Assembly (NCBI GenBank): GCA_036395115.1 | Contig: DASWDU010000025.1 | Location: 1-64,000 of the forward strand | From: Thermoplasmata archaeon | GTDB lineage: Archaea; Thermoplasmatota; Thermoplasmata; RBG-16-68-12 | Direction of reading: 5' to 3' | DNA: 64,000 nucleotides | In this document: positions 1 to 64,000 of the stretch, piece by piece | How positions within the stretch are numbered: position 1 is the first letter of the stretch | Layout: the number at the start of each line of letters is the position of its first letter | Made by a program: the position numbers and the translations under genes | Notes under the pieces: model-generated | Told to the model about the DNA's origin: nothing | Database searches by the model: none | The model's input: the letters and a program-made list of their open reading frames with translations, nothing else

Positions 1-712
1 TGCCCCCGAGCACCCCGCCGACGATCTTCTCCGGCGGGATGCCGGGCTGGTTCACGTCGAACGACCGCGCGACGTACATCTTGGCGGGCTTCGCCTCCTC
101 GTGGGGCCTCGTCGGGATGACTTTCTGGATCATCATCAGCAGGACGTCCAGGTTCACCTCGTGGTGGGCGCTGACCGGGACGATCGGGGCGCCGTCCGCG
201 ACGGTCCCCTTGACGAACGCCTGAATCTGCCGGTAGTTCTCCTCCGCCTGCTTCGGGTCGACGATGTCGATCTTGTTCTGGACGATCACGATCTTGTCGA
301 CGCCGATGATGCCCAGGGCCATCAGATGCTCCTTCGTCTGCGGCTGCGGGCAATCCTCGTTCGCCGCGATCACGAGGAGGGCGCCGTCCATGATCGCCGC
401 GCCGCTGAGCATCGTCGCCATCAGCGTCTCGTGTCCCGGCGAGTCGACGAACGACACGATGCGCTGGAGCTCGCCTTTCACGTTGTGTGTCTTGCAGATC
501 TCCGTGTTCTGGTACGCCGCCGGCTCCTCGTCCTTCGGGCACTTGTAGATCGCCATGTCGGCGTAGCCGAGGCGAATCGAGATGCCCCGCTTGATCTCCT
601 CCGAGTGGCGGTCCGTCCGCTCGCCCGTGAGCCGCTCCGTCAGCGTCGACTTGCCGTGGTCGACGTGGCCGACGACGCCGATGTTGACCTCCGGTTGGCC
701 CGGGACCTTCAT
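1..712 (-). CDS. eif2g: Translation initiation factor aIF2 subunit gamma (C-terminus off the window)
   Basis: GTPase subunit of aIF2, which carries initiator Met-tRNA to the small ribosomal subunit. The N-terminal 237 residues are visible. The P-loop reads GHVDHGKST near residue 15, followed by the switch region [11 protein letters not shown], the DSPGHE motif and the NKID base-recognition motif. Together these are diagnostic of the IF2-gamma family. The family's zinc knuckle normally has four cysteines; here I see only one Cys after the YK element and a later Cys-x-x-His, so it looks reduced. The start codon overlaps the stop of the upstream S6e gene in an ATGA arrangement, so the two are translationally coupled. 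The gene runs off the left edge. Confidence 0.97.
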
Positions 713-1098
713 CGCGCCTGCTCCTGCCACGCGTCCTCGATCGACTTCGGCCCGCGCTGGACGATCCGCAGGTTCAACTGCAGGATGTCCGGGCTCACCG
801 TGTTCCCACGGACCGTCTTCTTCTTGCGCTTGCCGGGGCGGTCGGGGTGGTACCCGACGCCGCCGCTGAGGAGGAGCCGCTTCCGCCGCGGCCCGGGCAG
901 GTCGGACCGCATCGGGAAGCCGTCCTTGTCGCTCCCTCCCGTGATTGCGAGCTTGTATCCCGGCAGGCCGAGGTAGAGCCCGTCGAGCTCGTCGCCGATC
1001 TTCTTGCCGATGAGCGCGTTCGCGTAATGGCCCGTGACGTCCCGCTTGTACGCCTTCCCGGACTTCGGGTCGGCGATGACCGCTTTGAACTCCGCCAT
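709..1098 (-). CDS. rps6e: 30S ribosomal protein S6e
   Basis: Small-subunit ribosomal protein of the archaeal/eukaryotic S6e family, 129 residues, the usual archaeal length. The start [17 protein letters not shown] is typical, and the central [10 protein letters not shown] and [16 protein letters not shown] segments are the family core. A GGGAG Shine-Dalgarno sequence precedes the ATG. A TATA-like AAGTCTTATG lies at about 1139-1148 on this strand, placing transcription start some 20 bases upstream of the gene. S6e next to aIF2-gamma is a conserved archaeal gene pair, so this is a translation operon. Confidence 0.97.
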
Positions 1099-1263
1099 GG
1101 TGTCTCCCGGATGAGTGTGCGTCCATGCACGCGTTTCGCATAAGACTTCCGACTAAGTCGCGAAGAAGGGAGCGCCCCGCTGAGACCCGGAATGCGTTCA
1201 CGATTCACCGAACGCCAGCGGTTGTTCGAGTGGGCGCAGGACGTCGTGAGACCTTCTCCTCCA

Positions 1264-1278
1264 ACTCTCGTCGAGAGT
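1264..1278. promoter_or_regulatory. 15-bp perfect palindrome in the 1099-1403 intergenic region
   Basis: ACTCTCG-T-CGAGAGT is a perfect 7+1+7 inverted repeat. It is the only structured element I see in the roughly 300 bases between the S6e start and the small membrane gene ending at 1404. It lies downstream of that convergently placed gene's stop and well upstream of the S6e promoter, so it could be a regulator site or an RNA hairpin. No T-tract follows it. No convincing ORF was found here. Confidence 0.3.
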
Positions 1279-1403
1279 CAAACCGCTGGGGAGGTCGCGG
1301 AATGTGGTGCAGAAGGCAGTTACTCGTACGGAGAACTCCATTCCAACCGCAAGGCGAGCCCCTGAGTTGCCGCCGGGCCTGTAAGCCGACGGTTTTCGAC
1401 CGA

Positions 1404-1658
1404 CTACCAGCGGAAGGAGGGGCGACGCATCGTGTGCCAGCGTTGCTTGATGGCGCTCCACGAGAGCGGGCCTACAAGGATTGCGTACAGCGCTGCAGGC
1501 ATGACGACGCCCGCTACGATCGCATACACTGCGACCAGGTACGGGACCATGTAGAAGCCGGTGGGAACTGGACGGACCAAGAGCGCGAACGTGAGAGCGA
1601 TTCCGCCCACAGCAACGATCGTCCGTTGAAGCCGGGCCACGATTCTTCGCGGTATCAT
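1404..1658 (-). CDS. Small two-helix membrane protein, unknown function
   Basis: 84 residues. Two hydrophobic segments are visible, about residues 14-28 (TIVAVGGIALTFALL) and 36-64 (a long apolar stretch with YLVAVYAIVAG and MPAALYAILVG). A basic tail (KQRWHTMRRPSFRW) follows, suggesting a cytoplasmic C-terminus. I do not recognise the family. It starts 10 bases after the stop of the gene at 1668-1874 and is probably co-transcribed with it. Neighbouring ORFs in other frames have no protein-like composition. Confidence 0.55.
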   Translation of the reverse strand: MIPRRIVARLQRTIVAVGGIALTFALLVRPVPTGFYMVPYLVAVYAIVAGVVMPAALYAILVGPLSWSAIKQRWHTMRRPSFRW

Positions 1659-1667
1659 CGCATCGGC

Positions 1668-1874
1668 TCAGCCGGGACGGGAGGGACACGGCGGGACGGT
1701 CTGCTGGGAGCACGTCGGCGTCACGTGAAAGGCCCCGGGCGTCTCGGAACCGGAAACCGGCGCGGACACCTGGACGACAGTGGGACCCGCCATTGTCGCG
1801 ACTGCAGCGACCGTAACTCCCACCGCGACGACCAGCAGGGCGAGACCGATCGCAATGGCCTTCTTTCTATTCAT
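1668..1874 (-). CDS. Small single-pass membrane or secreted protein, unknown
   Basis: 68 residues from an internal ATG (MNRKKAIAIGLALL). Basic residues precede one hydrophobic helix at about 5-30, then a Ser/Thr/Pro-rich outer part with two cysteines. It looks like a signal anchor or secreted peptide. I chose this start over an upstream in-frame one because a clean TATA box (1897-1906) is centred 27 bases before it, which predicts a leaderless transcript. It is followed closely by the two-helix membrane gene, so the two likely form an operon. Confidence 0.55.
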   Translation of the reverse strand: MNRKKAIAIGLALLVVAVGVTVAAVATMAGPTVVQVSAPVSGSETPGAFHVTPTCSQQTVPPCPSRPG

Positions 1875-1896
1875 TGAAGGGGCCAAAGGCAAGGAC

Positions 1897-1906
1897 ATAT
1901 TAATAC
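1897..1906 (-). promoter_or_regulatory. TATA box for the 1874 gene
   Basis: GTATTAATAT on the minus strand, centred about 27 bases upstream of the ATG at 1874. This is the spacing expected for a leaderless archaeal transcript. It sits between the cysS stop and the small membrane gene. Confidence 0.6.
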
Positions 1907-1920
1907 TCCACGTGCACTTG

Positions 1921-3144
1921 TTACGAAAACGCTTCTTGCGAAAACAGACCAAGGATCTGGCCAGACTGCTGGTACAGCCCCGCAATCGCGCGCCCTTCCG
2001 AGGATGATACGCCGGCCATGTCTGCAAGCGCCTCCGTCAGCTGCTGCAAGCGATACACCGCGTCCTTCGTGTTGAGGTCGTCGTCCATCGCCTTGAGGAA
2101 TTCGTCGCGGGTGTGCGTCACGAGGGCGTCGACCTTTCCGCCGGTCCCGGGACCGCGCGCGGTCGTCGCGGCGTCGATCGCCGCGCGCATCGCCTCGTAC
2201 TCCCGCCGAGACCGGGTGAAGCACTCGCGGTCGTACTCGACGTCTTCCCGGTACTGCGCCTTCAGGAGGCAGAGCCGGATCACTTCGCCCGGAAAGTCGG
2301 CGAGGACTTCGCGGATCGTCACGAAATTCCCGAGGCTCTTCGACATCTTCTCCCTCTCTAGCGTGATGAAGCCGTTGTGCATCCACGTCCGAGCCCACTC
2401 GCCGCCCCACGCGCCCTCGCAGATCATCGCCTCGCTCTCGTGGTGCGGGAACTTCAGGTCGACGCCGCCGCCGTGGATGTCGAGCGGCGCGCCGAGGTAC
2501 TTGTACGCCATCGCGTTGCACTCGACGTGCCATCCCGGCCGGCCGTCGCCCCACGGGCTCGGCCACGAGGGCTCGTCCCCCTTCGACTCCTTCCAGAGGG
2601 CGAAGTCGAGCGGGTCCTCCTTCCGGCTCTCCGACGGGGTCGACGCGACGACGATGTCTTCGAACTTCTGGTGCGACAGGATGCCGAACGAATGCTTCGC
2701 CTTCTTCGTCCGGAAGTACACCTCGCCGTCGACGGAGTACGCGAAACCGCGATCGACGAGCCGCCGGACGAGCGCCGTGATTTCGGGGATGTGCTCGCTC
2801 ACTTTCGGCATATGGTCCGCCGGCCTCACGTTGAGCGCGCGCATGTCCTCCAAGAAGCAATCGATATAGTGCTGCGCGTACGCGAGGGGCTCCTGGCCGA
2901 CCTCCTTCGCGCGGCGGATGATGACCTCCTCGATGTCCGTGAAGTTCTGGACGTACACGACGCGGTTCCCGAGGAACTCCAGGTAGCGGCGCGCGGTGTC
3001 GAAGTCGATATACGACCGCGCGTGGCCGAGGTGGCTGTGGTCGTACGTCGTCGGGCCGCAGACGTACATCTTGACGACGCCTGGGATTCGGGGCGAGAAC
3101 CGCTCCTTCCTCCTCGATCGGGTGTTGTACAACTGGAGAACCAT
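1921..3144 (-). CDS. cysS: Cysteinyl-tRNA synthetase, short form
   Basis: Class I synthetase charging tRNA-Cys. From the start at MVLQLYNT it has the zinc-site/HIGH region (MYVCGPTTYDHSHLGHARS, with HLGH), the WHVECNAMA and GGGVDLKFPHHE active-site/zinc segments, and KMSKS. An upstream in-frame ATG would add seven residues (MGAFAAT). The product is about 407 residues against 460-480 in most family members. It ends soon after the DALR-type helical part, so the last C-terminal anticodon-binding subdomain is missing. The stop is a clean TAA followed by the next gene's promoter, with no sign of a recent frameshift. Confidence 0.96.
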   Translation of the reverse strand: MVLQLYNTRSRRKERFSPRIPGVVKMYVCGPTTYDHSHLGHARSYIDFDTARRYLEFLGNRVVYVQNFTDIEEVIIRRAKEVGQEPLAYAQHYIDCFLEDMRALNVRPADHMPKVSEHIPEITALVRRLVDRGFAYSVDGEVYFRTKKAKHSFGILSHQKFEDIVVASTPSESRKEDPLDFALWKESKGDEPSWPSPWGDGRPGWHVECNAMAYKYLGAPLDIHGGGVDLKFPHHESEAMICEGAWGGEWARTWMHNGFITLEREKMSKSLGNFVTIREVLADFPGEVIRLCLLKAQYREDVEYDRECFTRSRREYEAMRAAIDAATTARGPGTGGKVDALVTHTRDEFLKAMDDDLNTKDAVYRLQQLTEALADMAGVSSSEGRAIAGLYQQSGQILGLFSQEAFS

Positions 3145-3242
3145 GGTCGCCGCGAACGCGCCCACGGGGACGGCGCTATTAAGGCCTTGGCCCGCGCCCG
3201 GCGGGACGCGCCGACTCCGTCGCAGCTGCAGTGCCGGGGACG

Positions 3243-3253
3243 AAACCTATATG
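3243..3253 (+). promoter_or_regulatory. TATA box of tRNA-Ala
   Basis: AAACCTATATG lies about 30 bases upstream of the first tRNA base, a normal archaeal BRE/TATA position for a tRNA gene. Confidence 0.6.
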
Positions 3254-3279
3254 TCGCGCGCCGATGTGCACGACCGCGC

Positions 3280-3351
3280 GGGCCGATAGATCAGCGGAAG
3301 ATCGCCGCCTTCGCAAGGCGGAAGCCGTGGGTTCAAATCCCACTCGGTCCA
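3280..3351 (+). tRNA. tRNA-Ala (anticodon CGC)
   Basis: A full cloverleaf can be read. The acceptor stem GGGCCGA/TCGGTCC contains the G3:U70 alanine identity pair. The D-arm is GATC/GATC, the anticodon stem CCGCC/GGCGG with loop TTCGCAA (anticodon CGC), and the T-arm GTGGG-TTCAAAT-CCCAC. The discriminator base is A. CCA is not encoded. There is no intron. It lies between cysS and the APH-like gene on the opposite strand to cysS. Confidence 0.95.
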
Positions 3352-3759
3352 CTCGCTCCCTTACCAGCGCTCTGAATCGAGGTCGCGCGGCCCAGCCGGA
3401 CCTTACCGGGCGACATTGCCGCGGGTCAGCCGAACTCGTGACGCGCGCGTGGGCCGACTCGAGACACAGGTGTGTACGCAAAGCAAATATTCCAGGATGT
3501 AACAACTCGCCCGATAACGCCGCGAGGCGATGGGGACTTGGTGAGGCATACGACCGCGACTGGCGTCCACAACGATTCGGGAGGCGCCTTCGATCGGGCG
3601 TCAAGCACACAACGCTCGGCCGGACCGAGTTTTGCAGGCGTATCGCGAGGACGGGCTCGGTCCTCCGCGTGCTCCGTCCCCCGGTAGGTGGTGGGGCCAC
3701 AGCCGTTGGAAGGGCGATCAGGCACACGCGATCGTAGAGAAATATTCCGGGTAAGGACC
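3352..3759. other. Intergenic region after tRNA-Ala; no supported gene
   Basis: About 400 bases. Possible ORFs in all frames are Arg/Ser-rich shadows without conserved features. Two similar AT-rich elements, GCAAATATTCC (about 3482) and GAAATATTCC (about 3738), stand out from the GC-rich background. A third copy in inverse orientation lies beside the MarR operator at about 5037. The second copy is only about 17 bases from the ATG at 3760, so it may not be that gene's core promoter. Confidence 0.4.
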
Positions 3760-4800
3760 ATGACGGGGACGGCTGAGCCGGTGGGTCCGGCGGGAACGGA
3801 TCGGGCCACCACGGAGGTGGCTCGGGTGATGACGAGGGAGTTCGCCGAGGACATCCTCGGCCCGCTCGTGCTCGGCCGACATGGGTCGGTCGGGGACGTC
3901 GCGATAGCCGTCATCCACCGCGCACGGGAAGGGCGCGTCACGGTTCGGTATTCGTTCGACTCGGATCACGTCGTATACGGGAAGCTCTACACGAGGGGCT
4001 CGGGATCCCACGCTTGCGGAATCCTCCGCGAGCTATGGGGGGACGGATTCGGGGAGGAATCGAGCTATCGCGTGCCCGAGCCGATCGCGTACCTGCCTCA
4101 CCCGGAGTTCTTGCTCACGAAGGCCGTCCCTGGAACGCCCCTCGTTGAACGCATCGATAACAACGACGTCGACGGACTGACTCGCGGCTCGCGGGAGGCC
4201 GCCCGTTGGCTCGTCCGGCTCCACCGCCATCCAATCCGCGTCGGCAAACGAGAGCCCCTCTGGGAATCCGCCCGCATGACCGGAATCCTAAAGAGGCTCA
4301 CCCGGTCCGCCACCGCCGCGCCGGACGCGAAGGAGCCACTGTGGCGGCTCGTCGAGTCGCTCCTGGAGGAGGCCAAGACGGGGTTGCGGGAACGGGAGCC
4401 CGTCCAAATCCACGCGCGGTTCCATCCGGAACACGCCTTCAACGCGGGCTCGGTCACCTCGCTCATCGATTTCGATGAGAGCGTCCCCTCGGATCCGGCG
4501 AGGGACCTGGCGGAGTTCCTGACCATGATGCGGATGAGGAAATTTCGGAACGCGGGTTCGGTCTCGTCCCTCGACGCTCCGACCCGCGCATTCCTCGACG
4601 AGTACCTCTCCCTCCTCCCGCAAAACGGGGCGAACCTCAGGATCCACTGGGGCGGGCGGCTGCTCGTGAGCGTCCTCCACCTCGTGTCGGAATGCAAGGA
4701 CGACCCGGAAGCTCTCGCACGGGCTATCGAGTTCGGTTCCGAGGAGCTCGACCGCGTGATGTCGGGTGAATTCCTTCCCGGCGGGTACGATCCGGTCTAG
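3760..4800 (+). CDS. Aminoglycoside-phosphotransferase-fold protein, probable pseudokinase
   Basis: 346 residues with the APH/choline-kinase fold. There is a putative ATP lysine in VVYGKLY (K75), a hinge region around residue 110-130, and a C-terminal lobe with a Brenner-like loop followed by LIDFDES and DPARDLAEF. D237 matches the metal-binding Asp. In the catalytic loop, where the family has HGD-x-H-x-x-N, this protein reads H218-A-R-F-H222-P-E-H225. The catalytic Asp is therefore Arg and the metal-binding Asn is His. This suggests loss of phosphotransfer with retention of the fold. The start MTGTAEP was chosen over an upstream in-frame one that would add 24 unusual residues. Substrate unknown. 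It lies between tRNA-Ala and a degenerate tRNA-Ala-like sequence. Confidence 0.75.
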   Translation: MTGTAEPVGPAGTDRATTEVARVMTREFAEDILGPLVLGRHGSVGDVAIAVIHRAREGRVTVRYSFDSDHVVYGKLYTRGSGSHACGILRELWGDGFGEESSYRVPEPIAYLPHPEFLLTKAVPGTPLVERIDNNDVDGLTRGSREAARWLVRLHRHPIRVGKREPLWESARMTGILKRLTRSATAAPDAKEPLWRLVESLLEEAKTGLREREPVQIHARFHPEHAFNAGSVTSLIDFDESVPSDPARDLAEFLTMMRMRKFRNAGSVSSLDAPTRAFLDEYLSLLPQNGANLRIHWGGRLLVSVLHLVSECKDDPEALARAIEFGSEELDRVMSGEFLPGGYDPV

Positions 4801-4822
4801 ACCGACTCGTCAGGATGGGTGC

Positions 4823-4927
4823 GGGCCCACGACCGGTGGTGCGGTCGATCAAGACGCGTACCTGCGCCGGACGATCGTCGACGCGGTGGGTTCTGGGCCT
4901 CGACCAGTCCGACGCCCACTCGGTCCA
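4823..4927 (+). other. Degenerate tRNA-Ala-like sequence (pseudo-tRNA or interrupted tRNA)
   Basis: The 3' end CCCACTCGGTCCACTC (4915-4930) is identical over 16 bases to the real tRNA-Ala 3' end plus its flank (3339-3354). The T-stem 5' side GTGGGTTC (4886-4893) is also identical, but 21 bases stand where the real T-loop has 4. Upstream, GGGCCCA (4823-4829) pairs with TCGGTCC at six of seven positions including G3:U70. A D-arm-like GACC/GGTC hairpin and a CGATC/GATCG stem with an oversized 22-base loop follow. Base 8 is not T and the D-loop is unusual. It is either a decayed copy or a tRNA with two insertions. Confidence 0.4.
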
Positions 4928-5042
4928 CTCTTCGCTTCGCTCCCTAGCACGCGGCCCGGTGACAGCGTGCACCCTGTTCGGATTCGGGCCGATGCGGGGA
5001 GCTTCGGGGTGTAGCCCACCACCGAGGTCGCCCATCCGAATA

Positions 5043-5063
5043 TTTGCGTTCGCAAACAATTTA
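5043..5063 (+). promoter_or_regulatory. MarR-type operator upstream of marR
   Basis: TTTGCG-TT-CGCAAA is a perfect palindrome (5043-5056) followed by CAATTTA. The block CGCAAACAAYTTA recurs at the second site (5617-5629). It lies just upstream of marR, at the position of the promoter, which fits autoregulation. Confidence 0.6.
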
Positions 5064-5098
5064 CCTTAGCATCGACATGGACCGAGCCGAGGAACTGC

Positions 5099-5605
5099 AT
5101 GAGACCGAAGAAATCATCACGCGCCGCCCACGTTGAGGAATGGGGCAAACTCTCCGTCGCCGAACGTGCGGCATGGATCAATCTCCTGCGGGTCCATCGC
5201 TCCGTCACCGATCGGCTGAACTCGGTGCTAGCAAGAAATCATGGTCTCACACTCGCGGAGTGGGATGCCCTCGTCCACCTCGCCGGCGCCAAAGAGGGAA
5301 TCCGGATGGGGGACCTCGCGGAACGAATCCTGCTTTCCCCGAGCGGGATGACGCGGATGATTGACCGCCTCGAGGCCAAAGGGCTCGTCGAGCGTCGAAC
5401 GGGCAAGACAGATGCACGAGAGGCCTTGGTCGGGGTTACCGGCGGCGGGCTCAATCTGCTGGCCGAAGCAGCTCCGACGCACAATCGGGCCCTGGAGACC
5501 CACTTCCTTCGGGTGTTGACTCCTGCGGAAGTCCGTCGCCTCGCAGCGCTTCTAACGAAGGTCGCAGACAGCATCGAGTCGGCCGGAGGCAAGGAACCGA
5601 GGTGA
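5099..5605 (+). CDS. MarR-family transcriptional regulator
   Basis: 168 residues. A winged helix spans about residues 55-125. The recognition-helix region reads LSPSGMTRMIDRLEAKGLVERR, the family hallmark, and a DAREALVGVT wing follows. Flanking helices form the usual dimer interface. A GAGGA Shine-Dalgarno sequence precedes the ATG at 5099; an ATG at 5077 is out of frame and gives only a short peptide. It heads a five-gene operon with an oxidoreductase and an MFS exporter, and two matching palindromes flank it. The likely role is a ligand-responsive repressor of the operon. The ligand cannot be told from the sequence. Confidence 0.9.
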   Translation: MRPKKSSRAAHVEEWGKLSVAERAAWINLLRVHRSVTDRLNSVLARNHGLTLAEWDALVHLAGAKEGIRMGDLAERILLSPSGMTRMIDRLEAKGLVERRTGKTDAREALVGVTGGGLNLLAEAAPTHNRALETHFLRVLTPAEVRRLAALLTKVADSIESAGGKEPR

Positions 5606-5607
5606 TG

Positions 5608-5634
5608 GTTGCTTGCGCAAACAACTTAATATAT
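5608..5634 (+). promoter_or_regulatory. Second MarR-type operator overlapping a TATA box
   Basis: GTTG-C-TTGCGCAA-A-CAAC (5608-5625) is an 18-bp palindrome with one central mismatch. It runs directly into TTAATATATA (5625-5634). CGCAAACAACTTA matches the first operator at 12 of 13 bases. The TATA element is 22-31 bases before the ATG at 5656, so a bound repressor would block the promoter of the downstream genes. Confidence 0.6.
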
Positions 5635-5655
5635 AGGCGACGCCATGCCCTTGCC

Positions 5656-5895
5656 ATGTTCCCGAACAGGGTACACGAAGCGGAAAGGGAGTTGCGACGA
5701 GCAGTTGCGAGCGCTCTGCGGACGGCGGCGAAGGACCCGGAACTGGCGGCTTACATCCGGACCGAACTCCGCGGCGACGCCTCGCGGATCGCGGTTCTCG
5801 GCTCCCGGGCGGCTCCGCGCGCCCGCGTGAGGTACTGGCTCAACGGCTTCCGAGGGTTTGCGGTCCTCGACCTCCGGGCTGAGCGCACGACTTAG
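5656..5895 (+). CDS. Small hypothetical protein in the MarR operon
   Basis: 79 residues from MFPNRVHEAERELRR. It has no signal peptide or membrane segment, and is Arg/Ala-rich and probably helical in its first half. An upstream in-frame ATG at 5602 would overlap the operator/TATA sequence; the internal ATG at 5656 fits a leaderless start from TTAATATATA. The family is not recognised. It lies between marR and the NmrA-like gene and is presumably part of the same regulon. Confidence 0.55.
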   Translation: MFPNRVHEAERELRRAVASALRTAAKDPELAAYIRTELRGDASRIAVLGSRAAPRARVRYWLNGFRGFAVLDLRAERTT

Positions 5896-5908
5896 GAGAC
5901 ATGGTACC

Positions 5909-6826
5909 ATGGCCGAAACCAAGACGATCCTCGTTGCCGGAGCGACGGGACAACAGGGAGGCGCCGTGGCTAGGAGCCTGGTGGGTCGGGGACATGAAGT
6001 CCGGGGCCTGACTCGGAAGGCGGACAAAATCAAGGACCTCAGTGCGATCGGAGTGGAAGGAATCCGGGGCGACCTCGCCGACGGTGGGAGTATTCAAGCG
6101 GCTCTCCGCGGCGCGGACGGCTTTTTCATCGTGACCACGCCGTTTGGCGAGGACTTTTCCGTGGACACGTCGAGGGAGGCTCGCCTGGGGGCCGCGGCGG
6201 TGGATGCGGCGAAGGCTGCCGCGGTCCCCCATGTGGTCCTGTCCTCCGTGGCGTCCGCGGACGAGGACACCGGCATCCCCCACTTTGAGTCGAAAGCTCG
6301 AGAGGAGCAATACCTGAAGGGCTCAGGCCTTCGGTACACGATCGCACGGCCCGTCTCCTTCATGTCGAACTTCACGAGCCCCTGGATGCCCTGGATGGCC
6401 TCCGCCATGCGAACGGGAATCGTGGCGTTGCCGATGCCCCCGGAAATGCGCCAGCAGATAGTGGCCGTCAGGGACATCGGGGAGATCGTGGCCCGGGCCT
6501 TCGAGAGGCCGGATGCGGCGGCCGGGAAGACCGTGGAGCTGGCGGGGGATACGTTGACGAATGCCGACCTCGCCAGCCGGCTCTCCAGGAAGCTCGGGCG
6601 TCCGGTCGAGTACGTCGAACTGACCGACGAGGAAGCGATGCAGGGAACGGGCGGGGACCTCATCCCGCTCTACGCGTGGTTTAGGACGAAGGGCTTCCAC
6701 GTCGACATCGACGCCCTCGAGAAGGCGTGGGGTTACCGGATGACTCGCTTCGACGAGTACTTAGCCACCTTCGACCTGGTGCCTGGGGCTGGTGGCATCC
6801 CTTCGCCCGTCGCGGGAGGCGCTTGA
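5909..6826 (+). CDS. NmrA-like NAD(P)-binding oxidoreductase
   Basis: 305 residues, atypical short-chain dehydrogenase of the NmrA/TMR type. The N-terminal Rossmann motif is VAGATGQQGGAVAR. HVVLSSVASADED and the substrate-side stretch FMSNFTSPWMPWM are typical, as is VRDIGEIVARAF near the end. The ATG at 5909 has TAGGAG just upstream; the ATG at 5901 is out of frame. Relatives either sense NADP(H) redox state or reduce small electrophiles; which applies here is unknown. Its place between MarR and an exporter suggests a response to a toxic compound. Confidence 0.88.
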   Translation: MAETKTILVAGATGQQGGAVARSLVGRGHEVRGLTRKADKIKDLSAIGVEGIRGDLADGGSIQAALRGADGFFIVTTPFGEDFSVDTSREARLGAAAVDAAKAAAVPHVVLSSVASADEDTGIPHFESKAREEQYLKGSGLRYTIARPVSFMSNFTSPWMPWMASAMRTGIVALPMPPEMRQQIVAVRDIGEIVARAFERPDAAAGKTVELAGDTLTNADLASRLSRKLGRPVEYVELTDEEAMQGTGGDLIPLYAWFRTKGFHVDIDALEKAWGYRMTRFDEYLATFDLVPGAGGIPSPVAGGA

Positions 6827-6840
6827 ACGTGGCAGCGGGC

Positions 6841-8127
6841 ATGGCCCACCAGGTAGTCCAGGCCGTGTACGACGGCCTTTCGCCGCTGAGGATCAGGAAC
6901 CTTCGGATCTACCTCACGGGGCAGGTCGTCTCTCTCATCGGCGTATTCATGCAGCAGACGGCGCAGGGCTGGGTCGTGTGGGAACTCACCCGGTCTGGAG
7001 CGGCCCTGGGGATCGCGGCGATGCTGGGCCTCTTCCCCCTGCTCGTCCTCGGCCCATGGACCGGGGTGTGGGCGGACCGACTCGACCGTCGCCGGCTCCT
7101 CCTGGCCACTCAGGGCACCGCGATGCTCCTTGCCTTCGCCTTCGCACTCCTCGTGCAGGCCGAATTGATTGCCCTGTGGCACGTCTACGCCCTCGCCCTG
7201 CTCCTCGGGATCGTGACGGCGTTTGACTTCCCCGCGCAGCAAGCCTTCGTCGGGGACCTCTCGGGCATGGAGCTGGTCCGGAGGGCGGTCGTGACGAATG
7301 CGATGATTGTCCAGGTCAGCCGGACACTCGGCCCCGCCCTTGCGGGCTTAGTCATCGCGGAGATGGGGGTCGCGTCTGCATTCTGGATCAACGGGGTGAC
7401 GTTCCTAGCGGTAATCGGCAGCCTTCTGGCGGTCGCCGGGAACCAGGTGCGGCGCCCGTCGACCGGAAGCTCGTTGGGCGAATTCTGGGAAGGCGTTCGG
7501 TTCATCCGGTCCGAGCCCCGTGCTCAAGACCTGCTCCTCCTGACCGGTTGCGTCGCCTTCTTCGCCATGTCCACCATCTTCGTGTTCCCCGTGGTAGCGA
7601 CGGACGTGCTCCGAAGCGGCCCCGAGGTCCTCGGCTACCTCGTGGGCGCGTCGGGTGCGGGCGCCCTCTTCGGGTCCCTCGTCGCTACGCCTCTCGCACA
7701 GGCCGCGCGACGAACCGGGCTCGTCCTTGGCACCTCAGCCGCATGGACAGGGGCGTGGCTCACCGGGTTCTCCCTGTGGGCTTGGTTCCCGTTCTCGCTG
7801 CTCGCGATCTTCTGCATGAGCGTCCTCGTTCCTGTAGTCCTGACCTCCTCGGCCGGGCTCCTCCAAGTCCTGTCGCCACCTGAGATGCGCGCCCGCATCC
7901 TGAGCGTGCTCCTGATGGTGAGCTTCGGGGCGACGCCGATTGCGTCCGTCCTGACCGGGATCGCGGTGGATGCATTCGGAGTGATGGCGGCCCTTCGGAT
8001 CAACGGCGTCGCCTTGGTTTTTGCTGCTCTTCTCCTGCTGGGGGGCCGTCGCAGCTTCCGCGGATGGTCCATCGAGCGCCGGTCCGTGCCGCAAAGCGCC
8101 CCAAGGCGGCGATGGGAGGTATCGTGA
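6841..8127 (+). CDS. MFS transporter, EntS-like exporter family
   Basis: 428 residues with about twelve hydrophobic segments. The motif-A-like loop reads GVWADRLDRRRLLL near residues 76-90, and SRTLGPALAG with FWINGVTFLA are typical of the MFS_3/EntS-type exporters. I took the ATG at 6841. A GTG at 6829, immediately after the NmrA stop, would add four residues. The gene overlaps the next one by TGATG. Operon position behind MarR and NmrA suggests drug or metabolite efflux. Confidence 0.85.
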   Translation: MAHQVVQAVYDGLSPLRIRNLRIYLTGQVVSLIGVFMQQTAQGWVVWELTRSGAALGIAAMLGLFPLLVLGPWTGVWADRLDRRRLLLATQGTAMLLAFAFALLVQAELIALWHVYALALLLGIVTAFDFPAQQAFVGDLSGMELVRRAVVTNAMIVQVSRTLGPALAGLVIAEMGVASAFWINGVTFLAVIGSLLAVAGNQVRRPSTGSSLGEFWEGVRFIRSEPRAQDLLLLTGCVAFFAMSTIFVFPVVATDVLRSGPEVLGYLVGASGAGALFGSLVATPLAQAARRTGLVLGTSAAWTGAWLTGFSLWAWFPFSLLAIFCMSVLVPVVLTSSAGLLQVLSPPEMRARILSVLLMVSFGATPIASVLTGIAVDAFGVMAALRINGVALVFAALLLLGGRRSFRGWSIERRSVPQSAPRRRWEVS

Positions 8128-8804
8128 TGTCGATACCGATGGTTGGTAACCGGCGCGGGCTGGCGATCGCCGGCACTCTCGCCGGGGTCGCGCTAATCGG
8201 CGAGTTCGTCTTCTTCGGACTGAGTGGCTTTCCTGGAAGCGGCTTCAATGACCCGGCGGTCGCGCTGCCGTATCTCGAGAAGGGCGGCGCATTGCTCCGG
8301 GTCGCGGTGCTCTTCGGCGCGAGCGGGGTCGGTCTCTGGACCGTCTTCGCGATCGGCTTGGCGGCGCGACTCCAACAGCGCACGCCGGGGCGCGCGCTTG
8401 CGTCGCTGTATCTCACGCTGCTCGGCAACGCAGGCGACGGTCTCGTCGCGCTGACCTTCTTTGTCGGCAGCACGATCTTCAGTCAGCTCGCCTCTGCCGA
8501 TCCAGCTGCGGCCGTGAGCGCATGGCCCGCGTTCGCCGCGGTGACGGCGGGCTTTCAAGTCTTCGGCAACTTCTTCCTGGGGCTCTCGCTGCTCGCCGCC
8601 GGATCGGCCATGTGGTCCAGCAAGGCGCTCTCGCGCGCGCTCGGCGCCCTCGGGATCGTGACTGGGATCGTCACGCTCACGGGCGTACTGGCTGTTGCTA
8701 CCGCCTATCTCGTCGCAATCTTGCTCGCGGTCGTCTTCCGGCTCTGGGCGGGGGTTGCCCTGCTGCGCAGCGAGGTGCCTCAAGAAGCCTCGGTCCAACG
8801 GTGA
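8127..8804 (+). CDS. Multi-pass membrane protein resembling DUF4386
   Basis: 225 residues with six hydrophobic stretches. The first is after MVGNRRGLAIAGTLAGVALI and the last ends VVFRLWAGVALL. The pattern and the LYLTLLGNAGDGLVALTFF segment resemble DUF4386 proteins of bacterial and archaeal membranes. The ATG overlaps the MFS stop codon, so translation is coupled. It is the last gene of the MarR-controlled operon. Function unknown. Confidence 0.65.
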   Translation: MSIPMVGNRRGLAIAGTLAGVALIGEFVFFGLSGFPGSGFNDPAVALPYLEKGGALLRVAVLFGASGVGLWTVFAIGLAARLQQRTPGRALASLYLTLLGNAGDGLVALTFFVGSTIFSQLASADPAAAVSAWPAFAAVTAGFQVFGNFFLGLSLLAAGSAMWSSKALSRALGALGIVTGIVTLTGVLAVATAYLVAILLAVVFRLWAGVALLRSEVPQEASVQR

Positions 8805-8964
8805 TGACAGCCAGACTCGACCGCGTCCGTCGGCGCCTTGATGCAGTCCGAGTCAGTTCCGGCGGAGAAGGGCACATCGTCATCCTCTTTTTCATGCACG
8901 CCTCCCAAAGATCGAAAGAATAGGACAATCCTTCCAGACGTACGCGGGCTAGCATGCTCTTCCA

Positions 8965-10011
8965 TCAGCCGTCGTCTTGACAGTACACCTCTGCCCGGAA
9001 TTCCTCGGAGAAACGCGGCGGTTGGGAGCGGGCTGGATCGGAAGAGATTCTGTACCCGTGGCTGCCGTTGCGCATGAACACCGCGAATCGTCCGGTCTCC
9101 AGGCGAAGATAAGGGAGGTTTCCGTACCCGAAACCACCGCCCGAGTGGCCCCAAACAAGTCCGCAGGCCAGCGACTGTGCCATGATCCCCAACCCGTACG
9201 CTTCAGGAGCGGGCGGATCATCCGGGACGACATACATCATCTGGTGTAGCTGCCTCTCGGGAAGCAGCGTTCGCTCGACGAGCAAAGCCCGAAAGAACCG
9301 GGCAAGATCGGGAGCCGTGGAGAGCATCGCACCGTCCCCTCGCCCGAAGAAGACGTTGCTGCATTCGCGCCAGCCGTCGGGCCCTCGCTCGTATCCCCGG
9401 ATATACGGTTCGGGCAGACTCAGATCCTCTTCGGGCGGATAGAAGGTGTGTCTGAGTTGAAGGGGCCGTAAAATCCGGCGATCGAATTCCTCGGCGAGCG
9501 GATGGCCAGTGATTCGCTCGACGACGAGTTCCAAGATGCAGAAGTTCGTGTTGCAGTATGAGTACTTGCTCCCGGGAGGGAAGATGGCAGGGTGCTTGGT
9601 GCCAAGGTGGATCGCGTGGCGGAGGCTCACCGGTGTTCGATGCGCCTCCAAGTTTCCGAGCAAGCTTGGGTCGTCCTCAAAGTCGAATAGCCCACTGCGC
9701 ATTCGCATCAGGTGTTCGATGGTCAAGGAGTCAGCCTTGGGGATCGGAAGGTCGGGCAAACAGTCCGCAAGAGCGTCGCTTAGCGCGACTCTCCCCTCGT
9801 CGACCAACTGCAGCGCCACCACGGCGGTAAAGACCTTTGTCGTGCTGCCGATCCGATAGAGGCTGTCAGGGGTCATCCGGCGCTGCGACATGAGGTCCGC
9901 ATATCCAGCGGTGTAGAACTGCGCGCGACCATCGGCATCCTCGACGTAGACGAAGGCGCCGGGCAGGCCGGCGCCAACCAGTTGGTTGAGCTCAATCTGG
10001 ATTGGATGCAT
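8965..10011 (-). CDS. Serine hydrolase, beta-lactamase/class C esterase fold
   Basis: 348 residues from MHPIQIELNQLV. The catalytic S-x-x-K is in GSTTKVFTAV, Y-x-N in SYCNTNFCILE, and the third motif in WGHSGGGFGYG. This set defines penicillin-binding-protein-like serine hydrolases (esterases, D-peptidases and class C beta-lactamase relatives). No signal peptide is seen, so it is probably cytoplasmic. About 350 bases separate it from the upstream OCD gene, so it likely has its own promoter. An archaeon has no peptidoglycan; an esterase or peptidase role is more likely than beta-lactam hydrolysis. Probably acquired from bacteria. Confidence 0.88.
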   Translation of the reverse strand: MHPIQIELNQLVGAGLPGAFVYVEDADGRAQFYTAGYADLMSQRRMTPDSLYRIGSTTKVFTAVVALQLVDEGRVALSDALADCLPDLPIPKADSLTIEHLMRMRSGLFDFEDDPSLLGNLEAHRTPVSLRHAIHLGTKHPAIFPPGSKYSYCNTNFCILELVVERITGHPLAEEFDRRILRPLQLRHTFYPPEEDLSLPEPYIRGYERGPDGWRECSNVFFGRGDGAMLSTAPDLARFFRALLVERTLLPERQLHQMMYVVPDDPPAPEAYGLGIMAQSLACGLVWGHSGGGFGYGNLPYLRLETGRFAVFMRNGSHGYRISSDPARSQPPRFSEEFRAEVYCQDDG

Positions 10012-10365
10012 GGGTGCTGGTTCGACCCAATCAATGATCGCGGGGCAAAGTACTTTCCCGCGGATAGGTGGACGGAGCGAGGTGCACCTCGACGCAACGA
10101 CGGTAAGCAGAACCTGGGCGTGCCGAGGGGCGCCTCCGTGAGGAAGGGCAGCACGACGGCCGGGTTCCGGGCGGCCTGTGCTGCTCACGTCTCAAGTCGT
10201 GACACGCTCCGGGAGCCGGAGGCGGAATCGGCCGCCGATTCGGACATGCCGGACGCGATGCCTGGATTCCCTGGCGGGCGCGGGGTCGGGCCACGGCGTG
10301 ACCGTAGCCGACGCCGGCAGGAGGACGTCGGGGAGCTAGCGGGCCACATTCGATCGGGGATAACC
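10012..10365. other. Intergenic region, no gene seen
   Basis: About 350 bases between two minus-strand genes. An AT-rich palindromic AAAGTACTTT (about 10047-10056) lies 36-45 bases before the hydrolase start and could include its promoter. ORFs across the rest are Arg-rich shadows without supporting features. Confidence 0.35.
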
Positions 10366-11328
10366 TCACGAACGAGGAGGCCCGAGCGGATCGTTCGAAA
10401 GGTCCAGCCGGAGACCCACCTGAGTTTGGTCGGAGGATCGCCACAAGCTCTCGGCGAGCAAGACCTCCTCCCACGCCGCTCCCGTGTTGATGACGATGCG
10501 CGTCGACTCTTCGTCGTGCAGTGCGTCTTGATCGGCGTCGACCGCGAGAGGGCGTAGCTTGCCCCTGCGCGTAGGGTCGTGGAACAAGGTCGCGGGTCCG
10601 CTCGCCTGCGCGACGCTGTCCGTCCAGACGCAAGGAGCCTCATAGAGGAGACGAAGGTCAATCTCGGGCCGTCGGTACGCGCTGATGCTCACGAGAAGGC
10701 GCGGACCCGGCATCATCTCTGAACTCACAAGGGGCTCGTTCGACGAGGTCACCAGCGCAATCGCGGCCGTCTCTCGGAGCACCTGAGCCGCCCCGTCTCC
10801 CAAATGGACCCGGAGATTGAGCGCTCGTTCCGCCCAGAGCCGGAACTCCTCGCGCCGAACGGGATTGGGACTCCACGCCCAAACGGAGTCCAACGAGAAC
10901 GTGGCGGCAGCGCACGCGAGGGCTTGTCGGGCCTGCGTGCCCGTGCCGATCAGCCCCAACGAGCGCAGATTCGGTTGGGCGATCCGAAGGGCGGCCGCAA
11001 TCGCCGCCCCGGTCCTCAGGTTTCCCACTAGGCTGCCGAGGAACAGGGCTTTCAACTCCATCGTGAGGTATCGATACAGGGCCACGACCTGGTCCCCTCG
11101 GTCGACGCCTTTCGAATCGTAGAGGTACGAGCGAAAGCCAAGGAGATCGAACGCGGGGATTGCGGCTCCCATCCAAGCAAGGGTCACGCCACGCGCGTCC
11201 GTCCGCGTCCGCGGAAACGGAACCACCTCGCCTCGCGCGTCCGCGCGGTACCCTTCCTCCATGACCTCGACCGCCTTGCGGCGATCGACGATGGGACCGA
11301 GATCCGCATCGCGATAGAGTCTCGCCAT
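10366..11328 (-). CDS. Ornithine cyclodeaminase / mu-crystallin family protein
   Basis: 320 residues, MARLYRDADLGPIVDRRKAVEVMEEGY onward. The nucleotide-binding motif LGLIGTGTQARQAL lies near residue 120, preceded by the family element NLRTGAAIAAAL. TSSNEPLVSSEMMPGPRLLVSISAY matches the second half of the fold. Members include ornithine cyclodeaminase, alanine dehydrogenase of archaea, and imine reductases; the substrate cannot be assigned. A strong Shine-Dalgarno sequence (AAGGGAGGG) sits before the ATG, 11 bases after the zinc-ribbon gene, so the two are co-transcribed. Confidence 0.88.
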   Translation of the reverse strand: MARLYRDADLGPIVDRRKAVEVMEEGYRADARGEVVPFPRTRTDARGVTLAWMGAAIPAFDLLGFRSYLYDSKGVDRGDQVVALYRYLTMELKALFLGSLVGNLRTGAAIAAALRIAQPNLRSLGLIGTGTQARQALACAAATFSLDSVWAWSPNPVRREEFRLWAERALNLRVHLGDGAAQVLRETAAIALVTSSNEPLVSSEMMPGPRLLVSISAYRRPEIDLRLLYEAPCVWTDSVAQASGPATLFHDPTRRGKLRPLAVDADQDALHDEESTRIVINTGAAWEEVLLAESLWRSSDQTQVGLRLDLSNDPLGPPRS

Positions 11329-11339
11329 GCGCCCTCCCT

Positions 11340-11738
11340 TCAGACGAGCCGCCCCCCACATTTCCCGCAGAACACGTCTTCGGGCTCCACCGCCGCGTCG
11401 CAGGCCGGGCACGTGTACTCGATCGGCGCCCCGCACTTGCCGCAGAACCGGTCCGCGGGACGCAGCGGCTCGCCGCACGCGGGACACGAGCTCTCCGCCG
11501 ATGCCGCTACGGCCTTCGCCGCGCAGTCCGCGCACACGATGACGGTCGCGCCGCCCCGTCGGAACGGCTTCCACCGCGCGGTCCGCTGCCCGCAGTCCGC
11601 GCACCGTCGTTCGCGCGAGGCGCCCGCCTCGACGATCAGGACCTCAGGACGGTCCGTCGGCGGGATCGGCGGGGGCGTGGGAGGCGGCTCTTCCGGAGGG
11701 ACGGCCACGGCGAGCGGCAAACGACGCTCCGCCGTCAA
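11340..11738 (-). CDS. Triple zinc-ribbon protein
   Basis: About 132 residues starting from a TTG; the N-terminal Pro-rich part is uncertain. Three CxxC pairs-of-pairs are visible: CADCGQ...CADC, CPACGEPLRPADRFCGKCG, and CPACDAAVEPEDVFCGKCG. The last two are classic double-zinc-ribbon (DZR) modules. A Pro-rich linker (PPEEPPPTPPPIPPTD) precedes the first. No membrane segment. Such proteins usually act as adaptors in transcription, RNA or protein quality control. The gene is placed between a small ORF and the OCD-family gene in one operon. Confidence 0.7.
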   Translation of the reverse strand: MTAERRLPLAVAVPPEEPPPTPPPIPPTDRPEVLIVEAGASRERRCADCGQRTARWKPFRRGGATVIVCADCAAKAVAASAESSCPACGEPLRPADRFCGKCGAPIEYTCPACDAAVEPEDVFCGKCGGRLV

Positions 11739-11747
11739 AAACTTGCC

Positions 11748-11942
11748 TTATGCGCGTTCCTTCGAGATGATGACGCTCTTCACCCGCGGGGCGACTTCCG
11801 GCGCGTCCTGTTCGAGGTACGTCAGGTAGCCCGAACCGACGTTGAAGTGGACGACGGAGACCTTCTTCTCCAGGTCGACGATCGACTTACCGAATCTCCG
11901 CTTCACGGGAATCCCCTTCTGTGCGAACGACTCCCGGTGCAC
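11748..11942 (-). CDS. Small conserved-looking protein, unknown
   Basis: 64 residues from a GTG at 11942, or 53 from a GTG at 11906 (VKRRFGKSIVDLEKKVSVVHFNVG). The shorter form is favoured because TACCCTTTAAG, a weak TATA element, lies only about 10 bases before the first GTG. Alternating basic and hydrophobic residues suggest a small beta-rich fold. No recognised family. Only 9 bases separate it from the zinc-ribbon gene, so it probably leads this operon. Confidence 0.5.
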   Translation of the reverse strand: MHRESFAQKGIPVKRRFGKSIVDLEKKVSVVHFNVGSGYLTYLEQDAPEVAPRVKSVIISKERA

Positions 11943-12090
11943 AGCTTAAAGGGTATTTCGCAATAGCTGTTACTGATAAGCGTAATTCGAAACGAGGGCC
12001 CGGACGGGAGGGACGGCTCGCGTCGGCGGCCTTTGCGGCAAACCTATAAGGGGGACGGGGACCAAATATACCTGAGGACGTGGTGGAGCG

Positions 12091-12444
12091 ATGATCACCG
12101 TCCAGAAGCTCGCCCGAGCGATCGAGAAGCGCCTGGGCGGGACGAGCGCCGAGGCGATGGCGGAGGCCCGAGTCGTCATGAGTTACTTCGGGTTCCGCAA
12201 CGTGATCATCGACAACGCGATCGAACCGCCGGACCGCAAGGTGTTCTACACGCTCCACGAGGCCGGCCTGCTCCAGAGCTTCTGGGAGACGGTGCCCCTG
12301 CTGGACGGGCGAAACTGGCGGATCTTCTACTGGTCCCTGAACGAGGCGGACCTCGACCGCATCCTCGCAGAAGAGGCCCCTCCGGAGGAGCCGTTGTACA
12401 AGGGGCTCCCGGACGAGGCGTGGGGCCACCCCGCGCCGACGTGA
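12091..12444 (+). CDS. Conserved archaeal protein of unknown function (DUF6015-like)
   Basis: 117 residues. Features are VMSYFGFRNVIIDNAIEPPDRKVFYTLHE (split by position: residues 30-58), LLQSFWE and GRNWRIFYWSL. This resembles a short family I associate with Thermoplasmata and DUF6015; that name is from memory and not verified. No membrane segment or cysteine motif. Two TATA-like elements (CCTATAAG about 12042, AAATATACC about 12064) lie upstream; the second is centred about 24 bases before the ATG. Confidence 0.65.
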   Translation: MITVQKLARAIEKRLGGTSAEAMAEARVVMSYFGFRNVIIDNAIEPPDRKVFYTLHEAGLLQSFWETVPLLDGRNWRIFYWSLNEADLDRILAEEAPPEEPLYKGLPDEAWGHPAPT

Positions 12445-12445
12445 G

Positions 12446-13111
12446 TCAGTCCGGCCACGCCGCCGCGCCGATGAGCGGCACGAACGCGCACGGCGTGCTC
12501 TCCCGCACCCGCAGCGTCCCGTCCGGGCCGAGCGTCGCGACGACGAGCACCTGGCCGTGCCGCGTCGATCCGACCGGGGCGACGATCCGGCCGCCCGGGG
12601 CGAGCTGCGCCGGCCATGCGTCGGGGATCCGGGGTGCGCCCGCCGTCGCCATGATGCACGCGTACGGAACCCGTTCCGGATACCCGAGGCTGCCGTCCCC
12701 GACGACCACCGCGACGTCCGCGAGGCCGACGCGCGCGAGGTTCGAACGCCCCGATTCGGCGACGGCGGGGAGGCGTTCGATTGTGACGACGTCCGCGGCG
12801 CCGACGATCCGGGCGAGGAGGGCGGCGTGGTAGCCGGAACCCGTCCCGATCTCCAGCACCCGCTCCCCGGGCCGGAGGCGCGCCTCCTCGAGCATGATCG
12901 CGATCATCGACGGCGCGGAGATCGTCTGGCCGAGCCCGATCGGCAGCGGCACGTCGGCGTACGCGTCGTCGCGGTCTTCCGGCCGGACGAACGCCTCTCT
13001 CGGGACCGACAGGAATGCGTCCCGCACGAGCGGGTCGCGGATGTAGCCGGACGCGACGAAGCGGTCGACCATTCGCCGCCGTTCCACCGCGAAGTCGGGC
13101 GCCCGTCCCAT
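12446..13111 (-). CDS. pcm: Protein-L-isoaspartate O-methyltransferase
   Basis: Repairs isoaspartyl residues in aged proteins using S-adenosylmethionine. 221 residues, normal length. The family-specific VPREAFV, GLGQTISAPSMIAIMLE and SAM-binding VLEIGTGSGYHAALLA are all present, with VVGDGSLGYPE (post motif I) and LAPGGRIVAPVG following. A TATA element CGTTTTATGG (about 13137-13146 on this strand) predicts a leaderless start at the ATG 13111. Its stop faces the stop of the 12091 gene, one base apart. Confidence 0.95.
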   Translation of the reverse strand: MGRAPDFAVERRRMVDRFVASGYIRDPLVRDAFLSVPREAFVRPEDRDDAYADVPLPIGLGQTISAPSMIAIMLEEARLRPGERVLEIGTGSGYHAALLARIVGAADVVTIERLPAVAESGRSNLARVGLADVAVVVGDGSLGYPERVPYACIMATAGAPRIPDAWPAQLAPGGRIVAPVGSTRHGQVLVVATLGPDGTLRVRESTPCAFVPLIGAAAWPD

Positions 13112-13150
13112 CGGCCTCGCCAGGGCCGGCGCGGGCCATAAAACGTTCGG

Positions 13151-14413
13151 CTAGGCCGGCACGAGGAGCGCGATCAGGAGGGTCGCCATGACGAGCGTTA
13201 CGGCCGTCACGGGCAGCCCCGCCCGGACGAACTCCTTCATCGAGACCTCGACCCCGTCCCGCCCGGCGCTCTGCACGACGATCACGTTGCACGCCGCGCC
13301 GACGATCGTCGCGTTCCCGGCGAGCGTCGAACTGGCGGCGAGGGCGAGCCAGAGCTGGGTCGAGCCGGTCGGCACGACCTCCGCGAGCAGGAGGACCGCC
13401 GGCACGTTGCTGATCAGGTTCGAAAGGAGCGCCGTGAGGGCGGTCAGCCAGACGAGTCCGCCGGACTGCCCTCCGAACCCGGACGAGAACGCGTCCTGAA
13501 TCGTCGCGGAGAGGCCGGAGGCCCTCACGCCCGCGAGGACGATGAAGAGGCCGAGGAAAAAGAGCAGGATGCCCCAGTCGACCTTCGCGATGAGCCTGCG
13601 CGCGGTCGTCGTCGAGACGACCGGCAGGAAGAACAAGACGAACGAGCCGCCCGCGAGGGCTACGAGCGGAAGCCAGTCCGGGGTGGCGGCCGCGAAGAAT
13701 CCGACCGACACGGCGATCGTGATGCCGAGCGTCAGGGCGAGGCCCATCCGCTGCAGGCGCACGGGAGGCGAGGGGGCGGCGGGCATCAGGGGAGCCGACA
13801 GCTCCCGCCGGAACGCGAGCCAGACGAGGGCGATCGCGGCCGCGAGGCAGGCGAGCGTCGCCGGGAGCAGATACGCCGTGAAGGTGAGGAACGGGATGCC
13901 GGACCGGATCGCGATGTACGCGTTCTGCGGGTTCCCGACTTCCGTCGCGACGCTCCCGATGTTCGCGGCGATCGCGACCGCCACGAGGTACGGGACCGGG
14001 TTCGCGCGGAGCGCCCTCGTGCTCCGCACGACGACGGGGGCGACGAGCAGCGCCACCGCGTCGTTCAGGACGAGCGCCGACAGGAGGGCCGTCGCGATCA
14101 TGAGCCACGCGAGGAGCGACGCCTGGCTCTTCGCACGCGCGGCGATGCGCGATGAGACCAGGTCGAAGAAGCCGCACACGTCGAGGCCGGACGCGAGGAT
14201 CATCATCCCGACGAGCAGCAGGATCACGTCGACGTTGATCGCTCCGATCGCCTCGTCCGGCGTGAGCACGCTGAAGAGGAGCATGAGCGCGCCGCCGAGC
14301 ATCGCGACGGCGGGCCGTTGCAGCGGGAACCGGCCGACGTTGCGGAGGGAAATCAGCACGTACGTCACGAGGAAGATCGCCGTCGCCGCGACGAGCGCAT
14401 ACGACGTCGCCAT
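13151..14413 (-). CDS. SLC13 / ArsB-NhaD superfamily permease
   Basis: 420 residues with ten to twelve hydrophobic segments. The element NDAVALLVAPVVV in the first half, with its pseudo-repeat SNLISNVPAVLLLAEV in the second, marks the ion-transporter superfamily containing ArsB, NhaD and the citrate/dicarboxylate permeases. AITVAVSVGFF and GNATIVGAACNVIVVQSA are also characteristic. Substrate (arsenite, sodium or organic anion) is not predictable. It stands alone on its strand, with pcm downstream. Confidence 0.85.
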   Translation of the reverse strand: MATSYALVAATAIFLVTYVLISLRNVGRFPLQRPAVAMLGGALMLLFSVLTPDEAIGAINVDVILLLVGMMILASGLDVCGFFDLVSSRIAARAKSQASLLAWLMIATALLSALVLNDAVALLVAPVVVRSTRALRANPVPYLVAVAIAANIGSVATEVGNPQNAYIAIRSGIPFLTFTAYLLPATLACLAAAIALVWLAFRRELSAPLMPAAPSPPVRLQRMGLALTLGITIAVSVGFFAAATPDWLPLVALAGGSFVLFFLPVVSTTTARRLIAKVDWGILLFFLGLFIVLAGVRASGLSATIQDAFSSGFGGQSGGLVWLTALTALLSNLISNVPAVLLLAEVVPTGSTQLWLALAASSTLAGNATIVGAACNVIVVQSAGRDGVEVSMKEFVRAGLPVTAVTLVMATLLIALLVPA

Positions 14414-14485
14414 GGCCCGCGCGGATGGGCCGCGGCGGTATGGAACTTTCCTCGATGAATGCGGTTCGACCGATTACCCACTACG

Positions 14486-14494
14486 CTTAAATAG
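14486..14494 (+). promoter_or_regulatory. TATA box for the surface-protein gene
   Basis: CTTAAATAG, about 90 bases before the ATG at 14580. This predicts a leadered mRNA of about 65 bases, consistent with a strong Shine-Dalgarno sequence (AGAGGAG) just before the start. Confidence 0.5.
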
Positions 14495-14579
14495 CGTCAC
14501 TCAATTCGCCGCATCCTCCGGCCCCGAACGGGTTGCGTCCCGGGAGTCGGACCGTGTGTGTGAGAGAGGAGAGAACCGG

Positions 14580-17500
14580 ATGCGCATCCGAAGCCGTCGA
14601 GGATTCGGCGCGCTCGTCCTCCTCATCGTAGTTGCCCTCGGCGTCGTGGCCATCATGCCGATGATCACCGCGGCCGCGGACCACCAGATCACGGGAATCG
14701 TGTCCGACTGCGGCACGGGCGACTTCATCGACAGCGCGCTCGTCGTCTTGAAGGACGCGAACGGCGAGCAGCCCCCGCGGAACGACGCGACGGACCTCGG
14801 AGGCGTCTTCAGCTTCACGCCCCCCTCGGGCTCGTACAACCTCGAGGTCACGAAGACCGGGTACTTCTCGGGCGGGACATCGAGCCCGTTGCGCTTTGAC
14901 GGCACGACGACGGTGAACCAAGACGTCTGCCTCACCGCCTTCCCGACGCCCGCGAAGGTGCTCCAGGTCACGGTCCGAGACGCCGGGACGAACGCCCTCC
15001 TGAAAGGCGCCCTCGTCCAAGCGTTCTACGTGCCGGTCGGCAAGGTCGCGGTCTCCGGGACGACGGACGCCTCGGGGAATACGAGCCTCACCCTGTGGGC
15101 CGCGTCCTTCGAGTTGAGGACGACCCTCACGAATTACTCCGTGAATATCGCCACGGTCGACGTGGCGTCCGTGTCGAGCACGACGGTCCTCCTGAGCGCG
15201 GGCGGCATCGTCCAAGGCCACGCGCGCGACCAGACCCCCTCGGGCGTCTTTCTCTCCGCCGGACTCGTGGGATTCCTCTACAATCCGAGCGAGCCGCTGA
15301 CCTCCGGGAAGAAGGTGATCCGGGCCGATGTATTCGGGACGCTGTACCGCTTCCACGCCCCGGCGGGAACGTACACGCTGGTCATCGATGCGAACGGCTA
15401 CCGGGCGGACGTCTCGACCGTGGTCGTCGTGGTCGGCTCGACCGTCAATCGGGATGTCGTCTTGCAGCCGGCCGCGAACGAGGTCTTCGCGACCACGGTC
15501 GCGTACAAGCCGGGCGACTGGAACAACCTCACGATCTATCGGAATCTGACGCTGAACGCGGACAGTTCGCTGCCCACGTTGAGTCCGGCGGGGTTCCGCG
15601 ACTTGCGGATCCAGGTGGACTTCAGCCTCGGGAACGGCAACGGGGCCATCGACGATCCGACCGAGACGACGAATTTTCATGACTGGCTCGTCGCGAACGG
15701 GCCGTTCTACGTGGCGACGGACGGCAACTTCACGACGAATGGAAAGGCGTACCTGTCCTCCGCGGCTTCGTACGTCGTCACCGTCGCCGGCCTGACGACC
15801 CCTGGCGGCAAGGTGTGGATCAACACGACGGCGACGTATGCCTTGAAGGTCGCGCCGCCGTTCATCGCCCCCGGCGCGCCAACTTACAACGTGACGTTGA
15901 CGATGATCCCGGACAAAAACGTCTCCGTGTACCAGGACTATGTGTACACGATCGCGTTCCCCCGAGGCTACGAGCTGAACACGTCGAGCGTGGTGCCGGC
16001 CGGCGCACCTGTAACGATCAAGACCTACGCGCCTGCGACGATCGATCCCGGGGTTCCATCGAACGCGACGATCCGGCCGCAAATCCGCATGGTCATCTCC
16101 CAATCGCTTTCGGGGACGGCGCGCGCGAAGGTGACCGGACCCGTCGGAAAATTCTACGTCCTAAACGCGACGTTCACGAACTACCAAGCTCTCGTAGCGA
16201 AAGACACGGCGCTGACGTTCAGCGCGGCCGACAGCTTCGATCCAAACGGCCACGTCCCGGACGCGAACTTCACCTGGAAATTCACCCCGCTTGCGGCGGA
16301 CATCCGGTACGGGATCGAGCCGCAGTTCAAGTACACGCTGAACGGGAAGTTCACGGTAAACCTGACCTTGAGGGAGACGGGCGGGAACCGGACGTTCCGC
16401 GACATCACTCTCTTCGTCGACGACCAGCTGCCGATCGCACGCATCAAGACGAACCGGACCAACAACCCGGCGAACAACATGACGCTGAAGGTGGACGAGG
16501 GCATCCCCATCAAGTTCGACGGAGGGCTTTCGACCGACCTCGCGTACCCAGCGCAGGACGGCAATCCGGAAAAGAACGGCACGATCCTCGACAGCGGATA
16601 TTCGTGGGACTTCGACGGGAACGGCATCGCGGACGCGACCGGGCGGACCGTCACGCATACGTTCCAGAAGCCCGGTAACTTCACCGTGAACCTGACCGTC
16701 ACGGACAGCGTCGGCTGGAAATCCGCCAACGCCTCGATGACCGCGCTCGTGAACGACACGAAGGCGCCCGTGCCCGCGTTCGACACCCTGGACCCCTCGA
16801 ACGACTGGGCGAAGGTCACGAGCCCGATGGAGCGCAAGACGTACTCCCTCAACGCCTCGAGGACGACGGACGACTTCACCAAGCTCAATTACAGCGGTGG
16901 CGCCGGCCTGAACTTCACGTGGAGGATCCCGGGGCCCATCAGCGTTGGCGGAACCCTGCTGTCGGGCAACAACCACACCTTCTACGGCGTCAACATCACG
17001 TTCGCGTGGCAGGAGTGGAACATCAGCTATACGGTCCGCCTGTCGGTGAATGACACCGGCTTCCCCTCGAACAAGAAGAACACCGGCTACCTCAACCAGT
17101 CCCTCCAGGTCCAGATTGATCCGTTGCTTCATGCCAATCTCAAGGTCGTCGCGAATACGATGAAAGTGAGCCCGGCCGACCCGGAGGAGTCCGCGCCCGT
17201 CACGGTCACGGCGAACTTCACGAACGTGGGCCGCGGCGCGGCCGAGGGGGTAACGACGCAGCTCATCTCCAACAGCGCCGGGCAGACGACCGTGGTCGCG
17301 ACCCAGGCGGATTGGCTCGACAAGAACGGGGCCTCGAAGGCGAATCGTTCGATTGCCCCGGGCGAGACCGTGACGTTCGTCTTCCACGCAAGCCTGTCCG
17401 GCCAAGGGAACAAGACGCTCGAAGTCTACGTATACGATTCATCGGAGCCGTACACGTGGATCGATAGCGGGAACCGCATCTCCCAGGCGGTCAACGTGCG

Positions 17501-17693
17501 TCAGCCGTTCTGGCAGCCTTATGCCATCTACGGAGGCGTGATCGCGATCATCGCCCTCTTCGTCTTCGCGATGTACGCGCGCCGGAAGGTCAAGGCGGGC
17601 GAGTGGCGCCCGCTTCGCGGACGACGCGAGAAGGGCGGCGAGGAGAAGGAGAAGCCCCGCCGGGAAATCAAGGAAGAGAAGAAACGTCTCTAG
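14580..17693 (+). CDS. Large cell-surface protein with CarboxypepD_reg-like, PKD and CARDB-type domains
   Basis: 1037 residues. A signal peptide lies at about 5-33 (RRGFGALVLLIVVALGVVAIMPM). Beta-sandwich repeats of the carboxypeptidase-regulatory type follow, each with a pattern like GTYTLVIDANGYRAD; three are visible before residue 300. Two or more PKD-like domains come next (SGYSWDFDGNGIADATG, then GNFTVNLTVTDS), then a CARDB-like domain with ANFTNVGRGAAEGV. The C-terminal membrane helix is YGGVIAIIALFVFAMYARR with a Lys/Glu-rich tail. Many N-x-S/T sequons suggest glycosylation. Likely an S-layer-associated or adhesive surface protein. Confidence 0.88.
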   Translation: MRIRSRRGFGALVLLIVVALGVVAIMPMITAAADHQITGIVSDCGTGDFIDSALVVLKDANGEQPPRNDATDLGGVFSFTPPSGSYNLEVTKTGYFSGGTSSPLRFDGTTTVNQDVCLTAFPTPAKVLQVTVRDAGTNALLKGALVQAFYVPVGKVAVSGTTDASGNTSLTLWAASFELRTTLTNYSVNIATVDVASVSSTTVLLSAGGIVQGHARDQTPSGVFLSAGLVGFLYNPSEPLTSGKKVIRADVFGTLYRFHAPAGTYTLVIDANGYRADVSTVVVVVGSTVNRDVVLQPAANEVFATTVAYKPGDWNNLTIYRNLTLNADSSLPTLSPAGFRDLRIQVDFSLGNGNGAIDDPTETTNFHDWLVANGPFYVATDGNFTTNGKAYLSSAASYVVTVAGLTTPGGKVWINTTATYALKVAPPFIAPGAPTYNVTLTMIPDKNVSVYQDYVYTIAFPRGYELNTSSVVPAGAPVTIKTYAPATIDPGVPSNATIRPQIRMVISQSLSGTARAKVTGPVGKFYVLNATFTNYQALVAKDTALTFSAADSFDPNGHVPDANFTWKFTPLAADIRYGIEPQFKYTLNGKFTVNLTLRETGGNRTFRDITLFVDDQLPIARIKTNRTNNPANNMTLKVDEGIPIKFDGGLSTDLAYPAQDGNPEKNGTILDSGYSWDFDGNGIADATGRTVTHTFQKPGNFTVNLTVTDSVGWKSANASMTALVNDTKAPVPAFDTLDPSNDWAKVTSPMERKTYSLNASRTTDDFTKLNYSGGAGLNFTWRIPGPISVGGTLLSGNNHTFYGVNITFAWQEWNISYTVRLSVNDTGFPSNKKNTGYLNQSLQVQIDPLLHANLKVVANTMKVSPADPEESAPVTVTANFTNVGRGAAEGVTTQLISNSAGQTTVVATQADWLDKNGASKANRSIAPGETVTFVFHASLSGQGNKTLEVYVYDSSEPYTWIDSGNRISQAVNVRQPFWQPYAIYGGVIAIIALFVFAMYARRKVKAGEWRPLRGRREKGGEEKEKPRREIKEEKKRL

Positions 17694-17723
17694 CCCGACG
17701 TTCCCTCTCGTACGTTCCGCCCG

Positions 17724-19433
17724 CTACATCTCCTTCGGCGCGGCAAGGCCCAAGCAGTCGAGCGCGTTGCGAAGGACGATCCGGGACGCGTCGACGAGCG
17801 CGATCCGTGCGTCCCGCAGGCTGGCAGGGTCGGCGGTCAGCACCGGACAGTCTCGGTAGAATTGGTTGAACTGAGCCGCGAAGGCTGCGACGAACGAGGC
17901 GACCGGGTGGACGCGGCGACCGTCCGCGGCCTCCCGGACCGCCGAAGGGAACTTCGCGATCCAGCGGAGGAGCCGCTGCTCCTGGGGATGGCGGAGGCGG
18001 TCGAACTCGGCGGCGCCGCGTCGTTCGGCTTTCGCAAGGATGCTGCACGCCCGGGCGTGCGCGTACTGAAGGAACGGCGCCGAATTTCCCTCGAAGTTGA
18101 GGGCCTCCTCCCAGCGGAACTGGATCGCCTTCTCCGCCTGGACGCGGACGATGTTGTACCGGACGGCGCCGATGCCGATCGTCTCGGCGATCGCGCGCTT
18201 GCGGTCCTCCGAGAGGTCGTCCCGCCGCTTCGCGACCTCGGCGTACGCGCGGTCGAGCGCCTCCTCGAGGAGGTCGTCCAGGTGGACGACGCGGCCTTTG
18301 CGCGTGGACATCCGGCCTTCGGGCAGGTTCACGAACGCATAGAAGATCGTCTCCGGGGCCCAGTCGACGCCCATGAGCTTGAACGCCGCCTTGAGCCGCT
18401 GGAACGTGAGCTTGTGATCCTCGCCGACGATGTCGATCGCGACCTCGCATCGCTCCTTCTTGTTCAGGTGGTAGGCGATGTCCCGCGTCGTGTAGAGGGA
18501 CGTCCCGTCCCGGCGCACGAAGATGTACTTCGCCGCGTCGCCCTCGAGCCCGAAGGCGCCGAGATCGATGTACCGCGCTCCGTCCTCCTCGCGGCTCAGG
18601 GGCGTCAGGCGCGCAACCACCCGCCGGACGCTCCCGTCGAGGATCGAGTCGCTCTCCCAGAAGAACGAGTCGAACGTGACGTTCGCGCGGCGCAACGTCG
18701 CGAGGATCCCTCGGAGGACCTCCTCGCCGACCTTGCGGATGTCCCTGGTCAGCTGGACATCACCGCCCTCGAATCGCTGCGTGAGCCGCTCGATCTCCCG
18801 CTTGAGGGCCTCGTCGGTCTCGAGCATCGCGCTCGCCCTCTGGTACAGCGCGACGTACCGGTATTCGATCCGAGCCTCGGCTGCGACGGAGTCCATCGGC
18901 AGATGGCGGACGGCCCAGTAAAGGAGGACCATCTGGCGGCCGATGTCGTTCACGAGATACTCACTCTGGACCGGGTAGCCGGCGAAGCGCATGATCCGGA
19001 CGAGGGCGTCACCGAGGAACGGGTTCCGCGCGCGCCCGACGTGAATCGGCCCGGTGGGGTTCGCGCTCGTGTGCTCCAGGAGGACCCGCTCCTTCCGGGG
19101 CGGGGACGCGCCGTACCGCTCGCCGTGGGACCCGACCGACGCGAGGACCAGGTCCGCGAACGCGGACGGCTCGATGGGGAAGTTGACGTACGGACCTTCC
19201 GCCTTCAACGGGGAGAAGGGCGGGGCGACCCGGACTCGGGTGGCGCGGGATGCGACGTCCGCGGGCGTCGATTTGAGCTCCTTCGCCCACCCGTGCACGG
19301 CGAGCGCGAAGAGGCCGCGGTCTTCCGGCGCCTCCTCGAGGAGGCCGGGCGTCGTCACCCTCAGCTCGGATTCGACGGACCGCCGGATCGTCTCCGCCTG
19401 ATCCCGAAGGTCGGCCCAGGGGTCGTGACCCAT
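17724..19433 (-). CDS. argS: Arginyl-tRNA synthetase
   Basis: Class I synthetase, 569 residues from MGHDPWADLRDQAE. The HIGH-equivalent is TGPIHVGRARNPFLGDAL near residue 125, and the KMSK-equivalent is GRMSTRKGRVVHLDDLL. The C-terminal DALR anticodon-binding domain ends QFNQFYRDCPVL...ALDCLGL. The ATG shares one base with the stop of prf1 (TGATG), so the two are co-translated. Longer in-frame starts lie inside prf1 and have no family similarity. Confidence 0.97.
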   Translation of the reverse strand: MGHDPWADLRDQAETIRRSVESELRVTTPGLLEEAPEDRGLFALAVHGWAKELKSTPADVASRATRVRVAPPFSPLKAEGPYVNFPIEPSAFADLVLASVGSHGERYGASPPRKERVLLEHTSANPTGPIHVGRARNPFLGDALVRIMRFAGYPVQSEYLVNDIGRQMVLLYWAVRHLPMDSVAAEARIEYRYVALYQRASAMLETDEALKREIERLTQRFEGGDVQLTRDIRKVGEEVLRGILATLRRANVTFDSFFWESDSILDGSVRRVVARLTPLSREEDGARYIDLGAFGLEGDAAKYIFVRRDGTSLYTTRDIAYHLNKKERCEVAIDIVGEDHKLTFQRLKAAFKLMGVDWAPETIFYAFVNLPEGRMSTRKGRVVHLDDLLEEALDRAYAEVAKRRDDLSEDRKRAIAETIGIGAVRYNIVRVQAEKAIQFRWEEALNFEGNSAPFLQYAHARACSILAKAERRGAAEFDRLRHPQEQRLLRWIAKFPSAVREAADGRRVHPVASFVAAFAAQFNQFYRDCPVLTADPASLRDARIALVDASRIVLRNALDCLGLAAPKEM

Positions 19434-20662
19434 CACGTCACCCGATAGCGAAGGATCGCCGCGATCCCGGCGAACGCCCGCAGGAGGAGCGCTCCCTCCT
19501 CGGAGTCCTTCGAGACGAGCTCGACGTTCGAGCCCATCTGCTCCGCCATCCCGCTCAGGTCCTCGATCACGTCGTGGTTCTCGATGACCGTCAGGGACCC
19601 GCCGTCCTTTGGGCACGGAGGCAGCTCCCCGTCCTCCGCGACCGTCTTCTCGCCCTCCCAGTCGCCGTTCGCGCAGCGCAGCTTGAGCCGGGATTTCCGC
19701 AGGCCTTCGGAGATGAGGAGCGTCTCGACCGCCCCGAGTTGGAGCGCATGGCGGACCTGGTCCTCGCCGTACGCCGCGAGGCCACCGTCCTCCTTGCGAA
19801 TCTCCTCCATCAACCGCTGCAAGAGCGCCTTTTCCCGCATCAAGTCCAAGCCGCTCAGGATCTCCCGCGACTTCTCGACGAGCTCGCGGAGGCCGTACTC
19901 GTCCGTGTAGCCGGTGTCGAGAAAGGTCGGCAGGACCCGTTTCTTGAGTTCGTGGTGGAGATAATCCCCCGTCGCGAACTCCTCCTTCGAGTAGCCGGGG
20001 CCTCCGATGAGGATGCCCGTGATGTCCGGCTGGCTCAGGAAGGCGTCCGTCATCAGGTCTCCAATCTTCTTGTACCACTCGTGGACGGCGATGTCATGGC
20101 CGCGTTCGAAACGCCGGGCGCTCTGCCCGCCCATCCGATGTTTGGAGGGCACCTGGGATTGGAGGTTCTTGATCACCTCGATCCGCTTGCCGCGTAACAT
20201 GCCCAGAGTCGCTTCGCTCCAGTCGATCACAACGAGGCCGTAGAGGTCCTTCTCCGCCAGCATCTCGTGGAGCGGCGCCGTGTGGAACTTCGAGTCGCAG
20301 CGGTACAGGAACGACACGACCGGTTCGGGCGGCTCCAGCACGAAGGCGACCATCTCCGTCTGGTCCGCCCCGATCTGCCTATGTCCTGTGAACACAACGA
20401 GCCCGTTCGGCGGCGGCATCTTGTACGACTTGAGGCGCTGCATCGCCGACTCGATCGCCTGCGTCACGTGCTTGCGGGTGCTCGCGCTCTTGATGTTCGA
20501 CGACTGCGAGAGTTCGCCCCGCAGGTAGTTCGTCACGTCGAAGATCGGACGCTCGGGCGGGATGAAGACGCTCACGAGTTCCGTGCCCCGGCCGACCGCC
20601 TCTTCGATCTGCTCGAGCGCGCGTCGGAACTTGTATTTGTCCATCCCGGACAGTTCGGTCAT
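19433..20662 (-). CDS. prf1: Peptide chain release factor aRF1
   Basis: Archaeal class I release factor recognising all three stop codons. 409 residues. NIKSASTRKHV near residue 55 is the stop-codon-reading NIKS motif. GGQSARRFERG near residue 178 is the hydrolysis-triggering GGQ loop, and GGPGYSKEEF is family-typical. A Cys-rich mini-domain remnant (CANGDWEG...LPPCPKDGG) is visible near residue 330. It lies directly upstream of argS with one shared base. Confidence 0.97.
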   Translation of the reverse strand: MTELSGMDKYKFRRALEQIEEAVGRGTELVSVFIPPERPIFDVTNYLRGELSQSSNIKSASTRKHVTQAIESAMQRLKSYKMPPPNGLVVFTGHRQIGADQTEMVAFVLEPPEPVVSFLYRCDSKFHTAPLHEMLAEKDLYGLVVIDWSEATLGMLRGKRIEVIKNLQSQVPSKHRMGGQSARRFERGHDIAVHEWYKKIGDLMTDAFLSQPDITGILIGGPGYSKEEFATGDYLHHELKKRVLPTFLDTGYTDEYGLRELVEKSREILSGLDLMREKALLQRLMEEIRKEDGGLAAYGEDQVRHALQLGAVETLLISEGLRKSRLKLRCANGDWEGEKTVAEDGELPPCPKDGGSLTVIENHDVIEDLSGMAEQMGSNVELVSKDSEEGALLLRAFAGIAAILRYRVT

Positions 20663-20746
20663 GCGTGCTGCCTAACAGGAGACTGGTCCTACTTGTAGCT
20701 GGCGACCATGAGACTTGGGTCCCGCGAACCGGTCGCTCCGGATGGC

Positions 20747-21553
20747 TCACTCCTCCAGCTGCCAGTGGGCTCTCACCGCGGACTCGAACCTCGAGGCCGG
20801 CGTGATCTTCTTCAGAAAGAGATAGCGCCTTTCTCGGCCGACCACGTACTTCAGCCGTGGCGAAGGACTCTCGATGATCCGCAAGACGGCCTCGGCGACG
20901 ATCTTCGGATCCGCTCCCTCTTCGAGATGCCGCTCCAAACGAGAGAGGGTCCGGCGTCTCATCCCATCGTACGCCTCGATGGTCTCAGCAGCCATCTTCC
21001 TTGCATTGCCGAGGTTCGTGCGGAAGAACCCCGGCTGCACGACGGAAACCTTGATGTTGAAGCCCTTCACCTCGTGACGGAGCGCCTCCGAGTAGGCGAA
21101 CAAGGCGGCCTTCGTGGCGGCATAGAAACCTTCGAACGGCACGGGGACCGTCCCGGCGATGGATCCCATGTTGATGACCTGTCCACTCCTCCGCTGCCGC
21201 ATGGAGGGCAGGACGGCCTTCGTCGTTCGGACCACGCCGAAGAAGTTCGTCTCGAACTGAGCCTTCGCTTCCGCGAGGGAGACCTCCTCGAGACCGCCCG
21301 TCAGGGCGTACCCCGCGTTGTTTACGAGGACGTCCACCTTCCCGGCCTTCCCCATCACGGCGGAGATGCATGCATCGACCGATCGATCCGAGTCCACGTC
21401 GAGCGGGAGCATCTCAAACCCGTCCTCCCGCGCACGAACGGGTTGGCGACTCGTGCCAAACACCCGGAACCCCCGTTCGCCGAGGAGGGAAGCGACGACT
21501 TTCCCGAAGCCGGACGAAGCACCTGTGACCAAAACGACCCGACCATCAGCCAT
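20747..21553 (-). CDS. Short-chain dehydrogenase/reductase
   Basis: 268 residues from MADGRVVLVTGASSGFG. The classical SDR motifs are all seen: TGASSGFG cofactor loop, NNAG, the active-site Ser in MGSIAGTVP, and YAATK. The C-terminus has a helical extension (LERHLEEG...RRYLFLKKITP) resembling retinol/17-beta-dehydrogenase-type SDRs. A GTG nine bases upstream is possible, but a TATA box 30 bases before this ATG fits a leaderless start. Substrate unknown. Divergent from pyrH. Confidence 0.9.
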   Translation of the reverse strand: MADGRVVLVTGASSGFGKVVASLLGERGFRVFGTSRQPVRAREDGFEMLPLDVDSDRSVDACISAVMGKAGKVDVLVNNAGYALTGGLEEVSLAEAKAQFETNFFGVVRTTKAVLPSMRQRRSGQVINMGSIAGTVPVPFEGFYAATKAALFAYSEALRHEVKGFNIKVSVVQPGFFRTNLGNARKMAAETIEAYDGMRRRTLSRLERHLEEGADPKIVAEAVLRIIESPSPRLKYVVGRERRYLFLKKITPASRFESAVRAHWQLEE

Positions 21554-21578
21554 CGCGCACACCGGACGTCGACCGCGT

Positions 21579-21613
21579 TTCTTAAACCTGTCTTCCGCCG
21601 CGAGTTATTTATC
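21579..21613. promoter_or_regulatory. Divergent promoters for the SDR gene and pyrH
   Basis: On the minus strand GGTTTAAGAA (about 21579-21588) lies 30 bases before the SDR ATG at 21553. On the plus strand TTATTTATC (21605-21613) lies about 37 bases before the pyrH ATG. Confidence 0.6.
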
Positions 21614-21645
21614 ATGCCCTACCGTTTGCGCCGAGACCGAGTCAC

Positions 21646-22329
21646 ATGGAGAAAGTCGTTATTTCACTGGGCGGCTCCGTCCTGGTTCCCGGAGACGACG
21701 ACGCGCGGTATCTTCGAACGCTCGCGGCGTTGCTGCGGGATGTCTCGACCCGCGTGAAGTTGTTCGTCGTCACGGGCGGCGGCCGCATCGCCCGATACTA
21801 CATCGAGACGGGCCGCGCCCTCGACGTCGGCGAGCGGACCCTCGACGAGTTCGGGATTGCGGTCACACGGCTCAACGCGCGCCTCCTCGCCGCGGCGCTC
21901 GCCGGCCGCGCGAACCGGGAGCCCGCGACGACGTACGCGGAAGCCGCGAAGCTCGCGAGACGCCACGCGATCGTCGTGATGGCGGGGACCCGACCGGGCC
22001 ACACCACGGACCGGGTGAGCGCCTCCCTCGCCCGGTTCGTCGGCGCGGCGCGAATCGTGAACGCGACCTCGGTCGAAGGCGTGTACACGAGCGATCCGAA
22101 GGCGGACCCAGGGGCGCGGCTCATCGAACGCATGCGCTTCGAGGATCTCGTCCGTGTCGCCGGCTCGGGGCACGCGGCCGCGGGCCCGAGCATCGTCTTC
22201 GATCCCGTAGCGGCACGCGTCCTCGCCCGGGACCGGAAACCCCTCGGCGTCGTGCACGGCCGGGACCTCCGCGCCTTGCGCGCCGCGATCCTCGGGGAGC
22301 CGTTCCACGGGACCCTCGTGTCGGACTGA
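21646..22329 (+). CDS. pyrH: Uridylate kinase, archaeal type
   Basis: Phosphorylates UMP to UDP in pyrimidine nucleotide synthesis. 227 residues of the amino-acid-kinase fold: SLGGSVLVPG at the N-terminus, VVTGGGRIARYYIE, the TRPGHTTDRVSA substrate loop, and NATSVEGVYTSDPKADP. The length and the MEKVVISLGGS start match archaeal UMP kinases. It leads a plus-strand run with a winged-helix membrane protein and thpR. Confidence 0.94.
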   Translation: MEKVVISLGGSVLVPGDDDARYLRTLAALLRDVSTRVKLFVVTGGGRIARYYIETGRALDVGERTLDEFGIAVTRLNARLLAAALAGRANREPATTYAEAAKLARRHAIVVMAGTRPGHTTDRVSASLARFVGAARIVNATSVEGVYTSDPKADPGARLIERMRFEDLVRVAGSGHAAAGPSIVFDPVAARVLARDRKPLGVVHGRDLRALRAAILGEPFHGTLVSD

Positions 22330-22342
22330 GGACGGCGGGCGC

Positions 22343-22741
22343 GTGAAACCCCGAACGTGGTACGAGATCCTCTCGGTTGCAGCGCTCGCGATCGCGGGCG
22401 GTTCGGCGATCCTCGCCGTCGCGGGGGCCGCCCTGCAGCGGACCTTGAGCGCGACCGCAGCCTCGTTGTGCGCGGCCGTCTTCCTGGTCCCGGGCCTGTT
22501 CTTCTTCGCCCATCAGCGCCGTCTAGGGGCGCGGGATCTCGCGCTCGCCCACGTCGCCGCCTTAGCCCGGGAGCGGGGCACCCTCGACCTCGGCGACCTG
22601 GCGGACGAACTCCGCGTCTCCCGGGCCGACGCGGAGAAGCTGCTCCGGACCGCAATCCGCGAAGGCCACCTCCGGGGCGCGTTCGATCACCGAGGCCGGT
22701 TCGTCGCCGAGACGCCGGGCCCGGGAGGTGGAGCCTCCTGA
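22343..22741 (+). CDS. Two-helix membrane protein with a winged-helix-like domain
   Basis: 132 residues. Two hydrophobic helices (about 9-30 and 37-56, the latter ending [12 protein letters not shown]) are followed by a cytoplasmic segment. That segment, [34 protein letters not shown], reads as a winged helix-turn-helix or PCI-like module (residues 80-113). Similar small archaeal proteins are common but uncharacterised. It ends in an overlap with the CTG start of thpR. Possibly a membrane-tethered regulator. Confidence 0.65.
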
Positions 22742-23295
22742 CGTTCCGGGGGTTCATCGCCGCGGACGTCCCCCCCACGCCGGCCCTCGAACGCTTCGCC
22801 GCGGACCTTCGGAGGGCGGGCGGTCCCCTGAAAGTCGTGTCCGTGGACCAGCTTCACCTCACGCTGAAGTTCCTCGGTGACACGGAGGAGGGCCTCGTGC
22901 CCGAGATCGTCACGGCGATCCGAGAGGCGGCGTCGGGCATTCGTCCGTTTGAGATCCGCGTGCGGGGGACCGGCGCCTTCCCGAGCCTCGGGCGCATGAA
23001 CGTCATCTGGGTAGGCGTGGAGGGGGCGGAGCCCCTCGCGCGAATCGCGGTGGCCTTGGAGGCATCGATGGAACCGCTCGGCTTCCGACGGGAGAACCGG
23101 GCGTGGAAGGCCCACGTGACCGTGGCCCGCGTCAAGGGCCCGCGCGACCTCGAAGGCGCGCGGACGATCCTCCGAGCCCACGCGGTGGACGATTTCGGGA
23201 CCCACCGGATGGGGGCGATCCACCTGAAGAGGAGCGTCTTGACACCGCAAGGCGCCCAGTACTCGGTCGTCGAGAGCTTCCGGCTCGAGGGATGA
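22738..23295 (+). CDS. thpR: RNA 2',3'-cyclic phosphodiesterase (2'-5' RNA ligase family), CTG start
   Basis: 185 residues of the 2H phosphoesterase fold. The two catalytic HxTx motifs are HLTLKFLGD (H40) and HVTVARVK (H126). The N-terminus must be close to [11 protein letters not shown], which is where family members begin. No ATG, GTG or TTG is available in frame there. The only plausible start is CTG at 22738, nine bases after GGAGG and overlapping the previous stop as CTGA. Activity on tRNA-derived cyclic phosphates is known for the family. Confidence 0.88.
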
Positions 23296-23378
23296 GGCCG
23301 GGCCGTCAGTCCTCGGGCTGCGAAATATACCTCTAAGCGGAGGTACGCACCCGTCCGGCGGGGCTGCCCCGGGCGGCC

Positions 23379-23762
23379 CTATGCCTCTTTCTTGTCCGCG
23401 AACAGCTTCAGCTGGTCCCACGCGATCGTGTGCTTGAGCCGATACTTCTGCAAGACCCGGCTCAGCTGCTCCGTCACGCGGGCCACCTCGATCGCCTTCC
23501 CGCGTCCGTAGACGTAGAACTCGACCTTGCCCGAGATCGGGAAGATCATGCGCATCGCGCCCTCGCGGTTGTACCCTTCCGGCTTCCGGTTGCTGCGGAG
23601 GTCGCGCAGGTTCTCCTCGATCAGCACGTCGACGTTGTCGAGGTCCTCCGGCATCTGCTGCGTCTCTTCGAGGAACTTGAGGAACAACGGACGGAAGGCG
23701 GGGATGAGGTTCTTCCACCGCACCTTCTTGTCGAACTCGACGTGGCCGCTCCGCGCTCGCAT
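23379..23762 (-). CDS. Conserved archaeal protein, unknown function
   Basis: 127 residues from [13 protein letters not shown]. The middle contains [22 protein letters not shown] (residues 51-72), then a beta-rich segment ([20 protein letters not shown]) and a helical end. No cysteine motif or membrane segment. A TATA element TTAAATAT at about 23790-23797 favours this start over ATGs at 23777 and 23855. I do not recognise the family; the charged, compact composition suggests a soluble protein. Confidence 0.6.
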
Positions 23763-23935
23763 GCCGTCCGTTCGCATCAGGCACGTGATATTTAACGCTG
23801 TCCGGCACCGATTGTTTCGAGTCGAGCGGACGTGACTCGCACCCAAAGGTTGCAAATTCGAGGCCCGGGACCGCGCGTCGCGCCGGGCTCCGATCGCGCG
23901 TCAGTCTTAAGCCCGCCGCACCCATCGCGCGGCCC

Positions 23936-24712
23936 GTGCGGACCGCGCTGACGATCGCGGGCAGCGACTCCGGCGGCGGCGCGGGGATCCAGGCGGACCT
24001 CAAGTCGTTCGCCTCGATCGGGGTGCATGGGACGTCCGTGATCACCTGCGTGACCGCGCAGAACACCCGTTCCGTCGACTCGATCTTCCCCCTGCCGGTC
24101 GGCGAGATTCGCAAGCAGCTCCGGGCGGTCCTCGGGGACTTCGACGTGCGGGCGGCGAAGACGGGGATGCTCTACTCCGCCGCGATCGTCCGGACGGTCG
24201 CCCGGGAGCTCCGGCGCACGAGGTTCCCGCTCGTCGTCGATCCAGTCATGGTCGCGACGGTCGGCGCGCGCCTCGAGCGGGACGACTTCCGCGACGCGCT
24301 CGTCGAGCGCCTGCTCGGTCGGGCGACGATCGTCACCCCGAACCGGTTCGAGGCGGAACGGCTCTCCGGCCTTCCCGTAGAGGACGTCGCGTCGATGGAG
24401 GAGGCGGCGCGAGCGATCCGCCGTCTCGGACCGGGGGCGGTCCTCGTCAAGGGCGGCCACGCGAAAGGTCCCCTCGTCGACGTCTTGTTCGACGGCCGCC
24501 GGATGCATCGCCTGCGGGGACGGCGCCTGGACAAGGCCCTCCACGGCGCGGGCTGCACCCTCGCCGCCTCGATCGCCGCCCACCTCGCGCTCGGCAAGCC
24601 GATCCTCGCCGCGGTCGTCTCGGCCCGGGCGAAGGTCGCCCTCGGCTTCCGGCGCTCGTACCGACCGGGCCACGGCGTGGAGATTATCAATTCGCAGATT
24701 ACGCCGAAATGA
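23936..24712 (+). CDS. thiD: Hydroxymethylpyrimidine/phosphomethylpyrimidine kinase
   Basis: Ribokinase-fold enzyme of thiamine synthesis, phosphorylating HMP and HMP-P. 258 residues from a [22 protein letters not shown] at the start is diagnostic. [24 protein letters not shown] and the [14 protein letters not shown] / [17 protein letters not shown] anion-hole region follow. The last motif reads HGAGCT where most members have HGTGCT, a conservative change. TCTTAAG about 28 bases upstream predicts a leaderless mRNA. It lacks the C-terminal ThiN domain found in many archaeal ThiD fusions. Confidence 0.93.
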
Positions 24713-25006
24713 GTCGGTCGCCGGCGGCGAATCCCGGAGGCGGAACGTCCGACGCACCGCGAATTCCGGCGATTATCAAAGCGGCGCCGACCGCCCACAA
24801 AGTTAATGTAGGCCCATCAAAATCCGACCAGTTGGCGGTCCTCGCATTCCGGCGCCACGGTCGCGGGCGCGAAGGGCGTCCCGTGGAATCGGCCGGCAAC
24901 GGAGTGCGGACAGGGCACGGAATCGTGGAGGCAGGGACGATACCCGACATCGAAGGTGACGCGGGGGAGCCGAAGCCCCAGGACCGCGAATTCGGACGCT
25001 GAGGCC
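24713..25006. other. Intergenic region upstream of glycosyltransferase, no firm gene
   Basis: About 290 bases. An AT-rich element AGTTAATGTA (24801-24810) could be a promoter, giving a long leader to the gene at 25007. A minus-strand ORF has one apolar stretch (TLWAVGAALIIAGI), but its remaining sequence looks like an out-of-frame shadow. Confidence 0.3.
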
Positions 25007-26149
25007 ATGCGAATCGCGCTCTTCACGGACACCTACCTCCCCACAGTCGACGGCGTCGTGACGTCGGTCTTGACGACCCGCCGACAGCTCGAGGCAGACG
25101 GCCACGAGGTCGTCGTCTTTGCGCCCGAGGATCCCCGGCGCCGCGGGACGCACGAGGCCGGCACGATTTACGTCCGCGCGAAGGAATTCCGACACTATCC
25201 AGGATACCGGCTCGCGATGTTCCCCGGCCGCGAGGTCGACCTGATCAAGGACATGGGGATCGACCTCGTGCACATCCACAGCGTCGGCTTCGTCGGGATC
25301 AAGGGGCTGTGGGCCTCGTGGCAGGCGAAGATCCCGCGCGTCTCGACGTTCCACACGATGATCCACGACACGCTGCCGTTCTACTCCCCCTTCGGCTTGA
25401 ATCTCCACCTCCTGGAGCGGGGGTTGCGGTTCTACCTCCGCGTGTTCCTCCGAAAAACCCACGGCGTCGTCGTGCCGAGTCGCGCGATCCTCGACGAGAT
25501 CCTCGCCCTCTCGCCGACCGCCAAGATCACGGACGTCATCCCGACCGGCGTGGACGTGGAACGCTTCCGGCCGGACCTCTCCGGCCAGAGTGTCCGGACG
25601 AAGTGGGGCCTGAACGGCCACGATGTCCTCTTGCACGTCGGCCGCGTCGCGCCGGAGAAGAACCTCCCGACCCTGATCCACGCGTTCCCCAAGGTCCTCG
25701 AGGCCAACCCCGACACGAAGTTCCTGATCGTCGGCACCGGCCCATACCTCGAGAAGTACTACGACCTCGTGAGGCATCTCGGCCTCGAGGGCGACGTGAT
25801 CTTCACGGGCTTCGTCCCGGATGCGGACCTCCCTCGCTACTACGCGGCGGCGGACGCGTTCGCGATCGCGTCGAAGTTCGAGACGCAGGGCCTCGTGGTG
25901 CTCGAGGCGCTCGCCTCCGGTCGGCCCGTCGTCGGCGCGAACTACCGCGCCATCCCCGAGTTCGTGCGGGACGGGTGGAACGGATCGCTGTTCGATCCGA
26001 ACGACTCCAAGGACTGCGCGCAGGCGGTCCTCCGGTGCCTCCGGGATCGAGACGGGATGGGGGAGGCCGCGCGGGAGAGCGCCCTCCCGTTCTCCGTCGA
26101 CCGCTGCACGCGTCGCCTCGAGGGCGTGTACGCGCGCCTCGCCTGGTGA
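25007..26149 (+). CDS. Glycosyltransferase family 4
   Basis: 380 residues, GT-B fold. The N-terminal domain MRIALFTDTYLPTVDGVVTS is typical of the diglucosyl-diacylglycerol/mannosyltransferase branch. The C-terminal donor-binding domain has HVGRVAPEKNL, the EX7E region FETQGLVVLEALASGRPVV and the linking VIPTGVDVERF. Probably a cytoplasmic enzyme adding a sugar from a nucleotide donor to a lipid or glycan. The gene heads a cassette with an oxidoreductase and a GT2 enzyme. ATG chosen at MRIALF. Confidence 0.9.
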   Translation: MRIALFTDTYLPTVDGVVTSVLTTRRQLEADGHEVVVFAPEDPRRRGTHEAGTIYVRAKEFRHYPGYRLAMFPGREVDLIKDMGIDLVHIHSVGFVGIKGLWASWQAKIPRVSTFHTMIHDTLPFYSPFGLNLHLLERGLRFYLRVFLRKTHGVVVPSRAILDEILALSPTAKITDVIPTGVDVERFRPDLSGQSVRTKWGLNGHDVLLHVGRVAPEKNLPTLIHAFPKVLEANPDTKFLIVGTGPYLEKYYDLVRHLGLEGDVIFTGFVPDADLPRYYAAADAFAIASKFETQGLVVLEALASGRPVVGANYRAIPEFVRDGWNGSLFDPNDSKDCAQAVLRCLRDRDGMGEAARESALPFSVDRCTRRLEGVYARLAW

Positions 26150-26165
26150 GCGTCCCGGTCGCTAC

Positions 26166-26176
26166 GCATTAATAAC
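26166..26176 (+). promoter_or_regulatory. TATA box for the FAD-binding gene
   Basis: GCATTAATAAC, centred 27 bases before the ATG at 26198, indicating a leaderless transcript starting within the GT cassette. Confidence 0.55.
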
Positions 26177-26197
26177 GGCGGCCCTTTGGACGGTCGG

Positions 26198-27502
26198 ATG
26201 ATCGGCGTCTTGGGCGGAGGTCTGTCGGGCCTCGTCGTCGCGTCGGGGCTCGGCGACGCCGAGGTCCTCGAAGCGGGGGATCGGCCCGGCGGCTTGTGTC
26301 GGAGCCTGACGTTCGAAGGGTTCACGTTCGACCCGCACGGGTCCCATATCCTGTTCTCGAAAGATCCGAAGGCGATGTCGTTCTACGAGGACATCCTCCG
26401 GGGGAACGTGTGCCGGCGGCGGCGGAATACGAAGGTGTTCTACAAAGGCCGGTACGTCAAGTACCCGTTCGAGAACGGCCTCGGGGAGTTGCCTCCGGAG
26501 GACAACCTCGCCTGCCTGCTCGGATACATCGAGGCGTACTACCATCGGCAGCGCGGCGCCGCGGAGAAGCCGCAGAACTTAAAGGAGTGGATGTACCACC
26601 GCTTCGGACGTGGGATTACGGACTGCTATCTACTCCCGTACAACGAGAAAATCTGGAAGATGCCCGCGGACGCAATGGCGATCGACTGGGTCGACGGCCG
26701 GGTGCCCGACCCGCCCCTCGAGGACATCGTGAAGGCGAGCCTTGGCCTCCCCACGGAGGGCTACACCCACCAGCTGAACTTCGTGTACCCCCGGGAGGGC
26801 GGCATCGAGGCCCTCGTCCGGGGCTTGTTGCCGAAGGTCCGCCCCGTCCGCACGGACTTCCGGGTCACGTCCATCCGGCACAAGGGATCGCGGTGGCTCA
26901 TCGCGAACGGGCGGGAGGAGCGGGAGTACGAGTCGATCGTCTCCACGATCCCGATCCCGGAGCTCATCCGTGCGATGCCCGACGCCCCGACGGCGGTCCG
27001 GGACGCGGGGGAGGCGCTCCGCCATCGGTCCCTCGTGACGGTCATGGTGGGCCTCTCGACTCCGTCCCTGAACGATTTCAGTTGGGTCTACTTCCCGCGG
27101 CCCGAAGACGGCCGATTCAACCGGATCTCGTTCCCGAGCAACTTCAGTGATCGCGTCGCCCCAGAGGGCACGAGTTCCGCCCTCGCAGAAATCACGTGCG
27201 AAGCCGATGACGACGTCTGGAAGGCGCCGGACGAAAGCCTCGTCGAACATGTCCTCGAGCGGGCGGATGCCCTCGGCGTCTTCCGGCGGGCGGAAGTAAT
27301 CGCGGCCCGGGTCGCGCGCACCCGCTACGCGTACGTCGTGTTCGATCTCGATCACCGGAGGAACCTCGACCTCGTGAAGGCGTTCGCGGCGAAGCAGGGG
27401 ATCCGCCTCCTCGGTCGCTTCGGCCAGTTCGACTACATCAACACGGACCAATGCATCCTGCGCGGCCTCGTCCTCGCCGCGGAGCTGGGGGCCGCCGGGT
27501 GA
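26198..27502 (+). CDS. FAD-dependent amine-oxidase-fold protein of a glycan cassette
   Basis: 434 residues. The N-terminal dinucleotide-binding motif is MIGVLGGGLSGLVVASGLG. GDRPGGLCRS and FDPHGSHILF follow, as in protoporphyrinogen-oxidase-like and UDP-galactopyranose-mutase-like proteins. The KYPFENGLGELP and YNEKIWKMP segments recur in family members encoded beside glycosyltransferases. The end FGQFDYINTDQCILRGL is typical of the flavin contact region. A sugar-ring or lipid-modifying redox step is likely; the exact reaction is unknown. The gene overlaps the next by GTGA. Confidence 0.82.
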   Translation: MIGVLGGGLSGLVVASGLGDAEVLEAGDRPGGLCRSLTFEGFTFDPHGSHILFSKDPKAMSFYEDILRGNVCRRRRNTKVFYKGRYVKYPFENGLGELPPEDNLACLLGYIEAYYHRQRGAAEKPQNLKEWMYHRFGRGITDCYLLPYNEKIWKMPADAMAIDWVDGRVPDPPLEDIVKASLGLPTEGYTHQLNFVYPREGGIEALVRGLLPKVRPVRTDFRVTSIRHKGSRWLIANGREEREYESIVSTIPIPELIRAMPDAPTAVRDAGEALRHRSLVTVMVGLSTPSLNDFSWVYFPRPEDGRFNRISFPSNFSDRVAPEGTSSALAEITCEADDDVWKAPDESLVEHVLERADALGVFRRAEVIAARVARTRYAYVVFDLDHRRNLDLVKAFAAKQGIRLLGRFGQFDYINTDQCILRGLVLAAELGAAG

Positions 27503-28206
27503 AAGTGTCCGTCGTCGTGCCGACGTTCCACGAAGAGGCGGGCATCGAGTCGTTCTTGCGGCAGTTCGAACGGCAGACCCTTCCGCGGACCGCGTTCGAG
27601 GTCATCGTCGTCGACGGCGGCAGCGGGGACCGCACGCGGGAAATCGCGGCCCGGCTCGCGGACCGAGTCGTCCTCCAAACGAGCGAGGGCATCGGGGGAG
27701 CCCGGAACGACGGCGTCGCGGCGGCCCGCACCGCGCTCATCGCCACGACGGACGCGGACTGCCGGGTGCCGCCGGACTGGCTCGAGCGGATCGTCCGAGC
27801 CTTCGAAGATCCGGGAGTCGTCGCGGTCTGCGGCCCGGACGGGCCCCTCGAAGGCTCCTGGAAGGCGAGGACCGTCTTCTTCGTCGTGCGGTTCCTAATC
27901 CGCCTCGTGGCCCTGTTGGGCCTGTGCGGCACCGGCGGGACGAACTCCGCGTTTCGCAAGCACGCGTTCTTGGCCATCGGCGGCTACCGGAACCTGCCCC
28001 ACTCGGACGACATCGACCTCGGTTTCCGCATCCGGTCGCGGGGACGCGTCGTGTACGACCCCGGACTGTACGTCCGACTCTCCGTCCGGCGCCTGGAGAA
28101 ACAAGGGTACATGCACACGCTCCTCCTCTGGCTTCGGGGCGACCTGAAGCTCCTCGCGGGGGAACCCCTCGAGGCCGCGGCGACGTACGCCCGGCAGAAA
28201 TACTAG
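27499..28206 (+). CDS. Glycosyltransferase family 2
   Basis: 235 residues from a GTG overlapping the previous stop. GT-A fold: VSVVVPTFHEEAGIESFL, VVDGGSGDRT, the metal-binding region TTDADCRVPPDWLE, and GGYRNLPHSDDIDLGFR. An apolar stretch (VVRFLIRLVALLGLCG, about 130-146) suggests membrane association. With the GT4 gene and the FAD protein it probably builds a lipid-linked or surface glycan. Its stop shares a CTAG with the convergent gene's stop. Confidence 0.88.
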   Translation: MKVSVVVPTFHEEAGIESFLRQFERQTLPRTAFEVIVVDGGSGDRTREIAARLADRVVLQTSEGIGGARNDGVAAARTALIATTDADCRVPPDWLERIVRAFEDPGVVAVCGPDGPLEGSWKARTVFFVVRFLIRLVALLGLCGTGGTNSAFRKHAFLAIGGYRNLPHSDDIDLGFRIRSRGRVVYDPGLYVRLSVRRLEKQGYMHTLLLWLRGDLKLLAGEPLEAAATYARQKY

Positions 28207-28826
28207 CGGGCCGGGGGGCGGGCGCTCCCCCGCCTCCGACGGCGGACGACGAAGGAAACCGACGCGGAAATCGCGACGATCGCGATCACGAGAAGGAACG
28301 TGAGCCATCGCGCGAGGGCAGGATTGTACACGACCCCGACGTAGCCGATGAGGAGGAGAAGCAAGCCGTACTTCGCACCGCCACCGAGGACGATGAACGC
28401 GAGCGATTTCGGGTAGTTCCAATGGAGGGTCGCGATGAACGCCCCGACGAACGGCACCACGGGCGCCACGCGGTTCACGAGGATCATGCGCTCGTCGGGG
28501 ACGATGAGGAATCCGATCCACCGGCGCATCCCCGCCTCGATCCACCGCGGCATGTGGCCCCGCTCGACGACGGCACGCCGCACGACCCAATAGAGGGCGC
28601 TGTTTCCGACGACTTCTCCCGCAACGGCCACGACCAGGAGGGCTGCCGACCATGCGAGCGGGTCGAGCGCCTCCGGGCGGTATGAGTACACGATCACGAC
28701 GAACACCTCGGGGAGCGCGGGGAAAACGGCGGCGTCGATCGCGAAAATCAGGAAGAGAGCCGCGAGGCTTCCGGCCGGCCCGAGGGAGCGAAACAGCAAG
28801 GCCAGGAGCTCGTCCAGGGAGGCCAT
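28203..28826 (-). CDS. VTT/DedA-like membrane protein
   Basis: 207 residues with five or six hydrophobic segments. FPALPEVFVVIVYS, GNSALYWVVRRAV and NRVAPVVPFVGAFIATL are in the positions of the conserved VTT (SNARE-associated) domain elements of DedA-type proteins, which scramble or transport polyprenyl lipids in some members. It converges on the glycan cassette, and its stop overlaps that of the GT2 gene. A lipid-carrier role would fit, but similarity is only moderate. Confidence 0.62.
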   Translation of the reverse strand: MASLDELLALLFRSLGPAGSLAALFLIFAIDAAVFPALPEVFVVIVYSYRPEALDPLAWSAALLVVAVAGEVVGNSALYWVVRRAVVERGHMPRWIEAGMRRWIGFLIVPDERMILVNRVAPVVPFVGAFIATLHWNYPKSLAFIVLGGGAKYGLLLLLIGYVGVVYNPALARWLTFLLVIAIVAISASVSFVVRRRRRGSARPPAR

Positions 28827-28835
28827 CCGCGGCCC

Positions 28836-29732
28836 TCAGAATAGGCGGCTGATCGAGACCATCGTCACTTGGAAGACGAGCGTCCGGCCAAGGGGCGCAG
28901 CGACGTTGTAGTCGAGGGTGTACGTGCCGGCGTCGAGGTCCACGGCGCTCACGACGAAGAGGGGCACCATCGTACCTCGCTGGAAAATCTTCTGGCCCGT
29001 CCGGTCGACGTCGCTCGGTGTGAGGAGGTGGTGGACGAGGATCGCGCCCTCGCCGCCGTTCGCCGTGTCGTCGATGCTCACGACTTCCGCGTTCCAGCCG
29101 TCGTACGGCCGGACGATCTGCCCCGGGACGGGGCTATTCGTCACGGTGACGACCGATCCGGACACCGCCACCGTCGCGGACCAGCTCCAGAACGGGTCCG
29201 TGACGTTCGATCCGGACACGGCCGTCACGCCGTACCGGGTCCGGAAGTCCGTCGCGTTCATCGTGGCGCGGACCGGGACGGGCTCGAAGAGGGGCTTGAC
29301 GACGAACTTCGAGGGATCCGCGAGACCGTACCCCAACGACGGCGGCACGACGACCGTCTTCGAGTCGCCGACCTTCATGCCCTGGACGCCGAGGTCGAAG
29401 CCCTTGATGACCTGCAACGGCGAGGCCCCGACCGAGAACGAGAGGGGCTGCCACGTGTCCCGCCAAGTGAAGGTGAAGGACTTCTGGAAGGACGCGTTAT
29501 CCTTCGCGACGGCAGATAAGCTCGTGTCGAACACGAGCCCGTTGTCTGCGAACGTGCCGATGTAGTCGACCTGGACCGTGTCGCCGGTCTGCGCGCGGAT
29601 CGGCGGCGCGCCGAACTTCGGGACGACGTAGCCGAAATACACGCCGAGGATCGCGATCACGAGGACGAGGACCCCGATGAACGACCACAAGGTGCTGGCG
29701 GCTACGTCATCGCGGACCAGGGGGCGGACCAT
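28836..29732 (-). CDS. Membrane-anchored FKBP-type peptidyl-prolyl isomerase
   Basis: 298 residues. An N-terminal helix (about 14-36, LWSFIGVLVLVIAILGVYFGY) anchors it, and the rest is outside. The FKBP core is seen as QTGDTVQVDYIGTFADNGLV, then VIKGFDLGVQGMKVGDSKTV and PPSLGYG. A long insert and C-terminal beta domain follow, like the IF domain of archaeal long FKBPs. A TATA-like GAATGTTTATTG about 30 bases upstream supports this ATG. Likely folds proteins outside the membrane, which fits the many surface proteins encoded nearby. Confidence 0.87.
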   Translation of the reverse strand: MVRPLVRDDVAASTLWSFIGVLVLVIAILGVYFGYVVPKFGAPPIRAQTGDTVQVDYIGTFADNGLVFDTSLSAVAKDNASFQKSFTFTWRDTWQPLSFSVGASPLQVIKGFDLGVQGMKVGDSKTVVVPPSLGYGLADPSKFVVKPLFEPVPVRATMNATDFRTRYGVTAVSGSNVTDPFWSWSATVAVSGSVVTVTNSPVPGQIVRPYDGWNAEVVSIDDTANGGEGAILVHHLLTPSDVDRTGQKIFQRGTMVPLFVVSAVDLDAGTYTLDYNVAAPLGRTLVFQVTMVSISRLF

Positions 29733-29956
29733 GCGCTCCCGGGCTAACCAAGGGGCTGCAATAAACATTCCGCTGCCCATGCGGAATTGGAGGCGCACAC
29801 GCCGACGAGGCTCCCGCGTCCGTCCCAAACGCGGGCCGATTCGGATCACACCGAGATGCCACCCGCCGCTCGTCGTGCGTCGTTCGGCCGCGCCACCATC
29901 CGCTCTCGGGCGCCCGTGCGGCCTTGGGGACGCGGCCGGGAAAGAAGGGGACCGAT

Positions 29957-30748
29957 TCAACCCGTCACGTTCAGCCAGATGATTTCCCCGGAGAAGAAAC
30001 CGCTCGAGGCGCCGCTGCCGTACGCGCCGTTGAAGATGAGGTTCGCTGGGATCGCATATTCGTTTCCCTGCGGTCCGGCGCGGGGCTGGTACACCGGGAT
30101 GCTGCCCGGGTTCGAGGAGAAGTCCGCCGACGAGCCGGTGTCGCTGTTGTACATCGCGGCCTGAACTTGACCGGAGAACGTCCATACGGTCGTTGGGTTC
30201 AGAGGCTCTCCCCAGATCTCGAAGAAATTTCCGAGCGTCGGTTGGGCCGAGACCGTCTGGGGCAGCTCCACATGGATGACTCCGGATCCGTCGTGGGTGT
30301 GGAGCCAGTGAATCTGGCCCACGGCACAATAATACTTCGGATTCGTGAAGCCGGGTCGGTTGAGATAGCCGATGTCGGCACTTTGCGTCCCATCGTATGG
30401 CAACGGCTGCTGGACGCCGTTGTGGTTGATCACCAAGAGCGGGTGATAGTGGACGACCGTGCCCTCCAGGCCGCACGCCGAGACGATGTTGCTCCCGGAC
30501 GGCTGGGAGATCAGGTAGTAGCCGCCGACGCCTCCCACGACGACCAGGGCCAGGATCGCGACCTGATACTTCCGGAGGCGGATCGGCCGCGCGCCTTTCT
30601 TCGGGGCAACGCGGCGGCCCTCCTGCTTCAGTTCCTCCCGCAGCCGTGGCATGTCCGGGTGGCGAGGATGGGTGTCGCCCAGGTGGCGGATCAAGTTCTC
30701 GGGTTTCACGGCGACAGTGCAGATGGGACAGTGATCCATCTTCTGCAT
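29957..30748 (-). CDS. Zinc finger, membrane helix and His-rich outer domain protein
   Basis: 263 residues. A C2H2-type finger at the N-terminus has C7, C10, H22 and H27. A basic region and one membrane helix (about 61-80, YQVAILALVVVGGVGGYYLI) follow, then an outer domain. The outer domain has HYHPLLVINHNG and WLHTHDGSGVIHVELP, matching an uncharacterised His-rich extracytoplasmic domain seen in several archaea and bacteria; histidine spacing suggests metal binding. Cytoplasmic finger plus outer His-rich sensor suggests signalling or metal handling, not shown. It is downstream of PAN on the same strand. Confidence 0.7.
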   Translation of the reverse strand: MQKMDHCPICTVAVKPENLIRHLGDTHPRHPDMPRLREELKQEGRRVAPKKGARPIRLRKYQVAILALVVVGGVGGYYLISQPSGSNIVSACGLEGTVVHYHPLLVINHNGVQQPLPYDGTQSADIGYLNRPGFTNPKYYCAVGQIHWLHTHDGSGVIHVELPQTVSAQPTLGNFFEIWGEPLNPTTVWTFSGQVQAAMYNSDTGSSADFSSNPGSIPVYQPRAGPQGNEYAIPANLIFNGAYGSGASSGFFSGEIIWLNVTG

Positions 30749-30820
30749 CGCGGGCTCTCGCTCCGTACCGGATATGCAGAGCCAGTGTCCTATTTAGGTG
30801 TGCCGTGGTCGCGTTCCAAC

Positions 30821-32032
30821 TCAGGCGTACATCGCGCCCGAGGTGTCCAGTGAACGCACCGGGTTCTCCCCCAACACCTTGTCGACCGCCCGCTCGAAGT
30901 CGGAAATCGTCACATGGTCCCGGTCCTCGCGGATCGCGAACATGCCCGCTTCCGTGCACATCGCGTGGATGTCCGCGCCCGTGGCGCCCTCGCAGCGGGC
31001 GGCGAGCACGCCCCAGTCGACGTCGGATAGGACGTTCATCGTCCGCGCGTGGATGCGGAAGATCGTCATGCGCGCCTCTCGGTTTGGCATCGGGATTTCG
31101 ATGATTCGATCGAAGCGGCCGGGCCGCAGGAGCGCGTCGTCGAGGATGTCCGGGCGGTTCGTCGCCCCGATGATCTTCACCTCGCCGAGCGGATTGAATC
31201 CGTCGAGCTCCGCGAGCAACTGCATGAGCGTGCGCTGGACCTCCCGGTCGCCGGACGTCGCGATCTCGAGCCGCTTCGCCCCGACCGAGTCGAGTTCGTC
31301 GATGAACACGATCGACGGGGCCTTCTCCCGGGCGAGCTGGAAGAGCTCCCGGACGAGGCGCGCGCCCTCGCCGATGTACTTCTGCACTAACTCGGAGCCG
31401 ACGAACCGGATGAACGTCGCCTTCGTGCGATTCGCGACGGCCTTCGCGAGGAGGGTCTTGCCGGTGCCCGGCGGGCCGACGAGGAGCACGCCTTTCGGCG
31501 GCTCGATCCCGACCTTGCGGTACAAGTCCGGCTTGAGCAACGGGTCCTCGACGGATTCGCGGAGCTCCCGCATCTGGTCCTCCAGGCCGCCGATGTCCTC
31601 GTACGTCGCCTGGGGCTTCGCGATGATCTCCGCGCCCGTGACGATCGGGTCGAGGGACGGCGGCAGGACGCCCATGACGGCGAGCGTCTGCTTGTTCAAG
31701 GCGACGCGCGCCCCGACGATCAGGTTCTCCTTCACGATGTAGTCCGCGGCGTTGACGATGAAGTCCGGACCCGTCGACGACTTCACGACCACCCGGCCGT
31801 CCGCAAGGACGTCCCGGATGTTCCCGATGATGAGGGGCGGGCTCTTCAGCCGGTCGAGCTCCTGCTTGAGTCGCCGGATTTCTTTCTGAAGCCGGGCCAT
31901 CTCCGTCTCGACGTACCGCTTCTCGCCCTCGACCCGGCGGGCGGTCTCGAGGAGCTTGTCGTTCCGATCCTCCAGCGTGGAGATTCGCTCTGACATTTTC
32001 TCCGAGAATTCGCGGATTTGTTCTTCGTCCAT
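30821..32032 (-). CDS. pan: Proteasome-activating nucleotidase (PAN)
   Basis: 403 residues, AAA+ unfoldase feeding the 20S proteasome. An N-terminal coiled coil (about 1-65) is followed by the OB-fold (SSTGPDFIVNAADYIV). The AAA module has Walker A GPPGTGKT near residue 185, Walker B IVFIDE near 242, the pore loop KYIGEG and the arginine finger region RPGRFDR. It ends ...GAMYA. The last three residues M-Y-A satisfy the hydrophobic-Tyr-X proteasome-docking rule, but with Met in place of the common Leu or Phe. It shares an upstream region with divergent mbf1. Confidence 0.97.
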   Translation of the reverse strand: MDEEQIREFSEKMSERISTLEDRNDKLLETARRVEGEKRYVETEMARLQKEIRRLKQELDRLKSPPLIIGNIRDVLADGRVVVKSSTGPDFIVNAADYIVKENLIVGARVALNKQTLAVMGVLPPSLDPIVTGAEIIAKPQATYEDIGGLEDQMRELRESVEDPLLKPDLYRKVGIEPPKGVLLVGPPGTGKTLLAKAVANRTKATFIRFVGSELVQKYIGEGARLVRELFQLAREKAPSIVFIDELDSVGAKRLEIATSGDREVQRTLMQLLAELDGFNPLGEVKIIGATNRPDILDDALLRPGRFDRIIEIPMPNREARMTIFRIHARTMNVLSDVDWGVLAARCEGATGADIHAMCTEAGMFAIREDRDHVTISDFERAVDKVLGENPVRSLDTSGAMYA

Positions 32033-32065
32033 AGAATCGTCCGGTGGGTGGGCTGAAAGACGAAG

Positions 32066-32092
32066 GCTATATACCCGGCACTTTTTATTTAG
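32066..32092. promoter_or_regulatory. Divergent promoters of pan and mbf1
   Basis: GGTATATAGC on the minus strand (about 32066-32074) serves pan. CTTTTTATTTAG on the plus strand (32081-32092) is centred 24 bases before the GTG at 32111, so mbf1 is leaderless. Confidence 0.65.
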
Positions 32093-32110
32093 TCTTTGCG
32101 GGCTCGATTC

Positions 32111-32608
32111 GTGATCTGCGAATTGTGTGGCGCGGACGTCCCGCGCCTCAAGAACGTCGCCATCGAAGCCACGATCCTCTCCGTGTGCGGGGACTGCGCC
32201 CGCTTCGGAGACGAGGTCGCGAGCCCCGTACTGCGCCGCAGCACGATGCCGCCCATCATCGCGCAGCGGCTCGAGGCCCGCCAACGGCGCATGACGCCCA
32301 AGGACGTGTACGCACAAGGCGGCGAACTCGAACTCGCCGAGGATTTCCCGCAGAAGATCCGGGCAGCGCGGGAGTCCCGGGGCTGGAAACAGGCCGATCT
32401 CGGGGCGAAGATCAACGAGAAGGCGAGCGTGATCGCCAGGCTCGAATCCGGCGCGATGACGCCGGGCGACGCCCTCGTACGGAAGCTCGAGCGGGAACTC
32501 GGGATCGCGCTGAAGGAACGCGTGCAGCCCGTGGCGGTCAAGAAGCAGGCGGCCGGCGCCGCCCTCACCCTCGGCGACCTCCTCAACCGGAACGACGACG
32601 AGCCGTGA
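32111..32608 (+). CDS. mbf1: Archaeal multiprotein bridging factor 1 (MBF1)
   Basis: 165 residues. Starts at a GTG giving M-I-C-E-L-C-G. The zinc ribbon uses CELCG and CGDC. A variable linker leads to a Cro-type HTH: FPQKIRAARESRGWKQADL and VIARLESGAMTPGDALVRKLE. This is the aMBF1 arrangement; the protein associates with the ribosome or transcription apparatus in other archaea. A TTG start 15 bases upstream is possible, but the TATA spacing and the family's short N-terminus favour GTG. Confidence 0.93.
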   Translation: MICELCGADVPRLKNVAIEATILSVCGDCARFGDEVASPVLRRSTMPPIIAQRLEARQRRMTPKDVYAQGGELELAEDFPQKIRAARESRGWKQADLGAKINEKASVIARLESGAMTPGDALVRKLERELGIALKERVQPVAVKKQAAGAALTLGDLLNRNDDEP

Positions 32609-33079
32609 TCAGGCGAGGCCGAGCCGCGCCTTCACCGGCGCGACGAACGACGTGATGTCCACGCCGGCCTGGCGCGCGGCGACGAGGGCCGCGACCTCGA
32701 CGTCGACGTCGAGGCGCTCCTGGACGCCGTTCACGATCGCGACGATCGCCTTCCGGTCCGCCGCCGTCTTCCGGGCCATCGCTTCTACGATCATTAGGAA
32801 GACTCCCTCCCCCGTGGGGGTCGGCGTCTCGAGGATCGCCGCCGTCGGGACGTAGTCTCGCGGGACCTCGACCGTTGCGACGTCGAACGCTGGCCGGATG
32901 GTGCCTTCGTGGGACTCGAGGAGCTTCGATTCGAGCCCGAGCTGCAAGAGGCGCTGCGCGTCGCGAGGGGGGAACCACCGGAGGTCCATCGAGGCGGACA
33001 AGACGAATTCCCGCTCGCTTAGCTCGTCCCGCCCCTTGCGCTTGAACAGCAGGGCGATCGCATCGCGAAGTTCGTCCAG
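32609..33079 (-). CDS. DUF2240 family protein, probable CTG start
   Basis: 156 residues if translation starts at CTG 33079. The N-terminal winged-helix part LDELRDAIALLFKRKGRDEL is conserved in the archaeal DUF2240 family (haloarchaeal members begin similarly), so a TTG start at 33001 would delete it. No ATG, GTG or TTG exists in frame between 33001 and the CTG. The CTG is preceded by GGGGA. A TATA-like GTTTATGTAG (33121-33130) lies upstream. Possibly nucleic-acid binding. Its stop is one base past the mbf1 stop. Confidence 0.75.
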   Translation of the reverse strand: MDELRDAIALLFKRKGRDELSEREFVLSASMDLRWFPPRDAQRLLQLGLESKLLESHEGTIRPAFDVATVEVPRDYVPTAAILETPTPTGEGVFLMIVEAMARKTAADRKAIVAIVNGVQERLDVDVEVAALVAARQAGVDITSFVAPVKARLGLA

Positions 33080-33415
33080 CGTCCCCGCTCCCGACCCGGC
33101 GCCGCCCGAACGGCCGAGGTCTACATAAACGTGAGGCCCGCGTGCGAACGTTTATCCGGATGCGAATCGTTCGTCGTCTGCTCCCGCGTAAGGTCGCGCG
33201 GATCCGTGATGCGCGATGCAAGCCGGGAGAGGGCGTCGTATGGGTCCCTCCTCGATAGCCTCGCGTTCGAGGCGTTCCGTGACAGGGGGACAACGCGGCG
33301 TCCAACAATCCCTCGGCAAGGGTCAGGGCGTCGAGAGAGCATCGCTTGGCCGTGACACGCGCTGTTACTGCCGGGGGACATCCCGGTTACCCGATCGAGG
33401 AGACGACCGCAACGA
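33080..33415. other. Intergenic region, promoters only
   Basis: About 335 bases between two minus-strand genes. Two TATA-like elements (33121-33130 minus; CGTTTATCC 33149-33157, possibly plus) sit at its left end. The remainder contains only Arg/Ser-rich shadow ORFs. The right part is the 3' side of the long surface-protein cluster, so a terminator may lie here, but no T-tract is obvious. Confidence 0.35.
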
Positions 33416-33898
33416 TTAGTTCTGCCGGGCGGCCTGGAACGTCCAAGACAGGTCCGGGAGGGTGCTCGTGACGGTCTCCCGGAACCAGTACACGACGGGC
33501 ACTCCGTCCGCGGGGAGGGTCGCGCTGATTCCGACGTTTGTGAAGGTGCACGACCCGGAGGCTTCGACGCCGGTCATCAGGGCATAGCCGCCGTACGTGG
33601 CGGACTTCACGGCCAAGGCGAACCCGCGGCTGGAGAGGTCGGCACAGGTGTCCGAGACCGTGACGACGATGAAGACGCGGGTCGTGTCCGTGTGATACGA
33701 GCTTCGCGCCGTGATGTTGAAGTAGTACGTCCCGCCGGGGGTGACTTGGGACGCGAACCCGGAGGGTGTGAGGGTGATTTGGGCGACGGTGAACGTCCGT
33801 GGAGGGGACGTCGCCCCGAGCAACACCGCCGCAGCCACGGACGACAGTGCGGTCGCCGTCACCACCAGGGCGACGATCCACGCCGTGCGCCTATCCAT
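33416..33898 (-). CDS. Secreted or membrane-anchored beta-rich protein, last gene of the surface cluster
   Basis: 160 residues from MDRRTAWIVALVV. A signal anchor spans about 7-28, ending AAAVLLGA, the same boundary style as the anchored proteins at 49424 and 50844. The outer part is beta-rich with two cysteines (DTCADLSS and GSCTFTNVG) that could form a disulfide. The segment VTPGGTYYFNITARSS resembles Ig-like or carboxypeptidase-like sandwiches. The start overlaps the end of the giant repeat protein gene by eight bases, so both are on one mRNA. Confidence 0.7.
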   Translation of the reverse strand: MDRRTAWIVALVVTATALSSVAAAVLLGATSPPRTFTVAQITLTPSGFASQVTPGGTYYFNITARSSYHTDTTRVFIVVTVSDTCADLSSRGFALAVKSATYGGYALMTGVEASGSCTFTNVGISATLPADGVPVVYWFRETVTSTLPDLSWTFQAARQN

Positions 33899-36800
33899 GC
33901 TCACGGCACTCCTCGGTGAACCGATGCCCGCAGACCGGGCACGTCACCCGCTTGCGATGGATCCGGCGGATGAGAAGGGCTCCCACAAAGCCCAAAGCCG
34001 ACAGGGATGCTTGGAAGACCGGATCCTGTTGGAGGAGCAGGAGGAAGGGACCGAGCGGGGTGCCGCCCGACGGGAACGCCCAGTTCGCGTTGTTGCCGTT
34101 GTCCGTCGCATTGAAGGCTTGCATCCCGGGACCCGTCGCACTGCTGTGGTCGACCGCGACCCACTGGGCGATCCCTGTCACGCCGGAGACGTCCACCGTC
34201 CACGTCCCGCTGGACGTGAGGACCAGGCGCGCGGTCGACGAAACGCCTGAGAGGACCCCTCCGGGGGTCAGGGTCCATGTGATCCCGGCCGTCACGCGGA
34301 TCGTCACGTTCGCGGTACCGACGAGGGTGACGTTCAGGGTGGTCAGGCTCGCGGTGAAGTCCTTCTCCCCGCCGACGACTTGGACGTTCGGCCAGACTCC
34401 CCCCTGCACGGATTGCGTTGCGGCGGACGGCAAGATCAGCGTCCCCGCTCCGCTGTTCGTGTTGCTCGACGTGTCGACGATGTTCCCGAGCACGGTCACG
34501 TTGCCGGCATCGAAGTTCACGGAGCCAGTCCCCGAGATCGTCAGGTTCCCGTTGACGAAGACGGGGAATCCGTCGAGGTCCAGCGTGCCCGCGCTGATCG
34601 TCACGGCGCAAGCGAGGAGGAACGAGGCCATCGTCACGGTGCCTCCGCTCAGGTTGAACCCGCAGAACTGCTGACCCGTGGCAATCTTGACCGTCTTGCC
34701 GGAACCGGTCATCGTCACGGTGCCCGTTGCCGGTGTGAACGTCGAGCCCGCGCCAGACGTGTCCCAGTCGCCGGAAACCGTCCATGAACCGTTCGTGAGG
34801 GTGATTGTGCCCGAGGTCCCGCCGGTCATCCCGACGTTGGAAACGGACACGGCGGATGCGTTCGCCATCAAGACGCCGGCGTTTCCGATCGTCAGCGCGC
34901 CTCCGGTGAGGGAGAGGTTGGACGTCGCGAGGGTCGTGGTCCCGCTGCCTCCTTGTACGGTGAGCGTTCCCGCCCACTTCAGCCCGTTCGTGGCCGTGGT
35001 GAACGTCACGGTGTTGGACCCGCCGTTGAACGTGACGTTGTTGAACTCATTGACCGATAGGTTCGATCCGGCGAAGGTCATCGTCTGGGACGACGACGCG
35101 TTGAAGACGACCGTCCCGCTGCCTGCGCCCCAGGATGCCGACGTGGAGGCGTTGGCCCACGAACCTGAAACCGTCCACGTCTCCGATCCGAACGCGAAAT
35201 AGCTCGACGCCGACGACACGCTCACGTTGCCCGTGACCGTCGCGTTGCCCGAGGTCGAGGTCACCGCCCCGCCGGACAGGGTCACGCTCGACGTGGACAA
35301 GGCGAAGGTGGACTTCGCGAAGGTCCCGCCGGAGACCGTCAACGACGCCGACACCGTGATGTTCGAGGCCTCCGTGGCCGTGCCCGCCGTGACCGTGAGG
35401 TTGTAGAAGGACTGGGTCATAGCGATCGTCGCGGCCGCCCCGAAGCTCACGGTGCTCGTGCCGGCCACGAAGGTCGCATTGGATGCGGTCACCGTCCAGT
35501 TGCCGTTCACGGAGATCGTCACGGAGTTCGCCTCGAGCCGGCCGTACGTGCCGAGCGTGACGGCACCCGCCGTGACGTTGTAGTACGGGTTGGCCCCCGT
35601 CGACAGGTCGGTCGCTCCGGTCGCCCCGCCCGTCGAATTCTGGACCGTCAGGGTGCCTCCGATCCGGAGGGCGTTCCCGTCGGACGTGAACGTGACCCCG
35701 CCGGCCACGCTCGAATCGAACGTGACCGCGCTGCCGAACTCGATCGCGGACATCACGCCCCACGTCATCGTCTGCGAGGCGGCGGAACGGAACGTAATCG
35801 GCGCGGAGAACGACCAAGAAGCTGACGAAGAAAGGTCGGTCCAGGATCCGGAAACGGTCCAAGAGCCGCCCGACGACGAGGTGATGTACGCCGTCGCCGC
35901 CGCGAGGTTGATGTCGCCGGTGACCGCGACGGCGGACGAGCCTGCCGCCAAAGCGCCGTTGGCCGCGACCGTCAACGTCGATGTGGCGAGCGCAAGGTTC
36001 GATGTGGCGAGGGTCGTCACGGCGCTGCCGCCTTGGACCGTGATCGCTCCCGCGTTGAGGCCTCGGCTGCTCATCGTGAACACGACCGCGTTCGAGCCGC
36101 TGTCGAACACGACGGCGGAAAACTCGTTCCCGGACAGGTTCGACCCGGCGAAGGTCATCGTCTGCGACGACGCCGAATTGAACGTCACCGGGGCCGTCCC
36201 GGCGGACCATGAGGCGCTCGTCGAGGCGTTCGTCCACGAGCCGCTGAACGTCCATGGGCCGCTCCCGAAGGCGATGTACGCCGCGGATGCGGAGACGTTC
36301 ACGTTGCCCGCGACACTTCCCTTGGAGGCACCGGACATCGAGATGTTCGCGCTGCCCGACAGGGTCAGGGCTCCGCCGACCGTGAAGCCGCTGGCGGCCG
36401 TCGCGCCGATCGTAATCGACCCGCCAGAGTGCGTCACGCTCCCCGACACCGCGAAATCGAAGGTCCCGATGGAGATCGTCCCGATCGTCGAGCCCGTCGT
36501 GATGAGAGACGCCATGGCGGCGTTCACGTTCACGGTGGCCGTGCCGGAACCGCTGTTGTTGTCGAAGTGAACGGCGATCGAAGACGTCGGCACGGGGCAG
36601 CCGAACGCCCCGCCCGAGGACGACGCCCAGTGGTTCACGTCGCTCCAGTTCCCGGTCCCGAGGATCCAGAACTCGTTCGCGCCGCACGGGGCCGAGACGG
36701 TGACGACGAAGCCGTCGTTGCCGCCTAGGGTCGTGAAGACGACCTGCCCCGAGCCGTCGACCGTGCCGACCGCGAACTGGGAGCCGTTCTTCAGGACGCT

Positions 36801-39800
36801 CCAGTGGTTCGAGGCAGTGTTCCCGCCAATCGTGAGCGTGATCGTGTCCGTCGTCTTGGTGTCGGTGTGGCTCCACGCGAAGGTGCCGTCGAACGTCCAC
36901 GCGGTGAAGGCGCCGATCGTGATGAGGGCCGTGGCATCGTCGTCGGTGACGGTGAAGTTCTGCACGTTCACGGAGCCGTCCGCGAGGGTCCCGGTGGCGT
37001 TCACGGTGAGGGCGTTGAACGTCACGCTGAACCCGGTCTTCGTGAGGGTCGCCGCCGAGCTCACCGTCAGACTGGTGCCCGTGACGTCCGAGCCGAGCGT
37101 CGTAGTGCCGGAGAAGGTGAGGGTCGCGAACGTCTGGCCGGACGCCACGGTCAGGGTCTTGCCGGATCCGGTGAACGTGACCGTCGAGGTGGTGGAGGTC
37201 CAGGAGCCCGCCGAAGACGTGTTCCAGCTCCCGCCGATCAAGACGGTGGCCGAGGCGAACGTGATCGTCGCGGCGCCGGCTGATGTCAAGTTCCCATTGA
37301 ACGTGACCGTGGACGAGGTCAGCGTGAGGGTCGAGGACCACGTCAGGCTGCTCGTGAAGGTCGTCGAGATCCCGCTGTTGACGGTCACGTTGTACGCCGT
37401 CTGCGGGATGTTCACGGATCCGCCCGAGGTGCCGATGACGATCGTCGAGGTCCCGGCCGTGAAGGTCGCCCCGCCGGCGGAGGTGTCCAGCGACTTGAGG
37501 GTGATCATCGAGGAGTTGGCGGTGAGCGTGCCTGTTCCGGTCACCGTGAGGCTGGACGTCCCCGTGATGTCATGGTAGGGGTTCGGCCCGGTGCCCAGGG
37601 AACCGGAGATGCTGAACGTCGCGCTCACGTCGATGGCGCTGGACTGGGTGAGAGTCCCCGAGACCGTGAGATTGTAGAAACCATTGCCGCTGTTCAGGAT
37701 CTTCACCGTCTTGGTCGCACCGCTCAGCGTGATCGTGCTCATCCCCTTCGCGAAGGCGGAGCCCGCGCCGGACGTGTCCCAGTTGCCCGAGACCGTCCAC
37801 GAGCCGCTCGTCAGCGTGATCGTGCCGGACGAACCGCCGGTCATCGTGACGTTGGACACGGACACCGCGGACGCGTTCGCCGTCAACACGCCGAGGTTGC
37901 CGATGGTCAGGGCGCCGCCCGTGAGGCCGAGGTTCGCGGTCGCGAGCACCGTCGTCGATCCGCTCCCCGGAACGGTCAGGGTGCCGGCCCACCGGAGGGC
38001 GTTCGTGCTCATCGTGAAGGTAATCGTGCCGCTGCCGGCGGCCGACTGGAGGACGACGTTGTTGAACTCCGCGACGCTGAGGTTCGACCCCGCGAACGTC
38101 ATCGTCGCGCTCGTCGAGTCGTTGAACGTCACGGTCCCGGATCCGGCGCTCCAGGACCCCGATGTCGAGGCGTTCGTCCATGTCCCGCTGACGGTCCACG
38201 ACTCCGAACCGAAGGCGATGTACGAGGCCGCGGCGGAGACGTCTACGTTGCCCGAGATCGTGACGGTGCCGGACGTGCTGAGAAGGGCGCCGCCGGCGAA
38301 CGTCAGGTTCCCGTTCACCGTGAGGGCGTTCGTCCCTTTCGTCAGGGATCCTGCGTTGAGGTTCAGGGCCGACGTCGTGAGCTGCGACGCTTGGGAAATC
38401 GTGCCCGTCACGGTCAAGATGGCGAAGCTCTGGCTCGCAAGAAGCTTGACCGTCCTTGAGGCGCCGGACAGGGTGACCGTCGACGTGCCCGAGGTGAACG
38501 TCGTCCCGGACCCGCTCGTGTCCCAGTTGCCGGAGACGGTCCATGACCCGGACGTGAGATTGATCGTGCCGCTCGTCGCCGACGTCATCGTGACGTCGGA
38601 GACGGTCACGGTGGACGCGTTCGCGGTGAGGGCCCCGCCCGTCGAGACGGTTAGCGCGCCGCTGCCACTGAGGGCCAAGCTCGCTGTGCTCAGCGTCCCG
38701 GAGATCGTTGTGGAGTCGCTCACGTCGATGGCGGTTGACATGGTGATGGTCCCGCTGATCGTAAGGTCGTAGAAACCGTTCGAGGAATTCCGAATCGCGA
38801 CCGTCTTGGAGGTCCCGCTGAGCGTCACCGTGGAAATCCCTTTCGTGAACGTCGTCCCGGTCCCGCTCGTGTCCCAGTTTCCCGAGACGGTCCACGAGCC
38901 GCTCGTCAGCGTGATCGTGCCGCTCGTCGCCGACGTCATCGTGACGTTGGACACGGACACCGTGGACGCGTTCGCGGTGAGGGTCCCGCCCGTCGAGATG
39001 GCGAGCGTGCCGTTCCCGGAGAGCGCCTGGCTTGCGGTTGCCAGCGTGCCGGAGATCGTCGTGGAGTTGCTGACGTCGATAGCGGTGCCCATGGTGATGG
39101 TCCCGCTGACCACCAAGGCGTAGAACCCGTTGGAGGAGTTCCGGATCGCGAGGGTCTTGCCCGAACCGTTCATGGTGGCCGTGCTCGTGCCGGCGCCCAG
39201 CGTAGTGCCGGAGGCACTGGTGTCCCAGTTGCCGGTGACCGTGACCGAGGAAGAACCGAGGGCCAAGGTCCCGTTGGCAGCCATCGAGACGTTCTCGATG
39301 GTCACCGGATTGTTGTTCGTCGAGTAGTTGTAGAACTGACCCGAGCCGAAGGTGTATGTTTTCCCAGCGGCCTGCACGGAAATCGTCGAGGTCCCGAACG
39401 TGAGCGTCCCCGCGCTGCTGTTCCAGTCGCCGCTAACGTCGATCGTCCCGGAGGTCATGCTGAGTGTGGTGCCGGAGCCGATCGTCACGTTCGCGAGGGT
39501 CAGGGTGGAGGAACTGCCGGCTAGCCCGCCGGAGCCCGCCAGGGTCAGGTCGGCCCCGCCGTTGACGTCCAGGCCCGCGGTCGTGAGCGTGCCGAGGCCC
39601 GACGTGGCGACGGTGTGGCTCACGTCGATGGCGGTGGACATCGTTAGGGTCCCGCTGATCGTGAGGTTGTAGAAACCGTTGCTCGAGTTTCGGATTGCGA
39701 CCGTCTTGGCGGTCCCGGTGAGCGTCACCGTGCTCGTCCCCTTCGTGAACGTCGTGCCCGCTCCAGAAGTGTTCCAATCGCCGGAGACCGTCCACGAGCC

Positions 39801-42800
39801 GGCGGTGAGCGTGATCGTGCCGGACGTCGCACTCGTCATGGTCACGTCGCCGACGGTGACCGCACTCGCGTTCGCAGTGACGGTCCCGCCAGTCTGCACC
39901 GTGAGGCTGGCGCCGCCTGAAACCGCCAGCCCGCCCGTGCTCAGCATCCCGCTCACCGATACCGCGTTGCTCGCGTCGATGCCGGTGGTCTGTGTGACCG
40001 TGCCCGAGACCGTCAGGTTGTAGAACCCGTTGCTGACGTTGCGAGTCGCGATGGTCTTCGAGGCGCCGGTCATCGTAATCGTCGAGGTGCCCTTCGTGAA
40101 CGTGGTGCCGGACCCGCTCGTGTCCCAGTTGCCCGAGGCGGTCCACGAGCCGCTCGTCAGCGTGATCGTGCCGCTCGTCGCCGACGTCATCGTGACGTTG
40201 GACACGGACACCGTGGACGCGTTCGCGGTGAGGGCCCCGCCCGTCGAGATGGCGAGCGTGCCGTTCCCGGAGAGCGCCTGGCTTGCGGTTGCGAGCGTCC
40301 CAGAGATCGTCGTGGAGTTGCTGACGTCGATCGCCGTGGACATCGTGACGGAGCCCGTGATGGTCAGGCTGTAGAACCCGTTGCTGGCGTCGTGGATTGC
40401 GACCGTCCTAGAGGCGCCGCTCAAGGTGATCGTGGATGTGCCCTTCGTGAACGTCGTCCCGGTCCCGCTCGTGTCCCAGTTTCCCGAGACGGTCCACGAG
40501 CCGCTCGTCAGCGTGATCGTGCCGCTCGTCGTCGACGTCATCGTCACACTGCCGACGGTGACCGACGAGGCGTTCGCCGTGAATGTGCCGCCCGTGGCGA
40601 TCGTCAGGTCTCCCCCGCCAGAGACCGTCTTGCTCGACGTGTCGAAGGTGTTCGCTATGGTGAACGTGCCGGTCAGACTCATGCTGTTGTCAAGGACCAG
40701 GTCGGAGAGTGTCGAGATCGTCCCGGAGATGGTGACATCGTAGAGGTGGTGGTTCGTGCCGCCGATCCGCATTTGGATCGTCTTCGAGGTGCCGGACAGC
40801 GTGACCCGGCCCGTGCCTTCGGTCCACGTCGAGCTCGAGCCGGACGTGTCCCAGTTGCCCGAGGCGGAAATCGTCCCGCTCGTGAACGAGATCGAGTTCG
40901 TCCCAGCGTCGTTCATCGCCACGTCTGTGGCGGTGATCGCGGACGTGCTCGCCGTCAGCGTGCCTCCCCCCGACACGGTGAGGTTGGCGCCACCCGTGAT
41001 GTCGTTTCCGGAAGTCGTCAGAGCTCCTGTGATCGACAGGGCATTGCTCACGTCGACGGCGCTACTTTGCGTGATCGTCCCGGAGACGATCAGGTTGTAG
41101 AATCCGTTGCTCGCGTTCCGGATCCTGAGCGTCTTGGCGGTCCCGGCCAAGGTGACCGTGCTCGTGCCCCTCGTGAAACTCGACGACGATCCGGAAGTGT
41201 CCCAGTTGCCGGACGCGGAGATGTTCCCGCTCGTTAGGGAAATCGCATCCGCCGAAGCATCGTTCATCGTGACATTGCCCACAGTGATGGACGATGTGGT
41301 GCCGGTCAGAACGCCGCCGCTCGACACCGTCAGGTTGGCGCCGCCGGTGATGTTGTTGCCCGACGTGGTCAGCGTGCCGGTAATCGCCAGCACAGTAATC
41401 ACGTCGATCGCGCTCAGCTGGCTGACCGTCCCAGAGATCGTGAGCTGATAGAACCCGTGGGCGGAATCGGCCGTCTTCACGGTCTCGCCAGTCCCGCTCA
41501 GCGTGACGGCGCTCGTGCTCCGGTTGAACGTGCCTCCGGAGGAATCCCAGATACCCGGGACCGTGAGGGACACCGCACCGCTCATCGTCAACGTGCCGCC
41601 CGCGCTCACGACGAGGTCTCCGTTCGTCCCGGTAGATGTCGTCGTGCCGACGTACACGTCCTCGCCGGTCATCGTGAGCGTGTTGCCGAGAGTGAGCGTG
41701 TTGGAGACGTTCAGAGCGCTGTTCAGGGTATACGTGCCGGAGACCGACAGGTTGTAGAAGCCCTGCGCCCCGTTCAGCTTGAGCGTCTTGGCGGAACCCG
41801 TCATGGTGACCGCGCTCGCGCCCATCGCGAGCGTCGAACCCGCTCCCGAGGTGTCCCAGTTCCCGGACACCGTCCATGATCCGCTCGTCAGCGTGATCGT
41901 GCCGGACGTGCCGCCCGTCATCGTCACGTTGGCGACGGTCGCCGTCGCCGCGTTCGCCGTGACGATTCCGCCATTGTTCACCGTGAGGTTGCCCGCCCCG
42001 AATGTGAGGCTTCCAGCCCCGCTGACGGTAATCGCCCCGGTCACAGAGACGTTTCCGTTGCTCGTGTTGATCGATCCGCTGGAGACGCTGAAGGTCGTCC
42101 CGGACCCGACGGTCAGGGCGCCGATCGTGATGGAGGACGTGCTGCCCGCGATTCCACCGGTCCCACTCAACGTGGTTGCCGCCCCGCCGGTGATGCTGTA
42201 GCCGGACGTCGTCAGGGTGCCCGAACCCGAAGTCTGCAGGCCATTGGACACGTCGATGGCGGTCGCCTGCGTGATCGTCCCGGTGATCGTCAGATTGTAG
42301 AAACCCGCCGTCCCGGTGATCGCCACGGTCTTGGCGGTTCCCGACAGGTTCACCGTGCTCGTCCCCTTGTTGAACGTACCGGTGCTCGAGTCCCAGTTCC
42401 CCGAGACCGTGAGTGAAACGGAGCCGCTCATCGTGAGCGTGCCACCCGTGTTGACGCCGACGTCGCCGTTGGCCCCGATGGATGTCGTCCCGCCGACGTA
42501 CATGTCCTTCCCGTTCATCGACAGGGCATTGGACAGCGTGACGAGATGAGCCACGTTGAGCGCGGTGTTCAGGGTGTACGAGCCGGTAATCGTCAGGTCG
42601 TAGAACGCGGCGGTGCCGTTGATCGCGAGGGTCTTGGACGTGCCCGAGAGGGTCACGATGCTCGTGCCCTTGGCAAAGGTGCCGGCCGAGGAGTCCCAGG
42701 AGCCAGAGGCCGAGATGCTGCCGGAGGTCATGCTCCATGAGGTCCCGCTGCCGATCGTCACGTCGTTGACCGTCATCGAAGACGTGGTGCCGGTGATTCC

Positions 42801-45800
42801 GCCAGTACCCGACAGGGACACGTTGGCTCCGCCGGTAAGGCCGAAGCCCGACGTTGTCAACGCGCCGGAGCCTGAGGTGGACAGTGCGTTGCTCACGTCG
42901 AAGGCGCTGAGTTGCGTGATCGTGCCCGAGATTGCGAGGTCGTAAAAGCCGTTCGATGAGTTCAACATCGTCAGGGTCTTGGAGGCCCCAGACAGGGTGA
43001 CGGTGCTCGTGCCCTTCGTGAACGTCGAACTCGCGCCGGACGTGTCCCAGTCGCCCGAGACAGCCCAGGAGCCGGAGGTGAGCGTGATCGTCCCGGAGGT
43101 GCCTCCCGTCATCGTTACGTTAGAGACGGCTGCCGCGGATGCGTTCGCCGTGAGGATTCCGCCGTTGCCGACCGAGACAGCCCCGCCGGTCAGCCCGAGA
43201 TTCGCGGTAGCGAGGGCGCTCGTGCCGGAGAGGTCACTGACCGTCGAAGTGCCGCCCCAGACGAGGGATCTCGAGGCCATGGTGAACGTCTGCGCGGCTG
43301 CGGAGCTCGACGTGAAGGTCACGTTGTTGAACTCATTGACGCCGAGGTTCGACCCTCCGAACGTCATGATGACGTTCGACGCGGAAGAGAATAGGACGGT
43401 CCCGGTCCCGGCGCTCCACGAAGCCGATGTCGAGTTGTTCGTCCAGGCGCCTTTGAACTCCCAGCCGGCCGTGCCCCCGAACGAGAAGTAGCCGGTCGCG
43501 TTGATCGTCACATCGTTGGCGATCGTCTTCGTGCCCGACGCTCCGGCGGTGATCCCGCCCGACAGCGCGGCGAGCGTGGCGACGGTCAGCATCTGCGTGC
43601 CCGTCGCGAGGATCGCTCCGCCGTTGACGGTCAGACTACCCCCGACGTCAAGGAGTGTGTTCGTCGTCACCGTGCCGGCCGCGGAGATCGTCAGGTTGTT
43701 GAAGTTGTTCGCCGAATTGCGGATTGCGATGGTCGTGCCGGACCCGCTCATCGTGATTGTCGACGTGCCCTTCGTGAACGTCGTCCCGGACCCGCTCGTG
43801 TCCCAGTTTCCCGAGACCGACCATGATGCCGTTCCCGAAATCGTGATTGTCCCGCTCGTCGCCGAGGTCATCGTCACGTTGCCGACCGTGACCGTGCTGG
43901 AGTTTGCGGTCAGCGTGCCACCCGTGGAGATCGTCAGCGAGCCTCCGCCGGACAGCGCGTAGTTGTTAGCCGCTGAAGTGTCGAATGTCCCCGAGATGCT
44001 CGTGGCCGTGCTCACGTCGATGGCCGACGCCGCCGTGATCGTCCCGGAGACCGTCAGAGATGCGAAGCCGTTGGACGCGTTCAGGATCTTCACGGTCTTT
44101 GTCGCGCCCGATAGCGTGACGGTGCTCGTGCCCTTGGCAAACGTCGAGCCCGCACCGCTTGTGTCCCAACTGCCCGAGACGGTCCACGATCCCGACGTGA
44201 GGGTGATCGTGCCGCTCGTCGCCGAGGTCATCGTGAGGTTGCCGATGCTCACCGTGCTCGCGGTTGCGGTGAGGGTCCCCGCCGTGGCAATCGTCAGGTT
44301 CCCGCCACCGGTCACGCTCGTGTCGTTCGTGGTGAAGCTGTTCGCGATGGTGAGACTCCCAGTCAGGTTCACGCCGGTCCCCGTGGACTTCATCGTGATG
44401 TCCGAGAGCGTGCTGACTGTGCCGGAGACGGTCAGCGCGTAGAACTCGTTGTTGGTTCCTGAGACGAGCATCTTCACGGTCTTGCTTGCGCCGCTCAGTG
44501 TGACCGAACCGGACGTGCCGCGGTCCCAGGTGCTGGACGAGCCCGAGGTGTCCCAGTTGCCCGACGCCGTAATCGAACCGGTCGTGAGCGATATCGTGTT
44601 CGCGGACGCTCCGGTCATCGTGACGTCGCTGACGGTGATGGCGGCGCTGGAGCCGGCCAGGGTCCCGCCGCCGGATACGGTGAGGGTCGCGCCGCCGGTC
44701 ACGTTGTTCCCGGAGGTCGTGAGGGTGCCGGTGATCGAGATCGCGGAGCTGACATCGATGGCCGAGTTTTGCGTAATCGTCCCGGAAATCGTCAGGCTCG
44801 CGAACCCGTTGCTTGCGTTGCGGATCGCAACCGTCTTGCTCGTGCCGCTCATGACGATCGTGCTGGTTCCCTTGTTGAATGCCGCCGTCGAGTTGCTGCT
44901 GTCCCAGTTGCCGGAGACCGTCGATGTGCCAGAGCCCAACGTCAGCGTGCCGTGCGATCCGACCGTCACACCGCCCGTGGTGAAGGTCAGGTTGTTCGTC
45001 GCGTCCGTCAGGATTGTCGTCCCGCTCGCGTTCGAGTCCTGGATCGTGAGCGCCCCGCTGATCTTGAGCGCGTTTGTGACGAGGGTCCATGTTGCACCCG
45101 TCGCGCTGTTGGGGTCGAAGGTCAGGCTGGGGAACGCCACGCCGCCGACGTAGTTCGTGGAATTTCCCTGGTTGAAGTTGTTGCTGCCCGTGGCCGTGAA
45201 CATGACCGTCCCGCTGGCGGTCGCGTCCCAGGAGGCCGAGGTTGAGTTGTTCGTCCAACTCGCGTTGGAGAAAGTCCAGGTCGCCCCACCGAAGACGAAA
45301 TAGCCTGTGAAGTTCACCGTGACGCTGCTCGATATGGTCTTCGTGCCGGAGGCTCCGGCCGTGATCCCACCACTGAGTGCGGCGAGGGTCGTAATCGTCG
45401 TGGTGAACGTGCTGGTTGCCCACACGCCGGTCACTGTGGTCGTTCCGTCGACGGACGCCGACCCGTTGGATGTGATCGTCACTCCGGGGTCCGCGGTGAA
45501 GTTGTTCGCATTGCCTCCGACCGTGTTGAATGTCCCGCCCGTCGTTGCGGCCTCCAAGAGCGACGTTCCCTTGTTGAAGACGGCGCTCGTGCCGCTACTG
45601 TCGAATGTCTTGAACTTTATAGTCGAGGCGTTCGCGGTCAGCGTGCCACGGGTCCCGAGGATAATCCCGGCGGTCGCCGTGATCGCGAGGTTCGAGCCGG
45701 AGGTGTCCAGGACCGTGTTGCCGCTCGCGCTCGCCGTCGAGTTCAAGATAGTCAGGTCGCCGCCCATGTTCAGGGGGCGAGTCGCCATCGTGTAGGTCAT

Positions 45801-48623
45801 CCCGCCGACGACGTTGCTGTCGAACGTGACCGCCCCGGTGAACTCCGGCGGCCCGCAAACCGTGCCGCAGAAGGTCATCGTTCTGGCGACGCCGTTCTTG
45901 AAGGTGATCGGCGCGGCGAAGGACCAGTTGCTGGTGCTGGTGCTCGCGTTGGTCCAGGTGCCATTGTTGACAGTCCACGCACCCCCGGCGGAGGACGTGA
46001 TCCCCGAGTCGGGGTCAGTCGCTCCGATGGACACGTTGCCGGTCTCGGACACCGTCGCCGTCCCGGTCTTGAGCACCGCCCCGATCTCGGCGGCGCCCGG
46101 GTTGTCGATGGTCAGGCCCGCCGCGAAGGTCAGGTTCTTGTTGTTCACGCTGTCGTCGAGCGTTATTTTCGCGGACGTCCCCGTGTTTGAGTTCCGGATG
46201 GTCACGAGCCCGCCAATCGCGAGCGTCCCCGTGCTGCTGCCCACGGTGTACACGACCGCCGCGTTCGTGTTCGGGTCGAACGTCACGCCCCCACGGAATT
46301 CCTGGCTGCTCGTATAGCTGGACGAATCGCCGAATGCCATCGTTGCCGAACCGCTCGAGTTGAATGTGATGCCCGCCTGGAAGTTCCAGGAGCCCGACGT
46401 GGAGGGCGTGGACTGGTTCCACTTGCCGACTGTCCACGTGCCCGCTCCGCTCGTCACATAGGCATTCGCCGCCGCCACCTCGAAGTCTCCCGAGAGGGAG
46501 ACGGTGGCCGTCCCGCCCTTGAGAACGCCAAGCGTGCCCAGCTTGATGTTCGACGTGCCGACCGCAGCAGTGCCAGTCACCGTGCTCAAGTTGTTCACGC
46601 TGTCATCCAGGATGACGTTGCCCGTGGCGCTTGCGACGGTGTTGTTGATGAGCAGGGTGCCGTCCCACTTGATCGCGTTCGTGACCATGGTGTACGTAAC
46701 GGTCGTGGACGCCGCGGCCGTCGAGTCGAGGGTCAGATTGTGAAATTCCGTGAAGTTGGCTGTCCCGCCAAACTTCGTGGAGGCGCAGTTCGCGTTCGAC
46801 TTGATCGTCACCGTCCCCGTGCCTTGGTTCCAACTCGCGGAAGTGCTGGAGTTGGAGTAGCATCCGGTGAACGAATGGGCGGTGCTCGATCCCCACTTGA
46901 TGAAGGAGGATGCGCTGTTGACGACGAAACCGCCACCTGCGCCGGTGACCTGAATCGTCCCGCCATTCGTGGCATCGATGGAGCCTCCGTTCAGATGGAT
47001 GGCATTCGCCGAGGTGGACGACGTGCTGAAGGTCCCGCTCGCGCTCGCCGCCCAGTTCACCGTACCGGCGTTGATGCAGACCGTGTAGGTGACTGCGCCG
47101 CACGATGCTGTGTTCGTCCCCGTGCTTGCCGTCAGGTTGTTCGTGCTGCTAAGTTGGATCGTCGCGCTCGAATTGTCCACCGTAAGGGCGTTGGTGTTGG
47201 CGGCCGTGTCGACCGTAATCGTGCAAGACGCGGTGCAGGAGAGAGAGTCAAAGGTCACGGCATTGGAGGTAGTCGGTATGGCGCAGCCGGGGAATCCGCC
47301 GGTGCTCTCGGACCATCCGGTCAGGGGATCGGTGGTCGTGTTCCAGGTGCCGGTCCCGCCAACCCAGAAGCGCGAGGATGACGCGCCACAAGACGCGTCG
47401 GTGATCGTGAACACCGCCAGGGCGACATCGTCCAAGGCGGCGGTGTAGCCCATCACCTGGTTCGTGGTCCCCGCCGCCGGTCCGCGGTCCGCCATCGAGC
47501 CCTTCCCCCCGTCATCGAAAAGCTGCATGTTCGTACAGGTCCCGTTCCCGCTACAGTTCGACGAGGGAAGGGTCCCCAAACCGGAGTATAGCATCATGGC
47601 GGACACCGAGGAGTATCCTCCGTATTGCTCGGTGACGGACGGGTTCGTGGCATCTTCATTAACGGTGTCTGCGTCCACTATCCGAATGTCACCGGCTGCC
47701 GTCCAAGTCACGGCGACAAACTCGTAGTCGTCTGTCGTCGCGCTGTCCAGGTCCACGCACACCGACACCGCCCCCGTAGGAAGACCTGTGCCAAGGAACC
47801 AGATCTCGGCGCTACCGGGCTCGCCCGCCGTGTCCGTGGCCCTTATGATGCGTTTCAGGGAGACCCCGCCTGACGCGCAGGCGGCACCGCTCGCCCCGAC
47901 GTTGTACTTCACAGCGAGGACATGGTCCGTGGAGGTTGTCTCGTCCGCGATGAGCACCGCGACGCCCCTGGGCGTCCCTACCGGGGTGTGCGTCCAAGTT
48001 GCGGGGTCTGTGGTGCCTGTTCGCTCCAGTTCGGACGAAGCGTCGAAAACGACCGTAGCCTGCGCACGTCCCGTGAAGAAGTCGAGCAAATCGATGACCG
48101 CGCTCCTCAATCCGGAGACGACGGCGTCAACGATCCTGTTCGCCAGCATCGCGAAGCCGTCGTCGCCACGCGGAGGAGCGATCCACGCGGGGCCCGGGTC
48201 CGTGACCCTGCCGTCCCAGAATGTGTAGCTTGCGGTCGCGTGGATGTCGGTACGGTTGACCGTCCAGCGAGCCACTGGGTCGTAGCCTCCACGAGGCGTG
48301 AAGATGTATTGCATCGCTTCCTTCCAGTCTGACGCGCTCATCTTGCCGCCGAGAAGTTGGAGCTTCCCGTTCGAGAACGAAATTTTGCCACGCAGATCGG
48401 CGGGCATTCCTGTGATTGGGTCCTCCACCTGCGACTCAATCAGCAGGACCACGAGGCTCAGGAGGAGTCCGAGACTGAGCAGGAGCGCCAGGCCGATGTA
48501 GAGGTGGGGTTGGCTCACCCGGCGCGATTCGACGATCGTCCGGTGCCGGAACTTCGCAGCGACGGTCGGCAACACGGTGAGGCCCGACAGGTTGTGGAAC
48601 ACCGAACTCGGGCGCGTCGTCAT
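33891..48623 (-). CDS. Giant 4910-residue repeat surface protein (predicted beta-helix) with C-terminal zinc knuckle
   Basis: One uninterrupted ORF of 14.7 kb. An N-terminal membrane helix (41-62) follows a basic cytoplasmic tail. The outer part starts with a unique region (65-410), then a cap-like module with FWVGGTGTWN near residue 420. Thousands of Ser/Thr/Gly/Asn-rich residues follow in units with W[DN][TS]S, KGTSTVTLSG and FYNLTISGTIT; I count about twenty W[DN][TS]S copies. A second cap-like module (FWILGTGNWSDVNHW) lies near 3980. The end has an apolar helix, a basic stretch, then C4895, C4898, C4906 and H4909, a probable cytoplasmic zinc knuckle. Numerous sequons suggest heavy glycosylation. 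Likely an adhesin or fibre. Confidence 0.85.
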   Translation of the reverse strand: MTTRPSSVFHNLSGLTVLPTVAAKFRHRTIVESRRVSQPHLYIGLALLLSLGLLLSLVVLLIESQVEDPITGMPADLRGKISFSNGKLQLLGGKMSASDWKEAMQYIFTPRGGYDPVARWTVNRTDIHATASYTFWDGRVTDPGPAWIAPPRGDDGFAMLANRIVDAVVSGLRSAVIDLLDFFTGRAQATVVFDASSELERTGTTDPATWTHTPVGTPRGVAVLIADETTSTDHVLAVKYNVGASGAACASGGVSLKRIIRATDTAGEPGSAEIWFLGTGLPTGAVSVCVDLDSATTDDYEFVAVTWTAAGDIRIVDADTVNEDATNPSVTEQYGGYSSVSAMMLYSGLGTLPSSNCSGNGTCTNMQLFDDGGKGSMADRGPAAGTTNQVMGYTAALDDVALAVFTITDASCGASSSRFWVGGTGTWNTTTDPLTGWSESTGGFPGCAIPTTSNAVTFDSLSCTASCTITVDTAANTNALTVDNSSATIQLSSTNNLTASTGTNTASCGAVTYTVCINAGTVNWAASASGTFSTSSTSANAIHLNGGSIDATNGGTIQVTGAGGGFVVNSASSFIKWGSSTAHSFTGCYSNSSTSASWNQGTGTVTIKSNANCASTKFGGTANFTEFHNLTLDSTAAASTTVTYTMVTNAIKWDGTLLINNTVASATGNVILDDSVNNLSTVTGTAAVGTSNIKLGTLGVLKGGTATVSLSGDFEVAAANAYVTSGAGTWTVGKWNQSTPSTSGSWNFQAGITFNSSGSATMAFGDSSSYTSSQEFRGGVTFDPNTNAAVVYTVGSSTGTLAIGGLVTIRNSNTGTSAKITLDDSVNNKNLTFAAGLTIDNPGAAEIGAVLKTGTATVSETGNVSIGATDPDSGITSSAGGAWTVNNGTWTNASTSTSNWSFAAPITFKNGVARTMTFCGTVCGPPEFTGAVTFDSNVVGGMTYTMATRPLNMGGDLTILNSTASASGNTVLDTSGSNLAITATAGIILGTRGTLTANASTIKFKTFDSSGTSAVFNKGTSLLEAATTGGTFNTVGGNANNFTADPGVTITSNGSASVDGTTTVTGVWATSTFTTTITTLAALSGGITAGASGTKTISSSVTVNFTGYFVFGGATWTFSNASWTNNSTSASWDATASGTVMFTATGSNNFNQGNSTNYVGGVAFPSLTFDPNSATGATWTLVTNALKISGALTIQDSNASGTTILTDATNNLTFTTGGVTVGSHGTLTLGSGTSTVSGNWDSSNSTAAFNKGTSTIVMSGTSKTVAIRNASNGFASLTISGTITQNSAIDVSSAISITGTLTTSGNNVTGGATLTVSGGGTLAGSSAAITVSDVTMTGASANTISLTTGSITASGNWDTSGSSSTWDRGTSGSVTLSGASKTVKMLVSGTNNEFYALTVSGTVSTLSDITMKSTGTGVNLTGSLTIANSFTTNDTSVTGGGNLTIATAGTLTATASTVSIGNLTMTSATSGTITLTSGSWTVSGSWDTSGAGSTFAKGTSTVTLSGATKTVKILNASNGFASLTVSGTITAASAIDVSTATSISGTFDTSAANNYALSGGGSLTISTGGTLTANSSTVTVGNVTMTSATSGTITISGTASWSVSGNWDTSGSGTTFTKGTSTITMSGSGTTIAIRNSANNFNNLTISAAGTVTTNTLLDVGGSLTVNGGAILATGTQMLTVATLAALSGGITAGASGTKTIANDVTINATGYFSFGGTAGWEFKGAWTNNSTSASWSAGTGTVLFSSASNVIMTFGGSNLGVNEFNNVTFTSSSAAAQTFTMASRSLVWGGTSTVSDLSGTSALATANLGLTGGAVSVGNGGILTANASAAAVSNVTMTGGTSGTITLTSGSWAVSGDWDTSGASSTFTKGTSTVTLSGASKTLTMLNSSNGFYDLAISGTITQLSAFDVSNALSTSGSGALTTSGFGLTGGANVSLSGTGGITGTTSSMTVNDVTIGSGTSWSMTSGSISASGSWDSSAGTFAKGTSIVTLSGTSKTLAINGTAAFYDLTITGSYTLNTALNVAHLVTLSNALSMNGKDMYVGGTTSIGANGDVGVNTGGTLTMSGSVSLTVSGNWDSSTGTFNKGTSTVNLSGTAKTVAITGTAGFYNLTITGTITQATAIDVSNGLQTSGSGTLTTSGYSITGGAATTLSGTGGIAGSTSSITIGALTVGSGTTFSVSSGSINTSNGNVSVTGAITVSGAGSLTFGAGNLTVNNGGIVTANAATATVANVTMTGGTSGTITLTSGSWTVSGNWDTSGAGSTLAMGASAVTMTGSAKTLKLNGAQGFYNLSVSGTYTLNSALNVSNTLTLGNTLTMTGEDVYVGTTTSTGTNGDLVVSAGGTLTMSGAVSLTVPGIWDSSGGTFNRSTSAVTLSGTGETVKTADSAHGFYQLTISGTVSQLSAIDVITVLAITGTLTTSGNNITGGANLTVSSGGVLTGTTSSITVGNVTMNDASADAISLTSGNISASGNWDTSGSSSSFTRGTSTVTLAGTAKTLRIRNASNGFYNLIVSGTITQSSAVDVSNALSITGALTTSGNDITGGANLTVSGGGTLTASTSAITATDVAMNDAGTNSISFTSGTISASGNWDTSGSSSTWTEGTGRVTLSGTSKTIQMRIGGTNHHLYDVTISGTISTLSDLVLDNSMSLTGTFTIANTFDTSSKTVSGGGDLTIATGGTFTANASSVTVGSVTMTSTTSGTITLTSGSWTVSGNWDTSGTGTTFTKGTSTITLSGASRTVAIHDASNGFYSLTITGSVTMSTAIDVSNSTTISGTLATASQALSGNGTLAISTGGALTANASTVSVSNVTMTSATSGTITLTSGSWTASGNWDTSGSGTTFTKGTSTITMTGASKTIATRNVSNGFYNLTVSGTVTQTTGIDASNAVSVSGMLSTGGLAVSGGASLTVQTGGTVTANASAVTVGDVTMTSATSGTITLTAGSWTVSGDWNTSGAGTTFTKGTSTVTLTGTAKTVAIRNSSNGFYNLTISGTLTMSTAIDVSHTVATSGLGTLTTAGLDVNGGADLTLAGSGGLAGSSSTLTLANVTIGSGTTLSMTSGTIDVSGDWNSSAGTLTFGTSTISVQAAGKTYTFGSGQFYNYSTNNNPVTIENVSMAANGTLALGSSSVTVTGNWDTSASGTTLGAGTSTATMNGSGKTLAIRNSSNGFYALVVSGTITMGTAIDVSNSTTISGTLATASQALSGNGTLAISTGGTLTANASTVSVSNVTMTSATSGTITLTSGSWTVSGNWDTSGTGTTFTKGISTVTLSGTSKTVAIRNSSNGFYDLTISGTITMSTAIDVSDSTTISGTLSTASLALSGSGALTVSTGGALTANASTVTVSDVTMTSATSGTINLTSGSWTVSGNWDTSGSGTTFTSGTSTVTLSGASRTVKLLASQSFAILTVTGTISQASQLTTSALNLNAGSLTKGTNALTVNGNLTFAGGALLSTSGTVTISGNVDVSAAASYIAFGSESWTVSGTWTNASTSGSWSAGSGTVTFNDSTSATMTFAGSNLSVAEFNNVVLQSAAGSGTITFTMSTNALRWAGTLTVPGSGSTTVLATANLGLTGGALTIGNLGVLTANASAVSVSNVTMTGGSSGTITLTSGSWTVSGNWDTSGAGSAFAKGMSTITLSGATKTVKILNSGNGFYNLTVSGTLTQSSAIDVSATFSISGSLGTGPNPYHDITGTSSLTVTGTGTLTANSSMITLKSLDTSAGGATFTAGTSTIVIGTSGGSVNIPQTAYNVTVNSGISTTFTSSLTWSSTLTLTSSTVTFNGNLTSAGAATITFASATVLIGGSWNTSSAGSWTSTTSTVTFTGSGKTLTVASGQTFATLTFSGTTTLGSDVTGTSLTVSSAATLTKTGFSVTFNALTVNATGTLADGSVNVQNFTVTDDDATALITIGAFTAWTFDGTFAWSHTDTKTTDTITLTIGGNTASNHWSVLKNGSQFAVGTVDGSGQVVFTTLGGNDGFVVTVSAPCGANEFWILGTGNWSDVNHWASSSGGAFGCPVPTSSIAVHFDNNSGSGTATVNVNAAMASLITTGSTIGTISIGTFDFAVSGSVTHSGGSITIGATAASGFTVGGALTLSGSANISMSGASKGSVAGNVNVSASAAYIAFGSGPWTFSGSWTNASTSASWSAGTAPVTFNSASSQTMTFAGSNLSGNEFSAVVFDSGSNAVVFTMSSRGLNAGAITVQGGSAVTTLATSNLALATSTLTVAANGALAAGSSAVAVTGDINLAAATAYITSSSGGSWTVSGSWTDLSSSASWSFSAPITFRSAASQTMTWGVMSAIEFGSAVTFDSSVAGGVTFTSDGNALRIGGTLTVQNSTGGATGATDLSTGANPYYNVTAGAVTLGTYGRLEANSVTISVNGNWTVTASNATFVAGTSTVSFGAAATIAMTQSFYNLTVTAGTATEASNITVSASLTVSGGTFAKSTFALSTSSVTLSGGAVTSTSGNATVTGNVSVSSASSYFAFGSETWTVSGSWANASTSASWGAGSGTVVFNASSSQTMTFAGSNLSVNEFNNVTFNGGSNTVTFTTATNGLKWAGTLTVQGGSGTTTLATSNLSLTGGALTIGNAGVLMANASAVSVSNVGMTGGTSGTITLTNGSWTVSGDWDTSGAGSTFTPATGTVTMTGSGKTVKIATGQQFCGFNLSGGTVTMASFLLACAVTISAGTLDLDGFPVFVNGNLTISGTGSVNFDAGNVTVLGNIVDTSSNTNSGAGTLILPSAATQSVQGGVWPNVQVVGGEKDFTASLTTLNVTLVGTANVTIRVTAGITWTLTPGGVLSGVSSTARLVLTSSGTWTVDVSGVTGIAQWVAVDHSSATGPGMQAFNATDNGNNANWAFPSGGTPLGPFLLLLQQDPVFQASLSALGFVGALLIRRIHRKRVTCPVCGHRFTEECREHG
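38890..39079 (-). repeat. Near-identical internal repeat of the giant gene, copy 1
   Basis: This 190-base stretch matches 40141-40330 with only a few mismatches, at an offset of exactly 1251 bases (417 codons). The neighbouring 38841-38940 also matches 40442-40540. The copies are far closer than the protein's other repeats, so they reflect recent duplication or gene conversion. Confidence 0.75.
40141..40330 (-). repeat. Near-identical internal repeat of the giant gene, copy 2
   Basis: Partner of 38890-39079 at a 1251-base spacing that keeps the reading frame. Confidence 0.75.
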
Positions 48624-48829
48624 CGCGACACCGTCCTTGACGTGGAGTGCCGGTCCATGACCATCGCCACCCGAGTCGAGCTAGGCGGCGAGTCTCTCCC
48701 CTGCACGTGGATGACAACCACCCGATGACTTGGACATGGAGAGCAGCCCGTACTTTGTGACTCTATTCAAGTTGGAAAGGAACGATATTTTCGTGCCGTG
48801 AGCCGTTGAGGCAGAAGCGGCCATGATCC
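48624..48829 (-). promoter_or_regulatory. Upstream region of the giant gene
   Basis: About 205 bases. AAAATATCG on the minus strand (about 48788-48797) is TATA-like and would give the giant gene its own promoter with a leader of about 140 bases. A short ORF ending SKSSGGCHPRAGERLAA is out of place with no support. The region is AT-richer than its surroundings. Confidence 0.4.
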
Positions 48830-49123
48830 TCATGGCAGATACCTCCGGTGCACGACCAGCGCCGCCGCGAATCCCATGATGACCAGGATCGGTAGCGCGC
48901 GGTCCGCCAAGCTCGTCGTCCACGGATCGAGCGCTTGGAAAGTCGCAAAGCCCGCGGTGAGCGCCAAGGCGCCACGGATGTTGAGGCGGAGCAGCTTGGA
49001 CAGCTCGCGGCCCCGACGTTGGAGCCACGGCGACGCCGCCATCTTGTCGATCAGGTCTCCCCCCTCGATCCGCTCTTGGCGCTTGCGCTCGGCGATCTTG
49101 GCCGGGTTCCTCCGATGGCTCAT
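48830..49123 (-). CDS. Small two-helix membrane protein of the surface cluster
   Basis: 97 residues from MSHRRNPAKIAERKRQERIEG. The basic N-terminal half (about 1-45) is followed by two hydrophobic helices, IRGALALTAGFATFQAL and ALPILVIMGFAAALVVHRR. The topology suggests a cytoplasmic N-terminus. It could be an assembly or anchoring partner for the giant protein directly downstream. Not recognised as a known family. Starts four bases after the stop of the 49364 gene. Confidence 0.6.
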   Translation of the reverse strand: MSHRRNPAKIAERKRQERIEGGDLIDKMAASPWLQRRGRELSKLLRLNIRGALALTAGFATFQALDPWTTSLADRALPILVIMGFAAALVVHRRYLP

Positions 49124-49127
49124 TTCC

Positions 49128-49364
49128 TCACCAGTCCGGCCTATCTTGCTTACGTTCGAAAGACTCAACCTTGTCGCCGAAACCAGCACTTCGCTCAATC
49201 ACCACCGCGGCCCAATGCCCGCTCTCCTCATGGGATCGGTTGCCGATCTCCACGAAAAGCGGGTCGACTTCGGCGAACGACGGAAGGAGGCTCGCGGCTG
49301 CGACGGTGTGCACCGGCCTGCGCCGGCGTCTGATCCGGGCCTTCTCAGTGGGCAAGGTGTTCAT
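49128..49364 (-). CDS. Small soluble protein of the surface cluster
   Basis: 78 residues, MNTLPTEKARIRRRRRPVHT onward, with no cysteines or membrane helix. It has a good Shine-Dalgarno sequence (AAAGGAG) eight bases before the ATG and a TATA-like CTTAAATTT about 25 bases further up. The tight spacing to the next gene supports its reality. Composition is charged and helix-prone at the C-terminus (ERSAGFGDKVESFERKQD). Function unknown. Confidence 0.5.
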   Translation of the reverse strand: MNTLPTEKARIRRRRRPVHTVAAASLLPSFAEVDPLFVEIGNRSHEESGHWAAVVIERSAGFGDKVESFERKQDRPDW

Positions 49365-49423
49365 CGTCTCCTTTGGACGCGCGTGAAATTTAAGGGGAGG
49401 GGTTCGCGCCCCTCATGCTACGG

Positions 49424-50008
49424 TCACGTTCCGTCGAACTGCGCGGTCACGGTGATCTGTGTACCGCTTGCACCCGCCGCCAGGTTCGCGTTGATGACCG
49501 CGAACTCGAGGTACCATTTGGGCGTGGTGCTTCCCGCCGTGACAGTCTGCGTGTTCAGCGACGTGTACGTGCAGACGCCGCCCGCGTAGGTTCCCGTCAG
49601 GGTCGTCGGGTACGTGGAACCGGCGTCATTCGACTCCTTGACGATGAGGTTCGACGCACAATCCGTTGGGAATCCGCCAGGGCTCGCCGTGATCGTCACG
49701 ATCGGGTGGACGCCCGAGCGATCCGTGGAGTAGGAGTTCTGCGCGATATCGATCCGGAACGGGTGCTGAGTTTGGGACAGAATCTCACCGTACAGAATCT
49801 CAGTCGGGACGTTCACGACGCTCGGGGTCATCTCCGCGATGTGCGTCGTCTGCTGAGCCGACGGACCGAGCAGGACCGCTGCGGCGATTCCGCCGAGCAC
49901 GAGCATTCCGACGAGCGGGACGACCGGGACCCTTCCCCACGCTTTCGCGCGGAGGAGCCGCCGGCCGACGCTCCCAGTATCGAAAATCGTTGTCCGAACT
50001 TCTGTCAT
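49424..50008 (-). CDS. Membrane-anchored beta-rich surface protein, paralogue A
   Basis: 194 residues. The N-terminal cytoplasmic tail (MTEVRTTIFDTGSVGRRLLR) aligns with the tail of the 50844 protein. One membrane helix (about 28-48, ending AAAVLLGP) is followed by an outer domain with YGEILSQTQHPFRIDI and a late KWYLEFAVINANL. The latter matches KWYFQFHYAVSTL and TWYVQFHYAVSSL of the other two paralogues. Two cysteines could form a disulfide. Likely a surface subunit; fold resembles an Ig-type sandwich by pattern only. Confidence 0.7.
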   Translation of the reverse strand: MTEVRTTIFDTGSVGRRLLRAKAWGRVPVVPLVGMLVLGGIAAAVLLGPSAQQTTHIAEMTPSVVNVPTEILYGEILSQTQHPFRIDIAQNSYSTDRSGVHPIVTITASPGGFPTDCASNLIVKESNDAGSTYPTTLTGTYAGGVCTYTSLNTQTVTAGSTTPKWYLEFAVINANLAAGASGTQITVTAQFDGT

Positions 50009-50195
50009 CGTCTCACCGCCCCCGCGCTGTTCGTCGGCCCGGAGGGGGCGCGCGCCCGCGCGGCGGCTTCATGCAGTCCAAGGTGGGGACCGTGGTAATT
50101 GGCAGGGAGGTCGGGCATTCGAATTCCCTCGGGAGGCTGGCTCAGCGAGACCTTAAGTTTGTCGAGCCCGTTTTCACCAGTGATTCGGTTGTCCG

Positions 50196-50702
50196 TCACA
50201 GGTCCGCGATCTCCTCCGGAACCGCTTGGAGTTCCCCGGCACCTTCCACCGATTCTCCGGGGATTTCGACGTCCCTCGGATTCTCCGGGACTTCCCCCGG
50301 TTCCTCGACGTGCCCACACGCGGGGCACACTGCGGGCGTGGCGTGGATTTCGGGAGTCGGCACGACCTTCCCGCGATCCAAGAACGCGACGTGCGTCTTC
50401 AGGTTCTTCGCGGCTTCGCCGCACCGAGAGCACTTGGACGGCTCGACCGTGACCGACAAGGCTTCGCAACGCCACCCCTTCGCGATCTCGTTCGTGAACT
50501 TCACGCGCCCGCGGAACTCGCGCGTGAGGGCTCGACGGACGGCTTTCGAGAGGCCGGGATCCCGTTCGAGGGACTTCGCAACCGCGAAGAGCGGCGTCTG
50601 CGCGCCGAAGAAGTCGCGCGCCATGTTCGCCTGGTCGCGTGCCCAGTCTTTCAGATGACGGGGCTTCACCCGGAAGTTCCTCTTGACCGGGCGCCGCTTC
50701 AT
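50196..50702 (-). CDS. Double CxxC zinc-ribbon protein of the surface cluster
   Basis: 168 residues, cytoplasmic. A basic helical N-terminus (MKRRPVKRNFRVKPRHLKDW) leads to a core and then CSRCGEAAKNLKTHVAF and, 35 residues on, CPACGHVEEPGE; together they can bind one zinc. An acidic tail closes the protein. The start overlaps the stop of the 41-codon ORF (ATGA). It may bind nucleic acid or the zinc-knuckle tails of neighbours. Family not recognised. Confidence 0.65.
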   Translation of the reverse strand: MKRRPVKRNFRVKPRHLKDWARDQANMARDFFGAQTPLFAVAKSLERDPGLSKAVRRALTREFRGRVKFTNEIAKGWRCEALSVTVEPSKCSRCGEAAKNLKTHVAFLDRGKVVPTPEIHATPAVCPACGHVEEPGEVPENPRDVEIPGESVEGAGELQAVPEEIADL

Positions 50703-50824
50703 GCCTTCCCCTCCGCCTCCGCTCGTAGAAGCACGGCGTGCAGCCCGGCCACGAAGCGAGCATGGCCCGCGGCCGCAAGCGTCCTTCCCAGGGCGTCTGT
50801 GTTCGGAGCGTCCAACTTCGTCAT
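50699..50824 (-). CDS. 41-codon ORF coupled to the zinc-ribbon gene
   Basis: Encodes MTKLDAPNTDALGRTLAAAG and a helical remainder ending RAEAEGKA. It begins 20 bases after the stop of the 50844 gene and ends in an ATGA overlap with the zinc-ribbon gene, an arrangement typical of co-translated archaeal genes. No hydrophobic helix. Short, so it may instead be a translated leader. Confidence 0.4.
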   Translation of the reverse strand: MTKLDAPNTDALGRTLAAAGHARFVAGLHAVLLRAEAEGKA

Positions 50825-50843
50825 GACGATGTCTCCGCGCGTT

Positions 50844-51392
50844 CTACCCGGTCGCGAACTGAGCGGACCATGTAACCACCGAGGCCGGCAGGGTCGAGAC
50901 CGCGTAGTGGAACTGGAAGTACCACTTCGGCGCGGAGGCGCCCGTGGCCCCGGCCGCGACGCTCTGCTGGAACGAGGTCCCGAAGTCGTACGTGAAGACG
51001 GACCCGCTCTGCGTCACGGTCGGGTTCGTGAAGGAGTAAGAGATCCCGTCGAGGGAGGCGATCAGCACGACGTCCGTGCCCGCGGTCAAGTTCGTGGCGG
51101 AGATCAGAGGCCGCATGTTCTCGGCGATCTTGTACGTGTTCGTCCCAACCGTCACGTTGAACCAGAACTGTTTGCCGCCCAGGATGTCCCCGTAGAGCGG
51201 GTTCACCTCCAGCCCGCTAATCTGCGGGATCGCCTCGGCGATGTTTTGATTCTGGTTCTGCCCCGGAGGCCCGACGAGGACGGCAGCCGCCGCGAAGCCC
51301 GCCAAGACGATCGCCACGAGCGCCACCACCGGAATCTTGTGAAAGACCTTCTTCTGGAGAAGTCGACGTGCGAGGCTCGCGTAGTCGAACAC
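50844..51392 (-). CDS. Membrane-anchored beta-rich surface protein, paralogue B
   Basis: 182 residues from a GTG (VFDYASLARRLLQKK). One helix (about 20-42, PVVALVAIVLAGFAAAAVLVG) leads to an outer domain with IPQISGLEVNPLYGDILGG, YDFGTSFQQSVAAGATGASAP and HYAVSTLPASVV. The outer domain is about three-quarters identical to the end of the 51713 protein. Alignment with paralogue A implies about seven more residues at the N-terminus (TKTETR), but no standard start codon encodes them. An ACG start or a short product are both possible. Confidence 0.72.
   Translation of the reverse strand: MFDYASLARRLLQKKVFHKIPVVALVAIVLAGFAAAAVLVGPPGQNQNQNIAEAIPQISGLEVNPLYGDILGGKQFWFNVTVGTNTYKIAENMRPLISATNLTAGTDVVLIASLDGISYSFTNPTVTQSGSVFTYDFGTSFQQSVAAGATGASAPKWYFQFHYAVSTLPASVVTWSAQFATG
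50881..50990 (-). repeat. Paralogue duplication tract, copy 1
   Basis: A 110-base stretch nearly identical (about six mismatches) to 51750-51859. It encodes the C-terminal part of the beta-rich outer domain in both genes. The DNA similarity exceeds that of flanking sequence, so it suggests a recent duplication or gene conversion. Confidence 0.75.
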
Positions 51393-51414
51393 GCGGGTTT
51401 CTGTCTTCGTCGCC

Positions 51415-51672
51415 TCACCGCCTCCGCCCTGCTTGTCCGCGCACGGCCATGTGCGCCCGCATCGCGAAATCGCGGTGGCGTTTCCTCGCGGTGGGGTCCT
51501 CAGAAGCCGAATGAAATCCGCTCAAGGGCTCCGCGGACCAGACGCGGGAGTACACGCCCTTAAGGATTTCTTCGCCATTCTCGCGTGAGATTCCAATCCG
51601 ATCGCTGCGGACATTCTCGGCGCTCCGCCGAAGATCGCCGATCACCGCGCGGCTTCCGACGTCCGGCGTCAC
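51415..51672 (-). CDS. Possible small ORF between paralogues
   Basis: 85 codons from a GTG, ending Arg-rich (AVRGQAGRRR). It fills the gap between two cluster genes, and an alternative 43-codon frame overlaps it. No domain, membrane helix or clear Shine-Dalgarno sequence. Kept at low confidence because the spacing pattern of the cluster includes other small genes in similar positions. Confidence 0.3.
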   Translation of the reverse strand: MTPDVGSRAVIGDLRRSAENVRSDRIGISRENGEEILKGVYSRVWSAEPLSGFHSASEDPTARKRHRDFAMRAHMAVRGQAGRRR

Positions 51673-51712
51673 GGAACGCGCGGACCCTCATGCCTTCACG
51701 TTGCGTCGGGGC

Positions 51713-53521
51713 CTATCCCGTCACGAGCTGTGCATTCCAACTAATCACGGAGGCCGGCAGGCTCGAGACCGCGTAGTGGAACTGGACGTACCACGTGGGG
51801 GCAGAGGCGCCCGTGGCCCCGGCCGCGACGCTCTGCTGGAACGAGGTCCCGAAGTCGTAGTAAGACGTCGATCCCTGCTGGGTCATGGTGGGCGAGGTGA
51901 GCGCGTAAGTAACCCCGTCGAACGAGGCGATCAACACGACATCCGTACCTGCGCTCAGATTCGTCACCGAGATCACGGGGCGAACGTCCTTCGCGACGAC
52001 GTACGAATTCTGGGCGACCGTCACCGTGAACGAGAACTGCGTGCCGCCGACGACGTCGCCGTAGGCCGGGTTGAGGTTCAGCCCGTTGATCTGCGGCGTG
52101 GCTCTCGCGATGTTCTGGTCCTGGCCCGGGCCCCAGGGACCGCCACCTGTGAGGAGCAACAGGGGGACGAGCAGGACGGCGCCCGCGACGGCAATCGGGA
52201 TCCCGAACCGGGCTAGCGCCGAAGACGCAAAGAGCCGCCGGAGGCGCCCCTGCGCGCCGGGCCTCTCCCGGTCGCCCGCGCGACGCCGGCGCACCGCCGT
52301 CGCCGAGCTCTCCGCACCCGGCGAGGGCTCTCGTCGAGGCGCAATCGCCCCGGACGCCTCGGCGGACGCTGGCTCGATGGCGGCGAGGGCCGCGAGCTCG
52401 TCCCAAAGCTCGGGGGCGACTTCGGCCGAAAGAGCGCCTGTCGAAACCTCCTTCCCGAGCATCGAATCGACGAGCGTGTCGAGCTCCTGGGCGAGATCCG
52501 TTTCCTTCCCAACTGGCCGGGCGCACGACGGGCACACCTCCACGCCCGCCGGAATCGGGGAACCGCATGCGGCGCATGGAGTCCCGTCGGGGGAACGTGC
52601 GGCCGCTTCCGCGTAATCCCGGTCCGCGCGCTTTCGGGCTTCCTGCCAACGCTGCGCGTCCCCGAGGCTGGCGTATAGCTTCGCTTTCAGGTCCCAAAGG
52701 CCCGGGTAGTTCGAATCGAGCGCCTCGAGCCGATCGAGGAGGGTTACGGCGACCGCCGCGCCACCGAGGATGGCTTCCGAGGCGGCGAGGGCGAAGAGGG
52801 CATCCGCATCTCGCTCATCGCGGCGAAGCCGGTCCTGGGCTCCCTTTGCGACGCGCTGCACCCGACGCCGAAACGCGGCCTGCGCTTCCGGGGAATCCTC
52901 AGCCCGATCGGCACCGGCGCCTACCGCAGACGGTCCGTAGGCCCCTGAACCCGGGGCCGCGGGAGGCGCACGCTGGGTTGCGGGAAGGGCACCCAAGGGT
53001 TTCGGCTTTGAAGTCGCTGGCGCCGGTGCCGCTTCCAAAAGCGACGGCTTGGTTTCGTCCTTGAACTCCTCTTGGACGATTTCCTGAATCGCGGCGTGGC
53101 CGAGTTCGTCGAGCTCGTCCTCCAGGGCGTCCGTCGGCTCGAACTCCACGCCGCACGTCGAGCACCGCGTCGCCTCCGCCGGGACGGGGCTCTCGCACAT
53201 CGGACACGGCGACGTGGATCGAGAAGGCCGCGCCTCGTCGGATCCCGCCTCGGCGGCCCGAAGGCGGCTCTGCTGCGCGAAATCCGACTCACCGAGGCGG
53301 GCGTGGAGCTTCGCCTTCAACATCCAGAGGCCCGGGTAATTCGGATCGAGTTTCGCGAGGCGCTCGAGCGACTGCACCCCGCTCCGGGCGTCGCCGAGCG
53401 TCCCTTGCGCCGCGGCGATCGCGAAGAGCGCGTCCGCATCGTCCGGATTGAGCTTCAGTCGCTCGCGGGCGATCTGCGTGATCAACTGCAAGCGCCGCTG
53501 CCGGTCCTCGTCTTGCGCCAC
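51713..53521 (-). CDS. Transmembrane protein with duplicated TPR/zinc-ribbon modules and a beta-rich outer domain (paralogue C)
   Basis: 602 residues. Module 1 (about 1-130) has TPR-like helices (NPDDADALFAIAAAQGTLGD, LDPNYPGLWMLKAKLHARLG) and CPMCESPVPAEATRCSTCG. Module 2 (about 225-340) repeats it (DERDADALFALAASEAILGG, LDSNYPGLWDLKAKLYASLG, CAACGSPIPAGVEVCPSCA). A disordered linker, a membrane helix (about 437-460) and an outer domain matching paralogue B follow. The layout suggests an inside-out link between cytoplasmic partners and the surface. It lies right after the HTH regulator. Confidence 0.78.
   Translation of the reverse strand: MAQDEDRQRRLQLITQIARERLKLNPDDADALFAIAAAQGTLGDARSGVQSLERLAKLDPNYPGLWMLKAKLHARLGESDFAQQSRLRAAEAGSDEARPSRSTSPCPMCESPVPAEATRCSTCGVEFEPTDALEDELDELGHAAIQEIVQEEFKDETKPSLLEAAPAPATSKPKPLGALPATQRAPPAAPGSGAYGPSAVGAGADRAEDSPEAQAAFRRRVQRVAKGAQDRLRRDERDADALFALAASEAILGGAAVAVTLLDRLEALDSNYPGLWDLKAKLYASLGDAQRWQEARKRADRDYAEAAARSPDGTPCAACGSPIPAGVEVCPSCARPVGKETDLAQELDTLVDSMLGKEVSTGALSAEVAPELWDELAALAAIEPASAEASGAIAPRREPSPGAESSATAVRRRRAGDRERPGAQGRLRRLFASSALARFGIPIAVAGAVLLVPLLLLTGGGPWGPGQDQNIARATPQINGLNLNPAYGDVVGGTQFSFTVTVAQNSYVVAKDVRPVISVTNLSAGTDVVLIASFDGVTYALTSPTMTQQGSTSYYDFGTSFQQSVAAGATGASAPTWYVQFHYAVSSLPASVISWNAQLVTG
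51750..51859 (-). repeat. Paralogue duplication tract, copy 2
   Basis: Partner of 50881-50990, in the 3' end of the TPR/zinc-ribbon gene. Confidence 0.75.
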
Positions 53522-53525
53522 CGGA

Positions 53526-54146
53526 TCACGCCTCCAGGGTGCGGGTCAGGCCGCACCGGATTGCGAGGTCCGGATGCACGTCGATCGCGTCGCAGAGGGC
53601 CGACCGGAAGACTTCTTTCGCCGCGTCCGCTCCGAGGCCCTGCGCGCACACGCTCCAGAGGTCCCGGTGCACCGTCGCGACGAGTTCGCGCAGACGGTCG
53701 ATGCCTCCGTCGCTGCCCGCGACCATCTGATCGAAGACGGCCTTGCGGAGCTCCTGGTGGTCCGTGGTGAGCCGGTGCTCCATCTCCACCTCGATCGACG
53801 GCGTCCCGACGAACCGGATCCGCTCGAACAGGGAATGGAAGTACGCGACGTAGAAGTCGACCACCTCGCGAAGCGGTCCGGCATCGTCCTCGAGATCGAG
53901 CTCGAGCTGGAGGCGGGCGTTCCGGAGGCGATATTCGGACGTCCGGGAATCGTGCGGCCGGCGCTCGAGCAGGCCGAGCTCCCCGAACCGATGCAGGAAC
54001 TTCGACGCGGTCGAGATGTGGATGTGCAGGGTCCGCGCGACCTCGCTCGAGAGATGCCAGCCGCCGTCGCGCAGCGCGCGGAGGATCGATAGGCTGTGCT
54101 CCCCCGAGAGCAGGACGATCGTCTGTCGGAACGCTTGCTGGTCCAT
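53526..54146 (-). CDS. ArsR/TrmB-like winged-helix regulator of the surface cluster
   Basis: 206 residues from MDQQAFRQTIVLLSGEHSLS. The winged helix (about 12-75) has ILRALRDGGWHLSSEVARTL, a recognition helix ISTASKFLHRFGELGLLERR, and a wing. The remaining 120 residues are helical with EVEMEHRLTTDHQEL, probably dimerisation or effector binding. It leads the minus-strand run of about eleven surface genes, four bases before paralogue C. A longer in-frame start at 54242 adds a Pro/Arg-rich part that looks non-coding. The best guess is that it controls the cluster. Confidence 0.82.
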   Translation of the reverse strand: MDQQAFRQTIVLLSGEHSLSILRALRDGGWHLSSEVARTLHIHISTASKFLHRFGELGLLERRPHDSRTSEYRLRNARLQLELDLEDDAGPLREVVDFYVAYFHSLFERIRFVGTPSIEVEMEHRLTTDHQELRKAVFDQMVAGSDGGIDRLRELVATVHRDLWSVCAQGLGADAAKEVFRSALCDAIDVHPDLAIRCGLTRTLEA

Positions 54147-54461
54147 GGTGGGGAACCCACTGGGGGGGGGACTAGGCCGCACGGGCCGAACTCTATTCGT
54201 CGTGGAGCTGCGGGTTCTTAAGGGAATCCCCGGGATTCTCACCTCCGATTATGATCGGCCAGAACGAAACATCGGTCGCGCGAAGTGCCGCGCGGACGCG
54301 ACGACGCGATCCTGGGACGAATGGCCGTCCACGCATCGGGACGGCCGCGATTCCCGACCGTTGGAAGCAAGGTTGAAGTAGAGGCATCCAATTCCGCCGT
54401 CCTACGGCCGTCCCCGCCCGACAGTGGATACTATCGACCGCGGCCTGCCCTGGGACCCGCG
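54147..54461. promoter_or_regulatory. Divergent region between the HTH regulator and rpoK
   Basis: On the minus strand CCTTAAGAAC (about 54217-54226) could be the cluster promoter. A run of eight Gs lies near 54161. On the plus strand GGATACTAT (54426-54434) is 32 bases before the rpoK ATG. No separate gene is seen. Confidence 0.45.
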
Positions 54462-54635
54462 ATGCGGTACACGCGATTTGAGAAGGCCCGGATCATCGGA
54501 GCGCGGGCGCTGCAAATCAGCATGGGATCGCCAATCCTCGTGGACGTACCACCGGGCGTCGTCGACCCGATCGAGATCGCGTGGGTCGAGTTCAACAGCG
54601 GTGCGATCCCCATCACGGTGAAGCGCGAGATGTAG
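54462..54635 (+). CDS. rpo6: DNA-directed RNA polymerase subunit K (Rpo6/RpoK)
   Basis: 57 residues, the archaeal homologue of Rpb6/omega that stabilises the polymerase clamp. [20 protein letters not shown] and [20 protein letters not shown] are near-perfect family signatures. The start was set at this ATG because archaeal Rpo6 begins here; in-frame upstream codons are not conserved. The TATA-like box GGATACTAT supports a leaderless start. Confidence 0.93.
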
Positions 54636-54764
54636 TTTGGTCGTCCCGGGCCTCGGAACGCCCGAGGTCCGTACGATCGGACGCCGACGGAACTCCCCCG
54701 GAAGGACGAGTGGCGGACGCTGTGCCCCAGAATCCCCCGGGGGGCGGAGTCTCGAATCGATGTG

Positions 54765-54773
54765 TTTATATAG
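54765..54773 (+). promoter_or_regulatory. TATA box for hsp20
   Basis: TTTATATAG, about 55 bases before the ATG at 54825. It predicts a short leader carrying the GGAGGTG Shine-Dalgarno sequence at 54812-54818. Confidence 0.6.
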
Positions 54774-54824
54774 AACCGCATACACATAATTGGCCGTCTC
54801 TACCGACATCCGGAGGTGGAAGAG

Positions 54825-55331
54825 ATGGTACGGAAGAACAAGCCAGTGTCCAAGGAGGAGACGAGCCTGGCGCGGCCGATGACGGACTCGCCGCTCACTT
54901 GGTTCGACGAGATGGACCGATGGTTCGACGAGTTCCGCCGAGGCGTCGAAGAGCGCTTCTGGGGCCCTCTCGCCCGCTGGGGCGAATCCGGGCTCCGAGT
55001 GCGGCAGCCGCTCGTGGACCTGATCGACGAAGGCTCCGAGTTCGTCGTGCGCGCGGAGATTCCGGGCGTCGCGAAGGAGGACATCGACCTGAACGTCACG
55101 CCGCACGGGATCGAGATCCGCGCGAAGACGGAACGCTCGCGGGAGGAGAAGGACAAGGAGTATTACTTCCAGGAGCGCAGCTACCAAGCGCTTGGCCGGT
55201 TCCTCTCGTTCCCGGAGGAAGTCAAGGCAGAGCTCGAGGCCGCGACGCTGGAAGACGGCGTCTTGGAGGTCCGCGTCCCGAAGAAGGAGCCGACCCAGCC
55301 ATCAAAGCCCGTCAAGGTGCGGGTGGACTGA
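54825..55331 (+). CDS. Small heat-shock protein Hsp20
   Basis: 168 residues from MVRKNKPVSKEETSL. The alpha-crystallin domain (about 65-160) includes PLVDLIDEGSEFVVRAEIPG, the beta strands around IEIRAKTERSREEKD, and LPEEV-like FLSFPEEVKAELEAATLEDG, ending VLEVRVPKK. The N-terminal WFDEMDRWFDEF motif is common in archaeal sHSPs. Excellent Shine-Dalgarno sequence (GGAGGTG) eight bases before ATG. It sits just upstream of the Cdc48 gene, a proteostasis neighbourhood. Confidence 0.93.
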   Translation: MVRKNKPVSKEETSLARPMTDSPLTWFDEMDRWFDEFRRGVEERFWGPLARWGESGLRVRQPLVDLIDEGSEFVVRAEIPGVAKEDIDLNVTPHGIEIRAKTERSREEKDKEYYFQERSYQALGRFLSFPEEVKAELEAATLEDGVLEVRVPKKEPTQPSKPVKVRVD

Positions 55332-55385
55332 TCCGCCCTCTCTCCCTTTCTTTTGCGTGTTTCCGGAGGGAACGCCGTTCCATGA

Positions 55386-57656
<2,271 letters not shown>

Positions 57657-57689
57657 AGCATTAAGTCGCGGCGCGGGGAATCGCCGCCG

Positions 57690-58613
57690 ATGGCGGCCTC
57701 CGCTCCCGGCAAGTTGATCCTCTTCGGAGAGCACGCAGTCGTCTTCGGCGAGCCCGCCCTTTGCACGGCGATCAACTTGCGCGCGGAGGTCTTCGTGCGC
57801 CCGCACAAGGTGTGGCGGGCGGACGGAGGGTCGATCGACGAACCTCGGTATCGATACGTGAAGGCGGCGATCGTCAAGGCGAAGGTCCGGAGCCCGATGT
57901 GGGTCGAGGTACGCTCGATGGTGCCGAGCGGGGCGGGCCTCGGATCGTCCGCCGCGGTCACGGTCGCGACCCTCGGTGCGCTCCACGGGACGAAAGGAGC
58001 CCTCGACGCGCCAACGATCGCCAACGAGGCGTTCGAGGTCGAGCACGAGGTCCAAGGCCGGGCGAGTCCGATTGACACGAGCACCGCGACGGCGGGCGGG
58101 GCGCTGCTCGTCCTCCGCGAGCCGCGGCAGGACCTCCTGTGGACGATCGAGCGCGACACGCGACGGTGGTGCCTCCACCGGGCGAGCCTCCCGGACCTCG
58201 ATTTCGTGATCGGCAACACGGGCGTCAGCGCCGCGACCGGGCCCCTCGTAGCCAAGGTCAAGGAACGCGTCGATCGCGACGCGAAGGCGGCGGAGATGGT
58301 CCGGGAGATCGGTCGGATCACGCTCGACGGACTCGCCGCGCTGCGGCGGCAGGACCTCGTCGAGGCGGGACGTCTGATGGATCGGGACCACGCCCTCTTG
58401 ACCGAGCTCGGCGTGGGCCATCCGATGCTCGACCGGCTCATCGCGGCCGCACGCCCTTCGAGCTACGGCGCGAAGCTCACCGGCGCCGGCGGAGGCGGGA
58501 GCATCGTGGCGCTCACCGACCGGCCCGAGGAGACCGCGGGGGCGATCCGCGCCGCGGGCGGGAAGGCGTTCGTCGTACGGCCCGAATCGGTTGGAGTGAC
58601 GAAGCTGCCATGA
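57690..58613 (+). CDS. mvk: Mevalonate kinase
   Basis: GHMP kinase making 5-phosphomevalonate for archaeal isoprenoid lipids. 307 residues. SAPGKLILFGEHAVVFGEP at the N-terminus, the ATP loop PSGAGLGSSAA (about 79-89), the catalytic region GRASPIDTSTATAGG and the C-terminal GAKLTGAGGGGSI are diagnostic. A TATA-like AAAGCATTAAGT ends about 24 bases before the ATG. Thermoplasma uses a mevalonate-3-kinase instead, so a standard MVK helps to separate this organism from the order Thermoplasmatales. It overlaps hutI. Confidence 0.95.
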   Translation: MAASAPGKLILFGEHAVVFGEPALCTAINLRAEVFVRPHKVWRADGGSIDEPRYRYVKAAIVKAKVRSPMWVEVRSMVPSGAGLGSSAAVTVATLGALHGTKGALDAPTIANEAFEVEHEVQGRASPIDTSTATAGGALLVLREPRQDLLWTIERDTRRWCLHRASLPDLDFVIGNTGVSAATGPLVAKVKERVDRDAKAAEMVREIGRITLDGLAALRRQDLVEAGRLMDRDHALLTELGVGHPMLDRLIAAARPSSYGAKLTGAGGGGSIVALTDRPEETAGAIRAAGGKAFVVRPESVGVTKLP

Positions 58614-59914
58614 TGCCCGCGAAGGCGCACAAGGTCCGCGCGACGAGAGGAGAGAAGGCCGCGGCCCCCGGAACTCTCGTCGTCGAACACGCCACGGAAC
58701 TCCTCACGCTGCGCGGTCCACCCGGGCCGCGGGCGGGGGCGGCCGCGGCGGAACTCGGAATCGTGGAGGACGGAGCCGTTTACGTGGAGGGGGACCGGAT
58801 CGTCGACGTCGGGACGGCCTCCGACGTCCAATCGAGGCATCCCCGCGCCGACGTTCGGATCGACGCGGCGGGCTGCGTCATGATGCCAGGCTTCGTCGAC
58901 GCGCATACGCACACCGTCTTCGCGGGTTCGCGCGAGCACGAGGTCGAGTGGAAGGCGCGGGGCCTCGGCTACGCCGAGATCGCCGCTCGCGGGGGAGGAA
59001 TCCTCTCCACGGTCCGCGCGACGCGGGACGCCTCGGAGGACGAACTCGTCCGCACCGGTTCCAAACGATTGCGATCGATGCTCGCTTCCGGGACGACGAC
59101 GCTCGAAGTCAAGACGGGATACGGACTGCGGACGGACGATGAAGTGAAGATGCTGCGCGCCACCGCCCGCGCCGCGTCCCTTGCCGGCGTTGACGTCGTG
59201 TCGACGTTCCTCGGGGCCCACGCAATCCCGCCGGAATACGATGGCCGTCCAGATGCCTACGTCGACTTGGTGTCGGGCGAAATGCTCGAAGCCGTCCAGG
59301 CGACTGGCCTCGCCACCTTCTGTGACGTGTTCGTGGACGAGGGGTACTTCACGCCGGAGCAGGCTCGGCGAATCCTCGAGAAAGCGAAGGTCGCGGGCCT
59401 GCTTCCGAAGATCCACGCGGACGAACTTGCCGAGACCGGCGGCGCCGCGCTCGCTGCGGAGCTCAGCGCGGTGTCCGCGGACCACCTCGCGCACGCGTCC
59501 GGGGACGGGATCGACGCGATGGCCCGCGCCGGCGTCATTGGCGTGCTCCTCCCGGCTACATCGCTCGCCTCTCGACTCCCGTTCGCGGACGGACGGCGAC
59601 TCGTCGCGGCCGGGGTGCCGGTCGCCTTAGGGACGGACTTCAACCCGAACTGCTGGTGCGAGTCGTTGCAACTGGCCGCTGCGCTCGCCTGCCATCACAA
59701 CGGCCTCGTTCCTGCGGAGGCGATCGTCGCGTCCACAATCAACGCAGCACATGCGGTCGGCCGCGCTGGCGACGTCGGGAGCCTCGAACCCGGGAAGCAG
59801 GCCGATCTCCTCGTCCTGGACATCCCGTCCCATCGTCACTTGGGTTATCGGATCGGAGGAAATGCCGTCCGGACGGTCGTGAAGAGGGGTCGCGTCAACG
59901 CCGCGTCCCGCTAG
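58610..59914 (+). CDS. hutI: Imidazolonepropionase
   Basis: Amidohydrolase of histidine degradation. 434 residues. FVDAHTHTVFAGSREHEVEW holds the metal ligands. GGGILSTVRATRD, TTLEVKTGYGLRTDDEVKML, DVFVDEGYFT and GTDFNPNCWCES are strong family signatures. The N-terminus is about 17 residues longer than average. ATG-ATG doublet at the start, overlapping the mvk stop. Other hut genes are not in the window, so it is either in a scattered pathway or recruited to another role. Confidence 0.94.
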   Translation: MMPAKAHKVRATRGEKAAAPGTLVVEHATELLTLRGPPGPRAGAAAAELGIVEDGAVYVEGDRIVDVGTASDVQSRHPRADVRIDAAGCVMMPGFVDAHTHTVFAGSREHEVEWKARGLGYAEIAARGGGILSTVRATRDASEDELVRTGSKRLRSMLASGTTTLEVKTGYGLRTDDEVKMLRATARAASLAGVDVVSTFLGAHAIPPEYDGRPDAYVDLVSGEMLEAVQATGLATFCDVFVDEGYFTPEQARRILEKAKVAGLLPKIHADELAETGGAALAAELSAVSADHLAHASGDGIDAMARAGVIGVLLPATSLASRLPFADGRRLVAAGVPVALGTDFNPNCWCESLQLAAALACHHNGLVPAEAIVASTINAAHAVGRAGDVGSLEPGKQADLLVLDIPSHRHLGYRIGGNAVRTVVKRGRVNAASR

Positions 59915-59983
59915 TTCGGACGCCGTCATGTGCCGGGCGCACCTTCTTGCCGACGAATCGGCATCTGGCCGGGGCGGATCCCG

Positions 59984-60301
59984 ATGATCGCTCGAACCTG
60001 GCACGGGGTGACGGACAAATCGAAGGCCGACGACTACTCCGACTACCTTGAAGAGAGCGGAGTCAAGGAGTATCGCAAGACGAAAGGCAACCAAGGCGTC
60101 TATGTCTTGCGACGGGATGAGGGCGAGCGGACGCACTTCCTGCTGATCTCACTCTGGGACTCGTTCGACGCAATCCGACGATTCGCGGGTCGGGACATGG
60201 AGAGGGCCGTCTACTATCCGCGGGATCGGGAATTCCTCCTCGAGCTGGAACCTCGCGTCTCGCACTACGAAGTGCTCGTCTCCCCAGAGGCGGTCCGCTA
60301 A
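59984..60301 (+). CDS. ABM-like (antibiotic biosynthesis monooxygenase fold) small protein
   Basis: 105 residues from MIARTWHGVTDKSKADDYSDYLEESGVKEY. The dimeric alpha-beta barrel pattern with VYVLRRDEGERTHFLLISLWDSFDAIRRFAG and RFAGRDMERAVYYPRDREF resembles small family members annotated ABM or heme-degrading-like. Catalytic residues cannot be assigned. It follows hutI by 69 bases. Confidence 0.7.
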   Translation: MIARTWHGVTDKSKADDYSDYLEESGVKEYRKTKGNQGVYVLRRDEGERTHFLLISLWDSFDAIRRFAGRDMERAVYYPRDREFLLELEPRVSHYEVLVSPEAVR

Positions 60302-60316
60302 CCGTCGGCGGTGGGC

Positions 60317-61396
60317 TTACGGCGGTTGAGAGACCGTCGCGTTCTCCAGCCGCGATCCGGCACGAATCGTCATCGAGTCCCCGATGATGCTCGAGGCGAT
60401 GCGCGCTCCGTCCTCGATGATGCAGTTCCGGGAGACGACGCTGTCGACGATTTCCGCGGCCGCCCCGACGACGCTGCCCTCCAATACGATGCTGTTGCGG
60501 ACCACCGCCTTGGCTTCGACCCGCGCGCCTTCGTACAGGCAGGCGTTGTCCGCGACGCTGCCGCGGCGCAAGAGCGCGCCGGGCCCGACGTAGCACGGGC
60601 CTCGGATCGTGACGCCGTCCTCCACGCGGGCGGCGGAGTCGAGGATCACAGGCCCTTCGCTCGCGATCCCGGCCCGCCGGAGCGGCTTGCCCTCTCGCCG
60701 CACGATTTCCATGCTCGCCTTCCAGAGGTCGTGCGGCCGCCCGATGTCCATCCAAACGCCATCGAGCTTGGAGCCGTGGAGCGGGACGCCCTTCGCGAGG
60801 AGCTTCGGGAACAGGTCTTTCGCGAAATCGAACTTCTGGTCCGCCGGGATGAAATCGAGGATCTCCGGCTCGAGCACGTAGATGCCTGCGTTCGCGAGGT
60901 TCGAGAACGCCTCCTCCCGCTTCGGCTTCTCGCGGAACTTCGCGATCCGGCCCTTCCCATCGAGCCCGACGATTCCGTACTGCGTCGGGTCGTCAACCTC
61001 CGTGAGCGCGATCGTCCCGACGCCGCCCCTCCGCTTGTGGAAGTCGAAGAGCGCCTTGAAGTCGACGTCGCAGAGGAGGTCCCCCATCGCGACGACGAAC
61101 GTCTCGTCGATGAAGCTGCCGACCCGACGGACCGCGCCCGCGGTGCCCGCAGGATTCTCCTCGAAGCTGTAGAGGATCGACGCGTTGTAGTCGACGCCGT
61201 CGCCGATCGACTTGATCAGGGCGTCCGACAGGTACGCCGTCGTCACGATGATCTCATGGAATCCGGACGCCGCGAGGGAGCGCAGGACGTAGTCGATGCA
61301 CGGCCGGCCGGCGACCGGCATCAGCGGTTTCGGCCGTTTGTAGGTGAGCGGCTTGAGCCGGGTCCCCTCTCCTCCGGCGAGGACGACGGCCTTCAT
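60317..61396 (-). CDS. Sugar nucleotidyltransferase with left-handed beta-helix
   Basis: 359 residues. The N-terminal pyrophosphorylase domain has LAGGEGTRLKPLTYKRPKPL, ENPAGTAGAVRR and the metal-binding MGDLLCDVD. The C-terminal part has hexapeptide repeats (PVILDSAARVEDGVTIRGP, VVRNSIVLEGSVVG). The architecture fits archaeal glucose-1-phosphate thymidylyl/uridylyltransferase or mannose-1-phosphate guanylyltransferase; the sugar cannot be assigned. It probably supplies activated sugar for surface glycans. The start overlaps the coiled-coil gene by four bases. Confidence 0.88.
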   Translation of the reverse strand: MKAVVLAGGEGTRLKPLTYKRPKPLMPVAGRPCIDYVLRSLAASGFHEIIVTTAYLSDALIKSIGDGVDYNASILYSFEENPAGTAGAVRRVGSFIDETFVVAMGDLLCDVDFKALFDFHKRRGGVGTIALTEVDDPTQYGIVGLDGKGRIAKFREKPKREEAFSNLANAGIYVLEPEILDFIPADQKFDFAKDLFPKLLAKGVPLHGSKLDGVWMDIGRPHDLWKASMEIVRREGKPLRRAGIASEGPVILDSAARVEDGVTIRGPCYVGPGALLRRGSVADNACLYEGARVEAKAVVRNSIVLEGSVVGAAAEIVDSVVSRNCIIEDGARIASSIIGDSMTIRAGSRLENATVSQPP

Positions 61397-62310
61397 CGGC
61401 CGATCTCCACGCGGCCTTTCTCGAGGAGCGCTTTCAACGCCCGGTCGGCGGAGTCCTCGAGCTTCTTCGGATCGGACAGGGCCCGGGCTTGGCGGTTCTG
61501 CGTCCGGAGGAGATCGCGGGACTCGCGCGCCTCCGTGCGCTTCGCGCCCCGAATCGAGAGGACCTTGTCCCGCATCTCGACGACCTTCGCGTGGATCTCA
61601 TCGGCCTTGTCCCGCGCGGCGAGGTACGACTCGTGCTTCTCGTCGCCCTCGAAGACGAGCGCCGAGATCTCCCGCACGAGGCCGAGTGAATCGTCGTGGA
61701 CGGCGCGCGCCTCCCCGCTCAGGACGAGAGCCGCTTCGTGCTCCTTCTCCGCGGCTCGGAATAGTTCCGTGATCCCGGCATCGATGTCCCGGACCTCCTT
61801 CGCGATCTTGTCTTGGTCCGCCTTCAGGGCCTCGAGATCGCGGAGGCGCTTCATCGAGCGCTTGATTTCGTCGAGCAGCTCGTTCTCTTCGCTGAGCGTG
61901 AGGGACGCGGTCTGCTGCCGCATCTCCATCTGCGAAACGCGCCGCTTCATCGCCCGAAGCTCCGCCCCGACGTCCCCGGATGCGGACCCGCGCATCTTCC
62001 GCTTCAGCTCGATGAGGGCCTTCGCCTTCCCTTGGAGTTCGTCGCGCTTCGCCCGGTGCGCCCGCGCCTTCGCAACGAGGTCGGCCCGCCGGTCCTTCAA
62101 GTCCCGGAGCTTCGGCGCGAGCTGCCGTTTCTTCTCGTGCACGAGGTCCCGCTCCTGACGGAGGAGCGAGGCTTCCTGGTTCAGGGCGGCCCGTCGCTCG
62201 AGGAGGCTCTCGAGCTTGATCTCCGCCTGTTCCATCTCAGAAAGGGTCTTCTTCCGGACCATCTGGTCCCCCAGGGCCGATTGGAGTGCGGCGATTGGCG
62301 GATTGCCCAT
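61393..62310 (-). CDS. Long coiled-coil protein (COG1340-like)
   Basis: 305 residues from MGNPPIAALQSALGDQ. Nearly the whole chain is heptad-rich coiled coil (about 20-290), with LESLLERRAALNQEASLLRQ and KALIELKRKMRGS as examples and SLTLSEENELLDEIKRSMKR in the middle. It resembles the widespread but uncharacterised archaeal coiled-coil family often misnamed phosphoserine phosphatase. It is co-translated with ksgA (TAATG overlap) and with the downstream nucleotidyltransferase (ATGA). Confidence 0.8.
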   Translation of the reverse strand: MGNPPIAALQSALGDQMVRKKTLSEMEQAEIKLESLLERRAALNQEASLLRQERDLVHEKKRQLAPKLRDLKDRRADLVAKARAHRAKRDELQGKAKALIELKRKMRGSASGDVGAELRAMKRRVSQMEMRQQTASLTLSEENELLDEIKRSMKRLRDLEALKADQDKIAKEVRDIDAGITELFRAAEKEHEAALVLSGEARAVHDDSLGLVREISALVFEGDEKHESYLAARDKADEIHAKVVEMRDKVLSIRGAKRTEARESRDLLRTQNRQARALSDPKKLEDSADRALKALLEKGRVEIGR

Positions 62311-63119
62311 TAACCTTTTGCACCGCGCATCGCATCGGCGATTCGACCGATCTCGTCCGGGGAGAGTTCCTCGACGCGGCGCGTCCGGAACGGGACGGAA
62401 GGGAGAATCGACTCGAGAGCGTGGGGCGTCTCGGCGAACGCCCGCCAGGAGAGCCGGAGGCCGTTCTCGACCGTCTTCCGGCGATGCGCGAACAGCGCGT
62501 CCACGACCGCGTCGAACCGGACCGGGTCCGCGATCGGGAATGGGCTTGGACGCGGGACGAGCCGGACGAGCGCGGAGTCGACGCGCGGCTGCGGGTGGAA
62601 AGCGTTCCGTGGGACCCGCTCCAGGATTTCGCATGCGGCCCGGCGGTAGACCCCGACGCTCAGCCGGGAGTAATCCGCGGTCGCCGGCTTCGCAATCATC
62701 CGCCGTGCGAACTCCCACTGGTACATCAGGACCGCCCGGTCGAACCGCTCTTCGAGCATCCGGAACGTAATCGGCGAGGAGATCTTGTAGGGCAGGTTCG
62801 ACGCGAGCACGTCGAACGGCGGCCACTCGACCTTGAGCGCGTCGCCCCCAATCACCTCGACTTCGGGGAGCGAATCTCGCAGGTAGACGGCGAAACGACG
62901 GTCGGCCTCGATCGCGATGACGCGCCGCGCCCGCTCGACAAGCCTCCGCGTCAGGATGCCGAGGCCGGGACCGATCTCCAGCACGACGTCCGCGGCGCCG
63001 ACGTTCGCATGGCCGACGTGGCGGTTCGCGACTCGCCCATCGATGAGGAAGTGCTGGCCCAGCCCTTTCCGGGGCCGGATCCCGAGGCGACGAAGCGTGC
63101 GGCGGGCGTCCTCGTCCAC
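62310..63119 (-). CDS. ksgA: 16S rRNA dimethyladenosine transferase (KsgA/Dim1)
   Basis: 269 residues from a GTG (VDEDARRTLRRLGIRPRKG). Dimethylates two adjacent adenosines at the end of small-subunit rRNA. RKGLGQHFLID, the SAM motif VLEIGPGLGILTRRL, and the catalytic NLPYKISSPI are diagnostic. The C-terminal helical domain has FHPQPRVDSALVRLVPR. Upstream in-frame codons run into the end of the surface-protein gene, so the later GTG is preferred. Confidence 0.95.
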   Translation of the reverse strand: MDEDARRTLRRLGIRPRKGLGQHFLIDGRVANRHVGHANVGAADVVLEIGPGLGILTRRLVERARRVIAIEADRRFAVYLRDSLPEVEVIGGDALKVEWPPFDVLASNLPYKISSPITFRMLEERFDRAVLMYQWEFARRMIAKPATADYSRLSVGVYRRAACEILERVPRNAFHPQPRVDSALVRLVPRPSPFPIADPVRFDAVVDALFAHRRKTVENGLRLSWRAFAETPHALESILPSVPFRTRRVEELSPDEIGRIADAMRGAKG

Positions 63120-63144
63120 GGATGCGGCACGGCCGCCCGACGAT

Positions 63145-64000
63145 TTAGGGTTGCGTTCCGGTCGGGCCCGCCGCGTCGAAGTCGGCCGCGCGGTACGCCT
63201 GCGTCGTGTACGTCGTCGTGGGATCGATGCGCCCGGCGGTCGGGGTGAGGGAGAGCGTTGCAAGGTACGGACCATCGAGCCCGCTCGTGCGGATGTCCGG
63301 GCCCGCGAAGACGAACTCGACCCACCGTGTGCCCTCGAGGATCCACGCCTGAGCGGAGACCTTCGCGACGTCCCCGGTCGACCCGACGGGCTGCAGGAGA
63401 CCGGACACGTCGAACGCCGCGGAGACGAACACGTCGACCTCCGCGCGGATCACCAGGCTATCGTACATTCCATCGGCATCACGATCCGGCGTGAGCTCCT
63501 CGAACCGGCCCGTGTACGAGAGGAGCTCGACCGTGTCGTCGAAGTCGGTCGCGCGGTACGCGGATGTTGAGCCGCAGAGCATCTCCGGATAGGAGAGAGG
63601 TTGCGGGCGCACGAGGGACCCGCCCGGATCGGGCGCCGCGGGGTCGAGGCGGTCGTCGACCGGCCCGTACAGCGTCAGAGAGAAGTTCCACGGTCCGTCG
63701 ACCCCCGCGGAACGGATCTGGTCCCCGCGGAACCGCAGGGATACGCTCGCGTCCGAGGCCGCGAGGGTGACGGTCCGGTAGGCGTACGCGATCATCGTCA
63801 CGACGTCGGCGGATGGCGACATGAGGACGCCGTTCAGGCTGTAGTTCCCCTCGACGTTCACGTGGACATCGGCACGCAGCTCGAGGAAGTCCGCGAGCCC
63901 GTCGCCGTCCACGTCGACCGCCTGGTCCGTGTGACAGCCCGTGAAGTACGCGGGCCGGATGGGCGCCTCGAACGCGGAGGCGGCGTACGCTTTCGTCGTG
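63145..64000 (-). CDS. Surface protein with Asp-rich repeat loops (N-terminus off the window)
   Basis: About 284 residues are visible. Repeated units of roughly 120 residues each have an Asp-rich loop (VDVDGDGLADFLELRADVHV; DRDADGMYDSLVIRAEVDV) and a beta segment ending in a Tyr-(Arg/Lys)-Ala-x-x-Phe-type motif (YRATDFDDTV, YRAADFDAAG, AYAASAFEAP). The loops resemble calcium-binding thrombospondin-3/dockerin-type sites. One cysteine pair (CHTD.., CGSTS) may form a disulfide. It ends 25 bases before the ksgA start. Likely extracellular. Confidence 0.68.
   Translation of the reverse strand, partial: TTKAYAASAFEAPIRPAYFTGCHTDQAVDVDGDGLADFLELRADVHVNVEGNYSLNGVLMSPSADVVTMIAYAYRTVTLAASDASVSLRFRGDQIRSAGVDGPWNFSLTLYGPVDDRLDPAAPDPGGSLVRPQPLSYPEMLCGSTSAYRATDFDDTVELLSYTGRFEELTPDRDADGMYDSLVIRAEVDVFVSAAFDVSGLLQPVGSTGDVAKVSAQAWILEGTRWVEFVFAGPDIRTSGLDGPYLATLSLTPTAGRIDPTTTYTTQAYRAADFDAAGPTGTQP

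Follow-up and report, generated by a model that had tools for sequence, protein, structure and literature searches.

Gene content and setting of the cluster

The window, a stretch of 64,000 nucleotides from a soil archaeon of the Thermoplasmatota order RBG-16-68-12 (Ca. Angelarchaeales), carries a cluster of ~20 kb with about eight genes. All lie on the minus strand, in a run that is unbroken from a winged-helix (HTH) regulator gene to the gene for a small secreted protein (SP3). The cluster and its flanks are as follows.

30821-32317, minus strand: left flank, AAA ATPase of the proteasome-regulatory type (Pfam)
32609-33091, minus strand: left flank, DUF2240 gene (Pfam)
33416-33904, minus strand: SP3, small secreted or anchored protein, 162 aa; its start overlaps the end of the giant gene
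33891-48623, minus strand: giant protein, 4,910 aa, strongly coding
48830-49123, minus strand: weakly supported gene (per-codon score) for a small membrane protein of ~97 aa
49424-50008, minus strand: SP2, 194 aa, one N-terminal helix and an SP outer domain; 35% identical to SP1
50196-50702, minus strand: double zinc-ribbon protein, 168 aa, without a membrane helix; CSRC and CPAC motifs
50844-51392, minus strand: SP1, 182 aa, one N-terminal helix and a beta-rich outer domain
51713-53521, minus strand: membrane anchor, 602 aa, two TPR-zinc-ribbon units, a membrane helix and an SP outer domain (Pfam TPR_17, DZR)
53526-54146, minus strand: winged-helix regulator, IclR/MarR/ArsR-like, 206 aa (PF09339, E=5.7e-5)
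54816-55331, plus strand: right flank, Hsp20 (named by sequence inspection)
55443-57656, plus strand: right flank, Cdc48-type AAA (named by sequence inspection)
57690-58613, plus strand: right flank, mevalonate kinase-like (named by sequence inspection)

The first-pass annotation counted about eleven genes. Two of the additional reading frames, 51415-51672 and 49128-49364, have coding scores equal to the median of known non-coding ORFs and are regarded as non-coding, while the per-codon score of 48830-49123 is reached by 11% of non-coding ORFs. The product of the latter was described as a two-helix membrane protein; one hydrophobic helix clears the 19-residue hydropathy threshold and the second does not. 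The short gaps or overlaps ascribed to the whole run are found only between the regulator and the anchor (4 nt) and between the giant and SP3 genes (14-nt overlap), the remaining five interior gaps being 320, 141, 187, 300 and 206 nt. With gaps of 141-320 nt between the middle genes, co-transcription is no more than possible. Ribosome-binding-type motifs, judged by eye in the upstream sequences, precede five of the eight genes and the HTH gene has none.

The left flank (30821-33091) keeps its synteny in G003, G006, G010 and G020 and the right flank (54816-58613) in most genomes of the genus. Since the synteny with genomes of the genus extends to both sides, an assembly artefact that placed the cluster at a foreign site is excluded; contamination or misassembly was rejected on the matching flanks and a fitting codon usage. 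A viral or proviral origin was also rejected, since there are no IMG/VR relatives and no informative phage-family match, and the flanks are chromosomal and syntenic. The PADLOC models of anti-phage defence left the effector genes unmatched and gave no more than weak HTH matches (Csa3-like, E=6e-5) and a single weak match for an ATPase. The earlier statement that no named system has this gene set agrees with the searches of Pfam, NCBIfam, phage families, PADLOC and the literature.

Anchor and small proteins

The description of the cluster as a surface structure holds in that it encodes membrane-anchored proteins with beta-rich outer domains. The membrane helix of the anchor lies at about residues 439-457. 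On its N-terminal side, residues 1-155 share 58-65% identity with the TPR-zinc-ribbon part of the giant proteins found at the same site in relatives of the genus, and residues 258-362 give a second match to this part at 32-43%. On its C-terminal side, the outer domain is 69% identical to SP1 over 136 aa and 30% identical to SP2, which bears out the earlier observation that the TPR/zinc-ribbon protein shares the outer domain of the small proteins. CxxC zinc-ribbon motifs occur in three proteins, as noted before: four in the anchor, two in the double zinc-ribbon protein and one at the C-terminus of the giant.

The SP outer domain is thus present in three copies in the window (anchor, SP1 and SP2) and is absent from everything searched outside it. 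Relatives of SP1 are absent from the order, a 400-genome sample of the class, GTDB r220 contigs and IMG/VR. The double zinc-ribbon protein is unmatched in the other 36 genomes of the order, and SP3 has no relatives there either; it resembles SP2 only weakly (28% identity, E=6e-4 with a small database). In the class (best E=3e-4) and in G009 (27%), the SP domain has weak matches to partial stretches of other ORFs, which were dismissed as noise. The G009 ORF itself looks like a secreted cupredoxin-like protein. The structure model of SP1 has a pLDDT of 51.5 and its jelly-roll-like matches have TM-scores of ~0.3; neither can be interpreted.

A conserved locus across the order

Throughout the order, a winged-helix regulator adjoins one giant protein at this site. 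The regulator orthologues are 61-89% identical in the genus and 26-39% in other genera and families. The giant of the relatives consists of a KaiC-like domain, TPR, a zinc ribbon, TNGL repeats, a membrane helix and a large outer part, and in some families an intact stand-alone KaiC lies between regulator and giant. The N-terminal KaiC-like domain matches PF06745 (E=1e-18 to 5e-23) and DUF7504, and has a weak match (E=2.6e-4 to 1.2e-3) to the MEDS sensory domain; in this fused form its Walker A motif is degenerate (QGPPGxEKx). Among genus members the inner parts of these proteins are 69-73% conserved, compared with 36-44% for the first 450 outer residues, although the outer region can be well conserved in parts (78%, G015 versus G018).

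The window anchor shares two marks with these giants, the adjacent HTH gene and the TPR-zinc-ribbon cytoplasmic part, but has no N-terminal KaiC-like domain, TNGL linker or related outer part. A search of its own genome for the parts of the KaiC-TPR-zinc-ribbon protein returned only TPR-zinc-ribbon matches. The window version has lost the KaiC and TNGL parts, carries the TPR-zinc-ribbon unit twice and has the beta-rich SP domain as its outer part. A locus in G018 (L038) is a possible KaiC-less intermediate, and in G003 and G010 the HTH gene is retained at a site that is otherwise nearly empty. Because of its retention at the near-empty sites of these two species, the HTH gene is not tied to the cargo of the window. 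Conserved gene order had been suggested as a test of the cluster; the pair of HTH and TPR/zinc-ribbon genes passes it, their linkage being kept across the order. The better unit of description is the order-wide locus of HTH regulator, KaiC and giant protein.

The giant protein and its coiled-coil relatives

The 4,910-residue ORF is strongly coding and its repeats are confirmed, with an autocorrelation peak at a lag of 117 residues, the length of the repeat unit. It begins with an N-terminal hydrophobic helix, continues with beta-solenoid-like repeats and ends in a weak C-terminal hydrophobic stretch, basic residues and a zinc-ribbon tail (CPVCGHRF...CREH); it contains 131 N-glycosylation sequons. 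An AF2 model of a three-repeat segment is all beta (pLDDT 71.6, pTM 0.74). Its solenoid structural matches are weak, mostly to bacterial beta-helix adhesins, and none is significant (best beta-helix E ~0.8). A Pfam match to Thioredoxin_10 (E=3.9e-10) was set aside as a repeat artefact: its 66 residues fall inside the 117-aa repeats, and no single stretch passes.

In most species of the genus (12 other genomes), the solenoid modules are carried by giant coiled-coil membrane proteins at a second locus, beside unrelated genes. The modules of the window giant are 50-60% identical to the outer parts of these proteins (G003, G006, G008 and G018), and its N-terminal region is only weakly similar to its relatives (hhalign P=8e-4, probability 25%). 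The window giant is without the cytoplasmic coiled coil of ~1,390 residues and ends in the short anchor and zinc ribbon. The orthologue of the coiled-coil protein in its own genome (contig C12) is 57-59% identical over 1,386 inner residues, but its outer part is unrelated and contains GH43_C2/DUF1349 and disaggregatase-related domains.

Origin and possible function

The cluster is best explained as a derived copy of a surface-display locus of Ca. Angelarchaeales, in which outer domains have been exchanged, putatively by recombination, on conserved inner anchors (probability roughly 0.6). The shared site of HTH and KaiC-TPR-zinc-ribbon genes, the near-empty sites, the possible KaiC-less intermediate, the solenoid modules elsewhere, the unrelated outer part of the coiled-coil orthologue, the better conserved inner parts among genus members and the solenoid model with its weak adhesin matches are counted as evidence for this remodelling. 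The gaps between the middle genes, the uninterpretable SP1 model, the non-significant structural matches of the solenoid, the weak similarity of the giant's N-terminal region and the well-conserved stretches of some outer regions count against it, and the outer part may have been exchanged in either direction. The ancestral locus would have comprised the winged-helix regulator, a stand-alone KaiC ATPase in some families and one giant membrane protein, with a conserved cytoplasmic half (degenerate KaiC, TPR, zinc ribbon and TNGL linker) and a variable outer part. In the window species, KaiC and TNGL are missing, the TPR-zinc-ribbon unit is present twice and the outer part has been swapped for the new beta-rich domain that is also present in the small single-helix proteins. 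The solenoid giant, which sits on a coiled-coil anchor at the second locus elsewhere in the genus, here lies on its own short zinc-ribbon-tailed anchor. It may form a fibre-like adhesin of, very roughly, 100 nm, with the small proteins as putative accessory outer subunits and the TPR/zinc-ribbon parts possibly holding the complex at the inner face. Control by the HTH protein and physical association of the products would belong to this picture. For the window version, which has no KaiC part, a role as structural scaffold is likelier than one as sensor.

A more ambitious form of this reading is put forward only tentatively. The order may carry an undescribed transmembrane signalling system, made up of the winged-helix regulator, the KaiC ATPase and a giant whose intracellular part (degenerate KaiC, TPR, zinc ribbon) is joined to a very large outer region that can be exchanged. 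By swaps of outer regions between two giant anchors, the window species may have made this sensor an adhesive surface structure of several proteins.

The first-pass annotation proposed one regulated assembly; on this reading, all eight products would build a single dedicated fibre or adhesin controlled by the HTH protein. The one-strand run, the close spacing at both ends of the cluster, the upstream motifs of five genes and the SP outer domain common to three proteins are consistent with it. The proposal is weakened, however, by the same-genus relatives of the giant, which lie at a different locus with unrelated neighbours; scattered homologues of this kind had been named beforehand as speaking against it. 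The HTH gene kept without cargo in G003 and G010 also argues against such a dedicated assembly, and the small genes, as orphans with no detectable relatives, show no conserved association in its favour; we consider it rather doubtful.

Less likely still is a membrane sensor locus, in which the outer domains would detect a ligand and the inner TPR/zinc-ribbon parts, with KaiC in the relatives, would signal to the winged-helix regulator. The adjacency of HTH, KaiC and KaiC-TPR-zinc-ribbon genes in several families and the DUF7504 and weak MEDS matches point in this direction, but the KaiC part is lost from the window version, the fused domain of the relatives has a degenerate Walker A motif and the HTH gene persists without the membrane protein in two species.

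It is highly improbable that the three SP proteins (SP1, SP2 and SP3) act as pilin-like subunits of a type IV pilus machinery that the cell possesses: the single N-terminal helix with a beta-rich domain, two PF00437-family secretion ATPases on another contig (C14) and an archaellin as the only solved-structure match of the SP profile would suit it, but this match is not significant (E=0.068), Pfam and NCBIfam give no pilin family match, a class III cleavage site is not obvious by eye, and the fusion of an SP domain to a cytoplasmic TPR/zinc-ribbon part that precedes it is what one would expect of an anchor that stays in the membrane, not of a pilin that is processed.

The diversification of archaeal surfaces in soils and sediments is poorly known. 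Here one genus supplies matched loci: the inner anchors and the regulator are conserved, the outer parts are exchanged, and there are nearly empty sites and what may be an intermediate, so that domain exchange on such anchors can be put to a direct test. As far as the searches reach, the association of KaiC proteins and giant membrane proteins across the order is undescribed; it could be a new archaeal route linking surface contact to the cell interior.

Comparison with known systems

Like the archaeal KaiC-family ATPases and the MEDS/DUF7504 proteins, the proteins of the relatives have a KaiC-like domain at their N-terminus. Unlike those, the fused domain is joined to TPR, a zinc ribbon and a membrane-spanning outer part, and the window copy is without it. 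The SP proteins, in which a single N-terminal helix precedes a beta-rich outer domain, may resemble fibre proteins of the TasA/SipW type; there is no Pfam or NCBIfam match to TasA or camelysin, and no SipW-type peptidase was recognised in the cluster. The cluster likewise has no type IV pilus or archaellum gene by Pfam (secretion ATPase, platform protein or pilin).

The giant resembles bacterial beta-helix adhesins (antigen 43, HMW1/EtpA, SRRP) in its long, repetitive, beta-solenoid-like outer part. It has no two-partner-secretion or autotransporter domain in Pfam, and no outer-membrane transporter is found among the cluster proteins; unlike these adhesins, it has its own membrane anchor and a zinc-ribbon tail.

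VARTIG modules are restricted to Thermococcales, and their defining feature is an arCOG07710 Ig-domain protein at the 5' end; the paper that describes them (Makarova et al. 2021, PMC8416519) makes no mention of KaiC, zinc ribbons or HTH. No protein of the window cluster has an Ig-family Pfam match. Both are archaeal loci with a large surface protein of variable outer part and smaller membrane proteins in variable combinations. In VARTIG the outer part is exchanged by recombination, and at the window locus outer parts differ while inner parts are conserved. Unlike VARTIG, the leading protein of the window cluster has a TPR/zinc-ribbon inner part, with KaiC in its relatives, and a regulator leads the locus.

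A Probable Surface-Display Locus with Exchangeable Outer Parts

The gene run at 33416-54146 is best interpreted as a surface-display locus in which the inner anchors are conserved and the outer parts are exchangeable. Of more interest than the run itself are the locus found across the order and a probable exchange in which two giant anchors swapped outer parts. The run is the stretch that the first-pass annotation had described as a surface-structure system of about eleven genes. It is real and lies entirely on the minus strand from 54146 to 33416, but an ORF listing combined with codon-usage modeling supports eight genes, and two more small ORFs were rejected because their scores resemble those of non-coding frames. 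The surface nature of the products is well supported, while a single dedicated assembly is not.

Genes of the run, in order from the regulator
53526-54146, minus: winged-helix (HTH) regulator; IclR/MarR/ArsR profile matches
51713-53521, minus: TPR/zinc-ribbon membrane anchor; ORF and codon usage
50844-51392, minus: SP1, small single-helix protein; ORF and codon usage
50196-50702, minus: zinc-ribbon protein; ORF and codon usage
49424-50008, minus: SP2, small single-helix protein; ORF and codon usage
48830-49123, minus: small membrane protein; weak gene support
33891-48623, minus: giant repeat protein, 4,910 aa; ORF and codon usage
33416-33904, minus: SP3, small secreted or anchored protein; ORF and codon usage

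The intergenic distances from HTH to SP3 are 4, 320, 141, 187, 300, 206 and -14 nt. A five-base ribosome-binding match precedes five of the eight genes, the HTH gene excepted (chance rate 16%), and such matches mildly favor co-transcription at most.

Elsewhere in the window, a 1,383-aa ORF with a strongly coding score (13542-17693, plus) overlaps several long minus-strand ORFs; GC-rich sequence may have produced it as an antisense artefact. A long ORF (28836-30959, minus) adjoins a proteasome-type AAA ATPase and is conserved in the genus; its second half carries an FKBP-type prolyl isomerase domain. The gene for a secreted beta-rich protein spans the right end of the window (63145-64000, minus, continuing in L140:1-596, minus); a relative at the start of L149 (genome G006) has the C-terminal motif PTTTYTT.AYRAADFDA in common with it.

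The Conserved Site in the Order

The source genome (2.40 Mb, 98.45% complete, 2.89% contamination; window contig, 93,208 bp) was compared with same-genus and same-family MAGs (Euryarchaeota archaeon EA_n, RBG_19FT_COMBO_69_17), which we take to be placed in GTDB order RBG-16-68-12. The name Ca. Angelarchaeales for this order comes from Diamond et al. 2022 (PMC9038741). To locate the equivalent site in relatives, the Cdc48-type AAA ATPase of the flank was used as bait.

In the genus, the site is bounded on one side by an AAA ATPase and a DUF2240 gene and on the other by HTH, Hsp20, Cdc48-type AAA and mevalonate kinase genes. The site is conserved in relatives; the cargo is not. Directly adjoining HTH, relatives have one giant protein. 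It combines a KaiC-like domain, TPR, zinc ribbon and 10-20 TNG repeats with a membrane helix, a large outer part and a C-terminal helix; one intact example, of 2,283 aa, is at L051:6656-13507. The KaiC-TPR-zinc-ribbon query matched 34 of the 37 order genomes, some partially or weakly. The order-wide search did not find this protein in G003 or G010, where HTH is kept and lies only about 320 and 840 nt, respectively, from DUF2240; G015 has a compact complete locus of HTH, one 1,865-aa protein and DUF2240 (L144/L163). In the window, HTH and DUF2240 are about 20.4 kb apart. In giants across the order, the zinc ribbon and the membrane helix are linked by TNGL repeat runs, with 10-25 TNG per protein (L051:6656-13507, L163:917-6514, L169:9965-16810). 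Tandem KaiC-TPR-zinc-ribbon giant genes, one without KaiC, occur in L143 (G018, contig C207), and G021 has several copies too. At L037:8525-9122 (G006), two overlapping frames replace the one ORF of G016, probably through a frameshift or an assembly error of the MAG.

At six loci (L164, L165, L166, L169, L170, L172), HTH and the giant are separated by a stand-alone KaiC whose Walker A is intact (GPAGxGK[ST]), and the fused KaiC of those giants, where read (alignment A3), has a degenerate Walker A, QGPPGxEKx and variants. A putative active/degenerate pair is seen with the stand-alone genes at L165:9064-9963, L166:9050-9964 and L172:6501-7355. Most genus members have no separate KaiC and the fused protein directly follows HTH.

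The window anchor begins at the TPR and has neither KaiC nor TNGL repeats, with an extra second TPR/zinc-ribbon unit. Identity to genus relatives is 58-65% over residues 1-155, and a second match to the relatives' TPR-zinc-ribbon region covers residues 258-362 (32-43%). The KaiC-less anchor of G018 (L038), which keeps TNGL repeats and adjoins HTH, is a plausible intermediate toward the window version. Because the KaiC part is lost, the inner module of the window species would more likely be a scaffold than a signaling device. Judging from conserved adjacency only, signaling would be the more likely role for the regulator-KaiC-membrane protein set of other families.

After its two TPR/zinc-ribbon units, the anchor has a strong membrane helix (about residues 439-457) and a beta-rich outer domain common to SP1, SP2 and the anchor (identities of 69% and about 30-35%); the membership of SP3 is doubtful. 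No profile library searched has a named family for this domain, and the one solved-structure match was an archaellin (E=0.068). Its AlphaFold model is beta-rich (pLDDT 51.5) and gave no usable structural match. The domain was not found in the 36 other order genomes or a 400-genome class sample, nor in GTDB r220 contigs or IMG/VR using short patterns from three sequences, which distant relatives can escape. Neither the zinc-ribbon protein (50196-50702) nor SP3 has a relative in the order.

Probable Exchange of Outer Parts

The giant has many T, S, G and A residues, and its repeat is 117 residues long. A three-repeat segment is predicted to have an all-beta repeat fold (pLDDT 71.6, pTM 0.74), which we read as a putative solenoid; its structural matches are all insignificant, many being beta-helix adhesins. 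General beta-helix geometry (roughly 20-25 residues and 0.48 nm per turn), applied to about 4,300 residues, would give the solenoid a length of very roughly 100 nm.

The first 1,258 residues of the giant have matches in 12 other same-genus genomes and none elsewhere in the order; its N-terminal region is only weakly similar to relatives. In the relatives that were read, the solenoid modules belong to proteins encoded at a second locus, with a metC-like gene and a soluble coiled-coil paralogue as neighbors. These proteins reach about 4,500 aa, and those that are complete terminate in a long coiled coil on the cytoplasmic side. In the window species this second locus lies on contig C12, and the coiled-coil protein there is orthologous across 1,386 inner residues (57-59% identity to three genus members and 48% to G003). 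Its outer 1,369 residues, by contrast, are unrelated and contain GH43_C2/DUF1349-like and disaggregatase-related domains. In this species, therefore, separate proteins carry the solenoid outer part and the inner coiled coil; the solenoid in the window may have been moved, copied or left from an older second copy, any of the three. In a comparison of three genus members, KaiC-TPR-zinc-ribbon proteins of full length are 69-73% identical in the inner part, 36-44% in the first 450 outer residues and from 27% to 78% in the remaining outer part.

In the coiled-coil giants (L148:4478-12745 on C12 and relatives L124-L132), the outer part measures 1,400-3,100 aa and the cytoplasmic coiled coil about 1,390 aa. 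Each has one membrane helix, and two soluble paralogues lie upstream. These giants are reminiscent of tethering proteins.

Comparison with Described Systems

No description of KaiC-TPR-zinc-ribbon giant proteins was found in the literature, as far as incomplete coverage reaches, and Diamond et al. 2022 (PMC9038741) contains none of the searched terms for surfaces, adhesion, giant proteins, zinc or TPR. Among described archaeal cases, the closest one found is VARTIG of Thermococcales. There, a large surface protein whose outer domain is exchanged is followed downstream by smaller membrane proteins, and the authors reported no close counterpart in other archaea (PMC8416519). The window locus belongs to a different family from VARTIG, although the two may work in a similar way.

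Follow-up and report, generated by a model that had tools for sequence, protein, structure and literature searches.

Genes and features of the locus

The window analysed here is a stretch of 64,000 nt from an archaeon of the class Thermoplasmata (contig DASWDU010000025.1, positions 1 to 64,000). We observed in it a gene for a giant surface protein and several genes that bear on its interpretation; the genes listed below are called by their first coordinate.

29957..30748, minus strand: predicted membrane protein in which a C2H2-like finger at the N-terminus is followed by a basic stretch, a membrane helix and an outer domain (from sequence and hydropathy)
33416..33904, minus strand: small exported protein starting at the ATG that overlaps the stop of the giant gene, with weak similarity to 49424
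33891..48623, minus strand: giant surface protein gene, 4,910 aa; open frame with genome-like codon usage, its stop overlapping the next start
49424..50008, minus strand: small exported protein, paralogue of 50844 (35% identity, E 1e-27)
50196..50702, minus strand: soluble protein of 168 aa that has two CxxC pairs; of 61 genomes searched, it was found in this one only
50844..51392, minus strand: small exported protein that shares 62% identity with the outer part of 51713
51713..53521, minus strand: protein with TPR and two zinc-ribbon modules (Pfam TPR and DZR), a predicted membrane helix and a small outer domain

By tblastn of the window genes against the stretches of relatives we saw a conserved gene order: PAN, 32609, a surface gene, an HTH gene (53526), Hsp20, CDC48 and mevalonate kinase. 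In the genus, the family and the order, this surface position is usually occupied by a KaiC-TPR-zinc-ribbon protein that has two membrane helices, one behind its zinc part and one C-terminal. Three proteins of 1,900-2,300 aa encoded at the PAN-CDC48 locus of relatives (L084:3023-8680, L087:5529-12503 and L088:4745-11617) start with a KaiC ATPase/TPR/zinc-ribbon part in the cytoplasm; a first membrane helix leads to a long ectodomain, behind which another membrane helix follows. They share with the giant the locus, a large ectodomain and a putative cytoplasmic zinc ribbon, and their ectodomain is flanked by membrane helices on both sides. They differ from it in that the zinc ribbon is N-terminal and accompanied by the KaiC ATPase, the C-terminus is an IPEFE-type helix without zinc, and the ectodomain is not a solenoid.

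In this genome it is 51713 that retains the conserved TPR/zinc module, now in fusion with a small outer domain; homologues of 51713 were found in 43 of 61 relatives, with its N-terminal module as the resident that is conserved at this locus. The remainder of the locus is taken up by the giant gene together with 48830, 49424, 50196 and 50844, and 50196 was not found in 60 relatives. Such a cassette, seen in one genome and situated at a surface-protein locus, fits a variable surface island.

Copies of the outer domain of 51713 are present in 50844 and, more distantly, in 49424 and 33416, the 33416 protein being weakly similar to 49424 (BLASTP E 3e-6). The small exported domains of 33416-33904, 49424-50008, 50844-51392 and 51713-53521 (outer part) thus make four related copies within one cassette; a pilin- or TasA-like role for them would be a guess. 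Gene 29957-30748 adjoins PAN, and its N-terminal part is conserved beside PAN in the relative L084.

The end of the giant gene and its predicted membrane helices

The features of the giant protein, in order from the N-terminus, are as follows.

48438..48500, minus strand: strongest hydrophobic segment of the protein, an apolar helix at residues 42-62 near the N-terminus that may be an anchor or a signal peptide
34023..45185, minus strand: predicted beta-solenoid ectodomain of 117-residue repeats, core at about residues 1147-4867 (repeat spacing of 117; model of three repeats)
33963..34022, minus strand: putative C-terminal membrane helix, residues 4868-4887 (hydropathy; 20-residue AlphaFold2 helix of low confidence)
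33942..33968, minus strand: basic stop-transfer RRIHRKRVT, residues 4886-4894 (five Arg/Lys among seven residues behind the apolar segment)
33894..33941, minus strand: predicted cytoplasmic tail CPVCGHRFTEECREHG, residues 4895-4910, with C4895, C4898, C4906 and H4909 (low-confidence prediction of two bridges and a helix; sub-threshold matches to zinc ribbons and to the Rad50 hook)

The C-terminus reads ...VFQASLSALGFVGALLI-RRIHRKRVT-CPVCGHRFTEECREHG (full terminal stretch: GPFLLLLQQDPVFQASLSALGFVGALLIRRIHRKRVTCPVCGHRFTEECREHG). The codon-usage score of the last 60 codons is 0.23, with 0.35 for the entire gene; over the same codons the two other sense frames score -0.05 and -0.39 and the antisense frames 0.08 or less. 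In ATGGATAG the TAG stop shares bases with the start codon (ATG) of the following gene. Given the coding signal up to the last codon and this overlap of stop and start, the giant's end is no artefact of the reading frame. Translation beyond the stop yielded no additional CxxC and no remnant of a second ribbon.

The N-terminal helix is strong (2.85 in a 19-residue Kyte-Doolittle window), and the C-terminal one is modest: its best 17-mer reaches 1.95 and its best 19-mer 1.48 on the same scale. Within the protein it ranks second on the octanol scale and third on the approximate biological scale, and no higher because a solenoid stretch, residues 4663-4681, scores similarly. Hydropathy alone is therefore insufficient for this helix; RRIHRKR immediately behind it and the 20-residue helix predicted there add support. 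An earlier note on this DNA had proposed a C-terminal membrane helix followed by a basic stop-transfer and a Cys/His cluster on the inner side, and hydropathy, the basic stretch and the low-confidence model agree with this proposal, so that the C-terminus is likely to lie inside the cell. The interval that it had assigned to these features, 33891-34000, takes in the tail and the basic stretch and cuts off the first third of the helix, which extends to about 34022.

The same note placed both ends of the protein inside. For the C-terminus this is the likely orientation; the N-terminal helix at 42-62 could be an anchor or a cleaved signal peptide. In related giants the N-terminus is a bare anchor in some cases and has an AxA-like site behind the helix in others. 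Loops held by two anchors do occur at this locus in relatives, with a large cytoplasmic KaiC/TPR/zinc part as N-terminus. With predicted helices at 42-62 and 4868-4887 and RRIHRKR behind the latter, the giant would belong to the C-terminal membrane-anchored archaeal surface proteins.

The cysteine/histidine tail

The tail predicted to lie on the inner side of the membrane helix is 16 residues long. C4895, C4898, C4906 and H4909 are indeed where they had been reported, with codons at 33939-33941, 33930-33932, 33906-33908 and 33897-33899. The term 'zinc knuckle' used for them is loose, as the spacing is C-x2-C-x7-C-x2-H, whereas a CCHC knuckle has C-x2-C-x4-H-x4-C. The chance of meeting CxxC-x(3-15)-[CH]xx[CH] in a random 25-residue tail is about 3e-6. 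We found 14 CPxCGxxF coding sites in this genome and none in a reversed control; the CPxCG sites of this genome are genuine zinc motifs. Judging by its motif, the tail of the giant probably binds zinc.

None of the Pfam zinc-ribbon and zinc-finger models scored above cut-off on the tail, the best being PF23451 with 18.2 bits against a cut-off of 27. A model of the end built by AlphaFold2 from the single sequence has, after the membrane helix, two short bridges and then a short helix bearing C4906 and H4909; confidence is low (pLDDT of 52-59 for the tail and 41-46 for the helix).

The predicted solenoid ectodomain and giants of the genus

The outer repeat region was predicted with high confidence to be a beta-solenoid, the model of three repeats reaching pLDDT 92 and pTM 0.88. 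In a Foldseek search of the solenoid against PDB the best matches were beta-helix proteins, none of them significant (best E 0.02). The bacterial beta-helix adhesins Ag43 and TibA are, like the giant, elongated surface beta-solenoids made of repeats; the Foldseek similarity to them is not significant and the giant has no autotransporter barrel. A Pfam match of the giant to PF17991, in which no single stretch passes, was judged a composition artefact of the repeats.

The first 308 residues of the giant have no match elsewhere, and residues from about 309 to 470 are a module common to giant frames in nine relatives of the same genus. These same-genus giants are homologous to the giant (E down to 6.9e-9; BLASTP identity of 29-34% over ~3,000 residues). 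Those readable as a whole have one helix at the N-terminus and a second, C-terminal one around residue 2,360-3,080, e.g. IFPIGILLGVAMFAQRQRWRP. In the three complete ones (G008:C197, G006:C84 and G015:C133) about 1,395 residues follow the C-terminal helix, mostly coiled coil and without CxxC. Their N-terminal helix, their repeats, which are of one type with those of the giant and extend over thousands of residues, and their C-terminal membrane helix are features of the giant too; they differ from it in this coiled-coil tail and in their location beside an ADP-forming acyl-CoA synthetase gene.

A search with the coiled-coil tail matched this genome on contig C12 only, with no match in the window. 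Contig C12 encodes the genome's own coiled-coil giant, with a shorter ectodomain; the giant gene of the window thus comes in addition to it and combines the solenoid type with a different tail.

Giants of 2,800-4,500 aa with a large ectodomain, a C-terminal membrane helix and a mostly coiled-coil, putatively cytoplasmic tail of ~1,395 aa can be read at L072:5807-19294, L074:5886-19202, L076:6083-19459 and L253:4480-12843. Beside them lies another coiled-coil gene, which has a similar motif, VKIIQxKAxxLLDREEKLRK, at its end.

Zinc-ribbon surface proteins across the class

Through the search for CPxCGxxF coding sites we reached a separate family of surface proteins, 847-2,126 aa long, composed of a signal peptide, an ectodomain, a membrane helix and zinc ribbons. 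Of 100 relatives spread over the class, 96 gave a match to its helix-plus-ribbon stretch, this genome among them, the weakest matches spanning the ribbons alone. The earlier note had regarded a zinc-binding tail as a non-standard anchor; these 96 genomes, in which a membrane helix is followed by predicted cytoplasmic zinc ribbons, contradict that view for this lineage. In GTDB genomes the stretch was found at 190 loci; we kept 80 of them, all named Thermoplasmata, Methanomassiliicoccales or otherwise Euryarchaeota/Thermoplasmatota. A CxxC no more than 30 residues behind the helix was present in all 47 loci checked (median frame 1,575 aa), and mean column identity in an 11-row alignment of the helix-plus-ribbon family was 76%. 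The Pfam domains of the family are DZR, zinc ribbon and CARDB, the last above cut-off in the longer member tested. Large surface proteins with zinc-bearing, putatively cytoplasmic tails are thus, as far as sequence can tell, ordinary in Thermoplasmata.

The giant is not a member of this family: it was absent from the search with the family tail, and the search with its own tail found no family member among the loci read. Like the giant, the CARDB/zinc-ribbon proteins (PF07705 with PF12773/PF13248; e.g. L176 and L202) have an exported ectodomain, one C-terminal membrane helix and an inner CxxC within 30 residues. Their class-wide tail of ~250-290 aa contains several complete ribbons and a conserved charged segment, whereas the giant has one minimal 16-residue CCCH cluster, in a single genome.

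The family tail, with several ribbons and the charged segment REASRQLGR...FEDWLREEEEMRKMGS, can be read at L176:4069-6864, L202:1315-6843 and L254:3684-7784. Three contigs of the assembly (C14, C15 and C32; first bases of L254, L255 and L256) break off within the zinc-ribbon tails of paralogous surface genes, which are nearly identical there, and this makes the copy number of these genes in the assembly uncertain. No description of archaeal zinc-ribbon surface proteins was found in the open papers searched, and the literature may still hold one. The family loci closest in sequence come from the soil MAGs 'Euryarchaeota archaeon EA_n' and from RBG_19FT_COMBO_69_17, all of which we take to belong to the GTDB order RBG-16-68-12; the window itself would fall in this order too. 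This order has been named Ca. Angelarchaeales (PMC9038741); the words 'surface' and 'zinc' are absent from the text of that paper.

Conservation of the tail and alternative explanations

No homologue of the last 166 residues of the giant was found in 200 relatives, 37 genomes of the order, GTDB r220 contigs or IMG/VR. Conservation of the Cys/His pattern, which the earlier note had made a check of its proposal, was not found: the solenoid relatives carry coiled-coil tails, and the C-terminal region is without a homologue in the searched genomes. As the tail is absent from all of them, selection on its Cys and His residues cannot be shown.

For this reason one has to take seriously the explanation that the giant, a recently acquired and fast-evolving gene product, ends in an ordinary archaeal C-terminal anchor (a membrane helix with Arg/Lys) to which a functionless leftover of a zinc finger is attached. 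Within the searched set both the C-terminal region of the giant and 50196 are restricted to this genome, the solenoid relatives with an intact tail have no CxxC, and the L024 surface protein of a relative, whose end is similar, terminates directly after VRRRRRMRTS and has no zinc motif. Against a leftover speak the four putative ligands, all of them retained with the CPxCG signature, the normal codon usage to the end and the lack of any trace of a second ribbon past the stop; on balance we consider a relic rather unlikely.

Five weak matches to the last 166 residues were read and dismissed, L023, L024 and L025 as parts of other surface proteins and L026 and L027 as unrelated frames; the L023 and L024 surface proteins terminate at a membrane helix followed by Arg, without a zinc motif. 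A search with the tail only returned mostly zinc sites of unrelated proteins, many of them in one conserved protein of ~750 aa with HypF-like fingers.

The zinc site could instead be shared between molecules, either by two tails or by a tail and a cytoplasmic zinc-ribbon protein, which would cluster the giant rods from inside. The tail resembles the Rad50 zinc hook motif PF04423, the 25-aa tail scoring 16.6 bits and a genome scan giving 13.9 bits, both below the cut-off of 24.3; it is the lowest-E match of that profile within this genome (E 0.13), and the PDB hooks 1l8d and 6zff align to the tail query at positions 5-23 with E of 0.15-0.21. Juxtamembrane zinc clasps are established for CD4/CD8-Lck (PMC12198760), and 50196, with its two CxxC pairs, turned up in no searched genome that lacked the tail. 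Rad50 hook and CD4/CD8-Lck clasp are like the tail in being short CPxC-type motifs able to share zinc between chains; the hook, to which the tail does not belong by sequence, is located on a soluble coiled coil, there is no coiled coil at the tail of the giant, and the clasp is formed by a vertebrate co-receptor/kinase pair. All matches are far under cut-off, other zinc ribbons and C2H2 fingers score as well as the Rad50 hook or better on the tail, and four ligands on one chain are enough for an intramolecular site, so we hold sharing to be improbable. A long shot, by analogy, would be an archaeal juxtamembrane zinc clasp that clusters or switches the outer rods from within the cell, its one zinc centre being completed by a pair of tails or by one tail plus 50196, which co-occurs with it.

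That the apolar segment is no membrane anchor, the giant being secreted or attached through its N-terminal helix with the Cys/His cluster outside, would suit the moderate hydropathy and the similar score of the solenoid stretch and is very unlikely in view of the RRIHRKR that immediately follows the segment, the extreme C-terminal position of the latter, the predicted 20-residue helix and the C-terminal membrane helices of the comparable surface proteins read.

Proposed explanation and its meaning

The explanation that we prefer, at a probability of about 0.5, is that of a solenoid surface protein with a C-terminal membrane anchor and a cytoplasmic zinc finger that caps the anchor and docks or self-associates. 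The giant would be exported via its N-terminal helix, and the C-terminal membrane helix with its basic stop-transfer would hold it at the surface of this soil archaeon. In the cytoplasm, the last 16 residues would fold round one zinc ion, bound by C4895, C4898, C4906 and H4909, into a minimal finger. The gene, its motif, the solenoid model, the synteny and the class-wide precedent of zinc ribbons behind a membrane helix are observed here, and membrane insertion, orientation and zinc binding we infer; as to partner and mechanical role, our guess is that the finger, in capping the anchor, links the long outer rod to a cytoplasmic partner or to itself. The same job is probably done by the larger zinc-ribbon tails of the class-wide family and by the KaiC/TPR/zinc module of the usual occupant of the locus. 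The earlier note had the tail dock to zinc-ribbon proteins of the cluster, for which 50196 and 51713 would be the candidates; the single hint of this is that 50196 and the tail are both missing from 60 relatives.

These observations point to a pattern in Thermoplasmata that has been little described: on their cytoplasmic side, large surface proteins bear zinc ribbons, KaiC ATPases or coiled coils, and outer parts and inner tails are recombined between genes. Of this pattern the single zinc tail of the giant would be a minor case, specific to one genome. If such tails recruit partners, the surface layer or adhesins of these archaea would be coupled to the cell interior.
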